Shown here: positions 1-49,352 of the stretch, piece after piece
Layout: every line of letters begins with the position of its first letter
How positions within the stretch are numbered: the first letter of the stretch is position 1
Source of the DNA: a virus
Virus record (IMG/VR): IMGVR_UViG_3300049617_000358
Location: 1-49,352 of that record
Reading direction: 5' to 3' (one strand)
DNA length: 49,352 nt
Notes under the pieces: model-generated
Databases searched by the model: none
The model's input: the letters and a program-made list of their open reading frames with translations, nothing else
What the model was told of the DNA's origin: nothing
Translations under genes and position numbers: made by a program

Positions 1-2
1 GT

Positions 3-485
3 GCTCCTATGAAGAGTACAGATATTTCTGGCTCCTGTAAACGTGTTCGTTTTGATCGTTTACGGGTGACCGAGGCATTTTCTCGTGGATTTCTTCATGT
101 AGCGAGTCAGGTTTATCCATTTGATATTGTTATCATGGATAAACAGAAGCGTAATGTAGCCAGTCAGATTAGTACAGTTATCAAAAATGTTTGGATTAAA
201 AGTTTAAGTGTAGAATATTCAGCTGACAACTTTATTATCACAGATACAATGGGTTGGGAAGCAGAGACCATTTATTCTATTCTCAACAATGGTGGTGGTA
301 TCTCGGCAGCTCAGGGTGGAGAGATCGGGGTTAAATACGCCAACTTCCCCGCTCCTGCTGGGATTACAGTTCCTGGTGGTGGTGGGTTGGAGCAGCTGGT
401 TGATACAGGTGGAGCTGGTTATCGTGGCTCGCTGACTGCCTCTGGATTGATCGATATCGGAAGCAATGGAGCCAATGTGTTCTGA
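3..485 (+). CDS. Tail tube-like protein, 5' end outside the window
   Basis: Reading frame open at the left edge. The ATG at 9 has no visible ribosome binding site in the window and is probably internal, so the gene is likely truncated. The segment around residues 45-90 has alternating beta-strand character and ends in a SADNF motif. The same motif occurs at the C-terminal end of the tube-like protein at 3994-4833. This fits the T4 gp19/gp54 tail tube fold, whose subunits stack into the inner tube through which DNA passes. The last 65 residues are glycine-rich and probably flexible. It sits immediately before the tail chaperone and tape measure genes, the usual place for the tube gene, and a terminator follows it. 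Seen: motif, position, open left edge. Inferred: tube function. A different small tube or baseplate protein with the same fold is possible. Confidence 0.6.
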   Translation, partial: APMKSTDISGSCKRVRFDRLRVTEAFSRGFLHVASQVYPFDIVIMDKQKRNVASQISTVIKNVWIKSLSVEYSADNFIITDTMGWEAETIYSILNNGGGISAAQGGEIGVKYANFPAPAGITVPGGGGLEQLVDTGGAGYRGSLTASGLIDIGSNGANVF

Positions 486-505
486 TTCTTCTACTTAGAA
501 GTTTT

Positions 506-548
506 CCAAAACGGCAATCTCTCTCGGGGTTGCCGTTTGGCATTTTTC
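506..548 (+). terminator. Rho-independent terminator after the tail tube gene
   Basis: The arms AAACGGCAA (509-517) and TTGCCGTTT (530-538) are perfect inverted repeats, extended by CC/GG around one bulged A. The loop is 12 bases and a CATTTTTC tract follows at 541-548. A terminator here would let the highly expressed tube gene be transcribed separately from the chaperone and tape measure genes, which are needed in small amounts. Confidence 0.75.
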
Positions 549-550
549 TT

Positions 551-560
551 GATATAGAAT
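551..560 (+). promoter_or_regulatory. Candidate late promoter element (GATATAG)
   Basis: GATATAGAAT lies directly after the terminator at 506-548 and 26 bases before the chaperone start codon. Similar GATATA(G/A) motifs occur 16 bases before the starts at 4856, 11765 and 33094. The position after a terminator and before a new transcription unit suggests a -10-like late promoter. T4 late promoters (TATAAATA) are comparable. No -35 element is apparent, and the evidence is only recurrence and position. Confidence 0.3.
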
Positions 561-576
561 AGAAAGAGGAAATTTT

Positions 577-1398
577 ATGACTAAATTTGATAGTTCGCTT
601 GGTTCGCATACAGTAAAGGGACAAGCTGGCGGAAGGCATTTAACTATTCCTGATGAAAGCGGATCTGTTCCTGGCGTTGGACGAAGACATTCTCCTCAAG
701 GGCAAATTGGCTATACTCCTGCTCCTCAGCAAGAGACCGGATACACACCTCAGCAAATTGCTCAAATGCAGCATGCTCAAAGACAAGCTGCTATGAGCCA
801 GGTGGAAAGGGAGCAACAAGTTAGACAGCAATATGGGCAAAATTTGGCTCCCATGATTGATCAAGAGAGTCTAAATTCTCTTAATTCTCGTCTTGGTATT
901 CCCGATGATGAGGAAGAGATGCAAAAAACGGAGCGAGAGTTCCAAGAAGCTCGAAAAGAAAGAGCAGCTAAGCTTGCTGGCAAGGAAAGAATGCCAGAAG
1001 GTGCTAAGAAGAGACTTATGTATCTCTTGGAACAGTCGGTAGAAACACGAACAGTTTCCATTTTAGATACAGAATATGTTTTTCAGACGCTCTGCTCTAA
1101 GGAGCAGAGGGAAGTGGCTATGGAGCTGATCCCCTACGATGGTAGTATTCAGCAGCTATTCGAGGCTCGAAGACAATTGATTGCCAGAAGTCTGAAGAAG
1201 ATAGGTGGTATTTCTTTCGAAGATTTTATTGGGTCAAAGACCTTGGAAGCTAAGCTAGATTTTCTAGATCAGCTTCCTGAGAATATTTTAAACCGTTTAT
1301 TCGCTGAGTATAATACCATGCGAGAGCGGGCAGATGAGAAATACGCTATAAAGACCAGTTCTGATGTTGAGGAGATTGTTGCTGACCTAAAAAAATAA
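577..1398 (+). CDS. Tail assembly chaperone, short form (G-like)
   Basis: 273-residue protein between the tail tube and tape measure genes, the standard location of the tail assembly chaperone that coats the tape measure protein before tube polymerisation (lambda gpG/gpGT and analogues). The first 110 residues are rich in glutamine, proline and glycine. The rest is charged and helical, with a conserved-looking core at about residues 145-250 (YVFQTL, then LPENILNRLFAEY). The start has a good ribosome site (AGAGGA, 566-571). The last two sense codons are AAA AAA directly before TAA, within a seven-A slippery heptamer at 1389-1395. A hairpin follows, and the -1 frame is open to 1745. A longer fusion of about 389 residues is therefore expected from a fraction of ribosomes. 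Identity rests on position and architecture, not on a remembered close homolog. Confidence 0.8.
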   Translation: MTKFDSSLGSHTVKGQAGGRHLTIPDESGSVPGVGRRHSPQGQIGYTPAPQQETGYTPQQIAQMQHAQRQAAMSQVEREQQVRQQYGQNLAPMIDQESLNSLNSRLGIPDDEEEMQKTEREFQEARKERAAKLAGKERMPEGAKKRLMYLLEQSVETRTVSILDTEYVFQTLCSKEQREVAMELIPYDGSIQQLFEARRQLIARSLKKIGGISFEDFIGSKTLEAKLDFLDQLPENILNRLFAEYNTMRERADEKYAIKTSSDVEEIVADLKK

Positions 1399-1435
1399 CA
1401 CTGGAACCTGACCAAAGATTTGTCTGGTTCCTGTG
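1389..1435 (+). promoter_or_regulatory. Programmed -1 ribosomal frameshift site with stimulatory hairpin
   Basis: Slippery heptamer A AAA AAA at 1389-1395 is in the correct phase: zero-frame codons CTA AAA AAA TAA. The zero-frame stop follows immediately. Downstream lies a hairpin made of CAC (1399-1401), GGAACC (1403-1408) and GAC (1410-1412), pairing with GTC (1422-1424), GGTTCC (1426-1431) and GTG (1433-1435). The arms are separated by two symmetric T-T mismatches, and the loop is 9 bases. The -1 frame is open from 1395 through the ATG at 1482 to the stop at 1743-1745. X XXY YYZ heptamers with a downstream stem are the established signal for -1 frameshifting in tail chaperone genes. Confidence 0.88.
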
Positions 1436-1745
1436 CTCCCAAATTTTTAAATGTCTTCCCAATGATCCTAGGATTACTGAAATGGATCCTTTGGTCAATC
1501 GCTGGATGTTTGAGCATTGGCTGGGTGATCAAGATGATCGAGCAGAGCTAGTTAAAAATGCTGCTTATCTGTTAGCCTCTTTTGATCATCCCGAGGAGGT
1601 TAAATCTATCCTGGGAGATAATGGCGAAAATAAACATATCAGCACAGATGAGGAATTCGAGGAAAGCTGGGAGATGGTTAAGAAAATGAATAGTGACAAA
1701 GGTCGACCAGCTGGAAGAAAACGAAACCGCAGGGTCATATCCTGA
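1395..1745 (+). CDS. Frameshift extension of the tail assembly chaperone (T-like part)
   Basis: This frame has no stop from 1395 to 1742 and adds about 116 residues to the protein that starts at 577, giving a fusion of about 389 residues. The in-frame ATG at 1482 would give only 87 residues and has no clear ribosome site. The 29 codons before it read as sensible protein (DQRFVWFLCSQIF), which favours translation by frameshifting over independent initiation. The C-terminal end is very basic (GRPAGRKRNRR). In known systems the T domain of the fusion binds the tape measure protein, and the tape measure gene starts 11 bases after this stop. An independent small protein from 1482 cannot be excluded. 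Confidence 0.82.
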   Translation: MTLEPDQRFVWFLCSQIFKCLPNDPRITEMDPLVNRWMFEHWLGDQDDRAELVKNAAYLLASFDHPEEVKSILGDNGENKHISTDEEFEESWEMVKKMNSDKGRPAGRKRNRRVIS

Positions 1746-1756
1746 TAAGATAGAGT

Positions 1757-3991
1757 ATGGTTAACGAGGAAACGCCTTCAAATATTGAAAATTTAGGAGA
1801 GAAAGCTCGGGGAGCGATAACCCACTTAGAGAACCTAGTTAAAACCGAGCATGATGCTGCCAAGGCGACCGAAGGATTTGGTGGATTTGTTAGATCTGCT
1901 ATTGACGAGCTAAAATCTTATAGTCAGCAGCTTTCCAATGTTGGCATTTCCCTAGAAAAAACAAATACTCTAACCAAATCGCAGACAGAGGGTTTAGCCC
2001 TGGCTCAGATTGGTATTACCGGAGTGGCTCAGGCATACAAAGGATTTGCTGGTATCGATACTAGCCATTTGGATACATTTACAGAACAGCTTAATTATAT
2101 CAAAACCTTGTCTGGTTCAAGCGGGACTGCCATCAATGCCATGGCTGATCTGGCAAAGTCCGCTTTCAATACCATGGTGCCCGAGGCTATCCTTAAAAAA
2201 GGAGAAAAAGCTGTTACAAATTTTGTTGAAGGGTTAGCTACAGCGGCTGATAATAATCTACGTGTTCGTGAGGGTTTCATTCATCTTTCTGCTGCTACCG
2301 GTAATCTGGGGAATGTTTTTGCAGCTGCTGGACCACATCTTGAAAATCTAAACGCTTTGGTAGGACAGCAAAAAATCATGATTGAGACCGCCGGAGCTGC
2401 TACCGGATTGGGTCGTGAGGAAGCTGCTAAATATTATGCCGAGCTGGGAAAAATCCCAGGAGCCTTGGAAAGTCTGGTTAGTACCGGAGCTGCTGGAACG
2501 GATAGTGTTTCCATGCTAACTGCTGCTATGCAGGTTGCCTCTGGCACGGGTAGAAGCCAGAAAGATATTACTGAAGCCATGGGTGTGGCTTTTACAGATT
2601 ACAATATGAAAGGTGAAGATGCGTTAAAATTCACTGTGCGGATGAGCGAGATTGCCAACAAATTTGGTGGAAATTTAGGGGCAGTTAGAGCTAGCATGAT
2701 TACAACCGCTAATGCTTTTAAGATGTTTGGCAATGAAGCGGAAGGATCAGCTCGTATCCTCAATAACTATGTCGGCTTGCTGACCTCGGGTAAATTCGGA
2801 CTATCAGCAGATGCTGCTGTTGAGGCGACCACAGCCATGACAAACAGTATTAAAGAAATGAATATTGCCCAAAAAGCATTCTTATCAGCACAATCTGGTG
2901 GTCCTAGTGGATTGATGGGAGGATTTAAAATTGATAAGATGCTTCGTGAAGGTAAGCTTGATGAAGTAATGGAAGATGTTAGAAAGACCATGACCAAGCA
3001 AATGGGAAAGATTGTCTCTTTAGATGAGGCGGCTAGTTCTCCTGGGGCTGCGGCTCAGCGTCAAAAGCAATTGACGATGCTTCAACATGGACCGCTTGGC
3101 TCTATCGTTAATGATGACGCTACTGCTGGAAGAGTACTTGACGCTTTCCGTGCCAAGCAGGAAGGAAAAACAGCTGAGCCTCTAAAAGATAACATTCTAA
3201 AAGATACTATGGTCCAGGGTAAAGACATCCAAATGAAGACCTATACCTCGGTCGACCGGATCAGAGCTATCCTAGAACAAGAAGCTGGAGCTAGGGATAC
3301 AGCGGTTACTGATGTTATAGAGCGAGGAATTACCGCTGGAAGTGGACAAGAGGGTATGCAATCGGCGGCTCAGATAGCTAATAAGCATAATTTGAGAGAT
3401 TTTTCTAGTAAGGCGGGAAAGGAAAGCGGAAAAGCAACCGAGCAATATAAAAATGATTTGACTACCAAAAAACCTGAGCATAGAGAAAATGAAAGGATGC
3501 TGGGGGCTGTTAGTAAAGCTTTTGATGCATTTAAAGATATTCCAACTGCCCTTCAGGCTCCATTTGACGCTATGAAACAGATTGTCCGTGGTGGATCAAC
3601 GGTCAAAACCGATGAAAATCAGAATAAACAGAAATTCGAATCAGAATTACACCGAGCCCGAGAGATAGCTAGGAGAGCTCCTCCTGGTCAGGATCGGGAT
3701 GCTAAGACACAGATTGTTCAGGCTATTGAAGCAGCCTATCGTCAGACTGTTCTTGGAAAACCTCAGGATACGGTTCATTCTGCTGCTAAAAAACAGGCAG
3801 ATACAGGGGCAAGAAGAGCTGCTGAGGATGCTGGAGGATCTACTCCTGCTCATAAACCTCATGGAGATGTTGATCGGATATTAGGTTCAATCAATGTCAA
3901 TTTTAAGGGCTGGTGTCCTCATTGTAGCCAACCATTTGACAGTGAAAGCAGGGTAGTTGAGGTTAATCCAGCGGCAGGAGCTAGAGTATAA
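1757..3991 (+). CDS. Tail tape measure protein
   Basis: 744-residue protein, almost entirely predicted helical and rich in alanine, glycine, lysine and glutamate. It follows the frameshifting chaperone and precedes the tube-initiator and hub genes, the canonical place for the protein that sets tail length. At about 0.15 nm per residue, the usual rule for extended helical tape measures, the tail would be roughly 110 nm (inference). Residues from about 60 to 350 are moderately hydrophobic with many small residues. The C-terminal third is hydrophilic and basic. The end carries a CPHC pair (in GWCPHCSQPF, about residues 718-727) after a glycine/proline linker. This may bind a metal or form a disulfide when the C-terminus docks in the hub. 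No peptidase or lysozyme domain was recognised. Confidence 0.82.
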   Translation: MVNEETPSNIENLGEKARGAITHLENLVKTEHDAAKATEGFGGFVRSAIDELKSYSQQLSNVGISLEKTNTLTKSQTEGLALAQIGITGVAQAYKGFAGIDTSHLDTFTEQLNYIKTLSGSSGTAINAMADLAKSAFNTMVPEAILKKGEKAVTNFVEGLATAADNNLRVREGFIHLSAATGNLGNVFAAAGPHLENLNALVGQQKIMIETAGAATGLGREEAAKYYAELGKIPGALESLVSTGAAGTDSVSMLTAAMQVASGTGRSQKDITEAMGVAFTDYNMKGEDALKFTVRMSEIANKFGGNLGAVRASMITTANAFKMFGNEAEGSARILNNYVGLLTSGKFGLSADAAVEATTAMTNSIKEMNIAQKAFLSAQSGGPSGLMGGFKIDKMLREGKLDEVMEDVRKTMTKQMGKIVSLDEAASSPGAAAQRQKQLTMLQHGPLGSIVNDDATAGRVLDAFRAKQEGKTAEPLKDNILKDTMVQGKDIQMKTYTSVDRIRAILEQEAGARDTAVTDVIERGITAGSGQEGMQSAAQIANKHNLRDFSSKAGKESGKATEQYKNDLTTKKPEHRENERMLGAVSKAFDAFKDIPTALQAPFDAMKQIVRGGSTVKTDENQNKQKFESELHRAREIARRAPPGQDRDAKTQIVQAIEAAYRQTVLGKPQDTVHSAAKKQADTGARRAAEDAGGSTPAHKPHGDVDRILGSINVNFKGWCPHCSQPFDSESRVVEVNPAAGARV

Positions 3992-3993
3992 AT

Positions 3994-4833
3994 ATGGGAA
4001 TTACAGGTATCCTCAACGGCATTAATGCTGTTCAAAGTGCTATAAATGGAAATTCTGCTGTTGGTACCGGCAATTTTCAGAATAATGGATTTCTTATTCC
4101 TGCCAGTTTTACAGCAAGCAGTAGTGGTCTTCCCTCTTCGCAGGTTCCTTTCCAGCGTCCAGGACAGCTAAGAAGAAATATTATTACCTGGTTTGTCCCA
4201 TCTTTTGGGACAATTTCCATGTTTGTTAATCCTAATCAAATTGTTCGTCATCATCGAAAATTAATTCAGCAGGATAGAACCAAAGGTGGCTATACACTCC
4301 AATATTGGGGAGAAGATCTGGATGTCTTAAACATCTCTGGAACGACCGGAAGCTCAGGGATTGAGGGAATCAATGTTCTTTATGAGATTTATCGTGCTGA
4401 GCAATACGCCTTCGATGCCACCTCTTTAGTTCTTGCGGGACAAAATGCTGGGAATGACTTAAGCAATTCTTTGTCTGGAGTTGGTGGAGCTATTGGAGGA
4501 GGAGTTGGTGCAGCAGTAGGTGGTGTCCTAGGAGGATTAGCTGGATTGGATGGAGCAAGCAGCAATTTAACCTCACAAAATATCCCATCATTAGCTCAAA
4601 ATGCCTTTTCGGTAGAAATGTATTATGGCGGAGCGGTTTATCGAGGTTTCTTTAATGAAATGACCGTGACCGAGAGTGCTGATAATTTTATGATACAGTA
4701 TTCGATGGTTTTTGTTAGTACCCAGACACGAGGCTATCGGTTGAACCAATGGGGATGGCAAAAATCTGCTAATACTGGATTTAGCACTCCTGGGATGCCA
4801 CATAGTTATTCTGGCATTGTCTCACCACCCTAA
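3994..4833 (+). CDS. Baseplate tube-initiator / tube-fold protein (gp48/gp54-like)
   Basis: 279-residue protein starting 2 bases after the tape measure stop. Residues 70-135 (FVNPNQI, then TKGGYTLQYWGEDLDVLNISGTTG) match a recurring myovirus pattern of baseplate-proximal proteins that cap the hub and start tube assembly. A glycine-rich, hydrophobic insert lies at about 160-190. The C-terminal part (about 205-255) repeats the tube-like strand pattern with SADNF found in the first gene of the window, suggesting the two share the tube fold. The protein probably forms a ring between hub and tube around the tape measure end. Seen: motif and order. Inferred: exact T4 equivalent. Confidence 0.62.
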   Translation: MGITGILNGINAVQSAINGNSAVGTGNFQNNGFLIPASFTASSSGLPSSQVPFQRPGQLRRNIITWFVPSFGTISMFVNPNQIVRHHRKLIQQDRTKGGYTLQYWGEDLDVLNISGTTGSSGIEGINVLYEIYRAEQYAFDATSLVLAGQNAGNDLSNSLSGVGGAIGGGVGAAVGGVLGGLAGLDGASSNLTSQNIPSLAQNAFSVEMYYGGAVYRGFFNEMTVTESADNFMIQYSMVFVSTQTRGYRLNQWGWQKSANTGFSTPGMPHSYSGIVSPP

Positions 4834-4839
4834 TCCTCG

Positions 4840-4849
4840 GATATAGGGA
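4840..4849 (+). promoter_or_regulatory. GATATAG motif before the hub gene
   Basis: GATATAGGGA begins 16 bases before the ATG at 4856, in the 22-base gap after the stop at 4833. Part of it (AGGGAAAG) can act as the ribosome binding site. The same motif at the same distance precedes the gene at 11765, and a GATATAA variant precedes that at 33094. It is either a late promoter element or only a shared ribosome-site context. Confidence 0.25.
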
Positions 4850-4855
4850 AAGATA

Positions 4856-7800
4856 ATGGGATATCTCGGAGATTTAGCTAGTGCCATAGGGTCACAGTAT
4901 GTGAGCACCAGCAATGTTTCGATGACCAATGTCATCAACGGACAAAGCGCTCAATATTCCCAATTAGGCGATTTTGCTGGACAAATTGATCAGAGCGCTC
5001 AACGACGATATGTCGATGAGGGATATTTACGAAAAGATCCTTATAATTTTGATTTAAAACAGTTTCAGATTCTTCTTCAAGAGCCTAATGCTACAGTTTT
5101 CGTTAAGAAAAAGCAATTTTCTTCTATCTCAGGAAACTTTCGTCCTGACTTCATGGATCAAGATGAGAAATTATACTTTAGAGCTATGAGGGTGCTCTTA
5201 CAGAATAAATGTAATATTATTTCTACTCTTGAAAAGCTCTCTAAAATTCAGCGGGTGGTCTCAGCAACCGGTAGTGTAGCCTCTCAATTACTGCCAATTA
5301 TCAGCACATTGGTTGATAGTCTGTCAGGTGGAGGGGCTGGAAATCTATTTGGAGGAGCTGGTGGAGCATTTAGTTCTTCTGGCGATCCTTCTAAGCTCTC
5401 GGTCGTAATGGATCAGGTACGTCGTATTTATGGATTTAATACCACTAATAGTTTGACCTCCTGGGTGACTGATAATACGGCACTTTTCCAATCTCAAATT
5501 GGAGCAGGAACGGGTGTCATCGAGCTGACTAATTTTACCGGATTTTCTACTAATTGCTCGGTAGATGGTATCAAAGAGCAAATGGGATTTAATTTAACCA
5601 TCTCCGATCCTTATCAGGGAATGTTGATTACCGACTGGGATATTGAAAAAGCTATTGCTGATGCTACCAACATGTGGTATAGCAATGCCTTTTTTACCGG
5701 CCTCTCTTCAACCAATAGCAGCATGGTTAGCACACTGCAAACCCAGCTCAATCAGATCAGAGAGGCTCGTGGAGCATCAGATATTACATTTAATATTGAT
5801 CAGGATAATATTATTGGCAGTCCGGTCATCGCGATCATTACTGGTAGTGGACAAGAGATTGTTTTCACCTATAATGGTGGATTTGGCGGAATTGGTTCGT
5901 CGGTTAATGTCTCCCCTGATTTTCTAATGGGCGGGAGTATTGCTGGGGCTGATGGTTTATCGACCGGGACGGCGGTTGCTCAATCGGGAGTTCGACAGAA
6001 CACCTCGGAGGTGGGGATATTTTCTAACATTATCACCTCCATTTATTCTCAGATGCAGCTGTCATCTAATTCTCAGAGTGGTTTTCAGACAGCTAATAAA
6101 TCGACCAACTATGTCCGAGCCAAGCTAAGAGAAAACTTTTCTGGACAGCAGATTATCCAGGATATGGATGTCATTCATTTTTACATAAACAGCAAATCTC
6201 GCCAGGACACTCGGCTTCTTTCTGGATTGCAGAATATTTTTAATGGAAATGGTGTTCTTCAAAATTTGAATAATAGTATTTTGAATACAGCAAATGCTAT
6301 TAGCTCATTGCTAAATCCATCGGGCAATATTAATACTCAAATTGAGAAAGCTGCTTATGTTGGGGCAGATTTTCCTAATTATCTCTGGACAATTTTGAGG
6401 AGTCAGTTTGTTAGCGAAAATGAGGGAACTCATGTCTATGCTGGGGTGGTAGAAAGTGTTAGCGATACCTGGTCAGATGGCAAATATATTACAACAATTT
6501 CTGGAAAAGATAATACTGCTTACTTTGACCAAGGGAAAATTAATTTTAACCCAGGAGTAGATTTTTTTAATGGATCAATCTATGACCCTCTGACCCCATT
6601 TAAGACCAGATTTGATACGATTACATCAAATGCTAAGGATAATACACCACAATTGCTTGATGAAAATGTAGTTATTCTTGGGACAGCTGCTAGTAAGGGA
6701 TTGCTACGAGCTAAGGCTGGACCATTTGCTGGACAGAAGGTAGTGTCGGATAGCTTTGTTCAAGGTGTTCTGGTTAATAGTAACACTAGCCAGATTTCCA
6801 GAGAGATTTTTGCTCCAGATGGTTTAGTATATAAATGGAAAGAAGGAATATCGGCTACTATTCAATATGGCAATTCTCTAGAAATGAATGATCCTAATAA
6901 AGTAGGACAACCTAAGATCAGCAATAATCCCTTTGCTGGTCAGGATATTATGAATGTCATTTCTCTTTTGATTACTGGACAGCCATATAACTATGCCACT
7001 TTTTGGAGAGCAACGGCAAATATCAATGGGGTGAACACCGATCCGCATAGCGGACAGGCTGCAATTACTGGCTATATGGCGTCTTTACAGAAAGATTTGA
7101 CCAAGAATAACATTCTATGGGGCAATTTTATTCCTTTTAAAAAGCTGGTTATTGATGAGGCTTCTTTTGCTTTGGCAATGATTGGACAGGCTAAGATTGT
7201 TCAGAAGAACATTACTCTAGACGCTAATCTTGCCCAACTGGCAAATTTAAAAGCTCAGTCAAATTTAATTGGAGCTGGACAGGGAGATTTAGCAAATAAT
7301 CCACAGTTAAGCGAAGGATTGAATTCAATTCAGTCTCAAATAGCTCAGCTACAAACCACCATTAGTAGTGATATCTCTGATCTACAAAAACAGACAAGTC
7401 AATTTAACAGCCAAGCGGCAGCATCTGGACCCGATGCTACCTTTGATAGTTCAGCTACTGGCGTTTCTTCGGGAAGTACTAATAGTTCTTCTCCGGCTGA
7501 TCCGGCGGTAAGAAAGGCTCTACGTAAGCAGATTAACTTTCTTACAAGAAGAATGAGCTATAATGTTCGAGCCAATGAGGATAAAAATCTGTTCATTGTT
7601 GATGATACCTATGATAAAGATTATGATCTGCAAGCCTATGATCAAAGTTTGGTCGATGGTGTTGCTCTTTATGGAACTAATGAGTTTCTCTCTACCCGAG
7701 ATAAAATTACAGCAACAGCAGATTTGCTATCTTTGGAAGTCTTTGCTGATACCCAGGGACATATTAGAGTTCGTCCGCCGCAGTATAATCGCATGCCTAG

Positions 7801-9754
7801 TTCGGTTTTCTATCAAATGCTCTATTTACAGCAGGCTCGTGGTATTCAGATTTTCCCTGAGTTCTTAAAGGATATGTTTGGAAATCAGCTGGATAATTTG
7901 AAGACTAAAATTGAGGTTTTAGAAGATCTAATCAGGCTCTATTGTGCCGTCCTCGGCTTTGTTTCAGATAGTGCTGCTGCTAATTTCTTGCAAAATGGCA
8001 GTTCTGTCTCTTCTTTGAATGAAGCATTTAGCTTCTTGACCGATGATAGCGATACATTGAGCAATATCCCGGCAGTATCGGCTACAGCTAACACCTCGGT
8101 CTCAGATGTTCAAGCGTTCATTTCTGGGATCCAGGGACAGACTAAGGCAGGATTTAGCAATGGACAAAGGTATAGCGTTCTTCTTGATAGCCTGACCAGG
8201 AATACCCTTTCTCAAAATGGGGTGAATACCAGCCCAGATAATCTTTCTAATAATTCCTATATTCAGCAATTGATTACCAGAATACAGACTAAATCTGGAC
8301 AAAAGATTGTTCTTGCTGATTATATTACAAGTGCCACTGGAGCTGTTAATGTTCCTACACGGCAACAGGTGGATGTTTTTAAGGTTACCTCAGATATTCA
8401 GACACAATTACTTGCCAGACGGCAGGCTATTAAGCTATTCGCTAGCACCTTGAAGAATTCAGCAGAAATTCGAGCTCTTTCTCCTAATTCTGGACAATCT
8501 GGAGATAATCCGACCACATTAAGTGGTGGTGTAGTTGATCTGACCGTCACTAATCCAGTTTCTCCTCCGCCTGCCTATAATAATTCCAATATCCCCGAGG
8601 TCTTCGCTCACATGATCGAAGACGAAAATTATGATGACCTAGGTGTTGGCTCAGGTAAGAGGTTTGTCATCAATTCTGACCAAATTCAGAGTATAACCAT
8701 TAATGTCAAGCCACCAGATTATACTATGGTTCAGGTTAATGGTGTCATTAACCCCTTTGGTTTTGGAGCGGGATTACAGACCTCATTTGCTAATAATGGC
8801 AATGGGTTAGTAACGGCGGTAGCCGTAGATTATTCAACATGGAGAAATCATGGGTTTAAAGATGTAGCTAACCTTAATCTTCCCTTCTTGAGCGATCCTG
8901 ATACTCAATGTGCTCCTTATGCAGCGATGGTTTTATCGAGAGGAAGAAAAAACATTCTATATGGGTCTTTGACCATCTCAGGAAATGAGTTCATGCAACC
9001 TGGAGAGGTTATTTTCTTAAAGGATCGAGGGTTGCTCTTCTACGTCAAGAGTGTTGCTCATAATTTCTCCTTTGGCGGATCATTTAAAACAACACTTGCT
9101 TTGACCTATGGTCATACACCAGGTGATTACATTCCTATTCCGACTGATATTATTGGAAAAATGCTCTATAACAATCGCGATCTTGGAGGATTTACTATTC
9201 AGAGACAGACTAGCTCGGGGAATGAGACATCTATTGGTGTCATCATCAATGATACCAGCGGAGGTACTTCTGGTCTTTCCACCGATGGAATGAGTCCTAC
9301 ACCTATTTCTGCCTTTAATAGCAAGGTACTAAATAATATTCTATATATCGCCGCCTATTATGTTAATGCTAACGGTAGTGCGGGGACAAATATTAATGCT
9401 ACCGTTCAGCTGCGAATTTATTGTGATAATAGTAATCCGGTCAATGGAGATTTACAATCTTTCGCTTCTAATGCTGTTTCTGTCTTGACCGGAGGTAGTT
9501 CAAGTATTACTAATCCTGTTTCAAACCCAACATTCCCGAGCAGCGCTGTAAAAATCGTTACTGTCAATCTGGACGATGATACAGTAAGAATGTCACCTAG
9601 CCAGAAGGCTATGGATGCTGCTCGGAACCAGGCTAGCTCTCTCCCATCGGGAGGAGCTTCTCCCGGTATTGATGTCATTAGACAGTCTTTATTTAAGAAT
9701 GTGGTCGACTGTTGGCTCTCCTTTGCCCCGGTAGGGTCTGGTAATGCCCAATAA
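4856..9754 (+). CDS. Giant baseplate hub protein
   Basis: 1632 residues, several times the size of the T4 hub protein gp27 (391 residues). An N-terminal structural part is followed at about residues 500-560 by a beta-rich segment (THVYAGVVESVSDTWSDGKY) typical of hub domains. A long coiled coil lies at about 780-850, then a low-complexity serine/threonine linker (about 860-885). At about 1380-1430 comes the pattern PGEVIFLKDRGLLFYVKSV followed by HNFSFGGSF and TTLALTYGHTPG. That pattern is typical of the last domain of gpD/gp27-type hubs. The gene lies between the tube-initiator and spike genes and overlaps the spike gene by 11 bases. It probably forms the trimeric platform joining spike to tube. 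The domain that explains its extra length was not recognised. Confidence 0.68.
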   Translation: MGYLGDLASAIGSQYVSTSNVSMTNVINGQSAQYSQLGDFAGQIDQSAQRRYVDEGYLRKDPYNFDLKQFQILLQEPNATVFVKKKQFSSISGNFRPDFMDQDEKLYFRAMRVLLQNKCNIISTLEKLSKIQRVVSATGSVASQLLPIISTLVDSLSGGGAGNLFGGAGGAFSSSGDPSKLSVVMDQVRRIYGFNTTNSLTSWVTDNTALFQSQIGAGTGVIELTNFTGFSTNCSVDGIKEQMGFNLTISDPYQGMLITDWDIEKAIADATNMWYSNAFFTGLSSTNSSMVSTLQTQLNQIREARGASDITFNIDQDNIIGSPVIAIITGSGQEIVFTYNGGFGGIGSSVNVSPDFLMGGSIAGADGLSTGTAVAQSGVRQNTSEVGIFSNIITSIYSQMQLSSNSQSGFQTANKSTNYVRAKLRENFSGQQIIQDMDVIHFYINSKSRQDTRLLSGLQNIFNGNGVLQNLNNSILNTANAISSLLNPSGNINTQIEKAAYVGADFPNYLWTILRSQFVSENEGTHVYAGVVESVSDTWSDGKYITTISGKDNTAYFDQGKINFNPGVDFFNGSIYDPLTPFKTRFDTITSNAKDNTPQLLDENVVILGTAASKGLLRAKAGPFAGQKVVSDSFVQGVLVNSNTSQISREIFAPDGLVYKWKEGISATIQYGNSLEMNDPNKVGQPKISNNPFAGQDIMNVISLLITGQPYNYATFWRATANINGVNTDPHSGQAAITGYMASLQKDLTKNNILWGNFIPFKKLVIDEASFALAMIGQAKIVQKNITLDANLAQLANLKAQSNLIGAGQGDLANNPQLSEGLNSIQSQIAQLQTTISSDISDLQKQTSQFNSQAAASGPDATFDSSATGVSSGSTNSSSPADPAVRKALRKQINFLTRRMSYNVRANEDKNLFIVDDTYDKDYDLQAYDQSLVDGVALYGTNEFLSTRDKITATADLLSLEVFADTQGHIRVRPPQYNRMPSSVFYQMLYLQQARGIQIFPEFLKDMFGNQLDNLKTKIEVLEDLIRLYCAVLGFVSDSAAANFLQNGSSVSSLNEAFSFLTDDSDTLSNIPAVSATANTSVSDVQAFISGIQGQTKAGFSNGQRYSVLLDSLTRNTLSQNGVNTSPDNLSNNSYIQQLITRIQTKSGQKIVLADYITSATGAVNVPTRQQVDVFKVTSDIQTQLLARRQAIKLFASTLKNSAEIRALSPNSGQSGDNPTTLSGGVVDLTVTNPVSPPPAYNNSNIPEVFAHMIEDENYDDLGVGSGKRFVINSDQIQSITINVKPPDYTMVQVNGVINPFGFGAGLQTSFANNGNGLVTAVAVDYSTWRNHGFKDVANLNLPFLSDPDTQCAPYAAMVLSRGRKNILYGSLTISGNEFMQPGEVIFLKDRGLLFYVKSVAHNFSFGGSFKTTLALTYGHTPGDYIPIPTDIIGKMLYNNRDLGGFTIQRQTSSGNETSIGVIINDTSGGTSGLSTDGMSPTPISAFNSKVLNNILYIAAYYVNANGSAGTNINATVQLRIYCDNSNPVNGDLQSFASNAVSVLTGGSSSITNPVSNPTFPSSAVKIVTVNLDDDTVRMSPSQKAMDAARNQASSLPSGGASPGIDVIRQSLFKNVVDCWLSFAPVGSGNAQ

Positions 9755-11750
9755 TCATATTTTTGACGAAGATATCGGTGTTCTCCAAAAAGGAGCTATT
9801 GCTGGCTATGACAGCCTGACTCAGCAGTTAAAGGTTAGATTAAGTACCTCTTCCAATATCCGTGGACAAAGCATTCCTCCCGTTAATGTTCCTGCTTCCC
9901 AAGCTCTTTTTTATAATAACGGTTTGTTCGTCGGGACAAAGCCAGTGGTCGGCACTCCGGTCATCGTCGGTCAAGGATCTGGTGGGCAATATTATTTCGT
10001 TTCCTATCTTGCCGAGGATCTTCCTATTGTTCCTCCACTATATGATGGTCAGCTTCTTATACAATCAAATGATAATACTAAGATTACCCTGGATTTACAA
10101 AATAATATCAATATAGGATCAGAAGACGATCGTCTATCTATTAACACAGATAGAAAATTATTTTCTACAGTCATGGATAATGTTAATAAATTTACCTCAG
10201 CATCAAGACAGGTAGAAGGATCAGTTAAACGAGATTTATTATTGAATACTAATTACGATCAGAATACTAAGCTCTTCTCTGATGAATATGATAGCAAATA
10301 TTATGTAATCGGTCTCGATCCTACCGTTACTGCCAATCCTATTATTTCTGGTTCATCCAAAAATCCTCCTTTTGTTGAGCAGCGGGAGATGATTTATGAA
10401 TTTAAATCAGGAAGTCACATTTCAGATGATCTGACCGAAAGCTTATTATACAATGATACCAAACCTCCACAGACCAATTATACTCTTCCCAATAGAAGAA
10501 CCTCTAGGGCAGATACTCTCTCATTGACCCTTTTATCTCCTAATTTTCTGATGGAGACGGTTAAGGGAACAGTGATAGATATTTTTGGAAATATTCTTGA
10601 TCTTAATCGCTATCCTCTTCCTATTGGAACGGGGCAGAACACCATCAATAAAACTAAGAGTACCGACAAGGTAGCCTCATTTCTAGCAATCAAGGCTTTG
10701 GAAAGAAAAAGCATTGCCTACCATTTCGAGCTAAATGCCAGGAAAGACTTTACAGGAAGCAATGGTCAACAGATTTTCCCCGATATTAATTCTGATGCTG
10801 ACTACGCCAGGAGCAGATCTCGTTTTATATTTGATGTAGATAAAGAAGGTTTATTCAAGCTAATCGTGCCGGCTAGTAGTAATGTTGGAAATGTTCCCCT
10901 GCTAACTCGGTATGAGAATTACTCCTCCTTTGGGACAGAGGATAATAACAATCCTAATAAGCTAGTTTTCCGTCCAGATAAACTAGATATTTTTCTTGAT
11001 AGCTTCGCAGCTCCTCTCTTCAATGTCTCAGATGGAACATTTTCGTCTGATCATGGCTCTATCAATCTGGTAGATAGTGGGACACAAGTTGCCCCAATTG
11101 ATAGAATTAGCGGCTCGGTTATTAAGCATGGAACAGCTTTCCATGATGTTTTAAGCACCTGCTATGCTCATCAGAATAATGATTTTCTTAATTATATCCT
11201 GGATAGCAGCAATCCTCTTGCCGCTGCTGTCGCTTCTCTTCCTCTATTGCAGGTTTGCTCGGATACTATTGATGTTGGAGGGTCTGCTGCCGATGGAGGA
11301 GGAAGATCGGGCGTCATCTCCATGGATGGTTCTCTGGAAATGAGTATTGGAGCAAATTCTGTCGATCGGCAAAGCTTATGGTTGGATACTGCCGGAGGAG
11401 CAGTAGTCAATATTGGGCGAGATGTTGGCAATATGTCAGCAGCCATCTCTCTCAATGGAGACACCTTTATTCAGGTTGGCGGAATGGGAGTAGCTACGGA
11501 TAGTCGTTTTGTCAAGAAGAATAATGGACAGATCGGAGCAGTTTTAGATATTCGCGTTTTCAATGCCGGATTGGGATGTACTATGATACGTTGTGATGCT
11601 AATGGAGTCACCATCATGACGCCAGGAAATATGTTTCTGCATGCTGGGCAGGGGATGAGATTGACCTCGGATGCCGATATTGCCATAGAATGCGAAACAT
11701 TGACACTTCAAGGTAGGGCGGTAATGAAGCAATTTGGCGGATCTATCTGA
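9744..11750 (+). CDS. Central tail spike protein (gp5/VgrG-like)
   Basis: 668-residue protein whose start overlaps the hub stop by 11 bases, indicating translational coupling. Residues about 12-95 read as an OB-fold (GAIAGYDSLTQQLKVRL, later GTPVIVGQGSGGQYYFVSYL), the domain that joins the spike to the hub in gp5 and VgrG proteins. The C-terminal 150 residues are short repeated strands rich in glycine, aspartate and asparagine (ISMDGSLEMSIG, AAISLNGDTFIQVGG, IAIECETLTLQGRAVM), fitting an intertwined beta-helix needle. No lysozyme motif was recognised in the central 400 residues, so penetration may be mechanical or aided by another protein. The hydrophobic protein encoded next may assist at the membrane (inference). 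Confidence 0.72.
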   Translation: MPNNHIFDEDIGVLQKGAIAGYDSLTQQLKVRLSTSSNIRGQSIPPVNVPASQALFYNNGLFVGTKPVVGTPVIVGQGSGGQYYFVSYLAEDLPIVPPLYDGQLLIQSNDNTKITLDLQNNINIGSEDDRLSINTDRKLFSTVMDNVNKFTSASRQVEGSVKRDLLLNTNYDQNTKLFSDEYDSKYYVIGLDPTVTANPIISGSSKNPPFVEQREMIYEFKSGSHISDDLTESLLYNDTKPPQTNYTLPNRRTSRADTLSLTLLSPNFLMETVKGTVIDIFGNILDLNRYPLPIGTGQNTINKTKSTDKVASFLAIKALERKSIAYHFELNARKDFTGSNGQQIFPDINSDADYARSRSRFIFDVDKEGLFKLIVPASSNVGNVPLLTRYENYSSFGTEDNNNPNKLVFRPDKLDIFLDSFAAPLFNVSDGTFSSDHGSINLVDSGTQVAPIDRISGSVIKHGTAFHDVLSTCYAHQNNDFLNYILDSSNPLAAAVASLPLLQVCSDTIDVGGSAADGGGRSGVISMDGSLEMSIGANSVDRQSLWLDTAGGAVVNIGRDVGNMSAAISLNGDTFIQVGGMGVATDSRFVKKNNGQIGAVLDIRVFNAGLGCTMIRCDANGVTIMTPGNMFLHAGQGMRLTSDADIAIECETLTLQGRAVMKQFGGSI

Positions 11751-11758
11751 TATAGAAA
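11749..11758 (+). promoter_or_regulatory. GATATAG motif before the membrane-like baseplate gene
   Basis: GATATAGAAA starts within the stop codon of the spike gene (TGA 11748-11750), 16 bases before the ATG at 11765. The downstream AGAAAGA part may also serve as a weak ribosome site. It is the same motif and distance as at 4840. Promoter function is inferred from recurrence only. Confidence 0.25.
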
Positions 11759-11764
11759 GACAAA

Positions 11765-13912
11765 ATGCCTTGTACTCCCGTCACCATTAATCCTCCTATC
11801 GGTCCATCGGGACCAAGCATTCCTGGTTTTGGTATTCCTAGCTTCCTAAATTTAGGCAATATCAATCCTTTTCCAGCAGGATTTCCTGAGGATTTGCTGG
11901 ACATCTTAAATACCTTGCAGCTGCTCATCCCTCCCGGGATTTTGATGCCAACCTTGAACTTGAACTTTGGCAAGGACATTTTTGATGCCATCATGAAATT
12001 GCTTGATCAATTCATGCCTTTCTTGATGCTATATAAGTTCTTTCTTCCAATCTTGAACATGATCCTCTGCATCTTAGAGGTCATTTGTGCTATTCCTAAT
12101 CCTTTTAAGCTTATACCTGCTATCATTAAATTATTTACACAGTGTATCCCAGCATTTTTGCTTCTTTTCCCATTCTTAGCCCTGATTATAATGATCATAT
12201 CATTGATCATTCTTCTAATCGCTCTTATTGAATATATTATCAATAAGGTCCTAGAATTGGTTCTTCTACTGATACGTAATATTTTAGCTTTGGTCAATGC
12301 TTTTCAGCAGTTCAATGTCAATAGTGTTCTTGCCATTGCTCACAAAATTGGAGCCTCGCTCTGCATCTTCCAAAATCTATTCGTTCTCCTAGCAATTTTT
12401 GCCATTATCATCCAAATTATCAAGGATATTCTGGGGTTAGCTTTTGCCCTTCCTCCGTGTGATGATAGCAATCCTACCGGCTGTTGTACTACCGATGTCT
12501 GTCCAAGCATTGCCAAGGAGCCATTTACCCTTTCTGGGGGGACTTTTCAATATCTAAATGAGGTAGATTTACAGGTTCCAACAACTCTTCCATCCCCTTA
12601 TAACAACTTTAATTCTGTAATTAGGCAGGAAAGCTGGCAGCTGTATGATGTTAATCAGCCTGTCAAGGATCAATTCTTTAACATTGTCAATGCTTTTGAT
12701 GTCACACCTGATCCAAGTAGCTATTCTGCTCCTTATTTTAAGCCGGTTTTCTTTCCAACAGATAGTAATTATACCGGAGATACTTCCCCTAACCAAGCAG
12801 CTTATACTGTTAATCTTCGTCTGTTTTATGTTCCCTCTTTCTGGGGCAGACCAGGAGCTTCACGATACATCCGCATAAATCAATGTATAGTTCTCTCTGC
12901 TCCTACTCAGAACCTGCTCAATTACAATAACAGCGAAGTTACTCAGACTAATGGTGTCCTCTCCTTGGCTGGTGGATTAGCCTATGAAGATGACGGTAAG
13001 ACCATCATCACCGGGTTTTCGGCGGACGGGATAACCCCCAGCTCTAAGCAGGGGACATTGAATAATCTGATCCATCAGCCGCCACGGATGTCTGCATCTC
13101 CGACATTATCTCCTTCTGATGGCTACACCTTCGGGCATACTGAGTATACATTTACTCCTAATCCAGCTATCCTAATGTCCAAGAATTTGATTACCTTGGG
13201 CTGTATTCCTGATGTTTCCATCGCTAAGGCATTTGTTAATACTAATCTTGCTGGAGATGTGGCGGTCAAGACAGCAGAACTGCAAAATCTGCTTAATTCG
13301 ACAACTTTTCCTAATCCTACAGCAACCCAAGCATGCTTAACCTCTGCCTTGAATGTCCTACGAGGAAATCTGACCACACTAGGAGTAGCCGAGTTCCAGA
13401 GTACAGCTACCGCCTGTCTAACCTCTCTGCAAAATGACTGCACCACCTCCTTAACCTCGTTAATTGGTCTTGGTTTTGATCCTTGCAAGAGTAGCTTTAC
13501 CGCCTTTCCGCTGACTCAATTTACCAGCAAGCCTGTAACTATTCAGGTCTCTATTGCTGAAAGCAACGGTATTTCTCTAACCCAAGGACTATCTTCCACC
13601 GTTGCTGATACCTTAGCATCAGGAATTAAGGCTTATCCAACCTTTGGAGAGGTTTCGGATTTTACCTTTGATGGATATCAATACTTTACGGCTGAGATTA
13701 CTAGTCAATTTCCTGGACAAGGAAGTGTCTCAGTAGCTTTTAATGATAACATTTTTTGCACAAATGATGTAGTAAACTCCAATAGAACCTTACAGAATGT
13801 TGATTATCAGTTTATCTATACCCCAACTCAGGGCTCTAATGTTGTTGCGGTAGGTGATAAGAGCCAAGGGGCTCCTGTTCGTGATGATGGTGATCTAACG
13901 GAGGAAAGCTGA
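11765..13912 (+). CDS. Baseplate-region protein with long multi-span hydrophobic N-terminus
   Basis: 715 residues. After a proline/glycine-rich start (1-45), residues about 83-235 are almost continuously hydrophobic, with several segments long enough to span a membrane (for example around 135-160 and 205-230). Next comes a cysteine cluster at about 241-256 (C..CC..C), then 450 mainly beta, soluble-looking residues with more cysteines at about 500-575. Such a membrane-like block is unusual in a tail gene cluster. Position directly after the spike gene suggests a virion protein that could insert into the host envelope during DNA entry, but nothing in the sequence proves it is in the particle. 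It overlaps the next gene by one base. I do not recognise a family. Confidence 0.6.
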   Translation: MPCTPVTINPPIGPSGPSIPGFGIPSFLNLGNINPFPAGFPEDLLDILNTLQLLIPPGILMPTLNLNFGKDIFDAIMKLLDQFMPFLMLYKFFLPILNMILCILEVICAIPNPFKLIPAIIKLFTQCIPAFLLLFPFLALIIMIISLIILLIALIEYIINKVLELVLLLIRNILALVNAFQQFNVNSVLAIAHKIGASLCIFQNLFVLLAIFAIIIQIIKDILGLAFALPPCDDSNPTGCCTTDVCPSIAKEPFTLSGGTFQYLNEVDLQVPTTLPSPYNNFNSVIRQESWQLYDVNQPVKDQFFNIVNAFDVTPDPSSYSAPYFKPVFFPTDSNYTGDTSPNQAAYTVNLRLFYVPSFWGRPGASRYIRINQCIVLSAPTQNLLNYNNSEVTQTNGVLSLAGGLAYEDDGKTIITGFSADGITPSSKQGTLNNLIHQPPRMSASPTLSPSDGYTFGHTEYTFTPNPAILMSKNLITLGCIPDVSIAKAFVNTNLAGDVAVKTAELQNLLNSTTFPNPTATQACLTSALNVLRGNLTTLGVAEFQSTATACLTSLQNDCTTSLTSLIGLGFDPCKSSFTAFPLTQFTSKPVTIQVSIAESNGISLTQGLSSTVADTLASGIKAYPTFGEVSDFTFDGYQYFTAEITSQFPGQGSVSVAFNDNIFCTNDVVNSNRTLQNVDYQFIYTPTQGSNVVAVGDKSQGAPVRDDGDLTEES

Positions 13913-15054
13913 TGGCTTTGCTACCAGTAGGTAATCAAATCAATTTCTATGATGATCAGAACTTCAACCTGGACATTAATCAGGTTTATACCGATTTTAT
14001 AACGGCTATCGATAATGTTCGCAGCTATTCTAATACCTCGGCAATTAGCGATAATATAGCCAAAAATCTGTTTAAATCGGGAGATACCACCCTCTCCAAA
14101 TTGAAACAGCAAAGAACAGTCTCTTCCTCTTCCCCACAGGAGAGCCGCGCTCATGCTTTCTTCCGTATCATTGGCTTCCCGGTAGTCTCGGCAGGGGGAA
14201 ATCAGATCTATAATCCAGGACTGGATATTGTTTATAGCAATGGTACTACCCTACGTACGATCGGAGCAGGGGTTTCTCCTGTCAAGCTAACCATTGCCGC
14301 CAATCCTATTCCTGGATTTAGACAACTTTCTCTCCAAAGAGAAGCTTATTTTCAGCAGTTTTTAAGCGTCTTTTCGCTGGGAGCGACCATTGATGCTGGT
14401 TGTCTTGATCTGTCGGTCTCAGCTAGATTAAACAATGACACCATTTTTAGCGTTCCTCTGGGAAATACCGATCCTTTTGATGTCTCTCTCTCCTCTTCTG
14501 CATATGTAGCAGACTTTACTTCACGAGTTGGCAATCATCAAGAAGATTTAAGCCAATATATTGATGCTAACGGAACATTGCCAAATCCCGCTAATCTCTT
14601 TTCTAAGAGAAATCATATTATTAAGCCATTTATTGTTGATCCTGTAATCGATTTTCTAGTTAATGATGCCAGTAACCTAATTGCTGTTCCTTTTGTTCCA
14701 GATAAGACCTGCTTAATGGTCAAGGATGGAGTTTTCGTTTCTAGACCAATTATTGAGCAGGTAATTGCTGCCAGATTTGGCAACACCGACGGGACAGGAA
14801 CCTTGGGATCGGCAGATGTTTTCATTGTTAATTACATCAACTCTGTCGCTTCTATTCAGAATAATTTTATCATCAATCAATTGAGCAAAAATCAATATGG
14901 AATTACCGAACAAATTCAAGCAGATAAGTATATCAATATCATTAGAGTAATGTGTCAAGCTCTTTATCAAGCTCAGCAGGATTTACATATAGCACAGGAG
15001 CTATATTATTATGTCCCTGTTCCTAGCTCTATGGGACCAGGGAGTGTTCATTAG
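13912..15054 (+). CDS. Baseplate-region protein, function unknown
   Basis: 380 residues, start overlapping the upstream stop by one base (TGATG). The composition is typical of a soluble structural protein. Residues 1-70 look helical, the middle mixed beta, and residues 290-360 helical (NYINSVASIQNNF, then VMCQALYQAQQDL). No signal peptide or membrane segment. The position between spike and gp25-like genes suggests a wedge or hub-accessory protein. The family was not recognised. The stop codon TAG lies inside the start region of the next gene. Confidence 0.55.
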   Translation: MALLPVGNQINFYDDQNFNLDINQVYTDFITAIDNVRSYSNTSAISDNIAKNLFKSGDTTLSKLKQQRTVSSSSPQESRAHAFFRIIGFPVVSAGGNQIYNPGLDIVYSNGTTLRTIGAGVSPVKLTIAANPIPGFRQLSLQREAYFQQFLSVFSLGATIDAGCLDLSVSARLNNDTIFSVPLGNTDPFDVSLSSSAYVADFTSRVGNHQEDLSQYIDANGTLPNPANLFSKRNHIIKPFIVDPVIDFLVNDASNLIAVPFVPDKTCLMVKDGVFVSRPIIEQVIAARFGNTDGTGTLGSADVFIVNYINSVASIQNNFIINQLSKNQYGITEQIQADKYINIIRVMCQALYQAQQDLHIAQELYYYVPVPSSMGPGSVH

Positions 15055-15586
15055 CTCATCGATTACTCCTGACTTCATTACTACAGCTGATCAAAGCATT
15101 ATTGACGCTCAGATTAGAGTCACCCTTAATGCTATCAATATCCAGACTGCCTCCGTTAATGGAACACCTGATCCTGGGGGATTTGCTTTTGATAATATTC
15201 AGAATAGTACATTTTCACCTGATAGCTCCTCATCGTTAGGAAATATTAGCCAGGATACCTTGACCAAGCTTAATTTGTCTAGAGGCAAATATTTGACCAA
15301 GGCGAACACAGCTCTTCAAACAACAGAAATTATTCTTGGAGAGTTCTCTGGATTAGGTTTAGCTGATATTGTGGCTGTTATGGGTGCTTTGTGGGTCATG
15401 CCACAAGAGAGTCTACTTGGATTTCTTGATCCTGATGCTTTAGCAAGAATGAATGATACCTTGGGGCTCTCGGAGAGCTCTCCTGGAATAAACAAGGCAA
15501 TGAGTGATTTTATTATGAATGTTCAGAGCTTTTACTCCTTGATGGACAAGATTTACGCAGATTTAGAACAGAACAATCTAGCATAG
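15011..15586 (+). CDS. Baseplate-region protein, function unknown
   Basis: 191 residues, mostly helical. The ATG at 15011 is preceded by AGGAG (14996-15000) at 10 bases, which supports it despite a 44-base overlap with the upstream gene. A GTG at 15044 would shorten the protein by 11 residues and reduce the overlap to 11 bases. Internal helices (TKLNLSRGKYLTKANTALQ, then DFIMNVQSFYSLMDKIYADL) suggest a coiled-coil or bundle subunit. It sits directly before the gp25-like gene, consistent with a small wedge component. No family recognised. Confidence 0.55.
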   Translation: MSLFLALWDQGVFISSSITPDFITTADQSIIDAQIRVTLNAINIQTASVNGTPDPGGFAFDNIQNSTFSPDSSSSLGNISQDTLTKLNLSRGKYLTKANTALQTTEIILGEFSGLGLADIVAVMGALWVMPQESLLGFLDPDALARMNDTLGLSESSPGINKAMSDFIMNVQSFYSLMDKIYADLEQNNLA

Positions 15587-15615
15587 CTCTTCCGGGCTAA
15601 TTTGGCATACCATCA

Positions 15616-16050
15616 ATGTCCTTTGATCTGAAAATCATCAACAACGATTTGGCGATTTCCAGTAGCGGAGATTTGCAAAAGGTGGTGGATACCGACAAAC
15701 TTGTCCAGGATATCCTCAAAATCTGCCTAACCACCGCCGGAAGCAATCCCTTGCAGCCTTGGTATGGCTCATTTTTGAGCCGTAGCGTCATTGGCTCAGC
15801 ATTAAGCACCGACATTTTGGTTTCCATTGCTAAATCTCAGCTTAACTCTGCACTGAATGATCTAAGAAATTTGCAAAATTTGCAGGTACAAAGCATGCAA
15901 AAAGTTTCGGCAGATGAGCAAATTGCGGCAATCTTGGGGATTAATGTCTTGCGAAATCAGATTGATCCGAGACTGTTCTCGGTCTCAATTAAGGTTTTAA
16001 CCAAAGGAACCAAGGCACCAACCACTAACTTTACAGTGAGCACAATTTAA
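15616..16050 (+). CDS. Baseplate wedge protein, gp25-like
   Basis: 144 residues, the normal size for T4 gp25 / P2 gpW-type wedge proteins. The N-terminal signature is clear: a strand pair LKIINNDLAISSSGDLQKV, then helix DKLVQDILKICLTT, then GSNPLQPWYGSFL. This matches the family pattern in which a regular array of baseplate wedges docks to the first sheath disc. Its stop overlaps the start of the J/gp6-like gene by one base, and the gp25-gp6 gene pair is conserved in contractile injection systems. The name 'lysozyme' often attached to this family is historical and not supported by catalytic residues. Confidence 0.85.
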   Translation: MSFDLKIINNDLAISSSGDLQKVVDTDKLVQDILKICLTTAGSNPLQPWYGSFLSRSVIGSALSTDILVSIAKSQLNSALNDLRNLQNLQVQSMQKVSADEQIAAILGINVLRNQIDPRLFSVSIKVLTKGTKAPTTNFTVSTI

Positions 16051-19000
16051 TGGTTGTCATTAGGAGCGTAAATCAGATAATCCAAGGACTAATGGATTAC
16101 TTCCGTCTGGCACAGCCTAACCTGGATACTAAGCCAGGAACGGTTGCCAGAGATTTGATGATTGAAGCTCCTGCTAGCTATGTTGGTCTACTTTATGATG
16201 AGCTGTCTAGCGTCTCTTCCCAGCAGAGCCTGCGGACCGTCGTCGGCTCAGATTTAGATAAGCTGGCGAAAAACTATGGATTGACCCGCCGTCAAAGCAC
16301 ATCAAGCACAGGAACGGTTCTCCTAACCTTTTCCTCTATCGGGGCTACTATCACCATCAATTCAGGGGATCAGGTTTTTTCTACCAGCCGAATTTCATTT
16401 ACTGTCAATAATGGAATTGCCGTCTCTCCGAGTCAACTCAACTTCTATCGCTCTATTGCTAGCAAATTCAGCGATCAATTAACCACAGCTGGGATTACTG
16501 ATCAATATGCCGTGCAGGTGACCGTCACGGCAACCTCAGCAGGATCTGCTGGTAATATTGGACTTTACGCTATTGATAGCAGCAATTCCGCTGGTGTCTC
16601 TAATGCGACCAATGTCGTTGCTTTTGCTGGAGGAACAGACCAGGAGAGCGATGCTGCTTTTCGTAATCGTATTCTTTCCTCTTTCTCGGGAGCATCGGTA
16701 GGAACAGCTTTGGGCTATCTAAATGTTGCCCTAGGAACAACTGGTGTCTCTGATGCCTATGTGGTCCAACCAGGAGATGTTCTAATGACCCGGGATGGAA
16801 CAGTGGTAGAGACAATCGGTGGTGTTCCGACCATTGTCTCTGAAGGCTCGGGTGGAAAGGTAGATATTGTTGTTCTAGGCGAAACCCTGGTTTCTACCAT
16901 GGATACCTACATTTATATTGACAAAAGCAATAACAATGATCCAACCAATGCCAAGAATAATTTCGTTCTAGGGCAAATTGCCGCTGATGCTAATAAAACC
17001 ATTAATCGTAAGAGAATTGATGATATTGCTAATGGTGTTCTTCCAAATCAGCCAGTTTCCAACATTGTAAGTGTCTCTGGAAGCATTTCTGGCTCTAATT
17101 TTGTTCAGCAAACTACAGATAGTCTGGGTAGAACCTCGGGTAATTATAAGCTAACCAATGATACGGGAGCTTATGGTGGTTCTCCATGGGGATTTGATAC
17201 CTTCTCATGGACATCCAACCAGATCTCCATGTTTCCAGAAAATATCATCAAGGGACAGGTCAATGGACAGGATCCGGTTACATTTACCGATGTCCTAGCT
17301 ATTCCACAAATACAGCAAAATGTAGGAATCACCAACGAAAACAGCATAACTACATCAAATCGTTCATTTATCCAATTATTGCACACTCCAGCAACCAATG
17401 TGACTCGGGTCTATAATGTTAATACAGGCGAACGCTATGTTATAGTCAATCCTAATCCAGATAGCACAGGAACATACAATACCACCGGTAGAGTACAGAT
17501 TAGCGGAAATACTCTTCCTTCGCCATCGGATCAGCTACAGGTAGATTATGTCTGGATTGTTAATTATGACGGCTATTCTGATTATGACGGACTAACAGGT
17601 ACAAATAATCCACGAACTGTGGATGATAGCATCGATTGGGGCTACGCCTCGGTCATCTCTAATGAGAAAATTAGCTATACACTAAATACCAGCACCAATT
17701 TCTTTACGGGTACTAGTACCTATCCGGTAGGAAATATTATCTCCGCCAAGACTTTTACCGAAATCTATGGGACAGTTACTACCGTTTCATCAGGATCATA
17801 CGTTAATCGTCTGTGTATCATTCTCTCTGAATTAGCTGTACCTACAACCCTAGTTTCCTCTGTCACCTGGAAACATAGTGTTGGAGAGCTATTTAACACA
17901 GCTCAAAATAATGGCTTATTTATAAATAGCACCCAGGTTTCTGGCATTCAAATCCGCTATCAGACCATGATTGTTCTGCCAAGTGATACCGTGGCACAGG
18001 TAGGAAGTTCTGTTTCCTGCATTCTTAACTCAACTGATGTTTTTAATACAGTAGGAAATACCGGATCTTTCTCAGGAACACAAATTACCATTCCAGCGGT
18101 TCCAGTTGCAACAACAGCTACTACCATTACCCTGTTGACAACATACATTGCCAATGCTGGTTCGCTCTTTTCTGTTCCTACCACCAGTCTTCCAGCCTCC
18201 AGGCTTAGTAACGGCTTGCTTCTGGGGAGCAATAATGGATTTAACAACTTTTCCCAGGTTAATATCTCACGGAGAGAGAATCAGACTGTTCAGGTTAATA
18301 CCAGCAATCAGATACTGATTGAACTTAATCTATTAGCTACCGATTACTCTCTTTCTGCTTCTCAGGTTCTATCGGTCATCCGTCTTTCTGATAATGTAGA
18401 ACTGTGGAATAGCAATAATGTTGGAACCGTACAGGTTGGTAGCGATGGTAATTATCAGGTTGTTCTAAATGGTAGCTCTTCAGCGGCTGCTGGGAACAAT
18501 GTCCTAATTATTTACTATGCCACAGATTTGTCTCGTTTTCAGCCTTTCTCCTATCAAAATCGTGTTATCACCTCGCGGGAAGATACCCTAACCTTGGATC
18601 TGGTCTCAAATCGTTTAACTCTCCCGCTCAATAAATTCTTCTCCCAAGCCTCTTCTCTTGCTTTCACTGTTTCGGAGATTAATTCCAATATTAGCCTGTT
18701 TTCAGTCTCGGATGGCTATTTAACCTCGGAAGGTAGTACAGCCCTTCTTTCCTCAGTTAGCACCAGTTTTTCCTCTCTTCCCGATCTACTAAATAAGAAA
18801 GTCCGTATCTCGGGAGCTCATATTGTAGCTGATAATGGTAGCTTTGATATTGTTTCTTACAATTCAGGAACAAATCAGTTAACTATAACTAATGATTACT
18901 CCCAAATTACCGCCGACCAAATCATGGTTATCCGTGTTTCCGATGGTAAGGAGGTTTGGGGGTATAATGGAACAATTGATCTTGTCAATAATCGACTTCT

Positions 19001-20129
19001 ATTGCCAGTTGGCGCTAAGGCTAATCCAGGAGATAGCGTCTATCTTGTAATTTTTGATTTCTCCTGCCTTTCTCGTACAGCAACCAAGCTAATTGGAACC
19101 ATTTCTGACCAGGTATCCAATGTTGGAACCATAACCGTTGGAGGAACAACCATTACTCAGGTTTCCTCGGCTGTCTTTACTGCCACAGAAGCTGGATTGC
19201 AGCAATCCCTTTTGCCCGCTATTCAAGCTGCTCTATCTTTGTCTTCTCCGGCAAATATTCCAGCAGGATTGAAATTGGTCAAGATTGCATCTTTGCAGAA
19301 GGTCCAGACGGTAGGAGGAGGGAATAACTCTATCCTGGAAACATTGGCTACCTATGACCTAAAAGGTCTTCAGATTAAGAACAACCTGCTTTATCCAGAT
19401 CAGACCATCGGAAATACTACTCTGGGTAATATGGATTTTATCCTTCCAGGAACAGCTAATAATAATGCCGCAGCTCCGGCTCTTGGAGATCAGCTTTTAA
19501 TCACCTTCTATTATACTCTGGACGGGGATAGTGAAAGCTTCAATTATAGTCGGATTGGCACACTATATTCTAACAAAAAATTTGCTCTTATCAATAATGT
19601 TTTTGTCAGCTCAGGATTTAAAGCCAGTCAGAGCACCCGTCTGTCTGTCATCAATTTTACCCAACCCCCGCTGGGTAGTCGATATACAGCCAGCTACAAT
19701 TATACTGCTCCTCAGCAAAATGAGCGAATTGTCATTACCTACAATTATAACCAGCTGATCGGGATGACTACCTTTAATGTTGAGAATACTCGACCAATTA
19801 ATGCTGATGTCCTGGTTAAGCAGGCACAAGAGGTTCTTCTTGATCTAACTATGTATGTTGTCATCGCTGACAGCTATCAAAGCAGCCAAGCGACCATTAT
19901 TCAGAATATTTTGAGCCAGGTACAATCGGCTATGACCACCACCACCTTGGGGGAAACAGTCGATGGATATACATTGATTAATATTGCCCAAGGAGTGACT
20001 GGTGTAGCTCGTGCTAGAATCAGCTATTTTAACATAACTGGACAACAAGGATCGGTAATCTCCGTTATCGCTCAAAATAACCAATACTTCTCTCCTAACA
20101 ATGTCAGCATCACTCCTGAAAGCTTCTGA
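16050..20129 (+). CDS. Giant baseplate wedge protein, J/gp6-like
   Basis: 1359 residues against about 300 for P2 gpJ and 660 for T4 gp6. The N-terminal 260 residues carry the baseplate J pattern: IIQGLMDYFRLAQPNLDTKPGTVARDLMIE, with the typical VGSDLDKLAKNYGLTR and GGTDQESDAAFRNRIL segments. A long beta-rich region (about 300-1230) follows and includes a module at nt 18745-18900 that resembles modules in the next two genes. The last 100 residues (ADVLVKQAQEVLLDLTMYVVI) resemble the J-protein end domain, as if a large insertion had been placed inside a J protein. It is coupled to the neighbours by one-base overlaps. Probable role: inner wedge scaffold that also extends outward. Confidence 0.78.
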   Translation: MVVIRSVNQIIQGLMDYFRLAQPNLDTKPGTVARDLMIEAPASYVGLLYDELSSVSSQQSLRTVVGSDLDKLAKNYGLTRRQSTSSTGTVLLTFSSIGATITINSGDQVFSTSRISFTVNNGIAVSPSQLNFYRSIASKFSDQLTTAGITDQYAVQVTVTATSAGSAGNIGLYAIDSSNSAGVSNATNVVAFAGGTDQESDAAFRNRILSSFSGASVGTALGYLNVALGTTGVSDAYVVQPGDVLMTRDGTVVETIGGVPTIVSEGSGGKVDIVVLGETLVSTMDTYIYIDKSNNNDPTNAKNNFVLGQIAADANKTINRKRIDDIANGVLPNQPVSNIVSVSGSISGSNFVQQTTDSLGRTSGNYKLTNDTGAYGGSPWGFDTFSWTSNQISMFPENIIKGQVNGQDPVTFTDVLAIPQIQQNVGITNENSITTSNRSFIQLLHTPATNVTRVYNVNTGERYVIVNPNPDSTGTYNTTGRVQISGNTLPSPSDQLQVDYVWIVNYDGYSDYDGLTGTNNPRTVDDSIDWGYASVISNEKISYTLNTSTNFFTGTSTYPVGNIISAKTFTEIYGTVTTVSSGSYVNRLCIILSELAVPTTLVSSVTWKHSVGELFNTAQNNGLFINSTQVSGIQIRYQTMIVLPSDTVAQVGSSVSCILNSTDVFNTVGNTGSFSGTQITIPAVPVATTATTITLLTTYIANAGSLFSVPTTSLPASRLSNGLLLGSNNGFNNFSQVNISRRENQTVQVNTSNQILIELNLLATDYSLSASQVLSVIRLSDNVELWNSNNVGTVQVGSDGNYQVVLNGSSSAAAGNNVLIIYYATDLSRFQPFSYQNRVITSREDTLTLDLVSNRLTLPLNKFFSQASSLAFTVSEINSNISLFSVSDGYLTSEGSTALLSSVSTSFSSLPDLLNKKVRISGAHIVADNGSFDIVSYNSGTNQLTITNDYSQITADQIMVIRVSDGKEVWGYNGTIDLVNNRLLLPVGAKANPGDSVYLVIFDFSCLSRTATKLIGTISDQVSNVGTITVGGTTITQVSSAVFTATEAGLQQSLLPAIQAALSLSSPANIPAGLKLVKIASLQKVQTVGGGNNSILETLATYDLKGLQIKNNLLYPDQTIGNTTLGNMDFILPGTANNNAAAPALGDQLLITFYYTLDGDSESFNYSRIGTLYSNKKFALINNVFVSSGFKASQSTRLSVINFTQPPLGSRYTASYNYTAPQQNERIVITYNYNQLIGMTTFNVENTRPINADVLVKQAQEVLLDLTMYVVIADSYQSSQATIIQNILSQVQSAMTTTTLGETVDGYTLINIAQGVTGVARARISYFNITGQQGSVISVIAQNNQYFSPNNVSITPESF

Positions 20130-23100
20130 TGGCTAATCTTCGCATAGTCAATGTCGTTATTTCCAGCAGCACTAGCATTTCGGTCACATTTACCGAAAAT
20201 CTGACGCTTAATTTGGTTACTGGAAATGTTCAGATTGTGGCGGTTACCCCTAATGTTCCAGATAGTCAGCCCCAGCTGCTTGCTATCTCAAGCAGTACAT
20301 TAACGATTACCTGTCAGCCACTAACACCATTAGCCGCTTATAACCTGACTTTTGTCAGTACACCAGACAATCCATTTATTTCTTTGAATGGTGATGCGGC
20401 TATCCTGCAAGATGGGAATAGTAATGTCTATCTAATTATTGCTCCTCTGGAGCCAGAGAATACTGCCTTAAATTATTTTAAAAGCTATCTTTCAGGCAAT
20501 ATTTACGATCTGAATGGAACGAATATTGTCAGTACCTATCTCGCTGGATTAAGCACCATCTTATCCAAGACACTTCATGACATTGATCAGGTTAAAAATG
20601 AGAACTATTTATCTTTTGATGTCATTGATGAGCAGCAAACTCGTGGTTATGGTCCCTATGATCGCCTAAATGAAGAAGCCGCATATCAGATTACCAGGGT
20701 TGGATTGACTCCAACCGGGACGCAAGCAAGCAATCTCTTTGAGATTACCGATTTTACCTCCTCACCGGTTTCTCTGCAACAGCAGAGCGTTACTGAAAGT
20801 CTGACTGTATCCAGCAGCGATACAGTTGGCACCTTTAATATCAACGATTTGACAATATCCTTGGGTAATTCTCCTATTATCATCTTAGATAGTCTAATCT
20901 TTGTCCAAAGTACCTTGCCGCAGAGCTATACCTATCCGATAGATACCTTAGGATATCAGCTGCTCTCTGGGGAATATGATCAAGCTTATGCTAGCAGCTA
21001 TGCTCTTCTTTCGGCAAACCAAATTCGATTAAATTCCCAGATTTTATCTGATCCTAATTTTTCTCCGCAGAATATTGTTCAGATAATGATTACTTATCGG
21101 TACAAGGATTTGGGTATTGTAGTCGATCCTAGCAGTGTCTCAGTCTCTGCCGTAGAGCAGAGCGTTAGGGAGACCTTACCGCCAATTGAGAATATTTTTA
21201 CACTAGCTCATGCTCCAATTACTGATAGTTCAGGAAATATTCAGACGGTTGGTGGAGTATCATTTACAGATCCTAATAATCTTCCTGGGACGCTTCATCC
21301 TGCATTTAGCATAGAAATTCCATATCGTTTGGCGGCTCTGCCTAGCTCTCCTGGGCAATATGCTATCAATTACAGCACAGGGACGGTTTATACCTTTGGA
21401 GCTACTGTCGCTAATGATGGAACAGGAGCTTATCCACCGGTAGCTACCTATAATTATCTCTTGACCTTCAATTCTGAGCTGGATTATGTCTATGATGAGA
21501 CCTCACTAGATCTGGTTGCATTACCATCAGGCAATCTAATCAATAATTCAGGAAGTATTGATTTTAACTATGAAAAGGTGCTTGTACCTGGAGTAGATTA
21601 TGTGGCAGATTTGCACGTAGAAAGCCTATCAGAGCAAATTGGCAACAATTTGGTAGCTAACAATATCATTCTGACCCAGAATTCTCCGGTGACCAATGTC
21701 TTTAGAGTTCTAAATCAAACCTCTGGCGAAATCTATAATGTTACATACTTCACCGATAGCAAGATTTACTTTACCTACAATAATGCCCCAAATGTTCAGC
21801 CACAGACCCATGAAAGAGCTGCATTCCAAGAGATTATCAATGAATTATTGACGGTCAATAGTGTCTTAACTAACAGTTCAGGATTATCTATCTTCCAGAT
21901 TTTTCTTTCTAATGCTCAAATTGTAGCTGGGACAGAGGATTGTCTTGCTTCTTCTTTTAATACCAGTCTAGTTTTTTCAGATACAGCAATTTTTGTTTCT
22001 GAGCGGTGGTTTGATAGAGAGATGACCCAAGCTCAAAATATCAATAGACTCTCCATTGGTCAATATCTTGTCGATTATGCTAAAGGTGTAATTTATCTTG
22101 CTGTAGCTAATCCTAAGATACTTTCTATCGGTGGATGTACATATAGAAACAGTGTCATTCTTCCGCAGTATCCACATTTGATTAGTGTTGATAATCTTTA
22201 TTATCAGCTTTCTCCTCTGACGCCAACTGTTAAGCAGTTTTCCTATCTAAATTTTGTTGATGGTCAGATTTCTATTGCTTCATTAGATCCATCAGACGAG
22301 CTTTACCTCAATAATAGCTCTACCATCTATCAATTTTTCAATGGACAGGTAGGTGTCTTCATGGGAGCGACTTTTGTCCCGGGAGTAACCTATCAACCTA
22401 AATTCATTCGCTCGGTCTTCGAATTTTCCGATTTAGAGAATAGCATCAATCCGCTCAATTTTGCCCAGGTCTCTTCTTCTAATGGCTATAATATTTCAGT
22501 TTCCCCCATCATTGGGCAAAATTATGAGATAGTTCAATTTGATGGTATTCATTACTTTGTTCTTCTCAATCTGAACATTCCCTATCTTTCACCTGGTATT
22601 ACCTATACTTTCACCATCTCTCGTACCTCGGATAGCGTTTCTTTGTGGAATGCTTCTGGGACAATTGTTCCTGGAAATCCGGTCAAGCTAATCCTTCCTG
22701 GAATTGGTTCCCCAGCTGTAGGGCAGATGGTTTCCCTTTCTTGGAATATTGTGATTAGTCCATTGTCTAGGATTGTCCTTGATTACAATCGAGGAGATTT
22801 TTGGGTAGATTATACTTCTCTTCTTGATGAAATTGTTATTTCCTATGAGTATGGAGATAATGTACTGGATTTTCGTCAAGGAACTCTAGGAGCAGGAACA
22901 AACTATTATGTCTCCTATAAGGTAGGAGCTTTGCGAGATGCTCTTGTCCGTAATTTTAGCACCTTGGTTAATGTTCCAGAATTAACCAATTTTGAGATTG
23001 ACTTTGCTCGAGAAAGCTATCGTGATTGTATCACAGCGGCTTTAACATCCTTTATTCAGGGACCAACCATCTCGGCAATGAAGAATATTGGTCAGACTAT

Positions 23101-26100
23101 TTCTCATGTACCTCCAACGATTACCGAGAGTGTCTTCTCTGGATGGTCTTTAGGAAATAGTCTTCTTTATCCGGATGTGGTTAAAACCACAGGAAATATT
23201 CAGCTGGTTCCTGGTAAATTTGGCAGTGGAGCCATGATCGGCTCTCCAGGGGAGAGCATTTCTCTTCCTGTCAATTCGGCTCTTCGTCTGGAAGAGGGAA
23301 CCTTTGAGAGCTGGATTTCTCCAGGATGGAATGGAATAGATAATCAGGCAGAATTGAGCTTTACCATTTTGCAGGATGGTTATGCTATAGATCCCTTGAA
23401 GGTTTATCTGGGAGGACAGGAAAATCATCCATCAGGAAATGTCTTTTCTCTCGGTCAATTAAGTGTAGGTATCCCTAATAAGCATAAATTTGGTGTATTT
23501 ATTTACTATGCCGCAGATAGTGGCGGATTATTTAATCGCTGGTATGTCGAAATTGTCGATGGCTATAGCCAGCATAGCTATCAAATTAAGATTGGAAGTA
23601 ATGGGGTAATCTATGATAATAAGCCTTATCCTGGATCTGGCGGTAGCACCTTCACAGGGAAAGGTAGTATTACCTTCAATTTTACGGCTAATGGAACATC
23701 TTTCCAAGATGTTGGAATCACCTTTGTCTCCGATGTTCCTCATTTTATTTTTGATGTTGGACAAGAAATTGGCAGTAATCGGCTATCCTTATTTAAGGAT
23801 GCCTCTGGGTATTTAACCTTTCGAGTCTATGATAGACTTGGAACCTCTTATTCTGTCTCTTATGATGTCGCCTCCTGGCAAAATGGAGATTGGCATCATA
23901 TAGGAACAAGCTGGAAATTGAATACAAAAAATTCAATGGATGAGATGCATTTATTCGTCGATGGTTTTGAGGTTCCTAATATTATTCGCTATGGGCAAAG
24001 ATTACAGCCCTATCTTCATGAGAACTTCCGGACCATCGATCCAGAAGAGGTGATTGGTAGCACATCTAGGGACACTCTATCTGGGACAGATTTGAGGATA
24101 ACAGCAGGATCAAATGTTGTTTCATCCAGCATCAATTTCTCAAATTATCACATTTTCCCTGGTGATACCCTTATCATAAATGAAATTGGTTTTGGAAGTT
24201 ATACCATCTCCAGCATTTCTGGGCAAAGTATTACTCTAACCTCTCCTATGCCTAATAGTCTACCGGATGGTAGATTTGTCATAAATCAGCTTTCCCTATC
24301 CTTACAAAGCAATATCAGCACGGCAGCTAATATTGCCGTTTCTTCAATTCATCCTAGTCTATCAGGGACGGATTTAGTCAGTCCTTCGAGTGGCAGTACG
24401 GTTTCCTCGGCAACCTGGAACTTTTCCTCTCAAGGCATTTTGCCTGGGTGGAGCATTTCTATCGATCAGATAGGGACGCAAACTATTATCACCATTTTGC
24501 AGGTGAATGGAAATCAGCTGACCTTGGATTACACTCTTACTTCGGCGATATCAAATTCTACCTTCCGTATCTATTCGCCGAATGCTGCCCAGGAACTGCC
24601 TGGAGTTCGGGCAGTTTCTCCCGATTATTCTATCTCGGCAGCTGGAAATCAGATAATTTTCACCAACGGATTGTTCGCTGGTGATCTGATCCTGGTCAAT
24701 CTACTCGGGTTGAACAGCCGGAAGATTAAGCAGGAAATCTATCTTTGGTCAGATCAGGTTCAAAATATCCTAGGAACGCAGCTGCCATCTCCTATTAATG
24801 TCTCCGAGGCTCGGATTAATCGGGTCATCTTGGCTTCTACCTCAATTGGTCCGACCAATAGTACTTTAATCGGGGGAACTTGGGTCTCCTCTAACTTGAC
24901 GACAAGCCAGCCTTCTAATGGAACAACCGGGCGAAGCTTGCAGGTCTTCATAGGAGGAACAAATGCTAGCTTTACCTCTCCTGTCCTGGTTACTATCAAT
25001 GGAACAGGGGTTTCCGGATCCCAATCTGAGGTGCTTTCATTCTCCAATTATGGGAAGATGAACTCAGTTAAGTATTACACCGGGATTAACTTCATCCAGG
25101 TAAATGCGGCTCCTATCAATACAGCCCGAAATGCTGTCAATATTAAGGTTAGAGAGGCTTTACCAATCACTATGGCGGAGAATGGTGGAACTGCTCCAAC
25201 TATTAGGTTTAGCTATCCCATTGGGGGTGGACAGACACTATCTTCTCTTGGTGGAACGACAGTTTATGATGCAAATCAGGTTTTCTCCCAGGGATTGGTA
25301 GGAAACTCCATCTCTATTGTATCTCCTGCCATAGGGGTTTTCTCCGTCTTGGCTGTTTCTTTTGATGGTCATACTCTGACTCTAAGCGGAAGCCTTTCTT
25401 CATTTACCAATGGAACATATTCCCTGCTCAATTCTACCACGGCAGGATCTGGAGTTCAGAACGGCTTTTTCACCTTTGAGAGTTCTCCAGGAGTTTCATA
25501 TCTTCTTCGTTCAGGGTATTATGATTTTTCCTATTCATCCTGGATGAAGGTTTCTCTTGCTCCATTTACTGGCAATTTGTTTTTAGGATCAGACTTTGAG
25601 GGTAATAATCTTTTTTCAGGTGCTCTTGATCAGAGCATTAGCTACTCAATGATGCTGATAGATACTAGGATTGGAGAAAGTACTCCGGCTAATCAGCGAA
25701 GCATTACCAAGGATTTTAACTCCTTGAAAGCTCTATCTCCTGATAAGAATACCCTCCTTTTTCTATCCTATGATACTACTCCTTTGAGTAATTCTGCCCC
25801 GGTGTATGCTATAACTGGTGATAATCAGCAGCTATTTCACTCTAATATTGTTATCAATCAGAATTTTGAGCAAAGCCTTGTTCTTCTTAATCAGCCGCTA
25901 ACCATCCAAAATGAGGGTGTATTAGACACTAGGAGCCAGGGAACGATTGAGTTTTGGGTTTCCCCATTGATGGATACGGGGAATGATCCTAATAACCGCT
26001 GTTATTTTGATGCTTACGGGGCGGTCTCCGAGCAGGTACAAAGTCTGAGTAGTGTTTCTTTATCTGTCTCCTCCCCCATTGGATCGGTTCTTTCTGTCCA

Positions 26101-27148
26101 GCTTGTAGGAGGAAATCCGACCATCGATTATTTTGCAGGAGGTAAAGTTCTACTGGACACTAAAAATGCTATTTCTGAGACTGGCTTTTCTTTGACCAAC
26201 GGTTCTGTTTTAGTTAGCCAGCCAGCTTTCCAGGTTCTTTCGGTGACTATTGTTGGTGATCTGACCATGACTGATTACTTCGCTGGCGGAAGTATTTCTA
26301 CCTCTGGGACGACTATCTATCTTTCCAAGACCCTTCCTGGGAATGATCTTCCTTTGACTATCATTTATCAGCCAGTTTTGCAAGGAAAGCGAAATGTCCT
26401 AGAAAAGCAAATTATTTGGCTAAACCGTCCTTTGCCTCGGGCAAATTGTCAGGTCATTGTTAATTATCTCCCCAAGGGGATCCAGGGAGATCGTTTATCT
26501 ATTCAAAAAGATAACCTAGGAAATCTTAATTTTACCATTAATGCCTCAGGTCAAGGATATACAGTATCTCAGCCTATTTTTTGGACAAAAAATTCCTGGC
26601 ATCGGGTTAAGGCAACCTATAAGATCAACGGATCAGCAGGATCTAATGAAATGCGATTATTCGTTGATGGCTATCAGAATGATAATATCCTTCAAGGAGG
26701 ATTTTATCTCAATTCCGATGGTTATGGATATACTGGAAGTATTAATTTTCTAGATCCAATTAATCAAATAATGGTAGGTACCGCCTATAATACCACCTCG
26801 CCAGCATTTATTCTTCTTGATAACCTAAAAATCAGCAATCATGTTCATCCGGTATTCGCTCCGTATGGAGAGCCGATTGATGTTAATTATAGCCCCAATT
26901 TGAGTGTCGTGACTCCGGTCTCCTCAGATCTTTACACGACATATTTATTAAATTCACAGCTAACCTCTTCATTGAACACAGATTTTGCTCTGTTGGTAGA
27001 TAGAAATAATGGCGGATTTGAATTTTCTCTTGATATAGATGATGCGTTTGGGATTGTACAAGGTAGCGATAAGATTAAGGAAGCTTTGGAAGAAATTGTC
27101 AATATTTTGAAGCCAGCTAATAGTAGAGCGTTTATCTCGTATTCTTAA
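20129..27148 (+). CDS. Very large baseplate/tail adhesin with LamG-like domains
   Basis: 2339 residues, the largest gene in the window. Residues about 110-200 (ALNYFKSYLSGNIYDLNGTN, then HDIDQVKNENYLSFDVIDEQ) look like a baseplate-attachment segment. Two concanavalin/LamG-like folds are visible from paired signatures: FESWISPGWN with WHHIGTSWKL and MHLFVDGFEV (about 1070-1290), and IEFWVSPLMD with WHRVKATYKI and MRLFVDGYQ (about 1940-2190). Both are interrupted by insertions. Repeated beta modules lie between them (nt 24070-24570, 25255-25430). LamG folds commonly bind glycans, so host surface binding is plausible. The last 60 residues are helical and acidic (DKIKEALEEIVNILKPANS). Start TGATG overlaps the upstream stop. 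Role as adhesin is inferred. Confidence 0.65.
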   Translation: MANLRIVNVVISSSTSISVTFTENLTLNLVTGNVQIVAVTPNVPDSQPQLLAISSSTLTITCQPLTPLAAYNLTFVSTPDNPFISLNGDAAILQDGNSNVYLIIAPLEPENTALNYFKSYLSGNIYDLNGTNIVSTYLAGLSTILSKTLHDIDQVKNENYLSFDVIDEQQTRGYGPYDRLNEEAAYQITRVGLTPTGTQASNLFEITDFTSSPVSLQQQSVTESLTVSSSDTVGTFNINDLTISLGNSPIIILDSLIFVQSTLPQSYTYPIDTLGYQLLSGEYDQAYASSYALLSANQIRLNSQILSDPNFSPQNIVQIMITYRYKDLGIVVDPSSVSVSAVEQSVRETLPPIENIFTLAHAPITDSSGNIQTVGGVSFTDPNNLPGTLHPAFSIEIPYRLAALPSSPGQYAINYSTGTVYTFGATVANDGTGAYPPVATYNYLLTFNSELDYVYDETSLDLVALPSGNLINNSGSIDFNYEKVLVPGVDYVADLHVESLSEQIGNNLVANNIILTQNSPVTNVFRVLNQTSGEIYNVTYFTDSKIYFTYNNAPNVQPQTHERAAFQEIINELLTVNSVLTNSSGLSIFQIFLSNAQIVAGTEDCLASSFNTSLVFSDTAIFVSERWFDREMTQAQNINRLSIGQYLVDYAKGVIYLAVANPKILSIGGCTYRNSVILPQYPHLISVDNLYYQLSPLTPTVKQFSYLNFVDGQISIASLDPSDELYLNNSSTIYQFFNGQVGVFMGATFVPGVTYQPKFIRSVFEFSDLENSINPLNFAQVSSSNGYNISVSPIIGQNYEIVQFDGIHYFVLLNLNIPYLSPGITYTFTISRTSDSVSLWNASGTIVPGNPVKLILPGIGSPAVGQMVSLSWNIVISPLSRIVLDYNRGDFWVDYTSLLDEIVISYEYGDNVLDFRQGTLGAGTNYYVSYKVGALRDALVRNFSTLVNVPELTNFEIDFARESYRDCITAALTSFIQGPTISAMKNIGQTISHVPPTITESVFSGWSLGNSLLYPDVVKTTGNIQLVPGKFGSGAMIGSPGESISLPVNSALRLEEGTFESWISPGWNGIDNQAELSFTILQDGYAIDPLKVYLGGQENHPSGNVFSLGQLSVGIPNKHKFGVFIYYAADSGGLFNRWYVEIVDGYSQHSYQIKIGSNGVIYDNKPYPGSGGSTFTGKGSITFNFTANGTSFQDVGITFVSDVPHFIFDVGQEIGSNRLSLFKDASGYLTFRVYDRLGTSYSVSYDVASWQNGDWHHIGTSWKLNTKNSMDEMHLFVDGFEVPNIIRYGQRLQPYLHENFRTIDPEEVIGSTSRDTLSGTDLRITAGSNVVSSSINFSNYHIFPGDTLIINEIGFGSYTISSISGQSITLTSPMPNSLPDGRFVINQLSLSLQSNISTAANIAVSSIHPSLSGTDLVSPSSGSTVSSATWNFSSQGILPGWSISIDQIGTQTIITILQVNGNQLTLDYTLTSAISNSTFRIYSPNAAQELPGVRAVSPDYSISAAGNQIIFTNGLFAGDLILVNLLGLNSRKIKQEIYLWSDQVQNILGTQLPSPINVSEARINRVILASTSIGPTNSTLIGGTWVSSNLTTSQPSNGTTGRSLQVFIGGTNASFTSPVLVTINGTGVSGSQSEVLSFSNYGKMNSVKYYTGINFIQVNAAPINTARNAVNIKVREALPITMAENGGTAPTIRFSYPIGGGQTLSSLGGTTVYDANQVFSQGLVGNSISIVSPAIGVFSVLAVSFDGHTLTLSGSLSSFTNGTYSLLNSTTAGSGVQNGFFTFESSPGVSYLLRSGYYDFSYSSWMKVSLAPFTGNLFLGSDFEGNNLFSGALDQSISYSMMLIDTRIGESTPANQRSITKDFNSLKALSPDKNTLLFLSYDTTPLSNSAPVYAITGDNQQLFHSNIVINQNFEQSLVLLNQPLTIQNEGVLDTRSQGTIEFWVSPLMDTGNDPNNRCYFDAYGAVSEQVQSLSSVSLSVSSPIGSVLSVQLVGGNPTIDYFAGGKVLLDTKNAISETGFSLTNGSVLVSQPAFQVLSVTIVGDLTMTDYFAGGSISTSGTTIYLSKTLPGNDLPLTIIYQPVLQGKRNVLEKQIIWLNRPLPRANCQVIVNYLPKGIQGDRLSIQKDNLGNLNFTINASGQGYTVSQPIFWTKNSWHRVKATYKINGSAGSNEMRLFVDGYQNDNILQGGFYLNSDGYGYTGSINFLDPINQIMVGTAYNTTSPAFILLDNLKISNHVHPVFAPYGEPIDVNYSPNLSVVTPVSSDLYTTYLLNSQLTSSLNTDFALLVDRNNGGFEFSLDIDDAFGIVQGSDKIKEALEEIVNILKPANSRAFISYS

Positions 27149-27156
27149 ACCAGCCT

Positions 27157-30100
27157 ATGACCAAAAGAAATCCCGTCTCTGCTCCTCAAAACATCTGGTC
27201 TGACGCCCAGCAGGTAGATAATGTCGATCTAACCTTGGAGCAGAACTATAACAACATTATTAGTAGCGGGATTATTAACAACCAGGTTGGTTCAGGAGTT
27301 TTACCAGAAAGCCTTTCTCAGCCTATTCTATTCGATAGCTCTCTGGCTACTGGATTTTTGGATGGTGAGCCAAATGCTCCTCAAGTTCAGCCATCAGACA
27401 ATAATCTGGGGAACCAGTTAGAGATTACCCTACAAAACTCTCTTGTTTCGCAGAGACGACGAGTTAAAATCTGTATTATCGGATTAGATTTTCAGAGCAA
27501 TCTACAATATGAGGTTTTCTTCTTCAAAGAAAATGAGATTCAGGTCTCAAAAAAACATTTTACCCAAATTTTAACAATCTTATTTAATGATTTTATTGGT
27601 GATCCTACTCTCTCCCTAAATCTAGGGGGGGAAATTATCATCAAGGAAGCTAAACCATTGGAAATTTCCCGAGATGCTATTATGGTTTCTCAGGATAGTC
27701 AGCCAGCTCTTTTCTTTCGAGATTTCTTTGTAGGAGCTGGGTATAGTTCCTTGACAGCACTGCTAACCGCAGCTTTGCCTTTATACAATGTTTCATCACT
27801 TTCTTTTAATACCCAACCATTGGGGACACAGTTCATTTACTCTGGAGATGTGACCACCCAGGTTGGTCAAAAATTTCTTGCTAGCAGCAATAATATTCAA
27901 AAAATCTCTGTTCTTCTTGCTGTCCAGAACACCGGCAATCCTAGTGATCTGATTTGGAATGGGGATTTGATTGTTAGTATTTATCAGCTACAATCGACCA
28001 TTGTTTCTCCATCAGATATTGCACCATCTCTTCCTATTGAATTTGATCCTGCTCCAGTTCCGATTACTCAAATTAGCTTTAACTATTCGTCTCTACAATC
28101 TACCGGTACGGTGCTAAATGGTGTCTTCCAGCCGGTTGATTTTGTTTTCTCTAACTCTCCGATTGCTGGAGGGAACACCATTGTCCCTGGAAATTACTAC
28201 GCTTTTACTGTCAAACGAGCTGGAGCGGCAAATAAATGCGATATCCTGATTGCCACAGGAGGGAATACTAATGTTCCTAATTCCTGGGTTACCTTATTCA
28301 ATGGAACCCTGTGGGTAGATCTTCAAGAGCAGGATTTGTGGTTTCAGATTTGGACGGATGCTGCTAAGGTTTCTGATGGACAATATTACGAGAGCGGTCA
28401 GGGAGCCATCATTCCTAAAACGCAGCTCAATGAGAGCAGCGGAATTACAGTTGATTATTCTTTGGGACAGCTTTCTTTCGTTAGCAATGATATTTATCAT
28501 GTTATTGCTAGCACTCAGAGTGTAGATAGCAATCCTCAACCTGATCCTAGGACAGGAAATCCTATTCAGACCCAGCAAGAGGTAGTTCCAAATATTGAGC
28601 TGCTCAATTCGATAGACACAGCCAATTTGGAGCAAGCCAGCGAACCACTGATTATAGGAGCAATCACCGATAAAAATATCAAATTTTATAACAGCATCTC
28701 TAGTACTATTACTGCCGGATTGCATGCTGCTACCATTGTTGAAAATCAGCTTATTGTTAGGATTGTGGACGATCCAACCGATACGGTTCGCTTTGATAAT
28801 ACGGATAGTGCGCTAATCAGTGATTTGCTGAATGGCTATTTTGTCAATGCTATGATTACCCCGGATACGGGAAATCTGGCTCTCTCCTATCGGATCGCTT
28901 CGGTCGAGCTGGTTTCCTCCATCCTGGGGGATGTTAATGGAGATGGGATTATTAACCAGGCAGATTTGGATCTTTTAGAGACCTACGCCGGTTTTAATAT
29001 GAATATCGGGCTTTCTCCTAATTCTACAGTGACCACAGATGGCTATCATACCACCTTTGTCAATGGATATAATGCACAAACGGTTCCTTTTACTAATGCG
29101 TTTGGTATCTCTTTCCAGCTGGTGAATACCGCAAATAATGCGGTTCTTTATTCAGGAAATGATGGTGTTCTGGTAGCTAACCCTAGTAATGTTCGTCAGG
29201 CTCAATTTACTAGTGCCTCTGTTAATTTTAGCAATGTCATTGGCATTTCATCCTATGTTCTCCTGATTAATACGCCCTCCGTTGCAGCAAATTATGGAGC
29301 ATTTAGTATTACCGCCTTGGATGCTACCTCTGATGTTATTACTCTACAAAAGGTATTTCTATCTGGCGATGTCCTGATGGAGATGCTACGAGCAGATATT
29401 GACGGGGATTTTGTTGTCTCATTTGAGGATGGCTATCTCCTGCAAGCCTACATTGATCGCCAGGCTTTAACCATAACCCAGCCTAGCGGCTTTACAGGAC
29501 CGACTACCAATCCTTATTCCAAGATTGGGACGAGATTTAATGCCATTCGTTTCCAGCTGGAAGCTTTTGTTGATCGAAATGATGATTATAGCACTACTGT
29601 TCCTGGTAGGAGCACAGCCATTCATCTTTTGCCTGATATCTTTTTAGCAGATAGCAACATTTGGGGAAGGAATTTTTACACATCTCCAATGACTATTACT
29701 ATTCTGAAAGAACTCTCCTGGGATGAAAGTCTGATTACTGTCAATTCTATTCCTCGTCTAGTTCCGACTATTTTTAGCAGTCTATCTGGATTGATTGTCA
29801 ATCCCTGTACTATTAATGGGCAAGTTATTTCTAAATATGAAGTTCCGCCAGTTTTTGATCCGGGTTTGGTGGATGTGTTTTCGCCAAACAATGTTATCAT
29901 TGGTACAGGGGAGCTTACCCGTCCTAATGGAGCTCCTTACAAGGTAGATTTCGAGGTAGGGACAATTATCCTAGAAATTCCTGATGGATTATTTATTGCT
30001 GAGAAGTCAGTCAATCTGATGGACGATTTTATTGCTGATTATACGGGAGATGGCAGGACACGTCTTGGTTATCCATCTATGCGATTTGCTGATTGTTCTT

Positions 30101-31182
30101 TTGTTTCCAACGCCTCGCTGACTAACGATCAGGTTCGCTTTTCGGTTTCGGTCCAATCCTTTTCTCCAAATACCAATGGACTTTCCCCTTCTGGATGGAG
30201 CGGAGCTATTGTTGATGGAAAGATGGGGGTTGCTCTTGATCCTACAACGGGTGTTCTAACCCTTAATTTTACCAATCTCTATCAGGATGCTGTTCTTCGA
30301 ACCTTGAATACCAAGGTTCAGGTACAAGTTTATCTGAAACGCGGTGGATTTAATAACGAGCCATTGTTTGTCAATAGCACGCAGCTTTCCAATCTTCTTT
30401 CTTTGAGCAGCATTTTTTCTGGGGCTAATAATGCTACGGTAGCATCTCTGATTGATTTAACCTCAGATGTTTCTGGGATTTTGCCCATTGCTAATGGTGG
30501 AACAGGATTGGGGACAGTTGGTCCGGATGGGTATGTCCTAGTTTCTACTGGAACAGGTTTAGCTTATCAACCTCCTGGAGCCTCTGTTCCCCAGAGGTTG
30601 ATGCTGGTTTCTAACCTGGTATCGCAGAATAATGGGAGTAATTCTAGCCCTGTCTCCCTCAATGTTCTCAATCCAGCTTTGGATTTTCCTGGAGCAAACA
30701 GCTTTATATTTCAGGGAACTTTTTGGACGGACAAATTTAACAGTCCAAGCAATTGGGCAAGAAACACCTCATACAATGTTGGTAATTGGGTACAAAATAT
30801 CGGTCCGGGTGGTGGAGAAATTCTCTATGTTTGCACTACATCTGGGGTATCTAGCTCTTCTGGTTCCGGTCCATCTGTTCTTGGAACAGGGATTACAGAC
30901 GGAACAGTTGTCTGGCGGAGTGCCAATGTTTCCATTGAGCTGATTAATGATGTTGGCGGAACCCCTATTGTTATAGCTACTTTTAGCACTAGCTATACGC
31001 TTTTAGCGGCGACATCTCTCGGCTATCCTAATCTTCGTTTCTCGATAGATGTCTCCTCGGTCTTTAACACAGTTTCTGGATATAATCTCTTCCTAATCAA
31101 TCTTGTCGGAGATACAGCGGACACCGGAGGGACAAAATATACCACCATGGTCTGCGGCGGTTCCTGGCTTCTGGTCTCTTGA
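27157..31182 (+). CDS. Tail fiber / receptor-binding protein with dockerin-type calcium loops
   Basis: 1341 residues. Residues about 588-612 contain GDVNGDGIINQADLDLLETY, a textbook dockerin/F-hand calcium loop plus helix. A second loop, ADIDGDFVVSFEDGYLLQAY, occurs at about 744-766, separated by a beta module instead of the usual short linker. Near residues 1107-1120 stands SGILPIANGGTGLG, the common tail-fiber shaft motif. The C-terminal 140 residues include a WARNTSYNVGNWVQ segment and TDGTVVW, a pattern seen in small carbohydrate-binding repeats of phage fibers. The protein probably trimerises and contacts the host surface. The stop codon TGA (31180-31182) is part of the -35 box of the next gene's promoter. 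Confidence 0.75.
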   Translation: MTKRNPVSAPQNIWSDAQQVDNVDLTLEQNYNNIISSGIINNQVGSGVLPESLSQPILFDSSLATGFLDGEPNAPQVQPSDNNLGNQLEITLQNSLVSQRRRVKICIIGLDFQSNLQYEVFFFKENEIQVSKKHFTQILTILFNDFIGDPTLSLNLGGEIIIKEAKPLEISRDAIMVSQDSQPALFFRDFFVGAGYSSLTALLTAALPLYNVSSLSFNTQPLGTQFIYSGDVTTQVGQKFLASSNNIQKISVLLAVQNTGNPSDLIWNGDLIVSIYQLQSTIVSPSDIAPSLPIEFDPAPVPITQISFNYSSLQSTGTVLNGVFQPVDFVFSNSPIAGGNTIVPGNYYAFTVKRAGAANKCDILIATGGNTNVPNSWVTLFNGTLWVDLQEQDLWFQIWTDAAKVSDGQYYESGQGAIIPKTQLNESSGITVDYSLGQLSFVSNDIYHVIASTQSVDSNPQPDPRTGNPIQTQQEVVPNIELLNSIDTANLEQASEPLIIGAITDKNIKFYNSISSTITAGLHAATIVENQLIVRIVDDPTDTVRFDNTDSALISDLLNGYFVNAMITPDTGNLALSYRIASVELVSSILGDVNGDGIINQADLDLLETYAGFNMNIGLSPNSTVTTDGYHTTFVNGYNAQTVPFTNAFGISFQLVNTANNAVLYSGNDGVLVANPSNVRQAQFTSASVNFSNVIGISSYVLLINTPSVAANYGAFSITALDATSDVITLQKVFLSGDVLMEMLRADIDGDFVVSFEDGYLLQAYIDRQALTITQPSGFTGPTTNPYSKIGTRFNAIRFQLEAFVDRNDDYSTTVPGRSTAIHLLPDIFLADSNIWGRNFYTSPMTITILKELSWDESLITVNSIPRLVPTIFSSLSGLIVNPCTINGQVISKYEVPPVFDPGLVDVFSPNNVIIGTGELTRPNGAPYKVDFEVGTIILEIPDGLFIAEKSVNLMDDFIADYTGDGRTRLGYPSMRFADCSFVSNASLTNDQVRFSVSVQSFSPNTNGLSPSGWSGAIVDGKMGVALDPTTGVLTLNFTNLYQDAVLRTLNTKVQVQVYLKRGGFNNEPLFVNSTQLSNLLSLSSIFSGANNATVASLIDLTSDVSGILPIANGGTGLGTVGPDGYVLVSTGTGLAYQPPGASVPQRLMLVSNLVSQNNGSNSSPVSLNVLNPALDFPGANSFIFQGTFWTDKFNSPSNWARNTSYNVGNWVQNIGPGGGEILYVCTTSGVSSSSGSGPSVLGTGITDGTVVWRSANVSIELINDVGGTPIVIATFSTSYTLLAATSLGYPNLRFSIDVSSVFNTVSGYNLFLINLVGDTADTGGTKYTTMVCGGSWLLVS

Positions 31183-31207
31183 CAGTGTTCCCTTGATGGG
31201 TTATCAT
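31179..31207 (+). promoter_or_regulatory. Sigma70-type promoter of the glycosyltransferase gene, leaderless geometry
   Basis: TTGACA (31179-31184), 17-base spacer, TATCAT (31202-31207). Transcription would start about 31214, at the ATG at 31215. The first T of the -35 to the A of ATG is 36 bases, identical to promoters at 39352 and 44339. The -35 contains the stop codon of the upstream fiber gene. Confidence 0.7.
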
Positions 31208-31214
31208 GCCTTCT

Positions 31215-32354
31215 ATGAAGGTTTGCTGGATAGGATTTTTAGGCAAAAATCATTCTTGGTCAATTGTTGGACAGAATATTTCCCGAGAAATGATTAGGCG
31301 AGGCATTGGTGTCGATCTTTTTTCCACCAACGGCACCTCTCATTTCCCGGAGGATTTGCGAGCAAACTTACGGGGCTCGATGGAAGAGGGTACAACACTG
31401 TCCGAGCAGGAGTTTGACAAGAAGCTTCTTGACGTTGGGATTGGGAAAGCTTACGATTTAGCTATAAGCTATACTGCTCCTAAGAATTTTCGTCCTTATC
31501 TATCTCGCAGCACGGGGAGACGATTTGGTATTTGGTGCTATGAATGGGAAAGGTTCCCAGAAGGATTTGCTCGTGGGCATGTTTATGCTAGTCTAATTCT
31601 GGCTCCCTCTGAATTTGCAAAAAAGTTATGGATAGATAATGGTGTTCCCAAGGAGAAGGTCATCGTTCTTCCTCATGGAATTAATCTCGATGATTTTGCT
31701 GTTCCCGCGATGGATCTTGGTTCAAAGAAAAAGAAAATTCTGGTTAATATTGGGCAGCCTCATTTGCGCAAGAATATCAAGGGAATGTTGGATGCTTATG
31801 GTAAAGCATTTTCTAAAAATGATAATGTTATCCTAATCGCTAAAATTGCCAAAAAGGAATTTTCCAAGCTTTCTCAATTTGAGGTGCATGTTCCGAGCTT
31901 ATTTGAGGATTTTTATAAGACCTATCCTCAGCATGCCCAGGTCAAATTAATTTCTGAATTCCTGCCAAATATGGCAGGACTTTACAACGCCTGCGATATT
32001 GTTTTTACCATGAGCTATTCTGAGGGTTTCTATCTTCCTGGGTTAGAGGCGCTAGCGGCAGGGAAGATTAATGTTTGCCCAAGATATGGTGGTCAACTAG
32101 ATTTCTTGAATGATGATAATGCTGTTCTTTTAGACGGAAAGATGATCCGAGCAGATGTAAAAATGCAATATTGGAGTGGTCATCCCCAAAATTCCTGCTT
32201 TTCAGCAGATGCCGCCTCAGCGGCAGTTAAGCTTCGAGAGACCGTAGAAAATTATGAGAAGATGCATGCTAAATTCCTTCCCAAGATGCAGGAAAAACTT
32301 CCCGAATATTCCTGGTCAAGAGTAGTCGATCAGATCCTCGATAAATGCAAGTAA
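31215..32354 (+). CDS. GT4-family glycosyltransferase
   Basis: 379 residues from the ATG at 31215. An ATG at 31206 is in frame but lies inside the predicted -10 box, so 31215 (MKVCWIGFLG) is preferred. The fold reads as GT-B: an N-terminal Rossmann start, a middle HGIN segment (LPHGINLDDF, about 151-160) and the donor-binding motif SEGFYLPGLEALAAG (about 275-289). The latter contains the E-x7-E pair of family GT4. These enzymes are retaining transferases that use nucleotide sugars. Its acceptor is unknown: phage DNA bases, a virion protein such as the neighbouring fibers, or host surface glycans. An SDR epimerase 1.7 kb downstream could supply a modified sugar. No membrane segment, so cytoplasmic. 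Confidence 0.85.
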   Translation: MKVCWIGFLGKNHSWSIVGQNISREMIRRGIGVDLFSTNGTSHFPEDLRANLRGSMEEGTTLSEQEFDKKLLDVGIGKAYDLAISYTAPKNFRPYLSRSTGRRFGIWCYEWERFPEGFARGHVYASLILAPSEFAKKLWIDNGVPKEKVIVLPHGINLDDFAVPAMDLGSKKKKILVNIGQPHLRKNIKGMLDAYGKAFSKNDNVILIAKIAKKEFSKLSQFEVHVPSLFEDFYKTYPQHAQVKLISEFLPNMAGLYNACDIVFTMSYSEGFYLPGLEALAAGKINVCPRYGGQLDFLNDDNAVLLDGKMIRADVKMQYWSGHPQNSCFSADAASAAVKLRETVENYEKMHAKFLPKMQEKLPEYSWSRVVDQILDKCK

Positions 32355-32423
32355 ATTACCACCAGCACAAGGCTGATCTCTATTCTTGGTAAAATATCAT
32401 AAAATATTCAATTTGAAAGAAAT

Positions 32424-33084
32424 ATGCCGGAATTAGCTGAAGTCAAAATTATCTCTGACCAAATCAAGCCTTTGGTTTTTGGAAAGCAAATTATCAATGC
32501 TATTCCTGGAAATACAGGAAGATATCGTCAAAATAATCCGGAAGGATTTGAAGACTTTCTTAAAGAGATTACTCTACTGCCTAAGGTTGTAGAGGTGAGA
32601 ACTCATGGTAAGCTTATGATTTGGGATTTCTCCAATGATTTCCACATGTTATGTAATTTTGGTATGACCGGAAGATGGATTTGCCAGGATGTTCAATTGG
32701 ATATGGAGAAGCATGCTTGCTTTTCTCTTGATCTGAATGATGGTAAGAGGATAGTTTTCCTTGATCCTCGACATTTTGGCAGCATCAAATTTATCCGTGG
32801 ACAGGAAAAGGTTGATCAGAAGCTGGCAGCCTTAGGCTGGGACTGCTTACAGCAGGAATTGACAGAGCAGGTTCTGTTAGATATTAGCTGTAAATTGAAA
32901 GGGAATCGCGTAATTGGTTCCGATTTGCTTGATCAGTCAATCTTCTAATGAAGGAAAATTCTCTTTTTTCTTCCAGGTCTATGGAAGAAAGACCGATCCT
33001 GATGGTAAACCTGTCAAGAAAGAAAAGACTCCTGAGGGAAGAGTGATCCACTGGGTACCTGATGTTCAAAATTCCACGATATAA
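32424..33084 (+). pseudogene. Broken Fpg/Nei (MutM-type) DNA glycosylase
   Basis: The intact-looking first part (32424-32948, 174 codons) has the family start MPELAEVK with catalytic proline 2 and glutamate 3. It also has the conserved lysine in THGKLMIWDF (about residue 63) and NFGMTGRW. It stops in LLDQSIF, exactly where the helix-two-turn-helix domain should begin. In the next frame, 32950-33084 encodes NEGKFSFFFQVYGRK and then EKTPEGRVIHWVPDVQ, which looks like the C-terminal zincless finger of the same family. About 80 residues that bind DNA are missing and the two parts are out of frame. This suggests an internal deletion in a once complete base-excision repair gene. The 174-residue N-terminal domain may still be made but would be unlikely to cut DNA. 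Confidence 0.68.
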
Positions 33085-33087
33085 GGA
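33078..33087 (+). promoter_or_regulatory. GATATAA motif before the membrane-anchored gene
   Basis: GATATAAGGA begins 16 bases before the ATG at 33094, the same distance as the GATATAG motifs at 4840 and 11749. AAGGA also serves as a good ribosome binding site. Late-promoter function is a guess from recurrence. Confidence 0.22.
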
Positions 33088-33093
33088 AACGCT

Positions 33094-34077
33094 ATGAATA
33101 CATTATCTAAAATTCTGGTTGCTCTTTTGGCTTTAGGATTGGTTGGAGCCCTAGGCTTTATCGTCTATCAAAATCACGAAATGAAGGTTCAGCAAGGATT
33201 AATCTCCCAACAAATGCTTGCTCAGAAGCAGCTAATCGATGGGATTACTCGCTCCTCGGAGCAGTATGCTACCAAGGATGACATCAACAAATTCATTTCT
33301 GATAATGGGATCAATTTAAAAGCTATCCAGGACGATTTACAATCTCTGCATGCCCAGATTTCAGCGGCAAATGTTATCACCGTTTCTTCCTCTGGACAGA
33401 ATGGAACTTCACTCCCTTCAACGGGGACAGGGACAAAGAACCCGGTAGTGGTTACATCACCTGATCCTTATGGCTATCTAAAAGCAACGCAGCTTTTCTC
33501 ACTCGATGAGGACTTTCAAGGAGGAGTGAAAGTACCTTTTGGACAGGTGGGTTTTTCGGCTTTTCAAAGCAAGCCATGGAGCTTTACGGTTTCTCCTAGA
33601 GAGTACAAGATTACGAACGTCATAGGGACTGACGAGAACCAAAAGACCTATGTCTATAACAAAATGACCATCCATTCTGGAAGTACAGATTATGATGTCA
33701 AGATAACCTCGGCAGAGACCAAGCAGGAGCTTCCTCAGGCAAGCTGGTCTTTTTGGAATCCTCGTCTATATTTGGCGGCAACGGCTGGTATTTCTATTCA
33801 GCAACCGGTAGTTAAGGTGACCGGACAGGTTACGCCTAGCTTGAACTTTTCTTTCATTAGCTATGGACAATTTAAGAACCAGCCCGATTTATCATTAGCT
33901 CAAATTGGTCTTGGTATGGGCTTAGTGGATGTTAAACCTCAAATTGTTCTCGTACCAATTGCCTATAGAATTGGTAAGCAGGTAGATTTTATTAGGAGTA
34001 CATATATTGCCCCTAGTTTAGGTATAGGAACAAATGGAAGCTTTAATATTGGGGCTGGGGTAACAATAGGACTCTAA
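33094..34077 (+). CDS. Membrane-anchored coiled-coil protein, possible spanin-like
   Basis: 327 residues. One hydrophobic helix at about 5-25 (ILVALLALGLVGALGFIVYQ) is followed by a helical region to about 95, then a serine/threonine/glycine linker (about 100-125). A beta-rich C-terminal domain follows, whose last 110 residues alternate hydrophobic and polar residues and end in FNIGAGVTIGL, like amphipathic strands of an outer-membrane hairpin or barrel. An inner-membrane anchor plus periplasm-spanning helix plus possible outer-membrane strands resembles a spanin, the protein that fuses the envelope in lysis of Gram-negative hosts. No holin or endolysin is visible nearby, so this is only a suggestion. 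A host-surface exclusion or virion protein is also possible. Confidence 0.5.
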   Translation: MNTLSKILVALLALGLVGALGFIVYQNHEMKVQQGLISQQMLAQKQLIDGITRSSEQYATKDDINKFISDNGINLKAIQDDLQSLHAQISAANVITVSSSGQNGTSLPSTGTGTKNPVVVTSPDPYGYLKATQLFSLDEDFQGGVKVPFGQVGFSAFQSKPWSFTVSPREYKITNVIGTDENQKTYVYNKMTIHSGSTDYDVKITSAETKQELPQASWSFWNPRLYLAATAGISIQQPVVKVTGQVTPSLNFSFISYGQFKNQPDLSLAQIGLGMGLVDVKPQIVLVPIAYRIGKQVDFIRSTYIAPSLGIGTNGSFNIGAGVTIGL

Positions 34078-34970
34078 TGTCTAACAAAATCCTTCTCACC
34101 GGTTCTTGTGGTTTTATTGGAGGAAATCTATTAAGACAATGGATGTCTAATGACAAGATCATTTCCATTGATCGGATTTCCAAGCCAGAAAACAATGCTT
34201 CCGTTTATAATAAAGGACATGTTTTCCATATTGCCGATCTTAGAGATAGACATATCACCGAGCAATTGCTTCAATATGAAATGCCTGAGGTTGTTGTTCA
34301 CACGGCGGGTGAGCAGGAAGGGGAGGATTTGTTCTCTTCTAATGTCCGAGGAACGGAAAATCTGGTTTCTGCCTGTATTAAGAGCCGTGTGGCAAAGCTA
34401 ATTTATGTCAGTGATGCCAAGGTCTTTTCTCCCGGGGTAAATCTAACCGAAAGTTCGCCAACTATCCCTTCTTCTATCTATGCTTTGTCTAAAAAGTCGG
34501 CGGAGGATGTAGTTAGAATTCTCTGTCAAAAAGCTGGATTGTCTTATTGTATTGTCCGGGTAGGGGAGATTTACGGTTTCCGTCAGGATGTTAGCCAGCC
34601 TGTTCCCAAGGTTATTCGGGCGATGGTTAAGGGGGAGAGGGTGCTTTTATCGTCCAGGAGCATTTGTCCAATTAACATTGGGGATGTAGGATCTGGTATA
34701 GGGATGGTTATTTCTCGGGGTATTTCGGGGGAGATTTACAATTTAGGAGCCAGCAACGATATATCGGAGATTGAGCTGGGGCAGAAGATTTGTAATGCTA
34801 TGGGTCGGGGTCATGAGCTGCTCTCTTCTTCGGGGAAGGAGGAGGAACCGATTATATCCCTTGACAACTCTAAGATTAGAGGATTAGATTGGGAGCCATC
34901 TTGGAAATTGACCAAGGGCATTGAGAAGATAGTCTCCTGGTATTTGGCTAATCCTTATTATTTGAGATAA
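34077..34970 (+). CDS. NAD(P)-dependent sugar epimerase/dehydratase (extended SDR)
   Basis: 297 residues. Start ATG overlaps the upstream stop (TAATG). The N-terminal Rossmann motif TGSCGFIGG (about 8-16) gives the extended-SDR GxxGxxG. The catalytic tyrosine and lysine are in YALSKK (about 138-143), and a serine lies in YVSDAKVF upstream. The central VRVGEIYG and later GEIYNLGAS segments are characteristic of the UDP-glucose epimerase/dTDP-glucose dehydratase superfamily. It probably converts a nucleotide sugar in the cytoplasm. With the GT4 enzyme nearby, a phage-encoded sugar modification pathway is plausible. The exact substrate cannot be read from the sequence. Confidence 0.85.
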   Translation: MSNKILLTGSCGFIGGNLLRQWMSNDKIISIDRISKPENNASVYNKGHVFHIADLRDRHITEQLLQYEMPEVVVHTAGEQEGEDLFSSNVRGTENLVSACIKSRVAKLIYVSDAKVFSPGVNLTESSPTIPSSIYALSKKSAEDVVRILCQKAGLSYCIVRVGEIYGFRQDVSQPVPKVIRAMVKGERVLLSSRSICPINIGDVGSGIGMVISRGISGEIYNLGASNDISEIELGQKICNAMGRGHELLSSSGKEEEPIISLDNSKIRGLDWEPSWKLTKGIEKIVSWYLANPYYLR

Positions 34971-34985
34971 GCCTCTTGACGAGGC
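34971..34985 (+). promoter_or_regulatory. Palindrome over the -35 box (possible operator)
   Basis: GCCTC (34971-34975) and GAGGC (34981-34985) are a perfect inverted repeat around TTGAC. They overlap the -35 hexamer TTGACG of the tubulin-like gene promoter. A regulator binding here would block RNA polymerase. Alternatively the RNA hairpin could weakly terminate the upstream transcript, but no T tract follows. Confidence 0.4.
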
Positions 34986-35004
34986 ATGGAGTGGTTGTTA
35001 TATT
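34976..35004 (+). promoter_or_regulatory. Sigma70-type promoter of the tubulin-like gene
   Basis: TTGACG (34976-34981), 17-base spacer, TATATT (34999-35004). Predicted start near 35011, leaving a leader of about 14 bases that includes AGGAG before the ATG at 35025. Best-matching promoter in the window that has a normal ribosome site. Confidence 0.75.
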
Positions 35005-35024
35005 GGGGGAGGTAGGAGAAAACT

Positions 35025-36362
35025 ATGGCTGTAAGGCACATGATTACACAAGAGGAAACAGAGAAAATGGTTGATGATATTAGCGACGCGGGCGCGGTAG
35101 ATATGGGGAAACTGGCGGCATTGAAAGCCAAGAGCAAAGAGAAAGAGGCAGCGGTGTCAAAGATTGTGGCAAAAAAAGAGAGAGCTCTAAATTTTGGCGT
35201 CCTTGGGACAGGGCAAGGAGGATCGCGTCTTGCTGAGAGTTTTTTTGCTCTTGGATATGACGCAGTTATTTGCAATACAGCCACGCAAGACCTCAAGTTT
35301 TGTAATCTACCAGACAGCAATAAATTGTTGCTTGAATATGGTGTTGGTGGAGCAAGCAAGGAATTAAGTATTGGTGCAAGTGCAGCGGAAGCACATCGTG
35401 CCGAAATATTGCAGTTGGTCAATGAGAAGCTCGGATCGTCACAGATTAACATTCTCTGCACCTCTCTTGGTGGCGGATCTGGTGCGGGCTCTGTCGAGAC
35501 GATGATCGATGTTCTTACCGAGATTGGTAAGCCAATTTTAGTTTTATCGATTCTTCCCATGGAAACTGAGGACGCACAAGCCAAGGCAAATAGCGTAGAA
35601 ACACTCAGTAAATTAACCGCCATGGTTAAATCCAAGAAGATCGCTAATCTTATCTGCGTCGATAATGCTAAGATCGAAACGATCTATGCCGATGTTTCTC
35701 AGATGGATTTTTATGGCGTAGCTAATCGCGCCATCGTAAATCCGATTGATGCATTCAATACGCTTAGTGCAATGCCAAGCTCCTCCAAAGGTCTTGATCC
35801 AATGGAGCTGACAAAGCTTCTAATTGATGGTGAGGGTCTTTCAATATTTGGTGAGCTGGTTGTATCCAATTTCCAGGAAGATACTGCTTTGGCTGAGGCG
35901 GTAATTGGAAATCTCAATGACAATCTTTTATCTGGCGGTTTTGATTTGAAGCAAACGAAATATGCTGGTTTTATTTTGGCGGCGAATGCCCAGGTATGGG
36001 CAAAGATTCCAAGCAGCAGCGTGAATTATGCGGTCGCAATGGTGAATGAACTTGCCGGGACTCCACGCTCAGTATTTAAGGGCATCTATGTCACAGACGA
36101 TCCATCGCCTGTTGTCAAGGTTTATTCCTTTTTCTCTGGGCTGCACCTGCCAGCAACTCGTGTGGATCAGTTGAAGAAAGACGCGGCTGAATTGCAGGGT
36201 AAAGGCAAGGTTAAAGATGCTGCTAGGGAACAGGGAATGGTTCTTGATACTGGCACAAATGATACAGTCTCGGCAGCACAGAAAATTCGTGAGAAGGTAG
36301 CCGCCAAAAACTCCACCTTTGGTAAATTTCTGGGTGGATCAGTATCTGATCGACGGAAGTGA
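35025..36362 (+). CDS. FtsZ/tubulin-like GTPase (phage cytoskeletal protein)
   Basis: 445 residues. After a charged N-terminal extension of about 55 residues (lysine/alanine/glutamate-rich) comes the first nucleotide-binding loop, FGVLGTGQGGSRLAE. The tubulin signature GGGSGAGS follows at about 149-156 in CTSLGGGSGAGSVET. LDPMELTKLL (about 256-265) aligns in place with the T7 loop of FtsZ, with acidic residues D and E where FtsZ has its two aspartates. GTP hydrolysis on polymerisation is therefore likely. The C-terminal tail is basic and may bind DNA or a partner. Known phage tubulins (PhuZ, TubZ types) position or segregate phage DNA. It has its own promoter and an operator-like palindrome. 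GC-rich codons near the 5' end differ from those of neighbours, hinting at separate acquisition. A host FtsZ inhibitor-like paralog is an alternative. Confidence 0.82.
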   Translation: MAVRHMITQEETEKMVDDISDAGAVDMGKLAALKAKSKEKEAAVSKIVAKKERALNFGVLGTGQGGSRLAESFFALGYDAVICNTATQDLKFCNLPDSNKLLLEYGVGGASKELSIGASAAEAHRAEILQLVNEKLGSSQINILCTSLGGGSGAGSVETMIDVLTEIGKPILVLSILPMETEDAQAKANSVETLSKLTAMVKSKKIANLICVDNAKIETIYADVSQMDFYGVANRAIVNPIDAFNTLSAMPSSSKGLDPMELTKLLIDGEGLSIFGELVVSNFQEDTALAEAVIGNLNDNLLSGGFDLKQTKYAGFILAANAQVWAKIPSSSVNYAVAMVNELAGTPRSVFKGIYVTDDPSPVVKVYSFFSGLHLPATRVDQLKKDAAELQGKGKVKDAAREQGMVLDTGTNDTVSAAQKIREKVAAKNSTFGKFLGGSVSDRRK

Positions 36363-36365
36363 TCT

Positions 36366-36575
36366 ATGCCTGAAAAATTGACCTTGGTGGGATTTATTAA
36401 TCGAAGTAATGTTAAGCATGGCTTCAAATATGATTACTCGCAGGTAGCGTATATCAATAATTACACCAAGGTCAAAATTGGCTGTCCAACACATGAACCT
36501 TTTGAGCAAAGACCAAAAGATCATCTCTCGTGGAGATGGGTGTCCCAAACAAGTCAAATATTGACTTCTCCATAA
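36366..36575 (+). pseudogene. Fragment of a homing-endonuclease-type DNA-binding domain
   Basis: Residues about 8-55 match the repeat found in front of many free-standing phage and mobile-intron nucleases: FINRSNVKHGFKYDYSQVAY, then TKVKIGCPTHEPFEQRPKDHLS. The family then continues with a GCPKC knuckle. Here the expected RGDGCPKQVKY sequence occurs in the +1 frame from about 36523 to its TGA at 36562-36564. The gene is therefore frameshifted as well as cut short, with no nuclease domain after it. It begins 3 bases after the tubulin-like gene. The TGA of the shifted frame lies inside the -35 box of the next promoter. A remnant of a mobile endonuclease is the most likely reading. Confidence 0.6.
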
Positions 36576-36588
36576 TCGTCCTTAATAT
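36561..36588 (+). promoter_or_regulatory. Sigma70-type promoter before the Sm-like pair
   Basis: TTGACT (36561-36566), 16-base spacer, TAATAT (36583-36588). The predicted start near 36595 is only about 5 bases before the ATG at 36600, and no ribosome site fits. The mRNA would be almost leaderless. It would drive the two Sm-like genes and the helicase. Confidence 0.6.
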
Positions 36589-36599
36589 GATAGAAATCG

Positions 36600-36842
36600 A
36601 TGCTCGATCTTTTCCTAGCACAGAATAATGGACAACAGATTACGATCTATTTAAAGCTTGGAGAGGTCCTCCGAGGAACACTAACTGTCGAAATGACCGC
36701 TGAGGAGAGCGGAGAAAGAATGTTTTCGATTACACGACACCAAAAAGATGGAAATGGCGGGTTGTTCGCTATCAAAAGCTTTTTTAATCAGGAAGCTGTC
36801 TCCTATTTTGAGATAAGCACAGAAAATGAAAGGGTTTTGTAA
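36600..36842 (+). CDS. Small Sm/Hfq-like protein A
   Basis: 80 residues. The pattern NGQQITIYLKLGEVLRGTLTV (about 10-30) resembles the first strands of the Sm fold, in which a bent sheet carries a NG or LKNG turn and a glycine before the third strand. The middle (30-60) is a longer variable loop and the end (AVSYFEIST) could be the last strand. Sm/Hfq proteins form rings that bind RNA. It is followed at once by a second, more Hfq-like protein (stop TAA then ATG). RNA binding is inferred from fold resemblance only. It has no membrane segment. Confidence 0.45.
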   Translation: MLDLFLAQNNGQQITIYLKLGEVLRGTLTVEMTAEESGERMFSITRHQKDGNGGLFAIKSFFNQEAVSYFEISTENERVL

Positions 36843-37046
36843 ATGTTATTCTATATTTTGTCAGGTAAAAATGGAAAGACTGTCCGTCTCTGGATGGACA
36901 ACGGAATGCAGATCTATGGAACTCTCAACCATCAATTATCACCTAGTGGATCCTCGTCTTTCTTTATTAGCGATAATAGCTCGACGAAACATTATTTTGA
37001 CCATGATAAAGTGTCCAATTTTACTGTCTTAGAAGATAAGAGCTGA
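36843..37046 (+). CDS. Small Sm/Hfq-like protein B
   Basis: 67 residues, close to the Hfq core length. Residues 10-27 (KTVRLWMDNGMQIYGTL) resemble the Hfq strand 1-2 region, including the hydrophobic-NG-hydrophobic turn and following G. The FFISDNSSTKHYFDHDKVSNFTVL segment corresponds to strands 3-5, where Hfq has a YKHAISTVVP end. The start immediately follows the upstream stop and the stop overlaps the helicase gene by one base, so all three genes are co-translated. Role suggestion: RNA chaperone or subunit of a hetero-ring with the upstream protein. Confidence in the fold is moderate and in the function low. Confidence 0.5.
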   Translation: MLFYILSGKNGKTVRLWMDNGMQIYGTLNHQLSPSGSSSFFISDNSSTKHYFDHDKVSNFTVLEDKS

Positions 37047-38521
37047 TGATTACCATCTCCGTTCTTGACAACAAACGATGTCAAATCGTTTCAGAGGACG
37101 AGAAGATGCTAAAAAAGCTTGGCTCATTCTTATCCTTTAAGCCTGTAGGGATAGAATGGACGCCAGCCGTTCAGGCGGGGAGATGGTCTGGAATCACCTA
37201 TTTGTTGTCCAAGAATGGACAATTTAATCTTGGTTTGCTTCATCGCGTCAAAGAATGGCTAACTCAGCGGAAGTATGATTTTGTTGTGGAGGATAAACGT
37301 CCTTCCATACCACCATCACATCCGTTGGATGTTTCTGCCAATTTTGCCAATCTAAAAATGGTTCCTCGTGAGCATCAGGTGCGAATGGTTAATGCCGCTC
37401 TCTCTAATGAGAAGGGGATCATACGAGCTACGACTGGCAGTGGCAAGTCTATTGCCATTGCCTCGCTCGTAGCAGAGCTAAACAAGCCCACCATAATCTA
37501 TGTCATTGGTCTGGATCTTTTACAGCAATTTTACTCTCTTTTCTCGAAGGTTTTCGATGAAAAAATAGGTTTTGTGGGTAATGGAATTGTTGATCCTGCC
37601 AGGATTACCATCGCCTCTATCTGGACGATAGGGCGAGCATTAAAAATGGAGGGAAAGACCATTTTTGAGGCAGAGAATGAGACCATGAAAGAGGAGGATA
37701 TCAACGAGAGCGGTCGGGATAAAATCCTTGGTCTGCTTAAAGAGGCAAAGGTTCATATCCTGGATGAATGCCATGTGGCTACCTGTGCTACCATCGAGAC
37801 TATACACAAGAATATCGATCCGGAGAGAATTTATGGATTTTCGGGTACACCTTTTTCTGATAGAGGGGATGAGCTTCTCCTCCATGCTATATTCGGAGAG
37901 CAGATTATTAACATCTCCGCCTCGGAGATGATTGAAAAAGGAATTATTGCTCGTCCTATTATTAAATTTCTAACTGTTCCCAAGATGCAGATAGATAATA
38001 ACAGTTCTTATCTTACCATATATAAGGAATATATCGTAGAGAATGAAATTAGGAATAACATGATTGTTTCTTCAGTTTCTGATTTGCTCTCTCGGGGGTA
38101 TACACCATTGGTTCTCTTTCGACAGATTAAGCATGGAAATCTGCTATTCCAAAAAATGCTGGATGCAGGAATTACCTGTGATTTGTTAAATGGTAATGAT
38201 CCTTTGGAGAAGAGGGATGAAATTAAAGCTAAGCTAATCTCTGGTGAAATTAAAGCTATTGTTGCTAGCACTATTTTTGATATTGGATTAAATTTGGAGC
38301 AGCTATCTGCTTTGGTGATGTGCGGAGGAAATAAATCGCCTATTAAGTCCTTGCAAAGGGTAGGTAGAGTTCTACGTATGCTTCCTGGAAAGACCCATGC
38401 AGCAGTAGTCGATTTCTACGATCAGGCTAAATATCTAAAATCACATTCTAAAATCAGGTGTGAGACATATCAGACCGAGCCGGGATTTAAGGTCATCAGG
38501 AGCCCGGAGATGATAAAATAG
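37046..38521 (+). CDS. Superfamily 2 DNA/RNA helicase, UvsW-like
   Basis: 491 residues, about the length of T4 UvsW (503). An N-terminal beta domain (1-90) precedes REHQVRMVNAAL, the Q-like motif. Motif I is ATTGSGKS (about 128-135), motif II is DECH (about 240-243), FSGTPF is motif III, and QRVGRVLR is motif VI (about 437-444). UvsW-type enzymes unwind branched DNA and R-loops and switch replication from origin to recombination-dependent mode. The gene is coupled by a one-base overlap to the Sm-like pair, which could link RNA binding to R-loop unwinding (inference). It ends 1 base before the small membrane protein gene. Confidence 0.88.
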   Translation: MITISVLDNKRCQIVSEDEKMLKKLGSFLSFKPVGIEWTPAVQAGRWSGITYLLSKNGQFNLGLLHRVKEWLTQRKYDFVVEDKRPSIPPSHPLDVSANFANLKMVPREHQVRMVNAALSNEKGIIRATTGSGKSIAIASLVAELNKPTIIYVIGLDLLQQFYSLFSKVFDEKIGFVGNGIVDPARITIASIWTIGRALKMEGKTIFEAENETMKEEDINESGRDKILGLLKEAKVHILDECHVATCATIETIHKNIDPERIYGFSGTPFSDRGDELLLHAIFGEQIINISASEMIEKGIIARPIIKFLTVPKMQIDNNSSYLTIYKEYIVENEIRNNMIVSSVSDLLSRGYTPLVLFRQIKHGNLLFQKMLDAGITCDLLNGNDPLEKRDEIKAKLISGEIKAIVASTIFDIGLNLEQLSALVMCGGNKSPIKSLQRVGRVLRMLPGKTHAAVVDFYDQAKYLKSHSKIRCETYQTEPGFKVIRSPEMIK

Positions 38522-38522
38522 A

Positions 38523-38903
38523 ATGGAAATGCTTCTTTTGCCTCAGTTGATTGATCTCTTCCATTTAGGATTTATCTTTCTTCTTATTGTCTGTACGCCC
38601 TTCCTATTTTTAAAGAAATGGAGATGGAGAAAGATCAGAATTTGGACAACATGTTATGCTATAGCTTTCGTCCTAATTAATAGGGTTGGGCATTGGATTT
38701 GGGGAGAATGTTTTTTGACGAGATTAGCTCGTCTGGCAGGAGGAAGCGATTGGGGAGACGAACTATTTCTCTCCAAGATTTCGAGAATGTTCTTCGGATC
38801 TGCCCCAAGCGCAGATCAACTTCTCATTTTTGAGCAAGCAGCCATGGGATTGGTTTGCTTAGGCATTTTGATCTCTCTTCTCAGAGAATGGAGAAAGCTA
38901 TGA
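38523..38903 (+). CDS. Small membrane protein (DUF2784-like)
   Basis: 126 residues with three or four hydrophobic stretches (about 10-30, 42-60, 100-122). The order LIDLFHLGFIF, KKWRWRKIRIW and VGHWIWGECFLTRL resembles DUF2784 proteins, small bacterial membrane proteins of unknown function. It begins one base after the helicase stop and its stop overlaps the next start (ATGA). A lysis-timing or superinfection role would be guesswork. Confidence 0.6.
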   Translation: MEMLLLPQLIDLFHLGFIFLLIVCTPFLFLKKWRWRKIRIWTTCYAIAFVLINRVGHWIWGECFLTRLARLAGGSDWGDELFLSKISRMFFGSAPSADQLLIFEQAAMGLVCLGILISLLREWRKL

Positions 38904-39250
38904 TCTATCATGATCCGATAGTAGATAGATTTGTCTTTAATCTTTCTCAGGATATAGTCACCATCTTACCAGATGGAAATATTTTGCTGGTGGATGGCAT
39001 ACATCAGGTATTCGTCTGGACAAGGAAGAAGAACCTGCGAGCCTGGCATGTTAGTCAGGATTACTATGGTTTTAGCATGCCTTCCTCGGATGAGGATTAG
39101 AAGAATCTAATCCAAATTGCCATTAAAAGCAACCCAGAAAAGGATGATTGGACAGTCTGTCTCGTCGTCAATGATGGTTGGGATGCTTTCGGATTTAATG
39201 CTGCTCCAGCTCTTCTCCGTAAGCTAATCCGATTTCAATCCTTTGAATAA
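38900..39250 (+). pseudogene. Small gene interrupted by an in-frame TAG
   Basis: The start ATG at 38900 overlaps the upstream stop (ATGA); an in-frame ATG at 38888 is possible. The frame encodes 66 residues (DPIVDRFVFNLSQDIVTILP and following) to TAG at 39098-39100. It then continues with 49 sense codons of normal-looking protein (IQIAIKSNPEKDDWTVCLVV, then DGWDAFGFNAAPALLRKLI) to TAA at 39248. No start codon of the ATG type is available for the second part. One CAG-to-TAG change would explain it. TAG ends several other genes in the window, so general recoding is unlikely. Function unknown. The short product may still be made. Confidence 0.5.
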
Positions 39251-39256
39251 TTCAAT

Positions 39257-39298
39257 CTCTCTTAGAGAGTAGAAGAGGTTCTTGATGATTTTTTTTTT
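39257..39298 (+). terminator. Weak terminator-like element with long T run
   Basis: CTCTC (39257-39261) and GAGAG (39265-39269) form a small inverted repeat, and a run of ten T follows at 39289-39298. The stem is not adjacent to the T run. A second weak stem (AGAA/TTCT) lies between. The gap 39251-39351 separates two transcription units, which makes termination reasonable. Confidence 0.3.
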
Positions 39299-39351
39299 GG
39301 AAAGGAAATCGTCAGCCAGTCTCCTCTCCAAGAGTAGGATAGGCGCCCGGC

Positions 39352-39380
39352 TTGACATCTTCCACCTCCCTCCCTACCAT
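39352..39380 (+). promoter_or_regulatory. Sigma70-type promoter with leaderless geometry
   Basis: TTGACA (39352-39357), 17-base spacer, TACCAT (39375-39380). The ATG at 39388 is 36 bases from the first base of the -35, as at 31179 and 44339. An in-frame ATG at 39379 lies inside the -10 box and could not be on the transcript. Confidence 0.65.
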
Positions 39381-39387
39381 GGGAACC

Positions 39388-39723
39388 ATGGACGACGAGG
39401 AGATTGTGCAGATATGGGCGGTCTACTGCCCATATATGCAGGAACAGCGCTATCTGCAATTACCATCTATTCACATGGATACGGAGTTCTATTATTGTCT
39501 TTTAAATCGATTTGATGACATAGGGATAAAATACGGTTTACCCCACGATTTGACCAGACAGCTTTTTTCCAATAAGCAAAAAGATACGATGATCTTGCTT
39601 ATCCGAGACGATAAACACAATCCTTTATTTTATAAATATTTGATGATTGATACTACAATGATCTGCTTCCTGGAAAATCTAAAAATCACTAAGCAAAACT
39701 ATAAGATGAGAGCATTTCAATGA
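39388..39723 (+). CDS. Hypothetical protein, first gene of the replication operon
   Basis: 111 residues from the ATG at 39388, chosen because the upstream in-frame ATG (39379) and TTG (39352) are within the promoter. Acidic start (MDDEEIVQIW), then mixed helix and strand, no membrane segment, and a basic end (KQNYKMRAFQ). No motif recognised. Its stop overlaps the next gene by 4 bases (ATGA), beginning a run of coupled genes that leads to the helicase loader and helicase. A regulatory or replication-accessory role is a guess. Confidence 0.5.
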   Translation: MDDEEIVQIWAVYCPYMQEQRYLQLPSIHMDTEFYYCLLNRFDDIGIKYGLPHDLTRQLFSNKQKDTMILLIRDDKHNPLFYKYLMIDTTMICFLENLKITKQNYKMRAFQ

Positions 39724-40283
39724 CTGAGCAACCGTCCATCAGTAAAGCTTGGGATAAATTCCTGGCTAAATTCCACGAAATTGATACTCTGTCCACCAAA
39801 GATTGGAAACAGGTTCATCTTCTTTCATATTTTACCAGGAAGTATAAGGAGCAATTCGGGATAGACTATTCCCTAAAATTTAATACTACAGCACCAGGCT
39901 CCTCTTTTGAGATTTTTCAGATCAATCGTCTTCGTGTCCAGTTGACCTCTGATCCTGTTGCCCTACGGAATTATATTGATTGGATCTTCCAAGATAAGGC
40001 AAATTTAGGCAAACGACGATTTACCTCCATCTCCTTCCTGACCAAGGAAGAGTTTCTGGGGGAATATAAACGAAATGTTCTCTTTGCTTCGGCAGCTAAA
40101 ATTGATAGAAGCACACCTCTTCCAGAGCATTATTCTCAGATTTTTGCTGGAATGAGGATAAAGACCTATGGCGATTTAGCATTCCTATCGCAAATGAGCA
40201 GTCCACCACCCAATGTCAAAAATGCCTTTGCCCAGCTAGATGAGCAGGGATTTGATAAGAGCATTCTTGGGAAAATTGTATGA
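39720..40283 (+). CDS. Hypothetical protein of the replication operon
   Basis: 187 residues, soluble, mostly helical, coupled by ATGA overlaps to both neighbours. The middle (SLKFNTTAPGSSFEIFQINR, then RNYIDWIFQDK and RRFTSISFLT) looks well ordered. I do not recognise the family. Its position upstream of the DnaC-like and DnaB-like genes suggests a replication accessory function, such as a primosome or recombination mediator component, but no catalytic motif is seen. Confidence 0.5.
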   Translation: MTEQPSISKAWDKFLAKFHEIDTLSTKDWKQVHLLSYFTRKYKEQFGIDYSLKFNTTAPGSSFEIFQINRLRVQLTSDPVALRNYIDWIFQDKANLGKRRFTSISFLTKEEFLGEYKRNVLFASAAKIDRSTPLPEHYSQIFAGMRIKTYGDLAFLSQMSSPPPNVKNAFAQLDEQGFDKSILGKIV

Positions 40284-40570
40284 CGTGGAAAAAGCAAATA
40301 GATTACGAGATGTGTTACCTGTTACAGGAACAAAATCTTAAATTAAAGGATGTGCTGGATTTGTTAAAATCTGCTTCAGTTAAACATCATTATGTTAATT
40401 ATCGAGAAAATGAATTTTATGCATCATCTTTAGAAGATGATAAGAAATTACCACCATTTCGATTTATTTATCTAGAGTTTAGAGAAACAAAGGAAGTTGT
40501 TAATATTCTATATGTTTTTATTACTCGCGAAATGCTGATTAAATTAATTAAAATGAGAGCTTGGATATAA
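40280..40570 (+). CDS. Hypothetical protein
   Basis: 96 residues starting within the upstream stop (ATGA). It begins with a helix (QIDYEMCYLLQEQNLKLKDV) and then a strand-rich part (FRFIYLEFRETKEVVNILYV). No known motif or membrane segment. Codons are AT-rich compared with neighbours, especially at 40320-40560. Confidence 0.45.
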   Translation: MTWKKQIDYEMCYLLQEQNLKLKDVLDLLKSASVKHHYVNYRENEFYASSLEDDKKLPPFRFIYLEFRETKEVVNILYVFITREMLIKLIKMRAWI

Positions 40571-41031
40571 CAGGCAAAACTAATCATATTTGTATGGTTA
40601 ATTTTTTTGGAAAAGGGTTCAGCTATACCTCAGCAGTTCCAGGGGATAAACAAGAAGAACCTAAAAATCCTTCAAATCCTCTCATCCTCCTTAAAGGAGC
40701 TGACGTTCAACTATCTAGTCGTCTCATTGCCTTGGGCATGGATGCTGATTTTAACCATTTACGAGATGTTTTGGCAGAACATAAGATAGGACAAAGACGC
40801 AATTACCTGATGCATGTCATGATCCCCTCGATACAAGCTACTTGTCTTTCTTTCTGGGAGTTCCTCTATGGTAGAGAAGCGACTCCACCTAAAACTACCG
40901 TCATCTTTCCCTGGAATAATGGAAATTGCGCCCATAATGACGGATCTTGTCCGCCCTGTGATTTAGTCATTTTTCTAAATGCTCCTGCTGCTGAAATTAA
41001 CCGCTTACTGGATATGGCTGCTTTCCTATGA
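40561..41031 (+). CDS. Hypothetical protein with cysteine cluster
   Basis: 156 residues if started at TTG 40561, which overlaps the upstream gene by 10 bases and follows a weak GAGAG site. An ATG at 40594 gives 145 residues but has no ribosome site. A helical, basic middle (about 65-110) is followed by CAHNDGSCPPCDLVIFLN (about 124-141), whose three cysteines and one histidine could bind zinc. The stop overlaps the next gene (ATGA). Family not recognised. Function may relate to replication given the operon. Confidence 0.45.
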   Translation: MDITGKTNHICMVNFFGKGFSYTSAVPGDKQEEPKNPSNPLILLKGADVQLSSRLIALGMDADFNHLRDVLAEHKIGQRRNYLMHVMIPSIQATCLSFWEFLYGREATPPKTTVIFPWNNGNCAHNDGSCPPCDLVIFLNAPAAEINRLLDMAAFL

Positions 41032-41381
41032 ACCCAGAGATTGGACAATTTGTTCGTTGTTTCCTTCGCAATGGTACCATGGTGGAAGGGTTTGTTAGGT
41101 CTTGGTCAGATGGCAAATCCGTACTTTCCTCCAAGGATGGCTACAACCTCCTCCTGATCATGGATACAGCTCAGGATGTCTACATGGTAAAAATCCAGCT
41201 TGTCTCTCCGGATAAAGCTAAAACCATCTTGACAGAAGCCTTCGAGAAGGTTAAGAATGAAACCTCTGGGCACGATCTGTCCCGCCTCCGATCCCTAGCG
41301 GAGCTACGGATGGCTATGGGAGAACAAGAGAGAAAAATGGTAGCCGAAAAATTAACAGAACATACAGTGAAATTGGGCTAA
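41028..41381 (+). CDS. Sm-like protein with helical tail (C)
   Basis: 117 residues. The first 57 (IGQFVRCFLRNGTMVEGFVRSW, then DGYNLLLIMDTAQDVYMVKI) fit the Sm-fold pattern of strand, RNG turn, strand ending in glycine, two more strands. They resemble the two small proteins at 36600-37046. The last 60 residues are helical and charged. It directly precedes the DnaC-like loader (2-base gap). Possible role: RNA or single-strand DNA binding accessory of primosome assembly (inference). Resemblance is pattern-level only. Confidence 0.45.
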   Translation: MNPEIGQFVRCFLRNGTMVEGFVRSWSDGKSVLSSKDGYNLLLIMDTAQDVYMVKIQLVSPDKAKTILTEAFEKVKNETSGHDLSRLRSLAELRMAMGEQERKMVAEKLTEHTVKLG

Positions 41382-41383
41382 AT

Positions 41384-42079
41384 ATGGATATGGATTTCTC
41401 TCGATGTAAGGCTCTCAATAATATTCCAGCCAAAAAGCTCTCTGACAGAATTGTTGGAATTAATGCTCTTCCTGGTGATCCTCTTGCCAAGAGCATGAAA
41501 TTAATGGCAATTTCTCGATTTCAGGAGAGCAACATACCGGTCGAATATTGGGATTTAAAAATGGATAAAGATTTCCATGGAGATCCTAATCTCCTTTCCA
41601 AATTCACCGAATTTACTGCTGATCTAAAACAAAGCTATACCTCAGGAGCATCTCTTTGCTTTGCTGGGGCTCATGGGAGGGGAAAGACGATGACATCCTG
41701 CTGCATTCTTAAAAAAGCCGCTCTTAAAGGTTTTTCCTGTCTTTATACTACTCTATCTGATGCTGTGTCTGCTTCCCTGCAAGACAATGGTTTTTCTGCT
41801 AAACGAGAAATGACCATGGTTGATTTTCTTGTTTTGGATGAGGTTGATCCTCGTTTTATTGGTTCTGATAAGGCAGCAGATCTCTATGCCAGGAGCTTAG
41901 AAGGGGTATTCCGGACGAGGAGCCAGAATAAATTACCAACCATTCTTTGTACTAATTCCCCGAATGTTCTGAAATCCTTTTCTGGAGCTTTAGAGCAGAG
42001 CATAGATAGTCTTTTTTCGGATAGAATGGAGATAGTTCCAGTTTTTGGCGATGATTTTAGGAAGAAAGAAACGACATGA
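41384..42079 (+). CDS. DnaC/IstB-like AAA+ ATPase, helicase loader
   Basis: 231 residues, typical for DnaC-like loaders. An N-terminal helical domain (1-80) would bind the helicase. The Walker A motif is GAHGRGKT (about 95-102) and Walker B is VDFLVLDEVD (about 146-155). TILCTNSP follows as sensor 1, and SDRM near the end contains the arginine of the sensor/finger region. Such ATPases open the DnaB ring and place it on DNA. The gene is followed by the DnaB-like gene with an ATGA overlap, so loader and helicase are co-translated. Confidence 0.88.
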   Translation: MDMDFSRCKALNNIPAKKLSDRIVGINALPGDPLAKSMKLMAISRFQESNIPVEYWDLKMDKDFHGDPNLLSKFTEFTADLKQSYTSGASLCFAGAHGRGKTMTSCCILKKAALKGFSCLYTTLSDAVSASLQDNGFSAKREMTMVDFLVLDEVDPRFIGSDKAADLYARSLEGVFRTRSQNKLPTILCTNSPNVLKSFSGALEQSIDSLFSDRMEIVPVFGDDFRKKETT

Positions 42080-43467
42080 GCTATAATCTAGATTTGGTCA
42101 TCTTAAAAACACTAATACTTAATAAAAAGTATGCTCTAGATTTTGCTAATGAGCAGGATGCCAAGCTCTTCTCTCCAGAAGTATGGAATTTTGCCAATAT
42201 TCTTCTTTCCTATCTCAAAGCCTATAAAGAATTGCCTACCTTGCGAGTTCTCTCCGAGCGGGCAGGGAAGAATGATAAGATTGTTGAGAATATCCAGAAA
42301 ATCTGGGATGCTGCCATAGCCCAAGAATATGATGAGAAGGAATTCCCTCATGATCTGGAACGTCTGCAAAAGCGTTTTGCTAATAAGCAGCTCTCATCGT
42401 TAAAAGAGAAATTAAACTCTTTATCTGATGATGCTCCGATTGATAAGAGCATCATGGAGATCACCAAATCCTTAAAACAAATTGAAAGTACCGGTAAAAG
42501 CAGTCTTTACACCAGCAAATCTGTCAAAGAATATCTGGGAACATTCGTCGAGCAATTCAAGGCAAAACGAGCTAATCCAGAATTAGAGCAGGGCGTTTTG
42601 ACGGGATACTCCTTCTTAGACTACGCTACCAATGGTATTCGAGAGGCGGATATGCTTTTGATCGCCGGGGAGAGTGGCTTTGGTAAGTCTCTTTTCCTCA
42701 ATAATATTGCGGTGCAGACCTGGTTGCAGAAGAACTCTGTCGATGATACGGAATTTAAGCCTGGGAAGAGTGTTATCTATTTTTCCCTGGAAATGCCCTA
42801 TGAAGATTGTTTTAATCGTTTCCTTGGTCGTTTGGCGGGGGTAGAGACCCGGCATTTAGAGAAGCCGGGATTAGTTTCTCGGGAGGAGTTTACCAGGATT
42901 AAGAAAGCTCTCGATTTCATTGATCGTTATCCTAATGTCTTCAAGATTGTCGATATTTCTGATGCTTGTGCTAATGATTTGGAGGCAATTCTGGATGATG
43001 CTGCTGAGGATTTTGACACAATCTTTATAGATTATCTAGGGATTATGAAGTCCAATAAGGATACAGACGAGCAGGATTGGCTAAAACAAGGCAAAATAGC
43101 CTATGAGGTTCGAGCTATAGCTCGGAGGAAACAGCGTCCTATCTTCTCGGCGGTGCAGCTTAATCGTAAGTCTCCAGGGAAAGAGGGGGCGGAGAGTATT
43201 GGTCTTTCCCGTCTAGCACGATCGGGGACGATTGCTACCCATGCTACCCATGTCATTCAGATTGAAAATCGTCCAAATGAGGAATTACATAATGATTTCC
43301 TTTATCATATCATCAAAAATCGCAAGGGACCTAAGGGAAAGGGCATTCTAATTAAGAACCTTCCCTGCGGAACTCTGATTGACCAATGCTTGGATAATGA
43401 GAAATTTGAGAACGATTTTACTGAATATCTGCCAGATATATCAGAATTAGAAGAACTTGATTTATGA
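42076..43467 (+). CDS. Replicative DNA helicase, DnaB-like
   Basis: 463 residues. The N-terminal part (about 1-110) is helical like the DnaB N-domain. The linker is followed by TGYSFLDYATNGIREADMLL, then Walker A GESGFGKS (about 198-205). Walker B is TIFIDYLG and the H3-type segment FSAVQLNR follows. A basic NRKGPKGKG loop occurs near the C-terminus as in RecA-fold hexameric helicases. Unwinds DNA at the replication fork 5' to 3'. No primase domain is fused, so a primase is expected elsewhere in the genome or from the host. The stop is overlapped by a 59-residue gene. Confidence 0.9.
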   Translation: MSYNLDLVILKTLILNKKYALDFANEQDAKLFSPEVWNFANILLSYLKAYKELPTLRVLSERAGKNDKIVENIQKIWDAAIAQEYDEKEFPHDLERLQKRFANKQLSSLKEKLNSLSDDAPIDKSIMEITKSLKQIESTGKSSLYTSKSVKEYLGTFVEQFKAKRANPELEQGVLTGYSFLDYATNGIREADMLLIAGESGFGKSLFLNNIAVQTWLQKNSVDDTEFKPGKSVIYFSLEMPYEDCFNRFLGRLAGVETRHLEKPGLVSREEFTRIKKALDFIDRYPNVFKIVDISDACANDLEAILDDAAEDFDTIFIDYLGIMKSNKDTDEQDWLKQGKIAYEVRAIARRKQRPIFSAVQLNRKSPGKEGAESIGLSRLARSGTIATHATHVIQIENRPNEELHNDFLYHIIKNRKGPKGKGILIKNLPCGTLIDQCLDNEKFENDFTEYLPDISELEELDL

Positions 43468-43643
43468 AGCGAGACGAAGAAGCTATTGGAACAGCCATAA
43501 GAATGGAGTATTCAGAGATTGATGGAAAGCTTTTTATTGTTTTTGAGATTACCTCGGAAAGGCATCGGCAGAGGATGATGCGTGAATGGTGCGAAGATAT
43601 TGAATTTCGTATCGTTGGGAAAGATTTAGTCCCCGTTGCTTAG
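43464..43643 (+). CDS. Small hypothetical protein
   Basis: 59 residues starting at an ATG that overlaps the helicase stop (ATGA), ending with TAG at 43641-43643. Starts MKRDEEAIGTAIRMEY and contains a basic helix (SERHRQRMMREWCEDIEF). The overlap and the sensible composition support translation. Function unknown. Confidence 0.5.
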   Translation: MKRDEEAIGTAIRMEYSEIDGKLFIVFEITSERHRQRMMREWCEDIEFRIVGKDLVPVA

Positions 43644-43703
43644 ACCAAGCAGCCAACTTGGCTTCGTATCCAAGCTTTCTTTTAGCAAAGAGATGTCTTT
43701 CTG
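43644..43703 (+). other. Intergenic hairpin region
   Basis: The gap contains CCAAG (43645-43649) pairing with CTTGG (43657-43661) around a 7-base loop, and an alternative AGCCAA/TTGGCT stem. A T-rich stretch CTTTCTTTT follows about 15 bases later. It could be a weak terminator after the helicase operon or a leader hairpin of the next gene. No clear promoter was seen. Confidence 0.3.
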
Positions 43704-44000
43704 ATGATCATACCGCAATATTACATTGATAATGTTGTTCTTGCCGCTAAGAACTTTTCCCATGTTATGGTAGATAGGGAGATATTTGACATTCTTATAG
43801 ACAGACTGCTGATTAGCAAAGAAACAGATAGTAATCTATATTATCATCTTATTTCTTTGCCAGAGACTAGATTAGTCTGGAATTTGTTTTCCCATAATCA
43901 GGGACCATCGCTGATGGTTCTTCTGAATTATTCAGAATGGTCTGATCCTATCCTTATCAAAGATTTTAAAGCTTGGCTTCGTTTTCGATCTTTTCTTTGA
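43704..44000 (+). CDS. Hypothetical protein
   Basis: 98 residues, acidic-hydrophobic, no membrane segment and no recognised motif. Helices IIPQYYIDNVVLAAKNF and REIFDILIDRLLI are followed by a tryptophan-rich end (LVWNLFSH, YSEWSDPI, FKAWLRFRSFL). It lies between the helicase operon and the zinc-ribbon genes. Confidence 0.45.
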   Translation: MIIPQYYIDNVVLAAKNFSHVMVDREIFDILIDRLLISKETDSNLYYHLISLPETRLVWNLFSHNQGPSLMVLLNYSEWSDPILIKDFKAWLRFRSFL

Positions 44001-44030
44001 TTTGTGATATATTGAGATTTAGGAGTCCTA

Positions 44031-44342
44031 ATGGAATACGAACATGCCTGTAAAAACCCCGAATGCAATCACCAATGGATCGACGAATATTCGATGAAAG
44101 ATGATCCTCCGACCGAGTGTCCTGCCTGCCACCAGCAGACGGCTAAGCGTCTCATCTCTGGGGGATCTGGGAAGGGGATTGTCGAGCTTTCTGGCAATGA
44201 CCTGGTAGCTAAGGTTAAGAGCGATGCTGTCCAGATGCAGCGAGAAGCAGCGACCAACGAGAAGCAGTATGCTAATCTTCTAGGCGAAGCTCGCTATCAT
44301 GACATGCAGAGCCGCCTCGATCGAGCTAAGCGTCGAGGTTGA
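44031..44342 (+). CDS. FmdB-type zinc-ribbon protein with helical tail
   Basis: 103 residues. The N-terminus carries two CxxC-type pairs, C7/C12 (CKNPEC, one residue longer than CxxC) and CPAC (about 36-39), followed by AKRLISGGSGKG, the usual end of the FmdB zinc ribbon. The remaining 50 residues form a charged helix. Ribosome site TAGGAG (44020-44025). FmdB-like proteins are putative regulators of unknown mechanism. Its stop TGA (44340-44342) lies within the -35 box of the next gene's promoter. Confidence 0.72.
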   Translation: MEYEHACKNPECNHQWIDEYSMKDDPPTECPACHQQTAKRLISGGSGKGIVELSGNDLVAKVKSDAVQMQREAATNEKQYANLLGEARYHDMQSRLDRAKRRG

Positions 44343-44368
44343 CAAAAAAACCGCCCAAGTCATAGAAT
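44339..44368 (+). promoter_or_regulatory. Sigma70-type promoter with leaderless geometry
   Basis: TTGACA (44339-44344), 18-base spacer, TAGAAT (44363-44368), then 6 bases to the ATG at 44375. Distance from -35 start to ATG is 36 bases, as at 31179 and 39352. The -35 contains the stop of the upstream gene. Confidence 0.68.
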
Positions 44369-44374
44369 AAACTT

Positions 44375-44563
44375 ATGCCTTCATACACTTATAGCTGTTC
44401 TGTCTGCGGAGAATTTGAAAAAGAGCATTCCATTAAGGAAAAGCTAGAAAATTGTCCTACTTGTCTTGAACAAGGAAATACAAATCCTGTTGTCCGTCTA
44501 ATCTCCTCGGGAGGATCCTTTATCCTTCAAGGTAGTGGTTGGGCAAAAGATAATTATAAATGA
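44375..44563 (+). CDS. FmdB-type zinc-ribbon protein, short
   Basis: 62 residues, nearly all zinc ribbon: MPSYTYSCSVCGEFEKEHSI (CSVC pair), then NCPTCLEQ (second pair) and VVRLISSGGSFIL, the family signature end. Start chosen at 44375, no Shine-Dalgarno sequence, predicted leaderless. Second zinc ribbon in a row after the gene at 44031. The two share the fold but differ in length and spacing, suggesting an old duplication or separate acquisition. Confidence 0.75.
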   Translation: MPSYTYSCSVCGEFEKEHSIKEKLENCPTCLEQGNTNPVVRLISSGGSFILQGSGWAKDNYK

Positions 44564-44566
44564 TCC

Positions 44567-44582
44567 CATCCCTGAAGGGATG
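44567..44582 (+). repeat. Small perfect hairpin CATCCC-TGAA-GGGATG
   Basis: Six-base perfect stem with a four-base loop, starting 4 bases after the stop at 44563 and followed by GTGGTTTCC. Could be a weak terminator (no T run) or a processing signal. Short stems followed by GTGGTTT also occur at ends of IS200/IS605-type elements, but no transposase or tnpB is nearby. Confidence 0.35.
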
Positions 44583-44606
44583 TGGTTTCCTCCCCCTGGA
44601 GAGTCA

Positions 44607-44732
44607 ATGACTAAAAAGCAAAAAATGCAGAAGATCATTGATCTTCTAAAATTTGCTTTGAGCACCGATGATGATGAGATCATTAGGGCAACTGTTGAGG
44701 CAGTGATTGAGAATTTAGAGGATTACGCATAG
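44607..44732 (+). CDS. Very small hypothetical protein
   Basis: 41 residues from the ATG at 44607, preceded by GGAGAG (44598-44603). The frame is open upstream to a GTG at 44535, but that start lacks support and would run through the hairpin at 44567. Helical and acidic (KMQKIIDLLKFALSTDDDEI), ends in TAG. Could bind RNA polymerase or act as a small regulator. Nothing proves function. Confidence 0.4.
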   Translation: MTKKQKMQKIIDLLKFALSTDDDEIIRATVEAVIENLEDYA

Positions 44733-44744
44733 ATCTTGACGGTC

Positions 44745-44773
44745 TTGACTTTCTTTCTCTTCGAGCTTAATTT
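44745..44773 (+). promoter_or_regulatory. Candidate promoter of the sigma factor gene
   Basis: TTGACT (44745-44750), 17-base spacer, TAATTT (44768-44773). A second TTGAC occurs at 44736, forming a direct repeat 9 bases apart. The leader of about 60 bases contains CCTTGG repeats (44788-44793 and 44798-44803) and a possible stem with CCAAAG (44819-44824). Confidence 0.5.
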
Positions 44774-44840
44774 GGGTTAAAGATCGCCTTGGGAATACCT
44801 TGGCATTGTTGTCTCTATCCAAAGAAAGACCCCTTATCCG

Positions 44841-45470
44841 ATGATAACCGAGCAAGAAGCCCAGTCTCTAATGATCGCTCTCATTAATCTCCGTCAAAAA
44901 TATAAGGAAACCCACGAAGAAAGTCTTCTCATGGATCTAAAACGCCATGAAGAGCTGTGCATTGATAAATTTCGCTATCTAATTACCACTAGAACAGCTC
45001 GATATAAGAGCTTTTCTAATTATGAGGATCTTTGCCAGGAAGGATACGAAGCTTTGCTAAAAGCCATGATTAATTATGATCCTAATAAGGGATCCTTTTT
45101 CTGGTGGGCTCATAAGTATATAGATACCAGGATTGCCCGTGCAGCAAACTCTCATAGCACCATTCGTTATCCGATGAAGGTTGCCAAGGAGCAGGTTCCT
45201 CATAAGGAGAACACCATGCCGACCATGATTGAGGAGAGATATTGCCCAGAGAAGGAATATAACAAGGCAGAAGTTAATGATGTTGTTTTTTCCTCTTTAT
45301 CAGCGCTCAATGAGCAGGATAGGAACGTTGTAAAGATGGTTTATGGATTTGAGGGAGATAAGCCTATGTCGATGACAAGGATTTGTAGGACATTGAAGAT
45401 TTCAAAGGGAGCGGCGGCAAGATCGTTAGAAAATGCTCTTGGTGTTCTAAAAAATGGGATTGTAATCTGA
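44841..45470 (+). CDS. Phage sigma factor (sigma70 family, regions 2 and 4)
   Basis: 209 residues. Region 2 is recognised from YEDLCQEGYEALLKAMINYD, then GSFFWWAHKYIDTRIARA (about 55-100), the core-binding and -10-melting helices. Region 4 is seen in LNEQDRNVVKMVYGF and SMTRICRTLKISKGAAARSL (about 155-200), a helix-turn-helix. The small size, without region 1.1 or a long region 3, fits phage late or ECF-like factors such as T4 gp55. It would direct host RNA polymerase to phage promoters, possibly the GATATA(G/A) sites before structural genes (inference). The stop overlaps the nrdB start by one base. Confidence 0.82.
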   Translation: MITEQEAQSLMIALINLRQKYKETHEESLLMDLKRHEELCIDKFRYLITTRTARYKSFSNYEDLCQEGYEALLKAMINYDPNKGSFFWWAHKYIDTRIARAANSHSTIRYPMKVAKEQVPHKENTMPTMIEERYCPEKEYNKAEVNDVVFSSLSALNEQDRNVVKMVYGFEGDKPMSMTRICRTLKISKGAAARSLENALGVLKNGIVI

Positions 45471-47443
45471 TGAGTCTTCTGACACCACGAGCTACATACG
45501 CGCCATTTGAATATGAGCAAGCATTTCGCTATACCGAACTCCAACAACAGAGCCACTGGCTGGTTTCAGAAATTAGCATGGCTTCTGATATCAATGATTG
45601 GAAACTCTCTCTAAATGAGACGGAGAAAAATATCATAGGACATATCCTAAAAGGATTTACCCAATCAGAGGTCTTTATTCAAGAGTATTGGGGGCAGATG
45701 GTGGGTAAGTGGTTTAAGAAGCCAGAGATCCAGATGATGGCAGCTACCTTTTCTGCCATGGAAGCTATTCATGCCATTTCCTACGCCCATCTCAATCAAT
45801 CTCTTGGTCTGGAAGATTTTGATGCCTTTCTTCATGAGCCCACCGCCAAGGCAAAGATTGATCGATTGATCTCTACCAAAGGAAAGAGTAAGGAAGAGAT
45901 TGCGAAGAGTCTGGCTATTTTTTCGGCCTTCAATGAAGGTGTTAGCCTGTTTTCGTCATTTGCTATCTTGCTCAATTTTTCACGTTTCAACAAGCTAAAG
46001 GGTGTCGGACAAATTATTGCTTTCTCTATCAAAGATGAATGTTTTAGTTCTGATACAGAAATACTTACTACATCAGGATTTAAGTTGTTTTCTGAATTAG
46101 AAGAAAATGATAAAGTTGCTCAATTCGATCCCAAAACAAATGAAATTTCATTTGTAATACCATCTCGCCGTATAAAACAAAAACATACGGGACAAATAGT
46201 AAATTTTACCAACCAAAAACTTGCATTAAAAGCTCAAGTAACACCTGGACATCAAATGCTTTATCGTTGGGCAAATAAAGTAAAAGATCCTTGGAAATTT
46301 CAATCTGCATCAGACTTGAAAACAAAATCTCCACATAAAACAATTCCAGTTTCTGGATTTGCAAATGGATCTATTGATCAGCTAACTCCACATCAGCAAT
46401 TGCTAATTGCAATTCAAGCCGATGGTCATGTATCAGAGAGATATACAGGAGAAAGATGTGGAACAAGACCCATTACATTCTCTTTGGCAAAACAAAGAAA
46501 AATAGATCATCTACGAGAAATACTCAAAAAAACAGGATATTCATTTAGTGAGAAAGATCATTTTAGCAAAAATGAAAATGCACAAGCTCAAATTTATTTT
46601 ACAGTTGATGTTCCTGTATCAGAAATAATTGATAAAACATTGTCATGGGTTTCGTTGGAAAATGTATCTCATAGATGGGCAAATGAATTCATAAATGAAG
46701 TGATTTCTTGGGATGGACATATTCCACCCAAAGATCAAGGTGTAGGAAATTATCGATATTATTCTTCAATTGATTTGATCAATGTAGATAAAGTCCAAGC
46801 CATTGCTGCTTTGGCTGGAAAATGGGCTACACGTTCTCTTCAAGAAGATGATAGATCAGATAATTTTTCTGACATTCATCGTCTATATATTCATGATATA
46901 CAAGAAAAAAGACTTGGCTTGGTAGAAAAAACATATTCTGAATATGATGATTATGTTTATTGTGTTACTGTTCCTACTTCTGCCATTGTTGTTCGTAGAA
47001 AAGGAAGTGTATTTATTTCTGGAAATTGTTTGCACTCTGACGCTGGTTGTTGGTTGTTCCGAACGTTTGTGTCAGAGTTTCCAGAAATAATGACGGATGA
47101 ACTCAAAAAAGAAATATATGATGCTGCGAGACTGACGGTAGAGCTTGAAGATGCCTTTATTGACAAAGCTTTTAGTCTGGGAACAATTGAAGGTATTGAT
47201 CTTTCCGACATGAAAGCGTTCATTCGCTTCCGAACGAACACCAAGCTCAATGATCTCGGATTAAAGAAAGTGTGGAAAAATATTGACAAAGAAGCGCTGG
47301 AACGAATGACTTGGTTCGACGTTTTGAGCAGTGGTGTTTCTCATAGCGATTTCTTTGCAAGTCGTGTGTCAGATTATAGCAAGGGCGCCATTGATTTCTC
47401 AAATATTTGGGATGATGGCATCGAAGTGTCACAAAAAGGCTGA
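45470..47443 (+). CDS. nrdB: Ribonucleotide reductase class I small subunit with intein
   Basis: 657 codons. After removing the intein at 46040-47026 the mature protein has 328 residues, normal for the R2 subunit. Diiron and radical residues are visible: E98, H101 and Y105 in MEAIHAISY give the E-x2-H-x3-Y spacing of the radical site. NEGVSLF carries the next glutamate. KDE before the intein plus CLH after it rebuild E-x2-H. The enzyme houses the tyrosyl radical used by the large subunit to make deoxynucleotides. The large subunit gene follows after 17 bases. Start coupled to the sigma gene stop. The N-terminal metal ligand is probably E in FTQSEVFIQEYW. Confidence 0.92.
   Translation: MSLLTPRATYAPFEYEQAFRYTELQQQSHWLVSEISMASDINDWKLSLNETEKNIIGHILKGFTQSEVFIQEYWGQMVGKWFKKPEIQMMAATFSAMEAIHAISYAHLNQSLGLEDFDAFLHEPTAKAKIDRLISTKGKSKEEIAKSLAIFSAFNEGVSLFSSFAILLNFSRFNKLKGVGQIIAFSIKDECFSSDTEILTTSGFKLFSELEENDKVAQFDPKTNEISFVIPSRRIKQKHTGQIVNFTNQKLALKAQVTPGHQMLYRWANKVKDPWKFQSASDLKTKSPHKTIPVSGFANGSIDQLTPHQQLLIAIQADGHVSERYTGERCGTRPITFSLAKQRKIDHLREILKKTGYSFSEKDHFSKNENAQAQIYFTVDVPVSEIIDKTLSWVSLENVSHRWANEFINEVISWDGHIPPKDQGVGNYRYYSSIDLINVDKVQAIAALAGKWATRSLQEDDRSDNFSDIHRLYIHDIQEKRLGLVEKTYSEYDDYVYCVTVPTSAIVVRRKGSVFISGNCLHSDAGCWLFRTFVSEFPEIMTDELKKEIYDAARLTVELEDAFIDKAFSLGTIEGIDLSDMKAFIRFRTNTKLNDLGLKKVWKNIDKEALERMTWFDVLSSGVSHSDFFASRVSDYSKGAIDFSNIWDDGIEVSQKG
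46040..47026 (+). mobile_element. Intein in the small reductase subunit (LAGLIDADG type)
   Basis: 329 residues. Starts with Cys1 in CFSSDTEILTTSGFKLFSEL (block A), block B is VTPGHQML (the T-x-x-H), and block F/G is VYCVTVPTSA...SVFISGN followed by Cys+1. Endonuclease motifs are LLIAIQADGH and FINEVISWDGH, both with the acidic residue retained. The residue before the last asparagine is glycine instead of the usual histidine. The sequence is visibly richer in A and T than the flanking extein, consistent with later arrival. The insertion point is between the glutamate and the cysteine of the metal-binding E-C-L-H. Confidence 0.88.
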
Positions 47444-47460
47444 ACAAGAGGATATGAAGA

Positions 47461-49352
47461 ATGAACCTTGACGATTTAAAGCTGACAGGCGAAGCACCAT
47501 TTTTCCTCACCGAGGAGGGACTAAAAACCCTCCAAGGAGGATATCTTCTCCCCGGAGAAACCCCAAGAGCGATGTATCGTCGTGTAGCCCACGCGGCAGC
47601 CTCATACTATGACGATGCCAAGTATTACGAGGAACGGTTCTTCGATATCATGTGGAAGAACTGGCTTTGTCCAGCGACGCCCATTGCTTCAAATCTTGGG
47701 ACAGACCGTGGGCTTCCTATCAGTTGTTTAACTGGCGACACCTGGCTAAATACACCAAATGGTGGTGTAACTATGCAAGATGTCAATGTGGGCGATCTTT
47801 TGCTTACTCATGAAGGGCGCTGGCGCAAGGTAACTGATAAAAAATCGCGGCGAAGCTCGGGCGATCTCTACGAGCTGAAAGTCGGGACACGTCTTACCAA
47901 AATTAAGATTACGGGCAATCATCCGGTTCTAACCAATGAAGGATGGGTTAGAGTTGATGAACTTGATCCTAACAGGCATTACATTGCTACCAATGAGAAG
48001 ATTGAGTATCCAGAAGAAGACTATGTCATTGACATGAGCAATTGGATCGACTACGAGACCATAGAAAAGGATGGTTTGCTCTATCGTAAATCGATCAATA
48101 AGATCAAACGCAAACAACCCAAGGATGGCATAGTCTCCTACTATGCCGCTCCGAAGCATTTTGTGCCAGTTACCGAGGACGTGGCTTGGGCTCTCGGTCT
48201 ATGGTGTGCAGAAGGATCCCGTGCAACTGACGCCAAGTACAAAGAAAATGGTATCAGAATTACCATGGGTGCTCATGAACAAAGGCATGTTGATCGCTTC
48301 ATCAAAATCATGCATGAGTACTTCAATCTGAATGGGTCATCATATCTGACGGAAATGCAGCGTGACGATGGTCCAAGCAAGGATCCCAACAAAATCTATC
48401 GATGGATCAGTAGAAATGTCAACGGAATGGTTGTAGGAAAGATGTTCGTCGATCAATTTGGCATTAACTGCAAGACAAAAACGCTTCCTCAATGGATAAT
48501 AAACCTTCCCAAAAACAAGTTGCACGCTTTCTTTGAAGGTATGCTGGTCGGTGATGGACATACTTTAAAAAATGGCACATGGAATTTAGTGCTTTCAAAT
48601 CCGAAGCTTTTGCTTGGCATGTATAACATTGCGCTGAAACTCGGATACAAAGTTAGCCTTCAAATGCAGAGAAAACCAGGTAAGCTCAACAAAACTACGT
48701 ATGTATATATATTGCGTTCGATTAAACATAATTCAATCACGCTGTCCACGCATAATCCCAGGGCAGGCATTTCCGTCATGGGTCTTCGATACTGTCCAAT
48801 CATGAGCTTGAACAAGCTTTCCGCTGATGAGGAGGTGTTTGACATTTCTGTGGATGAAGACTGCTCATTTTCAGCCGCCGGAGTAGTCGTACACAATTGC
48901 AACAGCGTCCATGTTGGGGATAATCTCAACTCCATCTTTATGAAGAGCCATGAACTCGCTATGCTTTCGAAAAGTGGCGCGGGTGTGGGTATTTATATGG
49001 GCGACGTCCGTGGACGGGGAGCGAAAATTTCGGGCAATGGCTATTCCGAGGGCATCGTTCCCTGGTGTAAAGTCTTCGATACGACTACCGCTTCGACCTC
49101 ACAAGGTGGCGTTCGTCGAGGAAGCTCTGCCATCTACTTACCTATCGAACATTCCGATATCGAGGAGTTCCTTAACATCCGCCGTCCTACCGGCGATATT
49201 AACCGTCGTTGCCACAATATCAATAATGCTGTGTGCATCGATGATCGATGGATGAATGATCTTGTGGAGGGCAGCATCGATCATCGTAAAACGTGGGGAG
49301 AGTTGCTTAAAGCGAGAGTTGAGACTGGAGAGCCTTACATGTTCTTCACAGA
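47461..49352 (+). CDS. nrdA: Ribonucleotide reductase class I large subunit with intein, 3' end outside
   Basis: Open from the ATG at 47461 to the right edge. The N-terminal extein (88 residues, EERFFDIMWKNWLCPATPIASNLG, then RGLPIS) and the extein after the intein (CNSVHVGDNLNSIF, KSGAGVGIYMGDVRG) are reductase alpha subunit. The +1 cysteine after the intein equals the redox cysteine of the active site (C225 in E. coli). The later GVRRGSSAIYLPIEHSDIEEFL is the alpha-barrel region, and the radical-site cysteine and C-terminal pair are beyond the window. Ribosome site AAGAGGA (47447-47453). No ATP-cone domain is evident at the N-terminus, so overall allosteric control may be absent (inference). 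Confidence 0.9.
   Translation, partial: MNLDDLKLTGEAPFFLTEEGLKTLQGGYLLPGETPRAMYRRVAHAAASYYDDAKYYEERFFDIMWKNWLCPATPIASNLGTDRGLPISCLTGDTWLNTPNGGVTMQDVNVGDLLLTHEGRWRKVTDKKSRRSSGDLYELKVGTRLTKIKITGNHPVLTNEGWVRVDELDPNRHYIATNEKIEYPEEDYVIDMSNWIDYETIEKDGLLYRKSINKIKRKQPKDGIVSYYAAPKHFVPVTEDVAWALGLWCAEGSRATDAKYKENGIRITMGAHEQRHVDRFIKIMHEYFNLNGSSYLTEMQRDDGPSKDPNKIYRWISRNVNGMVVGKMFVDQFGINCKTKTLPQWIINLPKNKLHAFFEGMLVGDGHTLKNGTWNLVLSNPKLLLGMYNIALKLGYKVSLQMQRKPGKLNKTTYVYILRSIKHNSITLSTHNPRAGISVMGLRYCPIMSLNKLSADEEVFDISVDEDCSFSAAGVVVHNCNSVHVGDNLNSIFMKSHELAMLSKSGAGVGIYMGDVRGRGAKISGNGYSEGIVPWCKVFDTTTASTSQGGVRRGSSAIYLPIEHSDIEEFLNIRRPTGDINRRCHNINNAVCIDDRWMNDLVEGSIDHRKTWGELLKARVETGEPYMFFT
47725..48897 (+). mobile_element. 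Intein in the large reductase subunit (LAGLIDADG type)
   Basis: 391 residues. Block A is CLTGDTWLNTPNGGVTMQDV, block B is ITGNHPVLTNEGWV (T-x-x-H) and the end is DCSFSAAGVVVHN with the standard His-Asn followed by Cys+1. Endonuclease motifs WALGLWCAEGS and FFEGMLVGDGHT are present, with glutamate in place of aspartate in the first. The base composition matches the host gene better than the small-subunit intein does. Inteins at this conserved cysteine are known in other reductase genes. Confidence 0.88.

Follow-up and report, generated by a model that had tools for sequence, protein, structure and literature searches.

In a clade of uncultured jumbo phages, a G[A/T]TATA box placed 15 nt ahead of the ATG probably acts, as judged from the sequences, as a promoter that is read with a phage sigma factor and gives rise to leaderless mRNAs. 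To our knowledge, phage leaderless mRNAs have usually been isolated examples; in this giant-phage clade, which still relies on the Shine-Dalgarno sequence (SD) for many other genes, the position of one promoter box marks out a predicted leaderless subset. The boxed genes with a transcript starting at the ATG would bypass the usual ribosome-binding step, and the box provides a sequence rule for locating where transcription and translation begin in genomes without a cultured member. It also allows one to ask directly if phages alternate between the leadered and the leaderless mode of translation.

The window (the whole analysed stretch of 49,352 nt, IMG/VR record IMGVR_UViG_3300049617_000358) was compared with its relatives. 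The position-resolved scan covered eight relatives with 3,516 starts, taken from a simple longest-ORF caller, and d was defined as the number of nt from the G of the box to the ATG. G[A/T]TATA peaked at d = 15, with 58 sites versus 5.9 expected per position. GATATA alone was found at d = 15 before 42 of the 3,516 starts; the corresponding figures were 4.0 for background positions and 1.2 for internal ATGs. Sites at d = 15 occurred in 8/8 relatives, being most numerous in G001, G020, and G017, and the clade consensus read (T)G[A/T]TATA(T)(A). Approximately 2.4% of genes had the G of the box 14–16 nt ahead of the ATG, with the mode at 15. The position-resolved analysis replaced the exact pattern GATATAGA-N4-10-ATG, which was weakly above control (27 + 19 vs. 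17 + 11); an unsupervised motif search among the starts without SD converged on an A-rich sequence and was uninformative.

The boxed starts differed from others in what surrounds the ATG. An SD was present in 12% of starts boxed at 14–16 nt versus 48% for permuted hexamers in the same place (p = 1e-12), which ruled out that the SD is lost mechanically, by the box filling its space. The SD fraction rose from 10% at d = 14–16 to 33–36% at d = 17–23 and 74% at d = 24–27, a climb that is expected if the start point lies approximately 12–15 nt after the G of the box. C or T stood immediately before the ATG in 87% of boxed starts versus 59% in the control (p = 2e-8), and in 90% versus 53% for the SD-free boxed subset (p = 7e-13). 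Codon 2 was A-rich in the boxed genes, which was counted toward real starts. Boxes at 24–60 nt were commoner with an SD (128/1516 SD starts vs. 92/2000 without SD, p = 4e-6), and at the start point predicted for them the initiator signal was weak (pyrimidine-purine 0.33, offset 14/15). No -35 element was detected: the composition upstream of the box was flat and TTGA was unenriched at offsets -30 to -9, so TTGACA, lacking enrichment, was rejected as the -35 partner of the box.

The arrangement resembles the late promoters of T4, in which a TATA box sits approximately one helical turn ahead of the transcription start, its TA occupying -13/-12, the consensus being TATAAATA and the factors gp55/gp33/gp45 (PMC2988020). 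In the clade box at d = 15, TATA begins at -13 relative to the ATG, the predicted start. As in T4, there is a single TATA-type box with no -35 element, here starting 13 nt before the predicted start point. If the register is that of the T4 late promoters, the first transcribed base should be the A of the ATG. In the proposed model, TATA would begin approximately 13 nt upstream of the transcription start, so that a box at -15 would place the 5' end on the A of the ATG or within 1–3 nt of it; the resulting leaderless mRNA would offer a 5'-terminal AUG bound directly by the ribosome, and a box further upstream would yield a leadered message, usually with an SD. Alternatively, the G[A/T]TATA at -15 could serve translation, as an AT-rich standby or S1 site for the ribosome, rather than act as a promoter. 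This is unlikely: in one class the box is indeed tied to the start codon and stands in for the SD, but it also occurs at 24–60 nt followed by an SD, as expected of a promoter whose start point lies at a constant distance; its predicted register agrees with that of the T4 late promoters, and a pyrimidine ahead of the ATG is characteristic of an initiator.

If the box is a promoter, its reader would be the host's RNA polymerase equipped with the sigma factor that the phage encodes, again as in T4 late transcription. The candidate gene is
44841..45470, + strand, phage sigma factor with regions 2 and 4 (Pfam Sigma70_r2 6e-7; PHROG 351 2e-14).
Its assignment was supported also by matches to sigma factors in the PDB and by AlphaFold and Foldseek. 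Exactly one orthologous sigma per record was found in 9/9 records, and the co-occurrence with the box makes this protein a candidate reader. PHROG 351 matched 11/11 sigma members and PHROG 234 (the gp55 family) 1/11 (E = 0.008); in contrast to the T4 factor, the clade sigma has a region 4, and it is not clearly assignable to gp55. A phage-encoded multi-subunit RNA polymerase was rejected, as the beta subunit was not detected in any of the nine records. Among 50,697 phage records, there were no cultured relatives of the virion protein 9744-11750 or of the sigma factor.

Further differences from known systems concern the box and the leader. The T4 late box is the 8-bp TATAAATA, whereas the clade box is G[A/T]TATA(T), and its ATG can coincide with the predicted start point. 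Within the late region of T4, all TATAAAT boxes found up to 80 nt from an annotated start are at least 22 nt before the ATG. The I-TevI-type intron endonucleases of T4 have compact promoters and late transcripts that retain a ribosome-binding site (PMC2988022), which is missing at the closely boxed genes here. Leaderless mRNAs are common in mycobacteria (PMC4633059), and the messages predicted here share with them the lack of SD and leader and an AUG at the 5' end; unlike the mycobacterial ones, they would constitute a gene subset defined via one positioned phage box. AR9 and the phiKZ-type phages are likewise giants that possess promoter classes of their own, but AR9 carries the genes for its RNA polymerases and has mapped leaders of 26–491 nt (PMC5312081), and the clade shows no polymerase beta gene.

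The original prediction had derived leaderless transcription from a different element, TTGACA promoters at a fixed distance of 36 bases from the ATG. The sites concerned are
31179..31184, + strand, TTGACA, reported -35 box, overlapping the TGA of ORF 27157-31182;
39352..39390, + strand, TTGACA-N17-TACCAT-ATG (phage-box score p = 0.83; no homologs);
44339..44377, + strand, TTGACA-N18-TAGAAT-ATG, upstream of a zinc-ribbon gene (box score p = 0.03);
36561..36602, + strand, TTGACT, reported as "nearly leaderless" (box score p = 0.21; gene 36600 without orthologs).
Re-reading of the window confirmed TTGACA at 31179, 39352, and 44339, the -10 boxes TATCAT (31202), TACCAT (39375), and TAGAAT (44363) behind spacers of 17, 17, and 18 nt, the absence of an SD, and an ATG 36 bases past the first T in each case (TTGACA-N30-ATG). 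The fourth site indeed lies 39 bases upstream of ATG 36600, its hexamer reading TTGACT. With 11/12, 10/12, and 11/12 matches to the sigma-70 consensus (TTGACA-N17-TATAAT), the hexamers and spacing of the three sites are near consensus. In-frame ATGs are present at 31206 and 39379 as described, and the exact 36 holds as stated, but at two of the three sites it depends on the second in-frame ATG; taking the longest ORFs gives distances of 27, 27, and 36. That the upstream ATG is skipped was backed by homologs for 31215; for 39388, no homologs were found.

The pattern was scanned against shuffled sequence, as had been suggested for checking it. At least three hits at distance 36 appeared in 0.25% of 400 dinucleotide shuffles of the + strand of the window, but with the spacing left free (24–45) in 8.7%, and 4/100 two-strand shuffles reached the pattern. 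The notion of a promoter class with a fixed distance fell in the relatives: TTGACA-N30-ATG occurred 43 times versus 42 in the reversed control (14 related records), TTGACA stood at distance 36 before 2/3,516 starts in the eight relatives, and where it lay at 33–39 nt, an SD preceded the ATG in many cases. On these grounds, TTGACA-N30-ATG was rejected as a phage-wide signal. Nor were the three sites conserved, as TTGACA was found in 1/20 orthologous upstream regions for the first gene and 1/13 for the third, with 39388 having no orthologs. Host sigma-70 promoters lying exactly 36 bases from the ATG and producing leaderless early or middle mRNAs are thus very unlikely, although the three sites are real, the hexamers are good, and TTGACA is mildly in excess near starts: 4/37 window starts had it 20–60 nt upstream (0.61 expected), and the relatives gave 70 versus 34 scaled from internal ATGs. 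This excess in the window and the relatives makes some sigma-70 promoters likely.

The matching spacings of the three promoters are mostly a coincidence. It is rather more plausible than otherwise that the three sites arose by chance, with TTGACA including the TGA stop that ends the preceding gene, and with translation of the following genes relying on coupling or on polycistronic read-through mRNA. The upstream ORFs terminate within the hexamer at 31179 and 44339 (ORF ends 31182 and 44342), sigma-70-like sites in the window are at chance level overall (40 vs. 37.2 ± 6.8), and genes 39388 and 44375 are at or near background for the phage-box score. Site 39352..39390 is probably due to chance. 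Upstream of gene 44375, CATAGA (44361-44366) weakly resembles the box, at -14; the homologs of this gene have an upstream SD in 13/13 and the phage box in 0/13. Neither 39352 nor 44339 is a member of the box class. The box-like element of gene 31215, sharing its register with orthologs, speaks against a chance origin. The TTGACA hexamers are not part of the box promoter; leaderless expression is predicted in the clade, but from the G[A/T]TATA box.

The entries for gene 31215 are
31215..32354, + strand, glycosyltransferase gene, predicted leaderless (Pfam Glycos_transf_1 2e-8);
31200..31205, + strand, GTTATC, a degenerate phage box with its G 15 nt upstream of ATG 31215.
Homolog alignments begin at residue 3-4 of the longer ORF, which places the start at ATG 31215 and not at 31206. 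Taken by itself, GTTATC at 31200 is a weak match (p = 0.023 against internal ATGs), and it showed no enrichment in the relatives. GATATA/GTTATA is intact in 12/20 orthologs, with d = 14–15 in ten and 18 in two, and most close orthologs have GATATA where the window reads GTTATC. The TTGACA at 31179..31184 is probably not a component of the phage promoter. TTGACA 13–15 nt upstream of the box was seen in two glycosyltransferase genes (window; G007, L059) and was taken as coincidence.

The other candidates for leaderless expression in the window, besides 31215 with its degenerate box at -15, would be genes 4856, 11765, and 33094, with the box at -16:
4840..4845, + strand, GATATA 16 nt before ATG 4856 (p = 0.005 against internal ATGs);
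11749..11754, + strand, GATATA 16 nt before ATG 11765 (p = 0.0009 against internal ATGs);
33078..33083, + strand, GATATA 16 nt before ATG 33094 (p = 0.0009 against internal ATGs).
These close boxes lie at 16 nt, not 15, and two of the genes have A before the ATG. Gene 11765 encodes a 715-aa protein of unknown function and adjoins tail and baseplate genes; the box is 17–28 nt upstream in 8/12 of its orthologs and at 16 nt in those of G001 and G002. It is missing there in the orthologs of gene 4856 and in most orthologs of gene 33094, where AAGGA directly 3' of the window's box makes the expression mode ambiguous.

Homing-endonuclease domains were over-represented among the boxed genes of the clade. 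The positioned box suggests a way in which mobile genes could carry with them a very short, context-independent expression signal. We tentatively put forward, at somewhat less than even chances, a clade-wide "start-codon promoter": a minimal box, read by the phage sigma 15 nt before the ATG, would turn a gene into a self-contained cassette with no need for a leader or ribosome-binding site, its main users being mobile or accessory genes, namely homing endonucleases and glycosyltransferases, and its timing perhaps tied to a phase that favours leaderless translation.

Predicted leadered use of the box was seen in the window as well:
551..556, + strand, GATATA 26 nt before ATG 577, followed by the SD-like GAGGAAA;
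34997..35002, + strand, GTTATA 28 nt before ATG 35025, a TubZ-like gene (Pfam Tubulin 4e-12), followed by an SD;
44006..44011, + strand, GATATA 25 nt before ATG 44031, followed by the SD TAGGAG.
The orthologs of gene 577 likewise have the upstream box and an SD.

The complete 49,352-base record comes from a jumbo-phage-like virus and encodes baseplate proteins, a glycosyltransferase, TubZ, UvsW, DnaC/DnaB, a sigma factor and ribonucleotide reductase. The contigs related to it are uncultured and reach 452 kb, and neither its virion protein (9744-11750) nor the sigma factor had a match among cultured phage records.

The sequence agrees with the original prediction, which took three TTGACA-N30-ATG sites for promoters of leaderless mRNAs and a fourth site, TTGACT, for a nearly leaderless one: all four were present as described. 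Three matches at exactly 36 bases arose in 0.25% of shuffles of the window and three at any spacing of 24 to 45 in 8.7%; the stop codon of the upstream gene lies inside two of the three TTGACA hexamers. The frequency test proposed with the prediction, run on 14 related records, gave 43 TTGACA-N30-ATG matches versus 42 in the reversed control, and among the relatives' starts only 2 of 3,516 had TTGACA at distance 36. Of the genes concerned (named by the coordinate of their ATG), the glycosyltransferase gene 31215 has TTGACA nearby in 1 of 20 orthologs, a Shine-Dalgarno (SD) sequence precedes all 13 orthologs of the zinc-ribbon gene 44375, and no relatives of 39388 were found. On these counts, TTGACA at 36 bases was rejected as a signal of this phage group, and the TTGACA interpretation of the three sites is not supported. 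Sigma-70-type promoters probably exist in the group (60 versus 15 scaled from internal ATGs), not bound to the 36-base distance. Through a different element, the leaderless idea found support in one of the three genes as well as in others not listed before.

Comparison of upstream regions revealed GATATA just ahead of several window genes and of the relatives' glycosyltransferase gene. When eight relatives were tiled and scanned piecewise, with starts called by a simple longest-ORF caller, GATATA was the strongest positioned hexamer besides SD sequences: its G stood 15 nt before ATG in 42 cases, whereas background positions gave 4.0 and internal ATGs 1.2. The sole strongly enriched single-base variant was GTTATA (25 versus 3.2). 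Together they gave 58 sites at 15 nt, 21 at 14 and 16 at 16, not fully independent since some relatives (e.g., G001 and G002) are mutually closer than to the rest. No -35 element was visible upstream of the box.

Starts with the box at 14-16 nt look leaderless from their sequence. Because the box itself occupies the SD space, permuted hexamers at the same place served as control: SD sequences accompanied 12% of boxed starts versus 48% of controls (p = 1e-12). The SD fraction rose from 10% at 14-16 nt to 33-36% at 17-23 and about 74% at 24 to 33 nt, as expected if RNA starts about 12-15 nt after the G of the box. C or T preceded ATG in 87% of boxed starts versus 59% of controls (p = 2e-8; 90% versus 53% in the SD-free subset); transcription starting with the A of ATG as +1 would call for just such a pyrimidine-A initiator. 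For boxes further upstream, the predicted start point was only weakly discernible.

Window genes were scored with a box score trained on the relatives, about 0.2 genes being expected at 0.005. The standouts were 4856 (p = 0.005), 11765 and 33094 (both p = 0.0009); the originally proposed genes gave p = 0.023 (31215), 0.03 (44375) and 0.83 (39388). Among 20 relatives of 31215, twelve have the box, which stands at 14-15 nt in ten of these. The window has GTTATC exactly there, a hexamer that is not enriched in the relatives, which makes it doubtful whether this copy is active. The clear window boxes stand at -16, and 33094 has AAGGA as well as the box, which leaves room for a one-base leader or for dual use there. 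A leadered form of the box with an SD sequence precedes the following genes:

577, leadered box with SD
35025, TubZ-like gene, leadered box with SD
44031, leadered box with SD

A further sign of leaderless expression is the placement of the TATA of the box, which begins at -13 counted from ATG, in the T4 late-promoter register (PMC2988020). For comparison, none of the TATAAAT boxes found in the T4 late region up to 80 nt ahead of an annotated start comes closer to ATG than 22 nt, and an SD sequence nearly always accompanies them; the jumbo-phage group thus differs by fusing the box to the start codon.

The sigma factor (44841-45470) contains regions 2 and 4, and shares 34-56% identity with the relatives' orthologs. 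Each of nine records gave exactly one sigma match, and in none of the nine was an RNA polymerase beta subunit detected. We infer that the sigma factor reads the box. It is not clearly gp55 (PHROG 234 matched with 1 of 11 members, at 0.008). In several relatives (tiles L084:1127-1750, L106:13694-14314, L139:16261-16890 and L135:2573-3202), the sigma gene is preceded at about 15-40 nt by a conserved element like AGTATAACA-N-TACTT, which may be an operator or belong to a further promoter class; the window shows no clear copy of it.

Among 84 boxed SD-free genes (tiles L022-L174), Pfam domains included HNH (6), LAGLIDADG_3 (5), GIY-YIG (4) and HNH_5 (3); in a length-matched control set the counts were LAGLIDADG_3 (2) and GIY-YIG (2), with HNH families absent from the 25 listed. 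Homing-endonuclease domains were thus over-represented. The boxed glycosyltransferase family occurs in five genomes. The gene content suggests a portable expression cassette, in which accessory genes may carry a short promoter along with them. In T4, I-TevI has a somewhat similar compact late promoter, but one that retains a ribosome-binding site (PMC2988022).

Both ribonucleotide reductase genes appear to bear inteins (Hint/LAGLIDADG-type inserts): PHROG matches are split in the first (45470-47443), and the second (47461-49350) matches Pfam Intein_splicing at 7e-11. The Fpg/Nei-type DNA glycosylase at 32424-32948 (174 aa) matches over the N-terminal domain only and may be truncated or frame-shifted. 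The small zinc-ribbon proteins 44031-44342 and 44375-44563 adjoin, and in relatives both are conserved beside replication and sigma genes.
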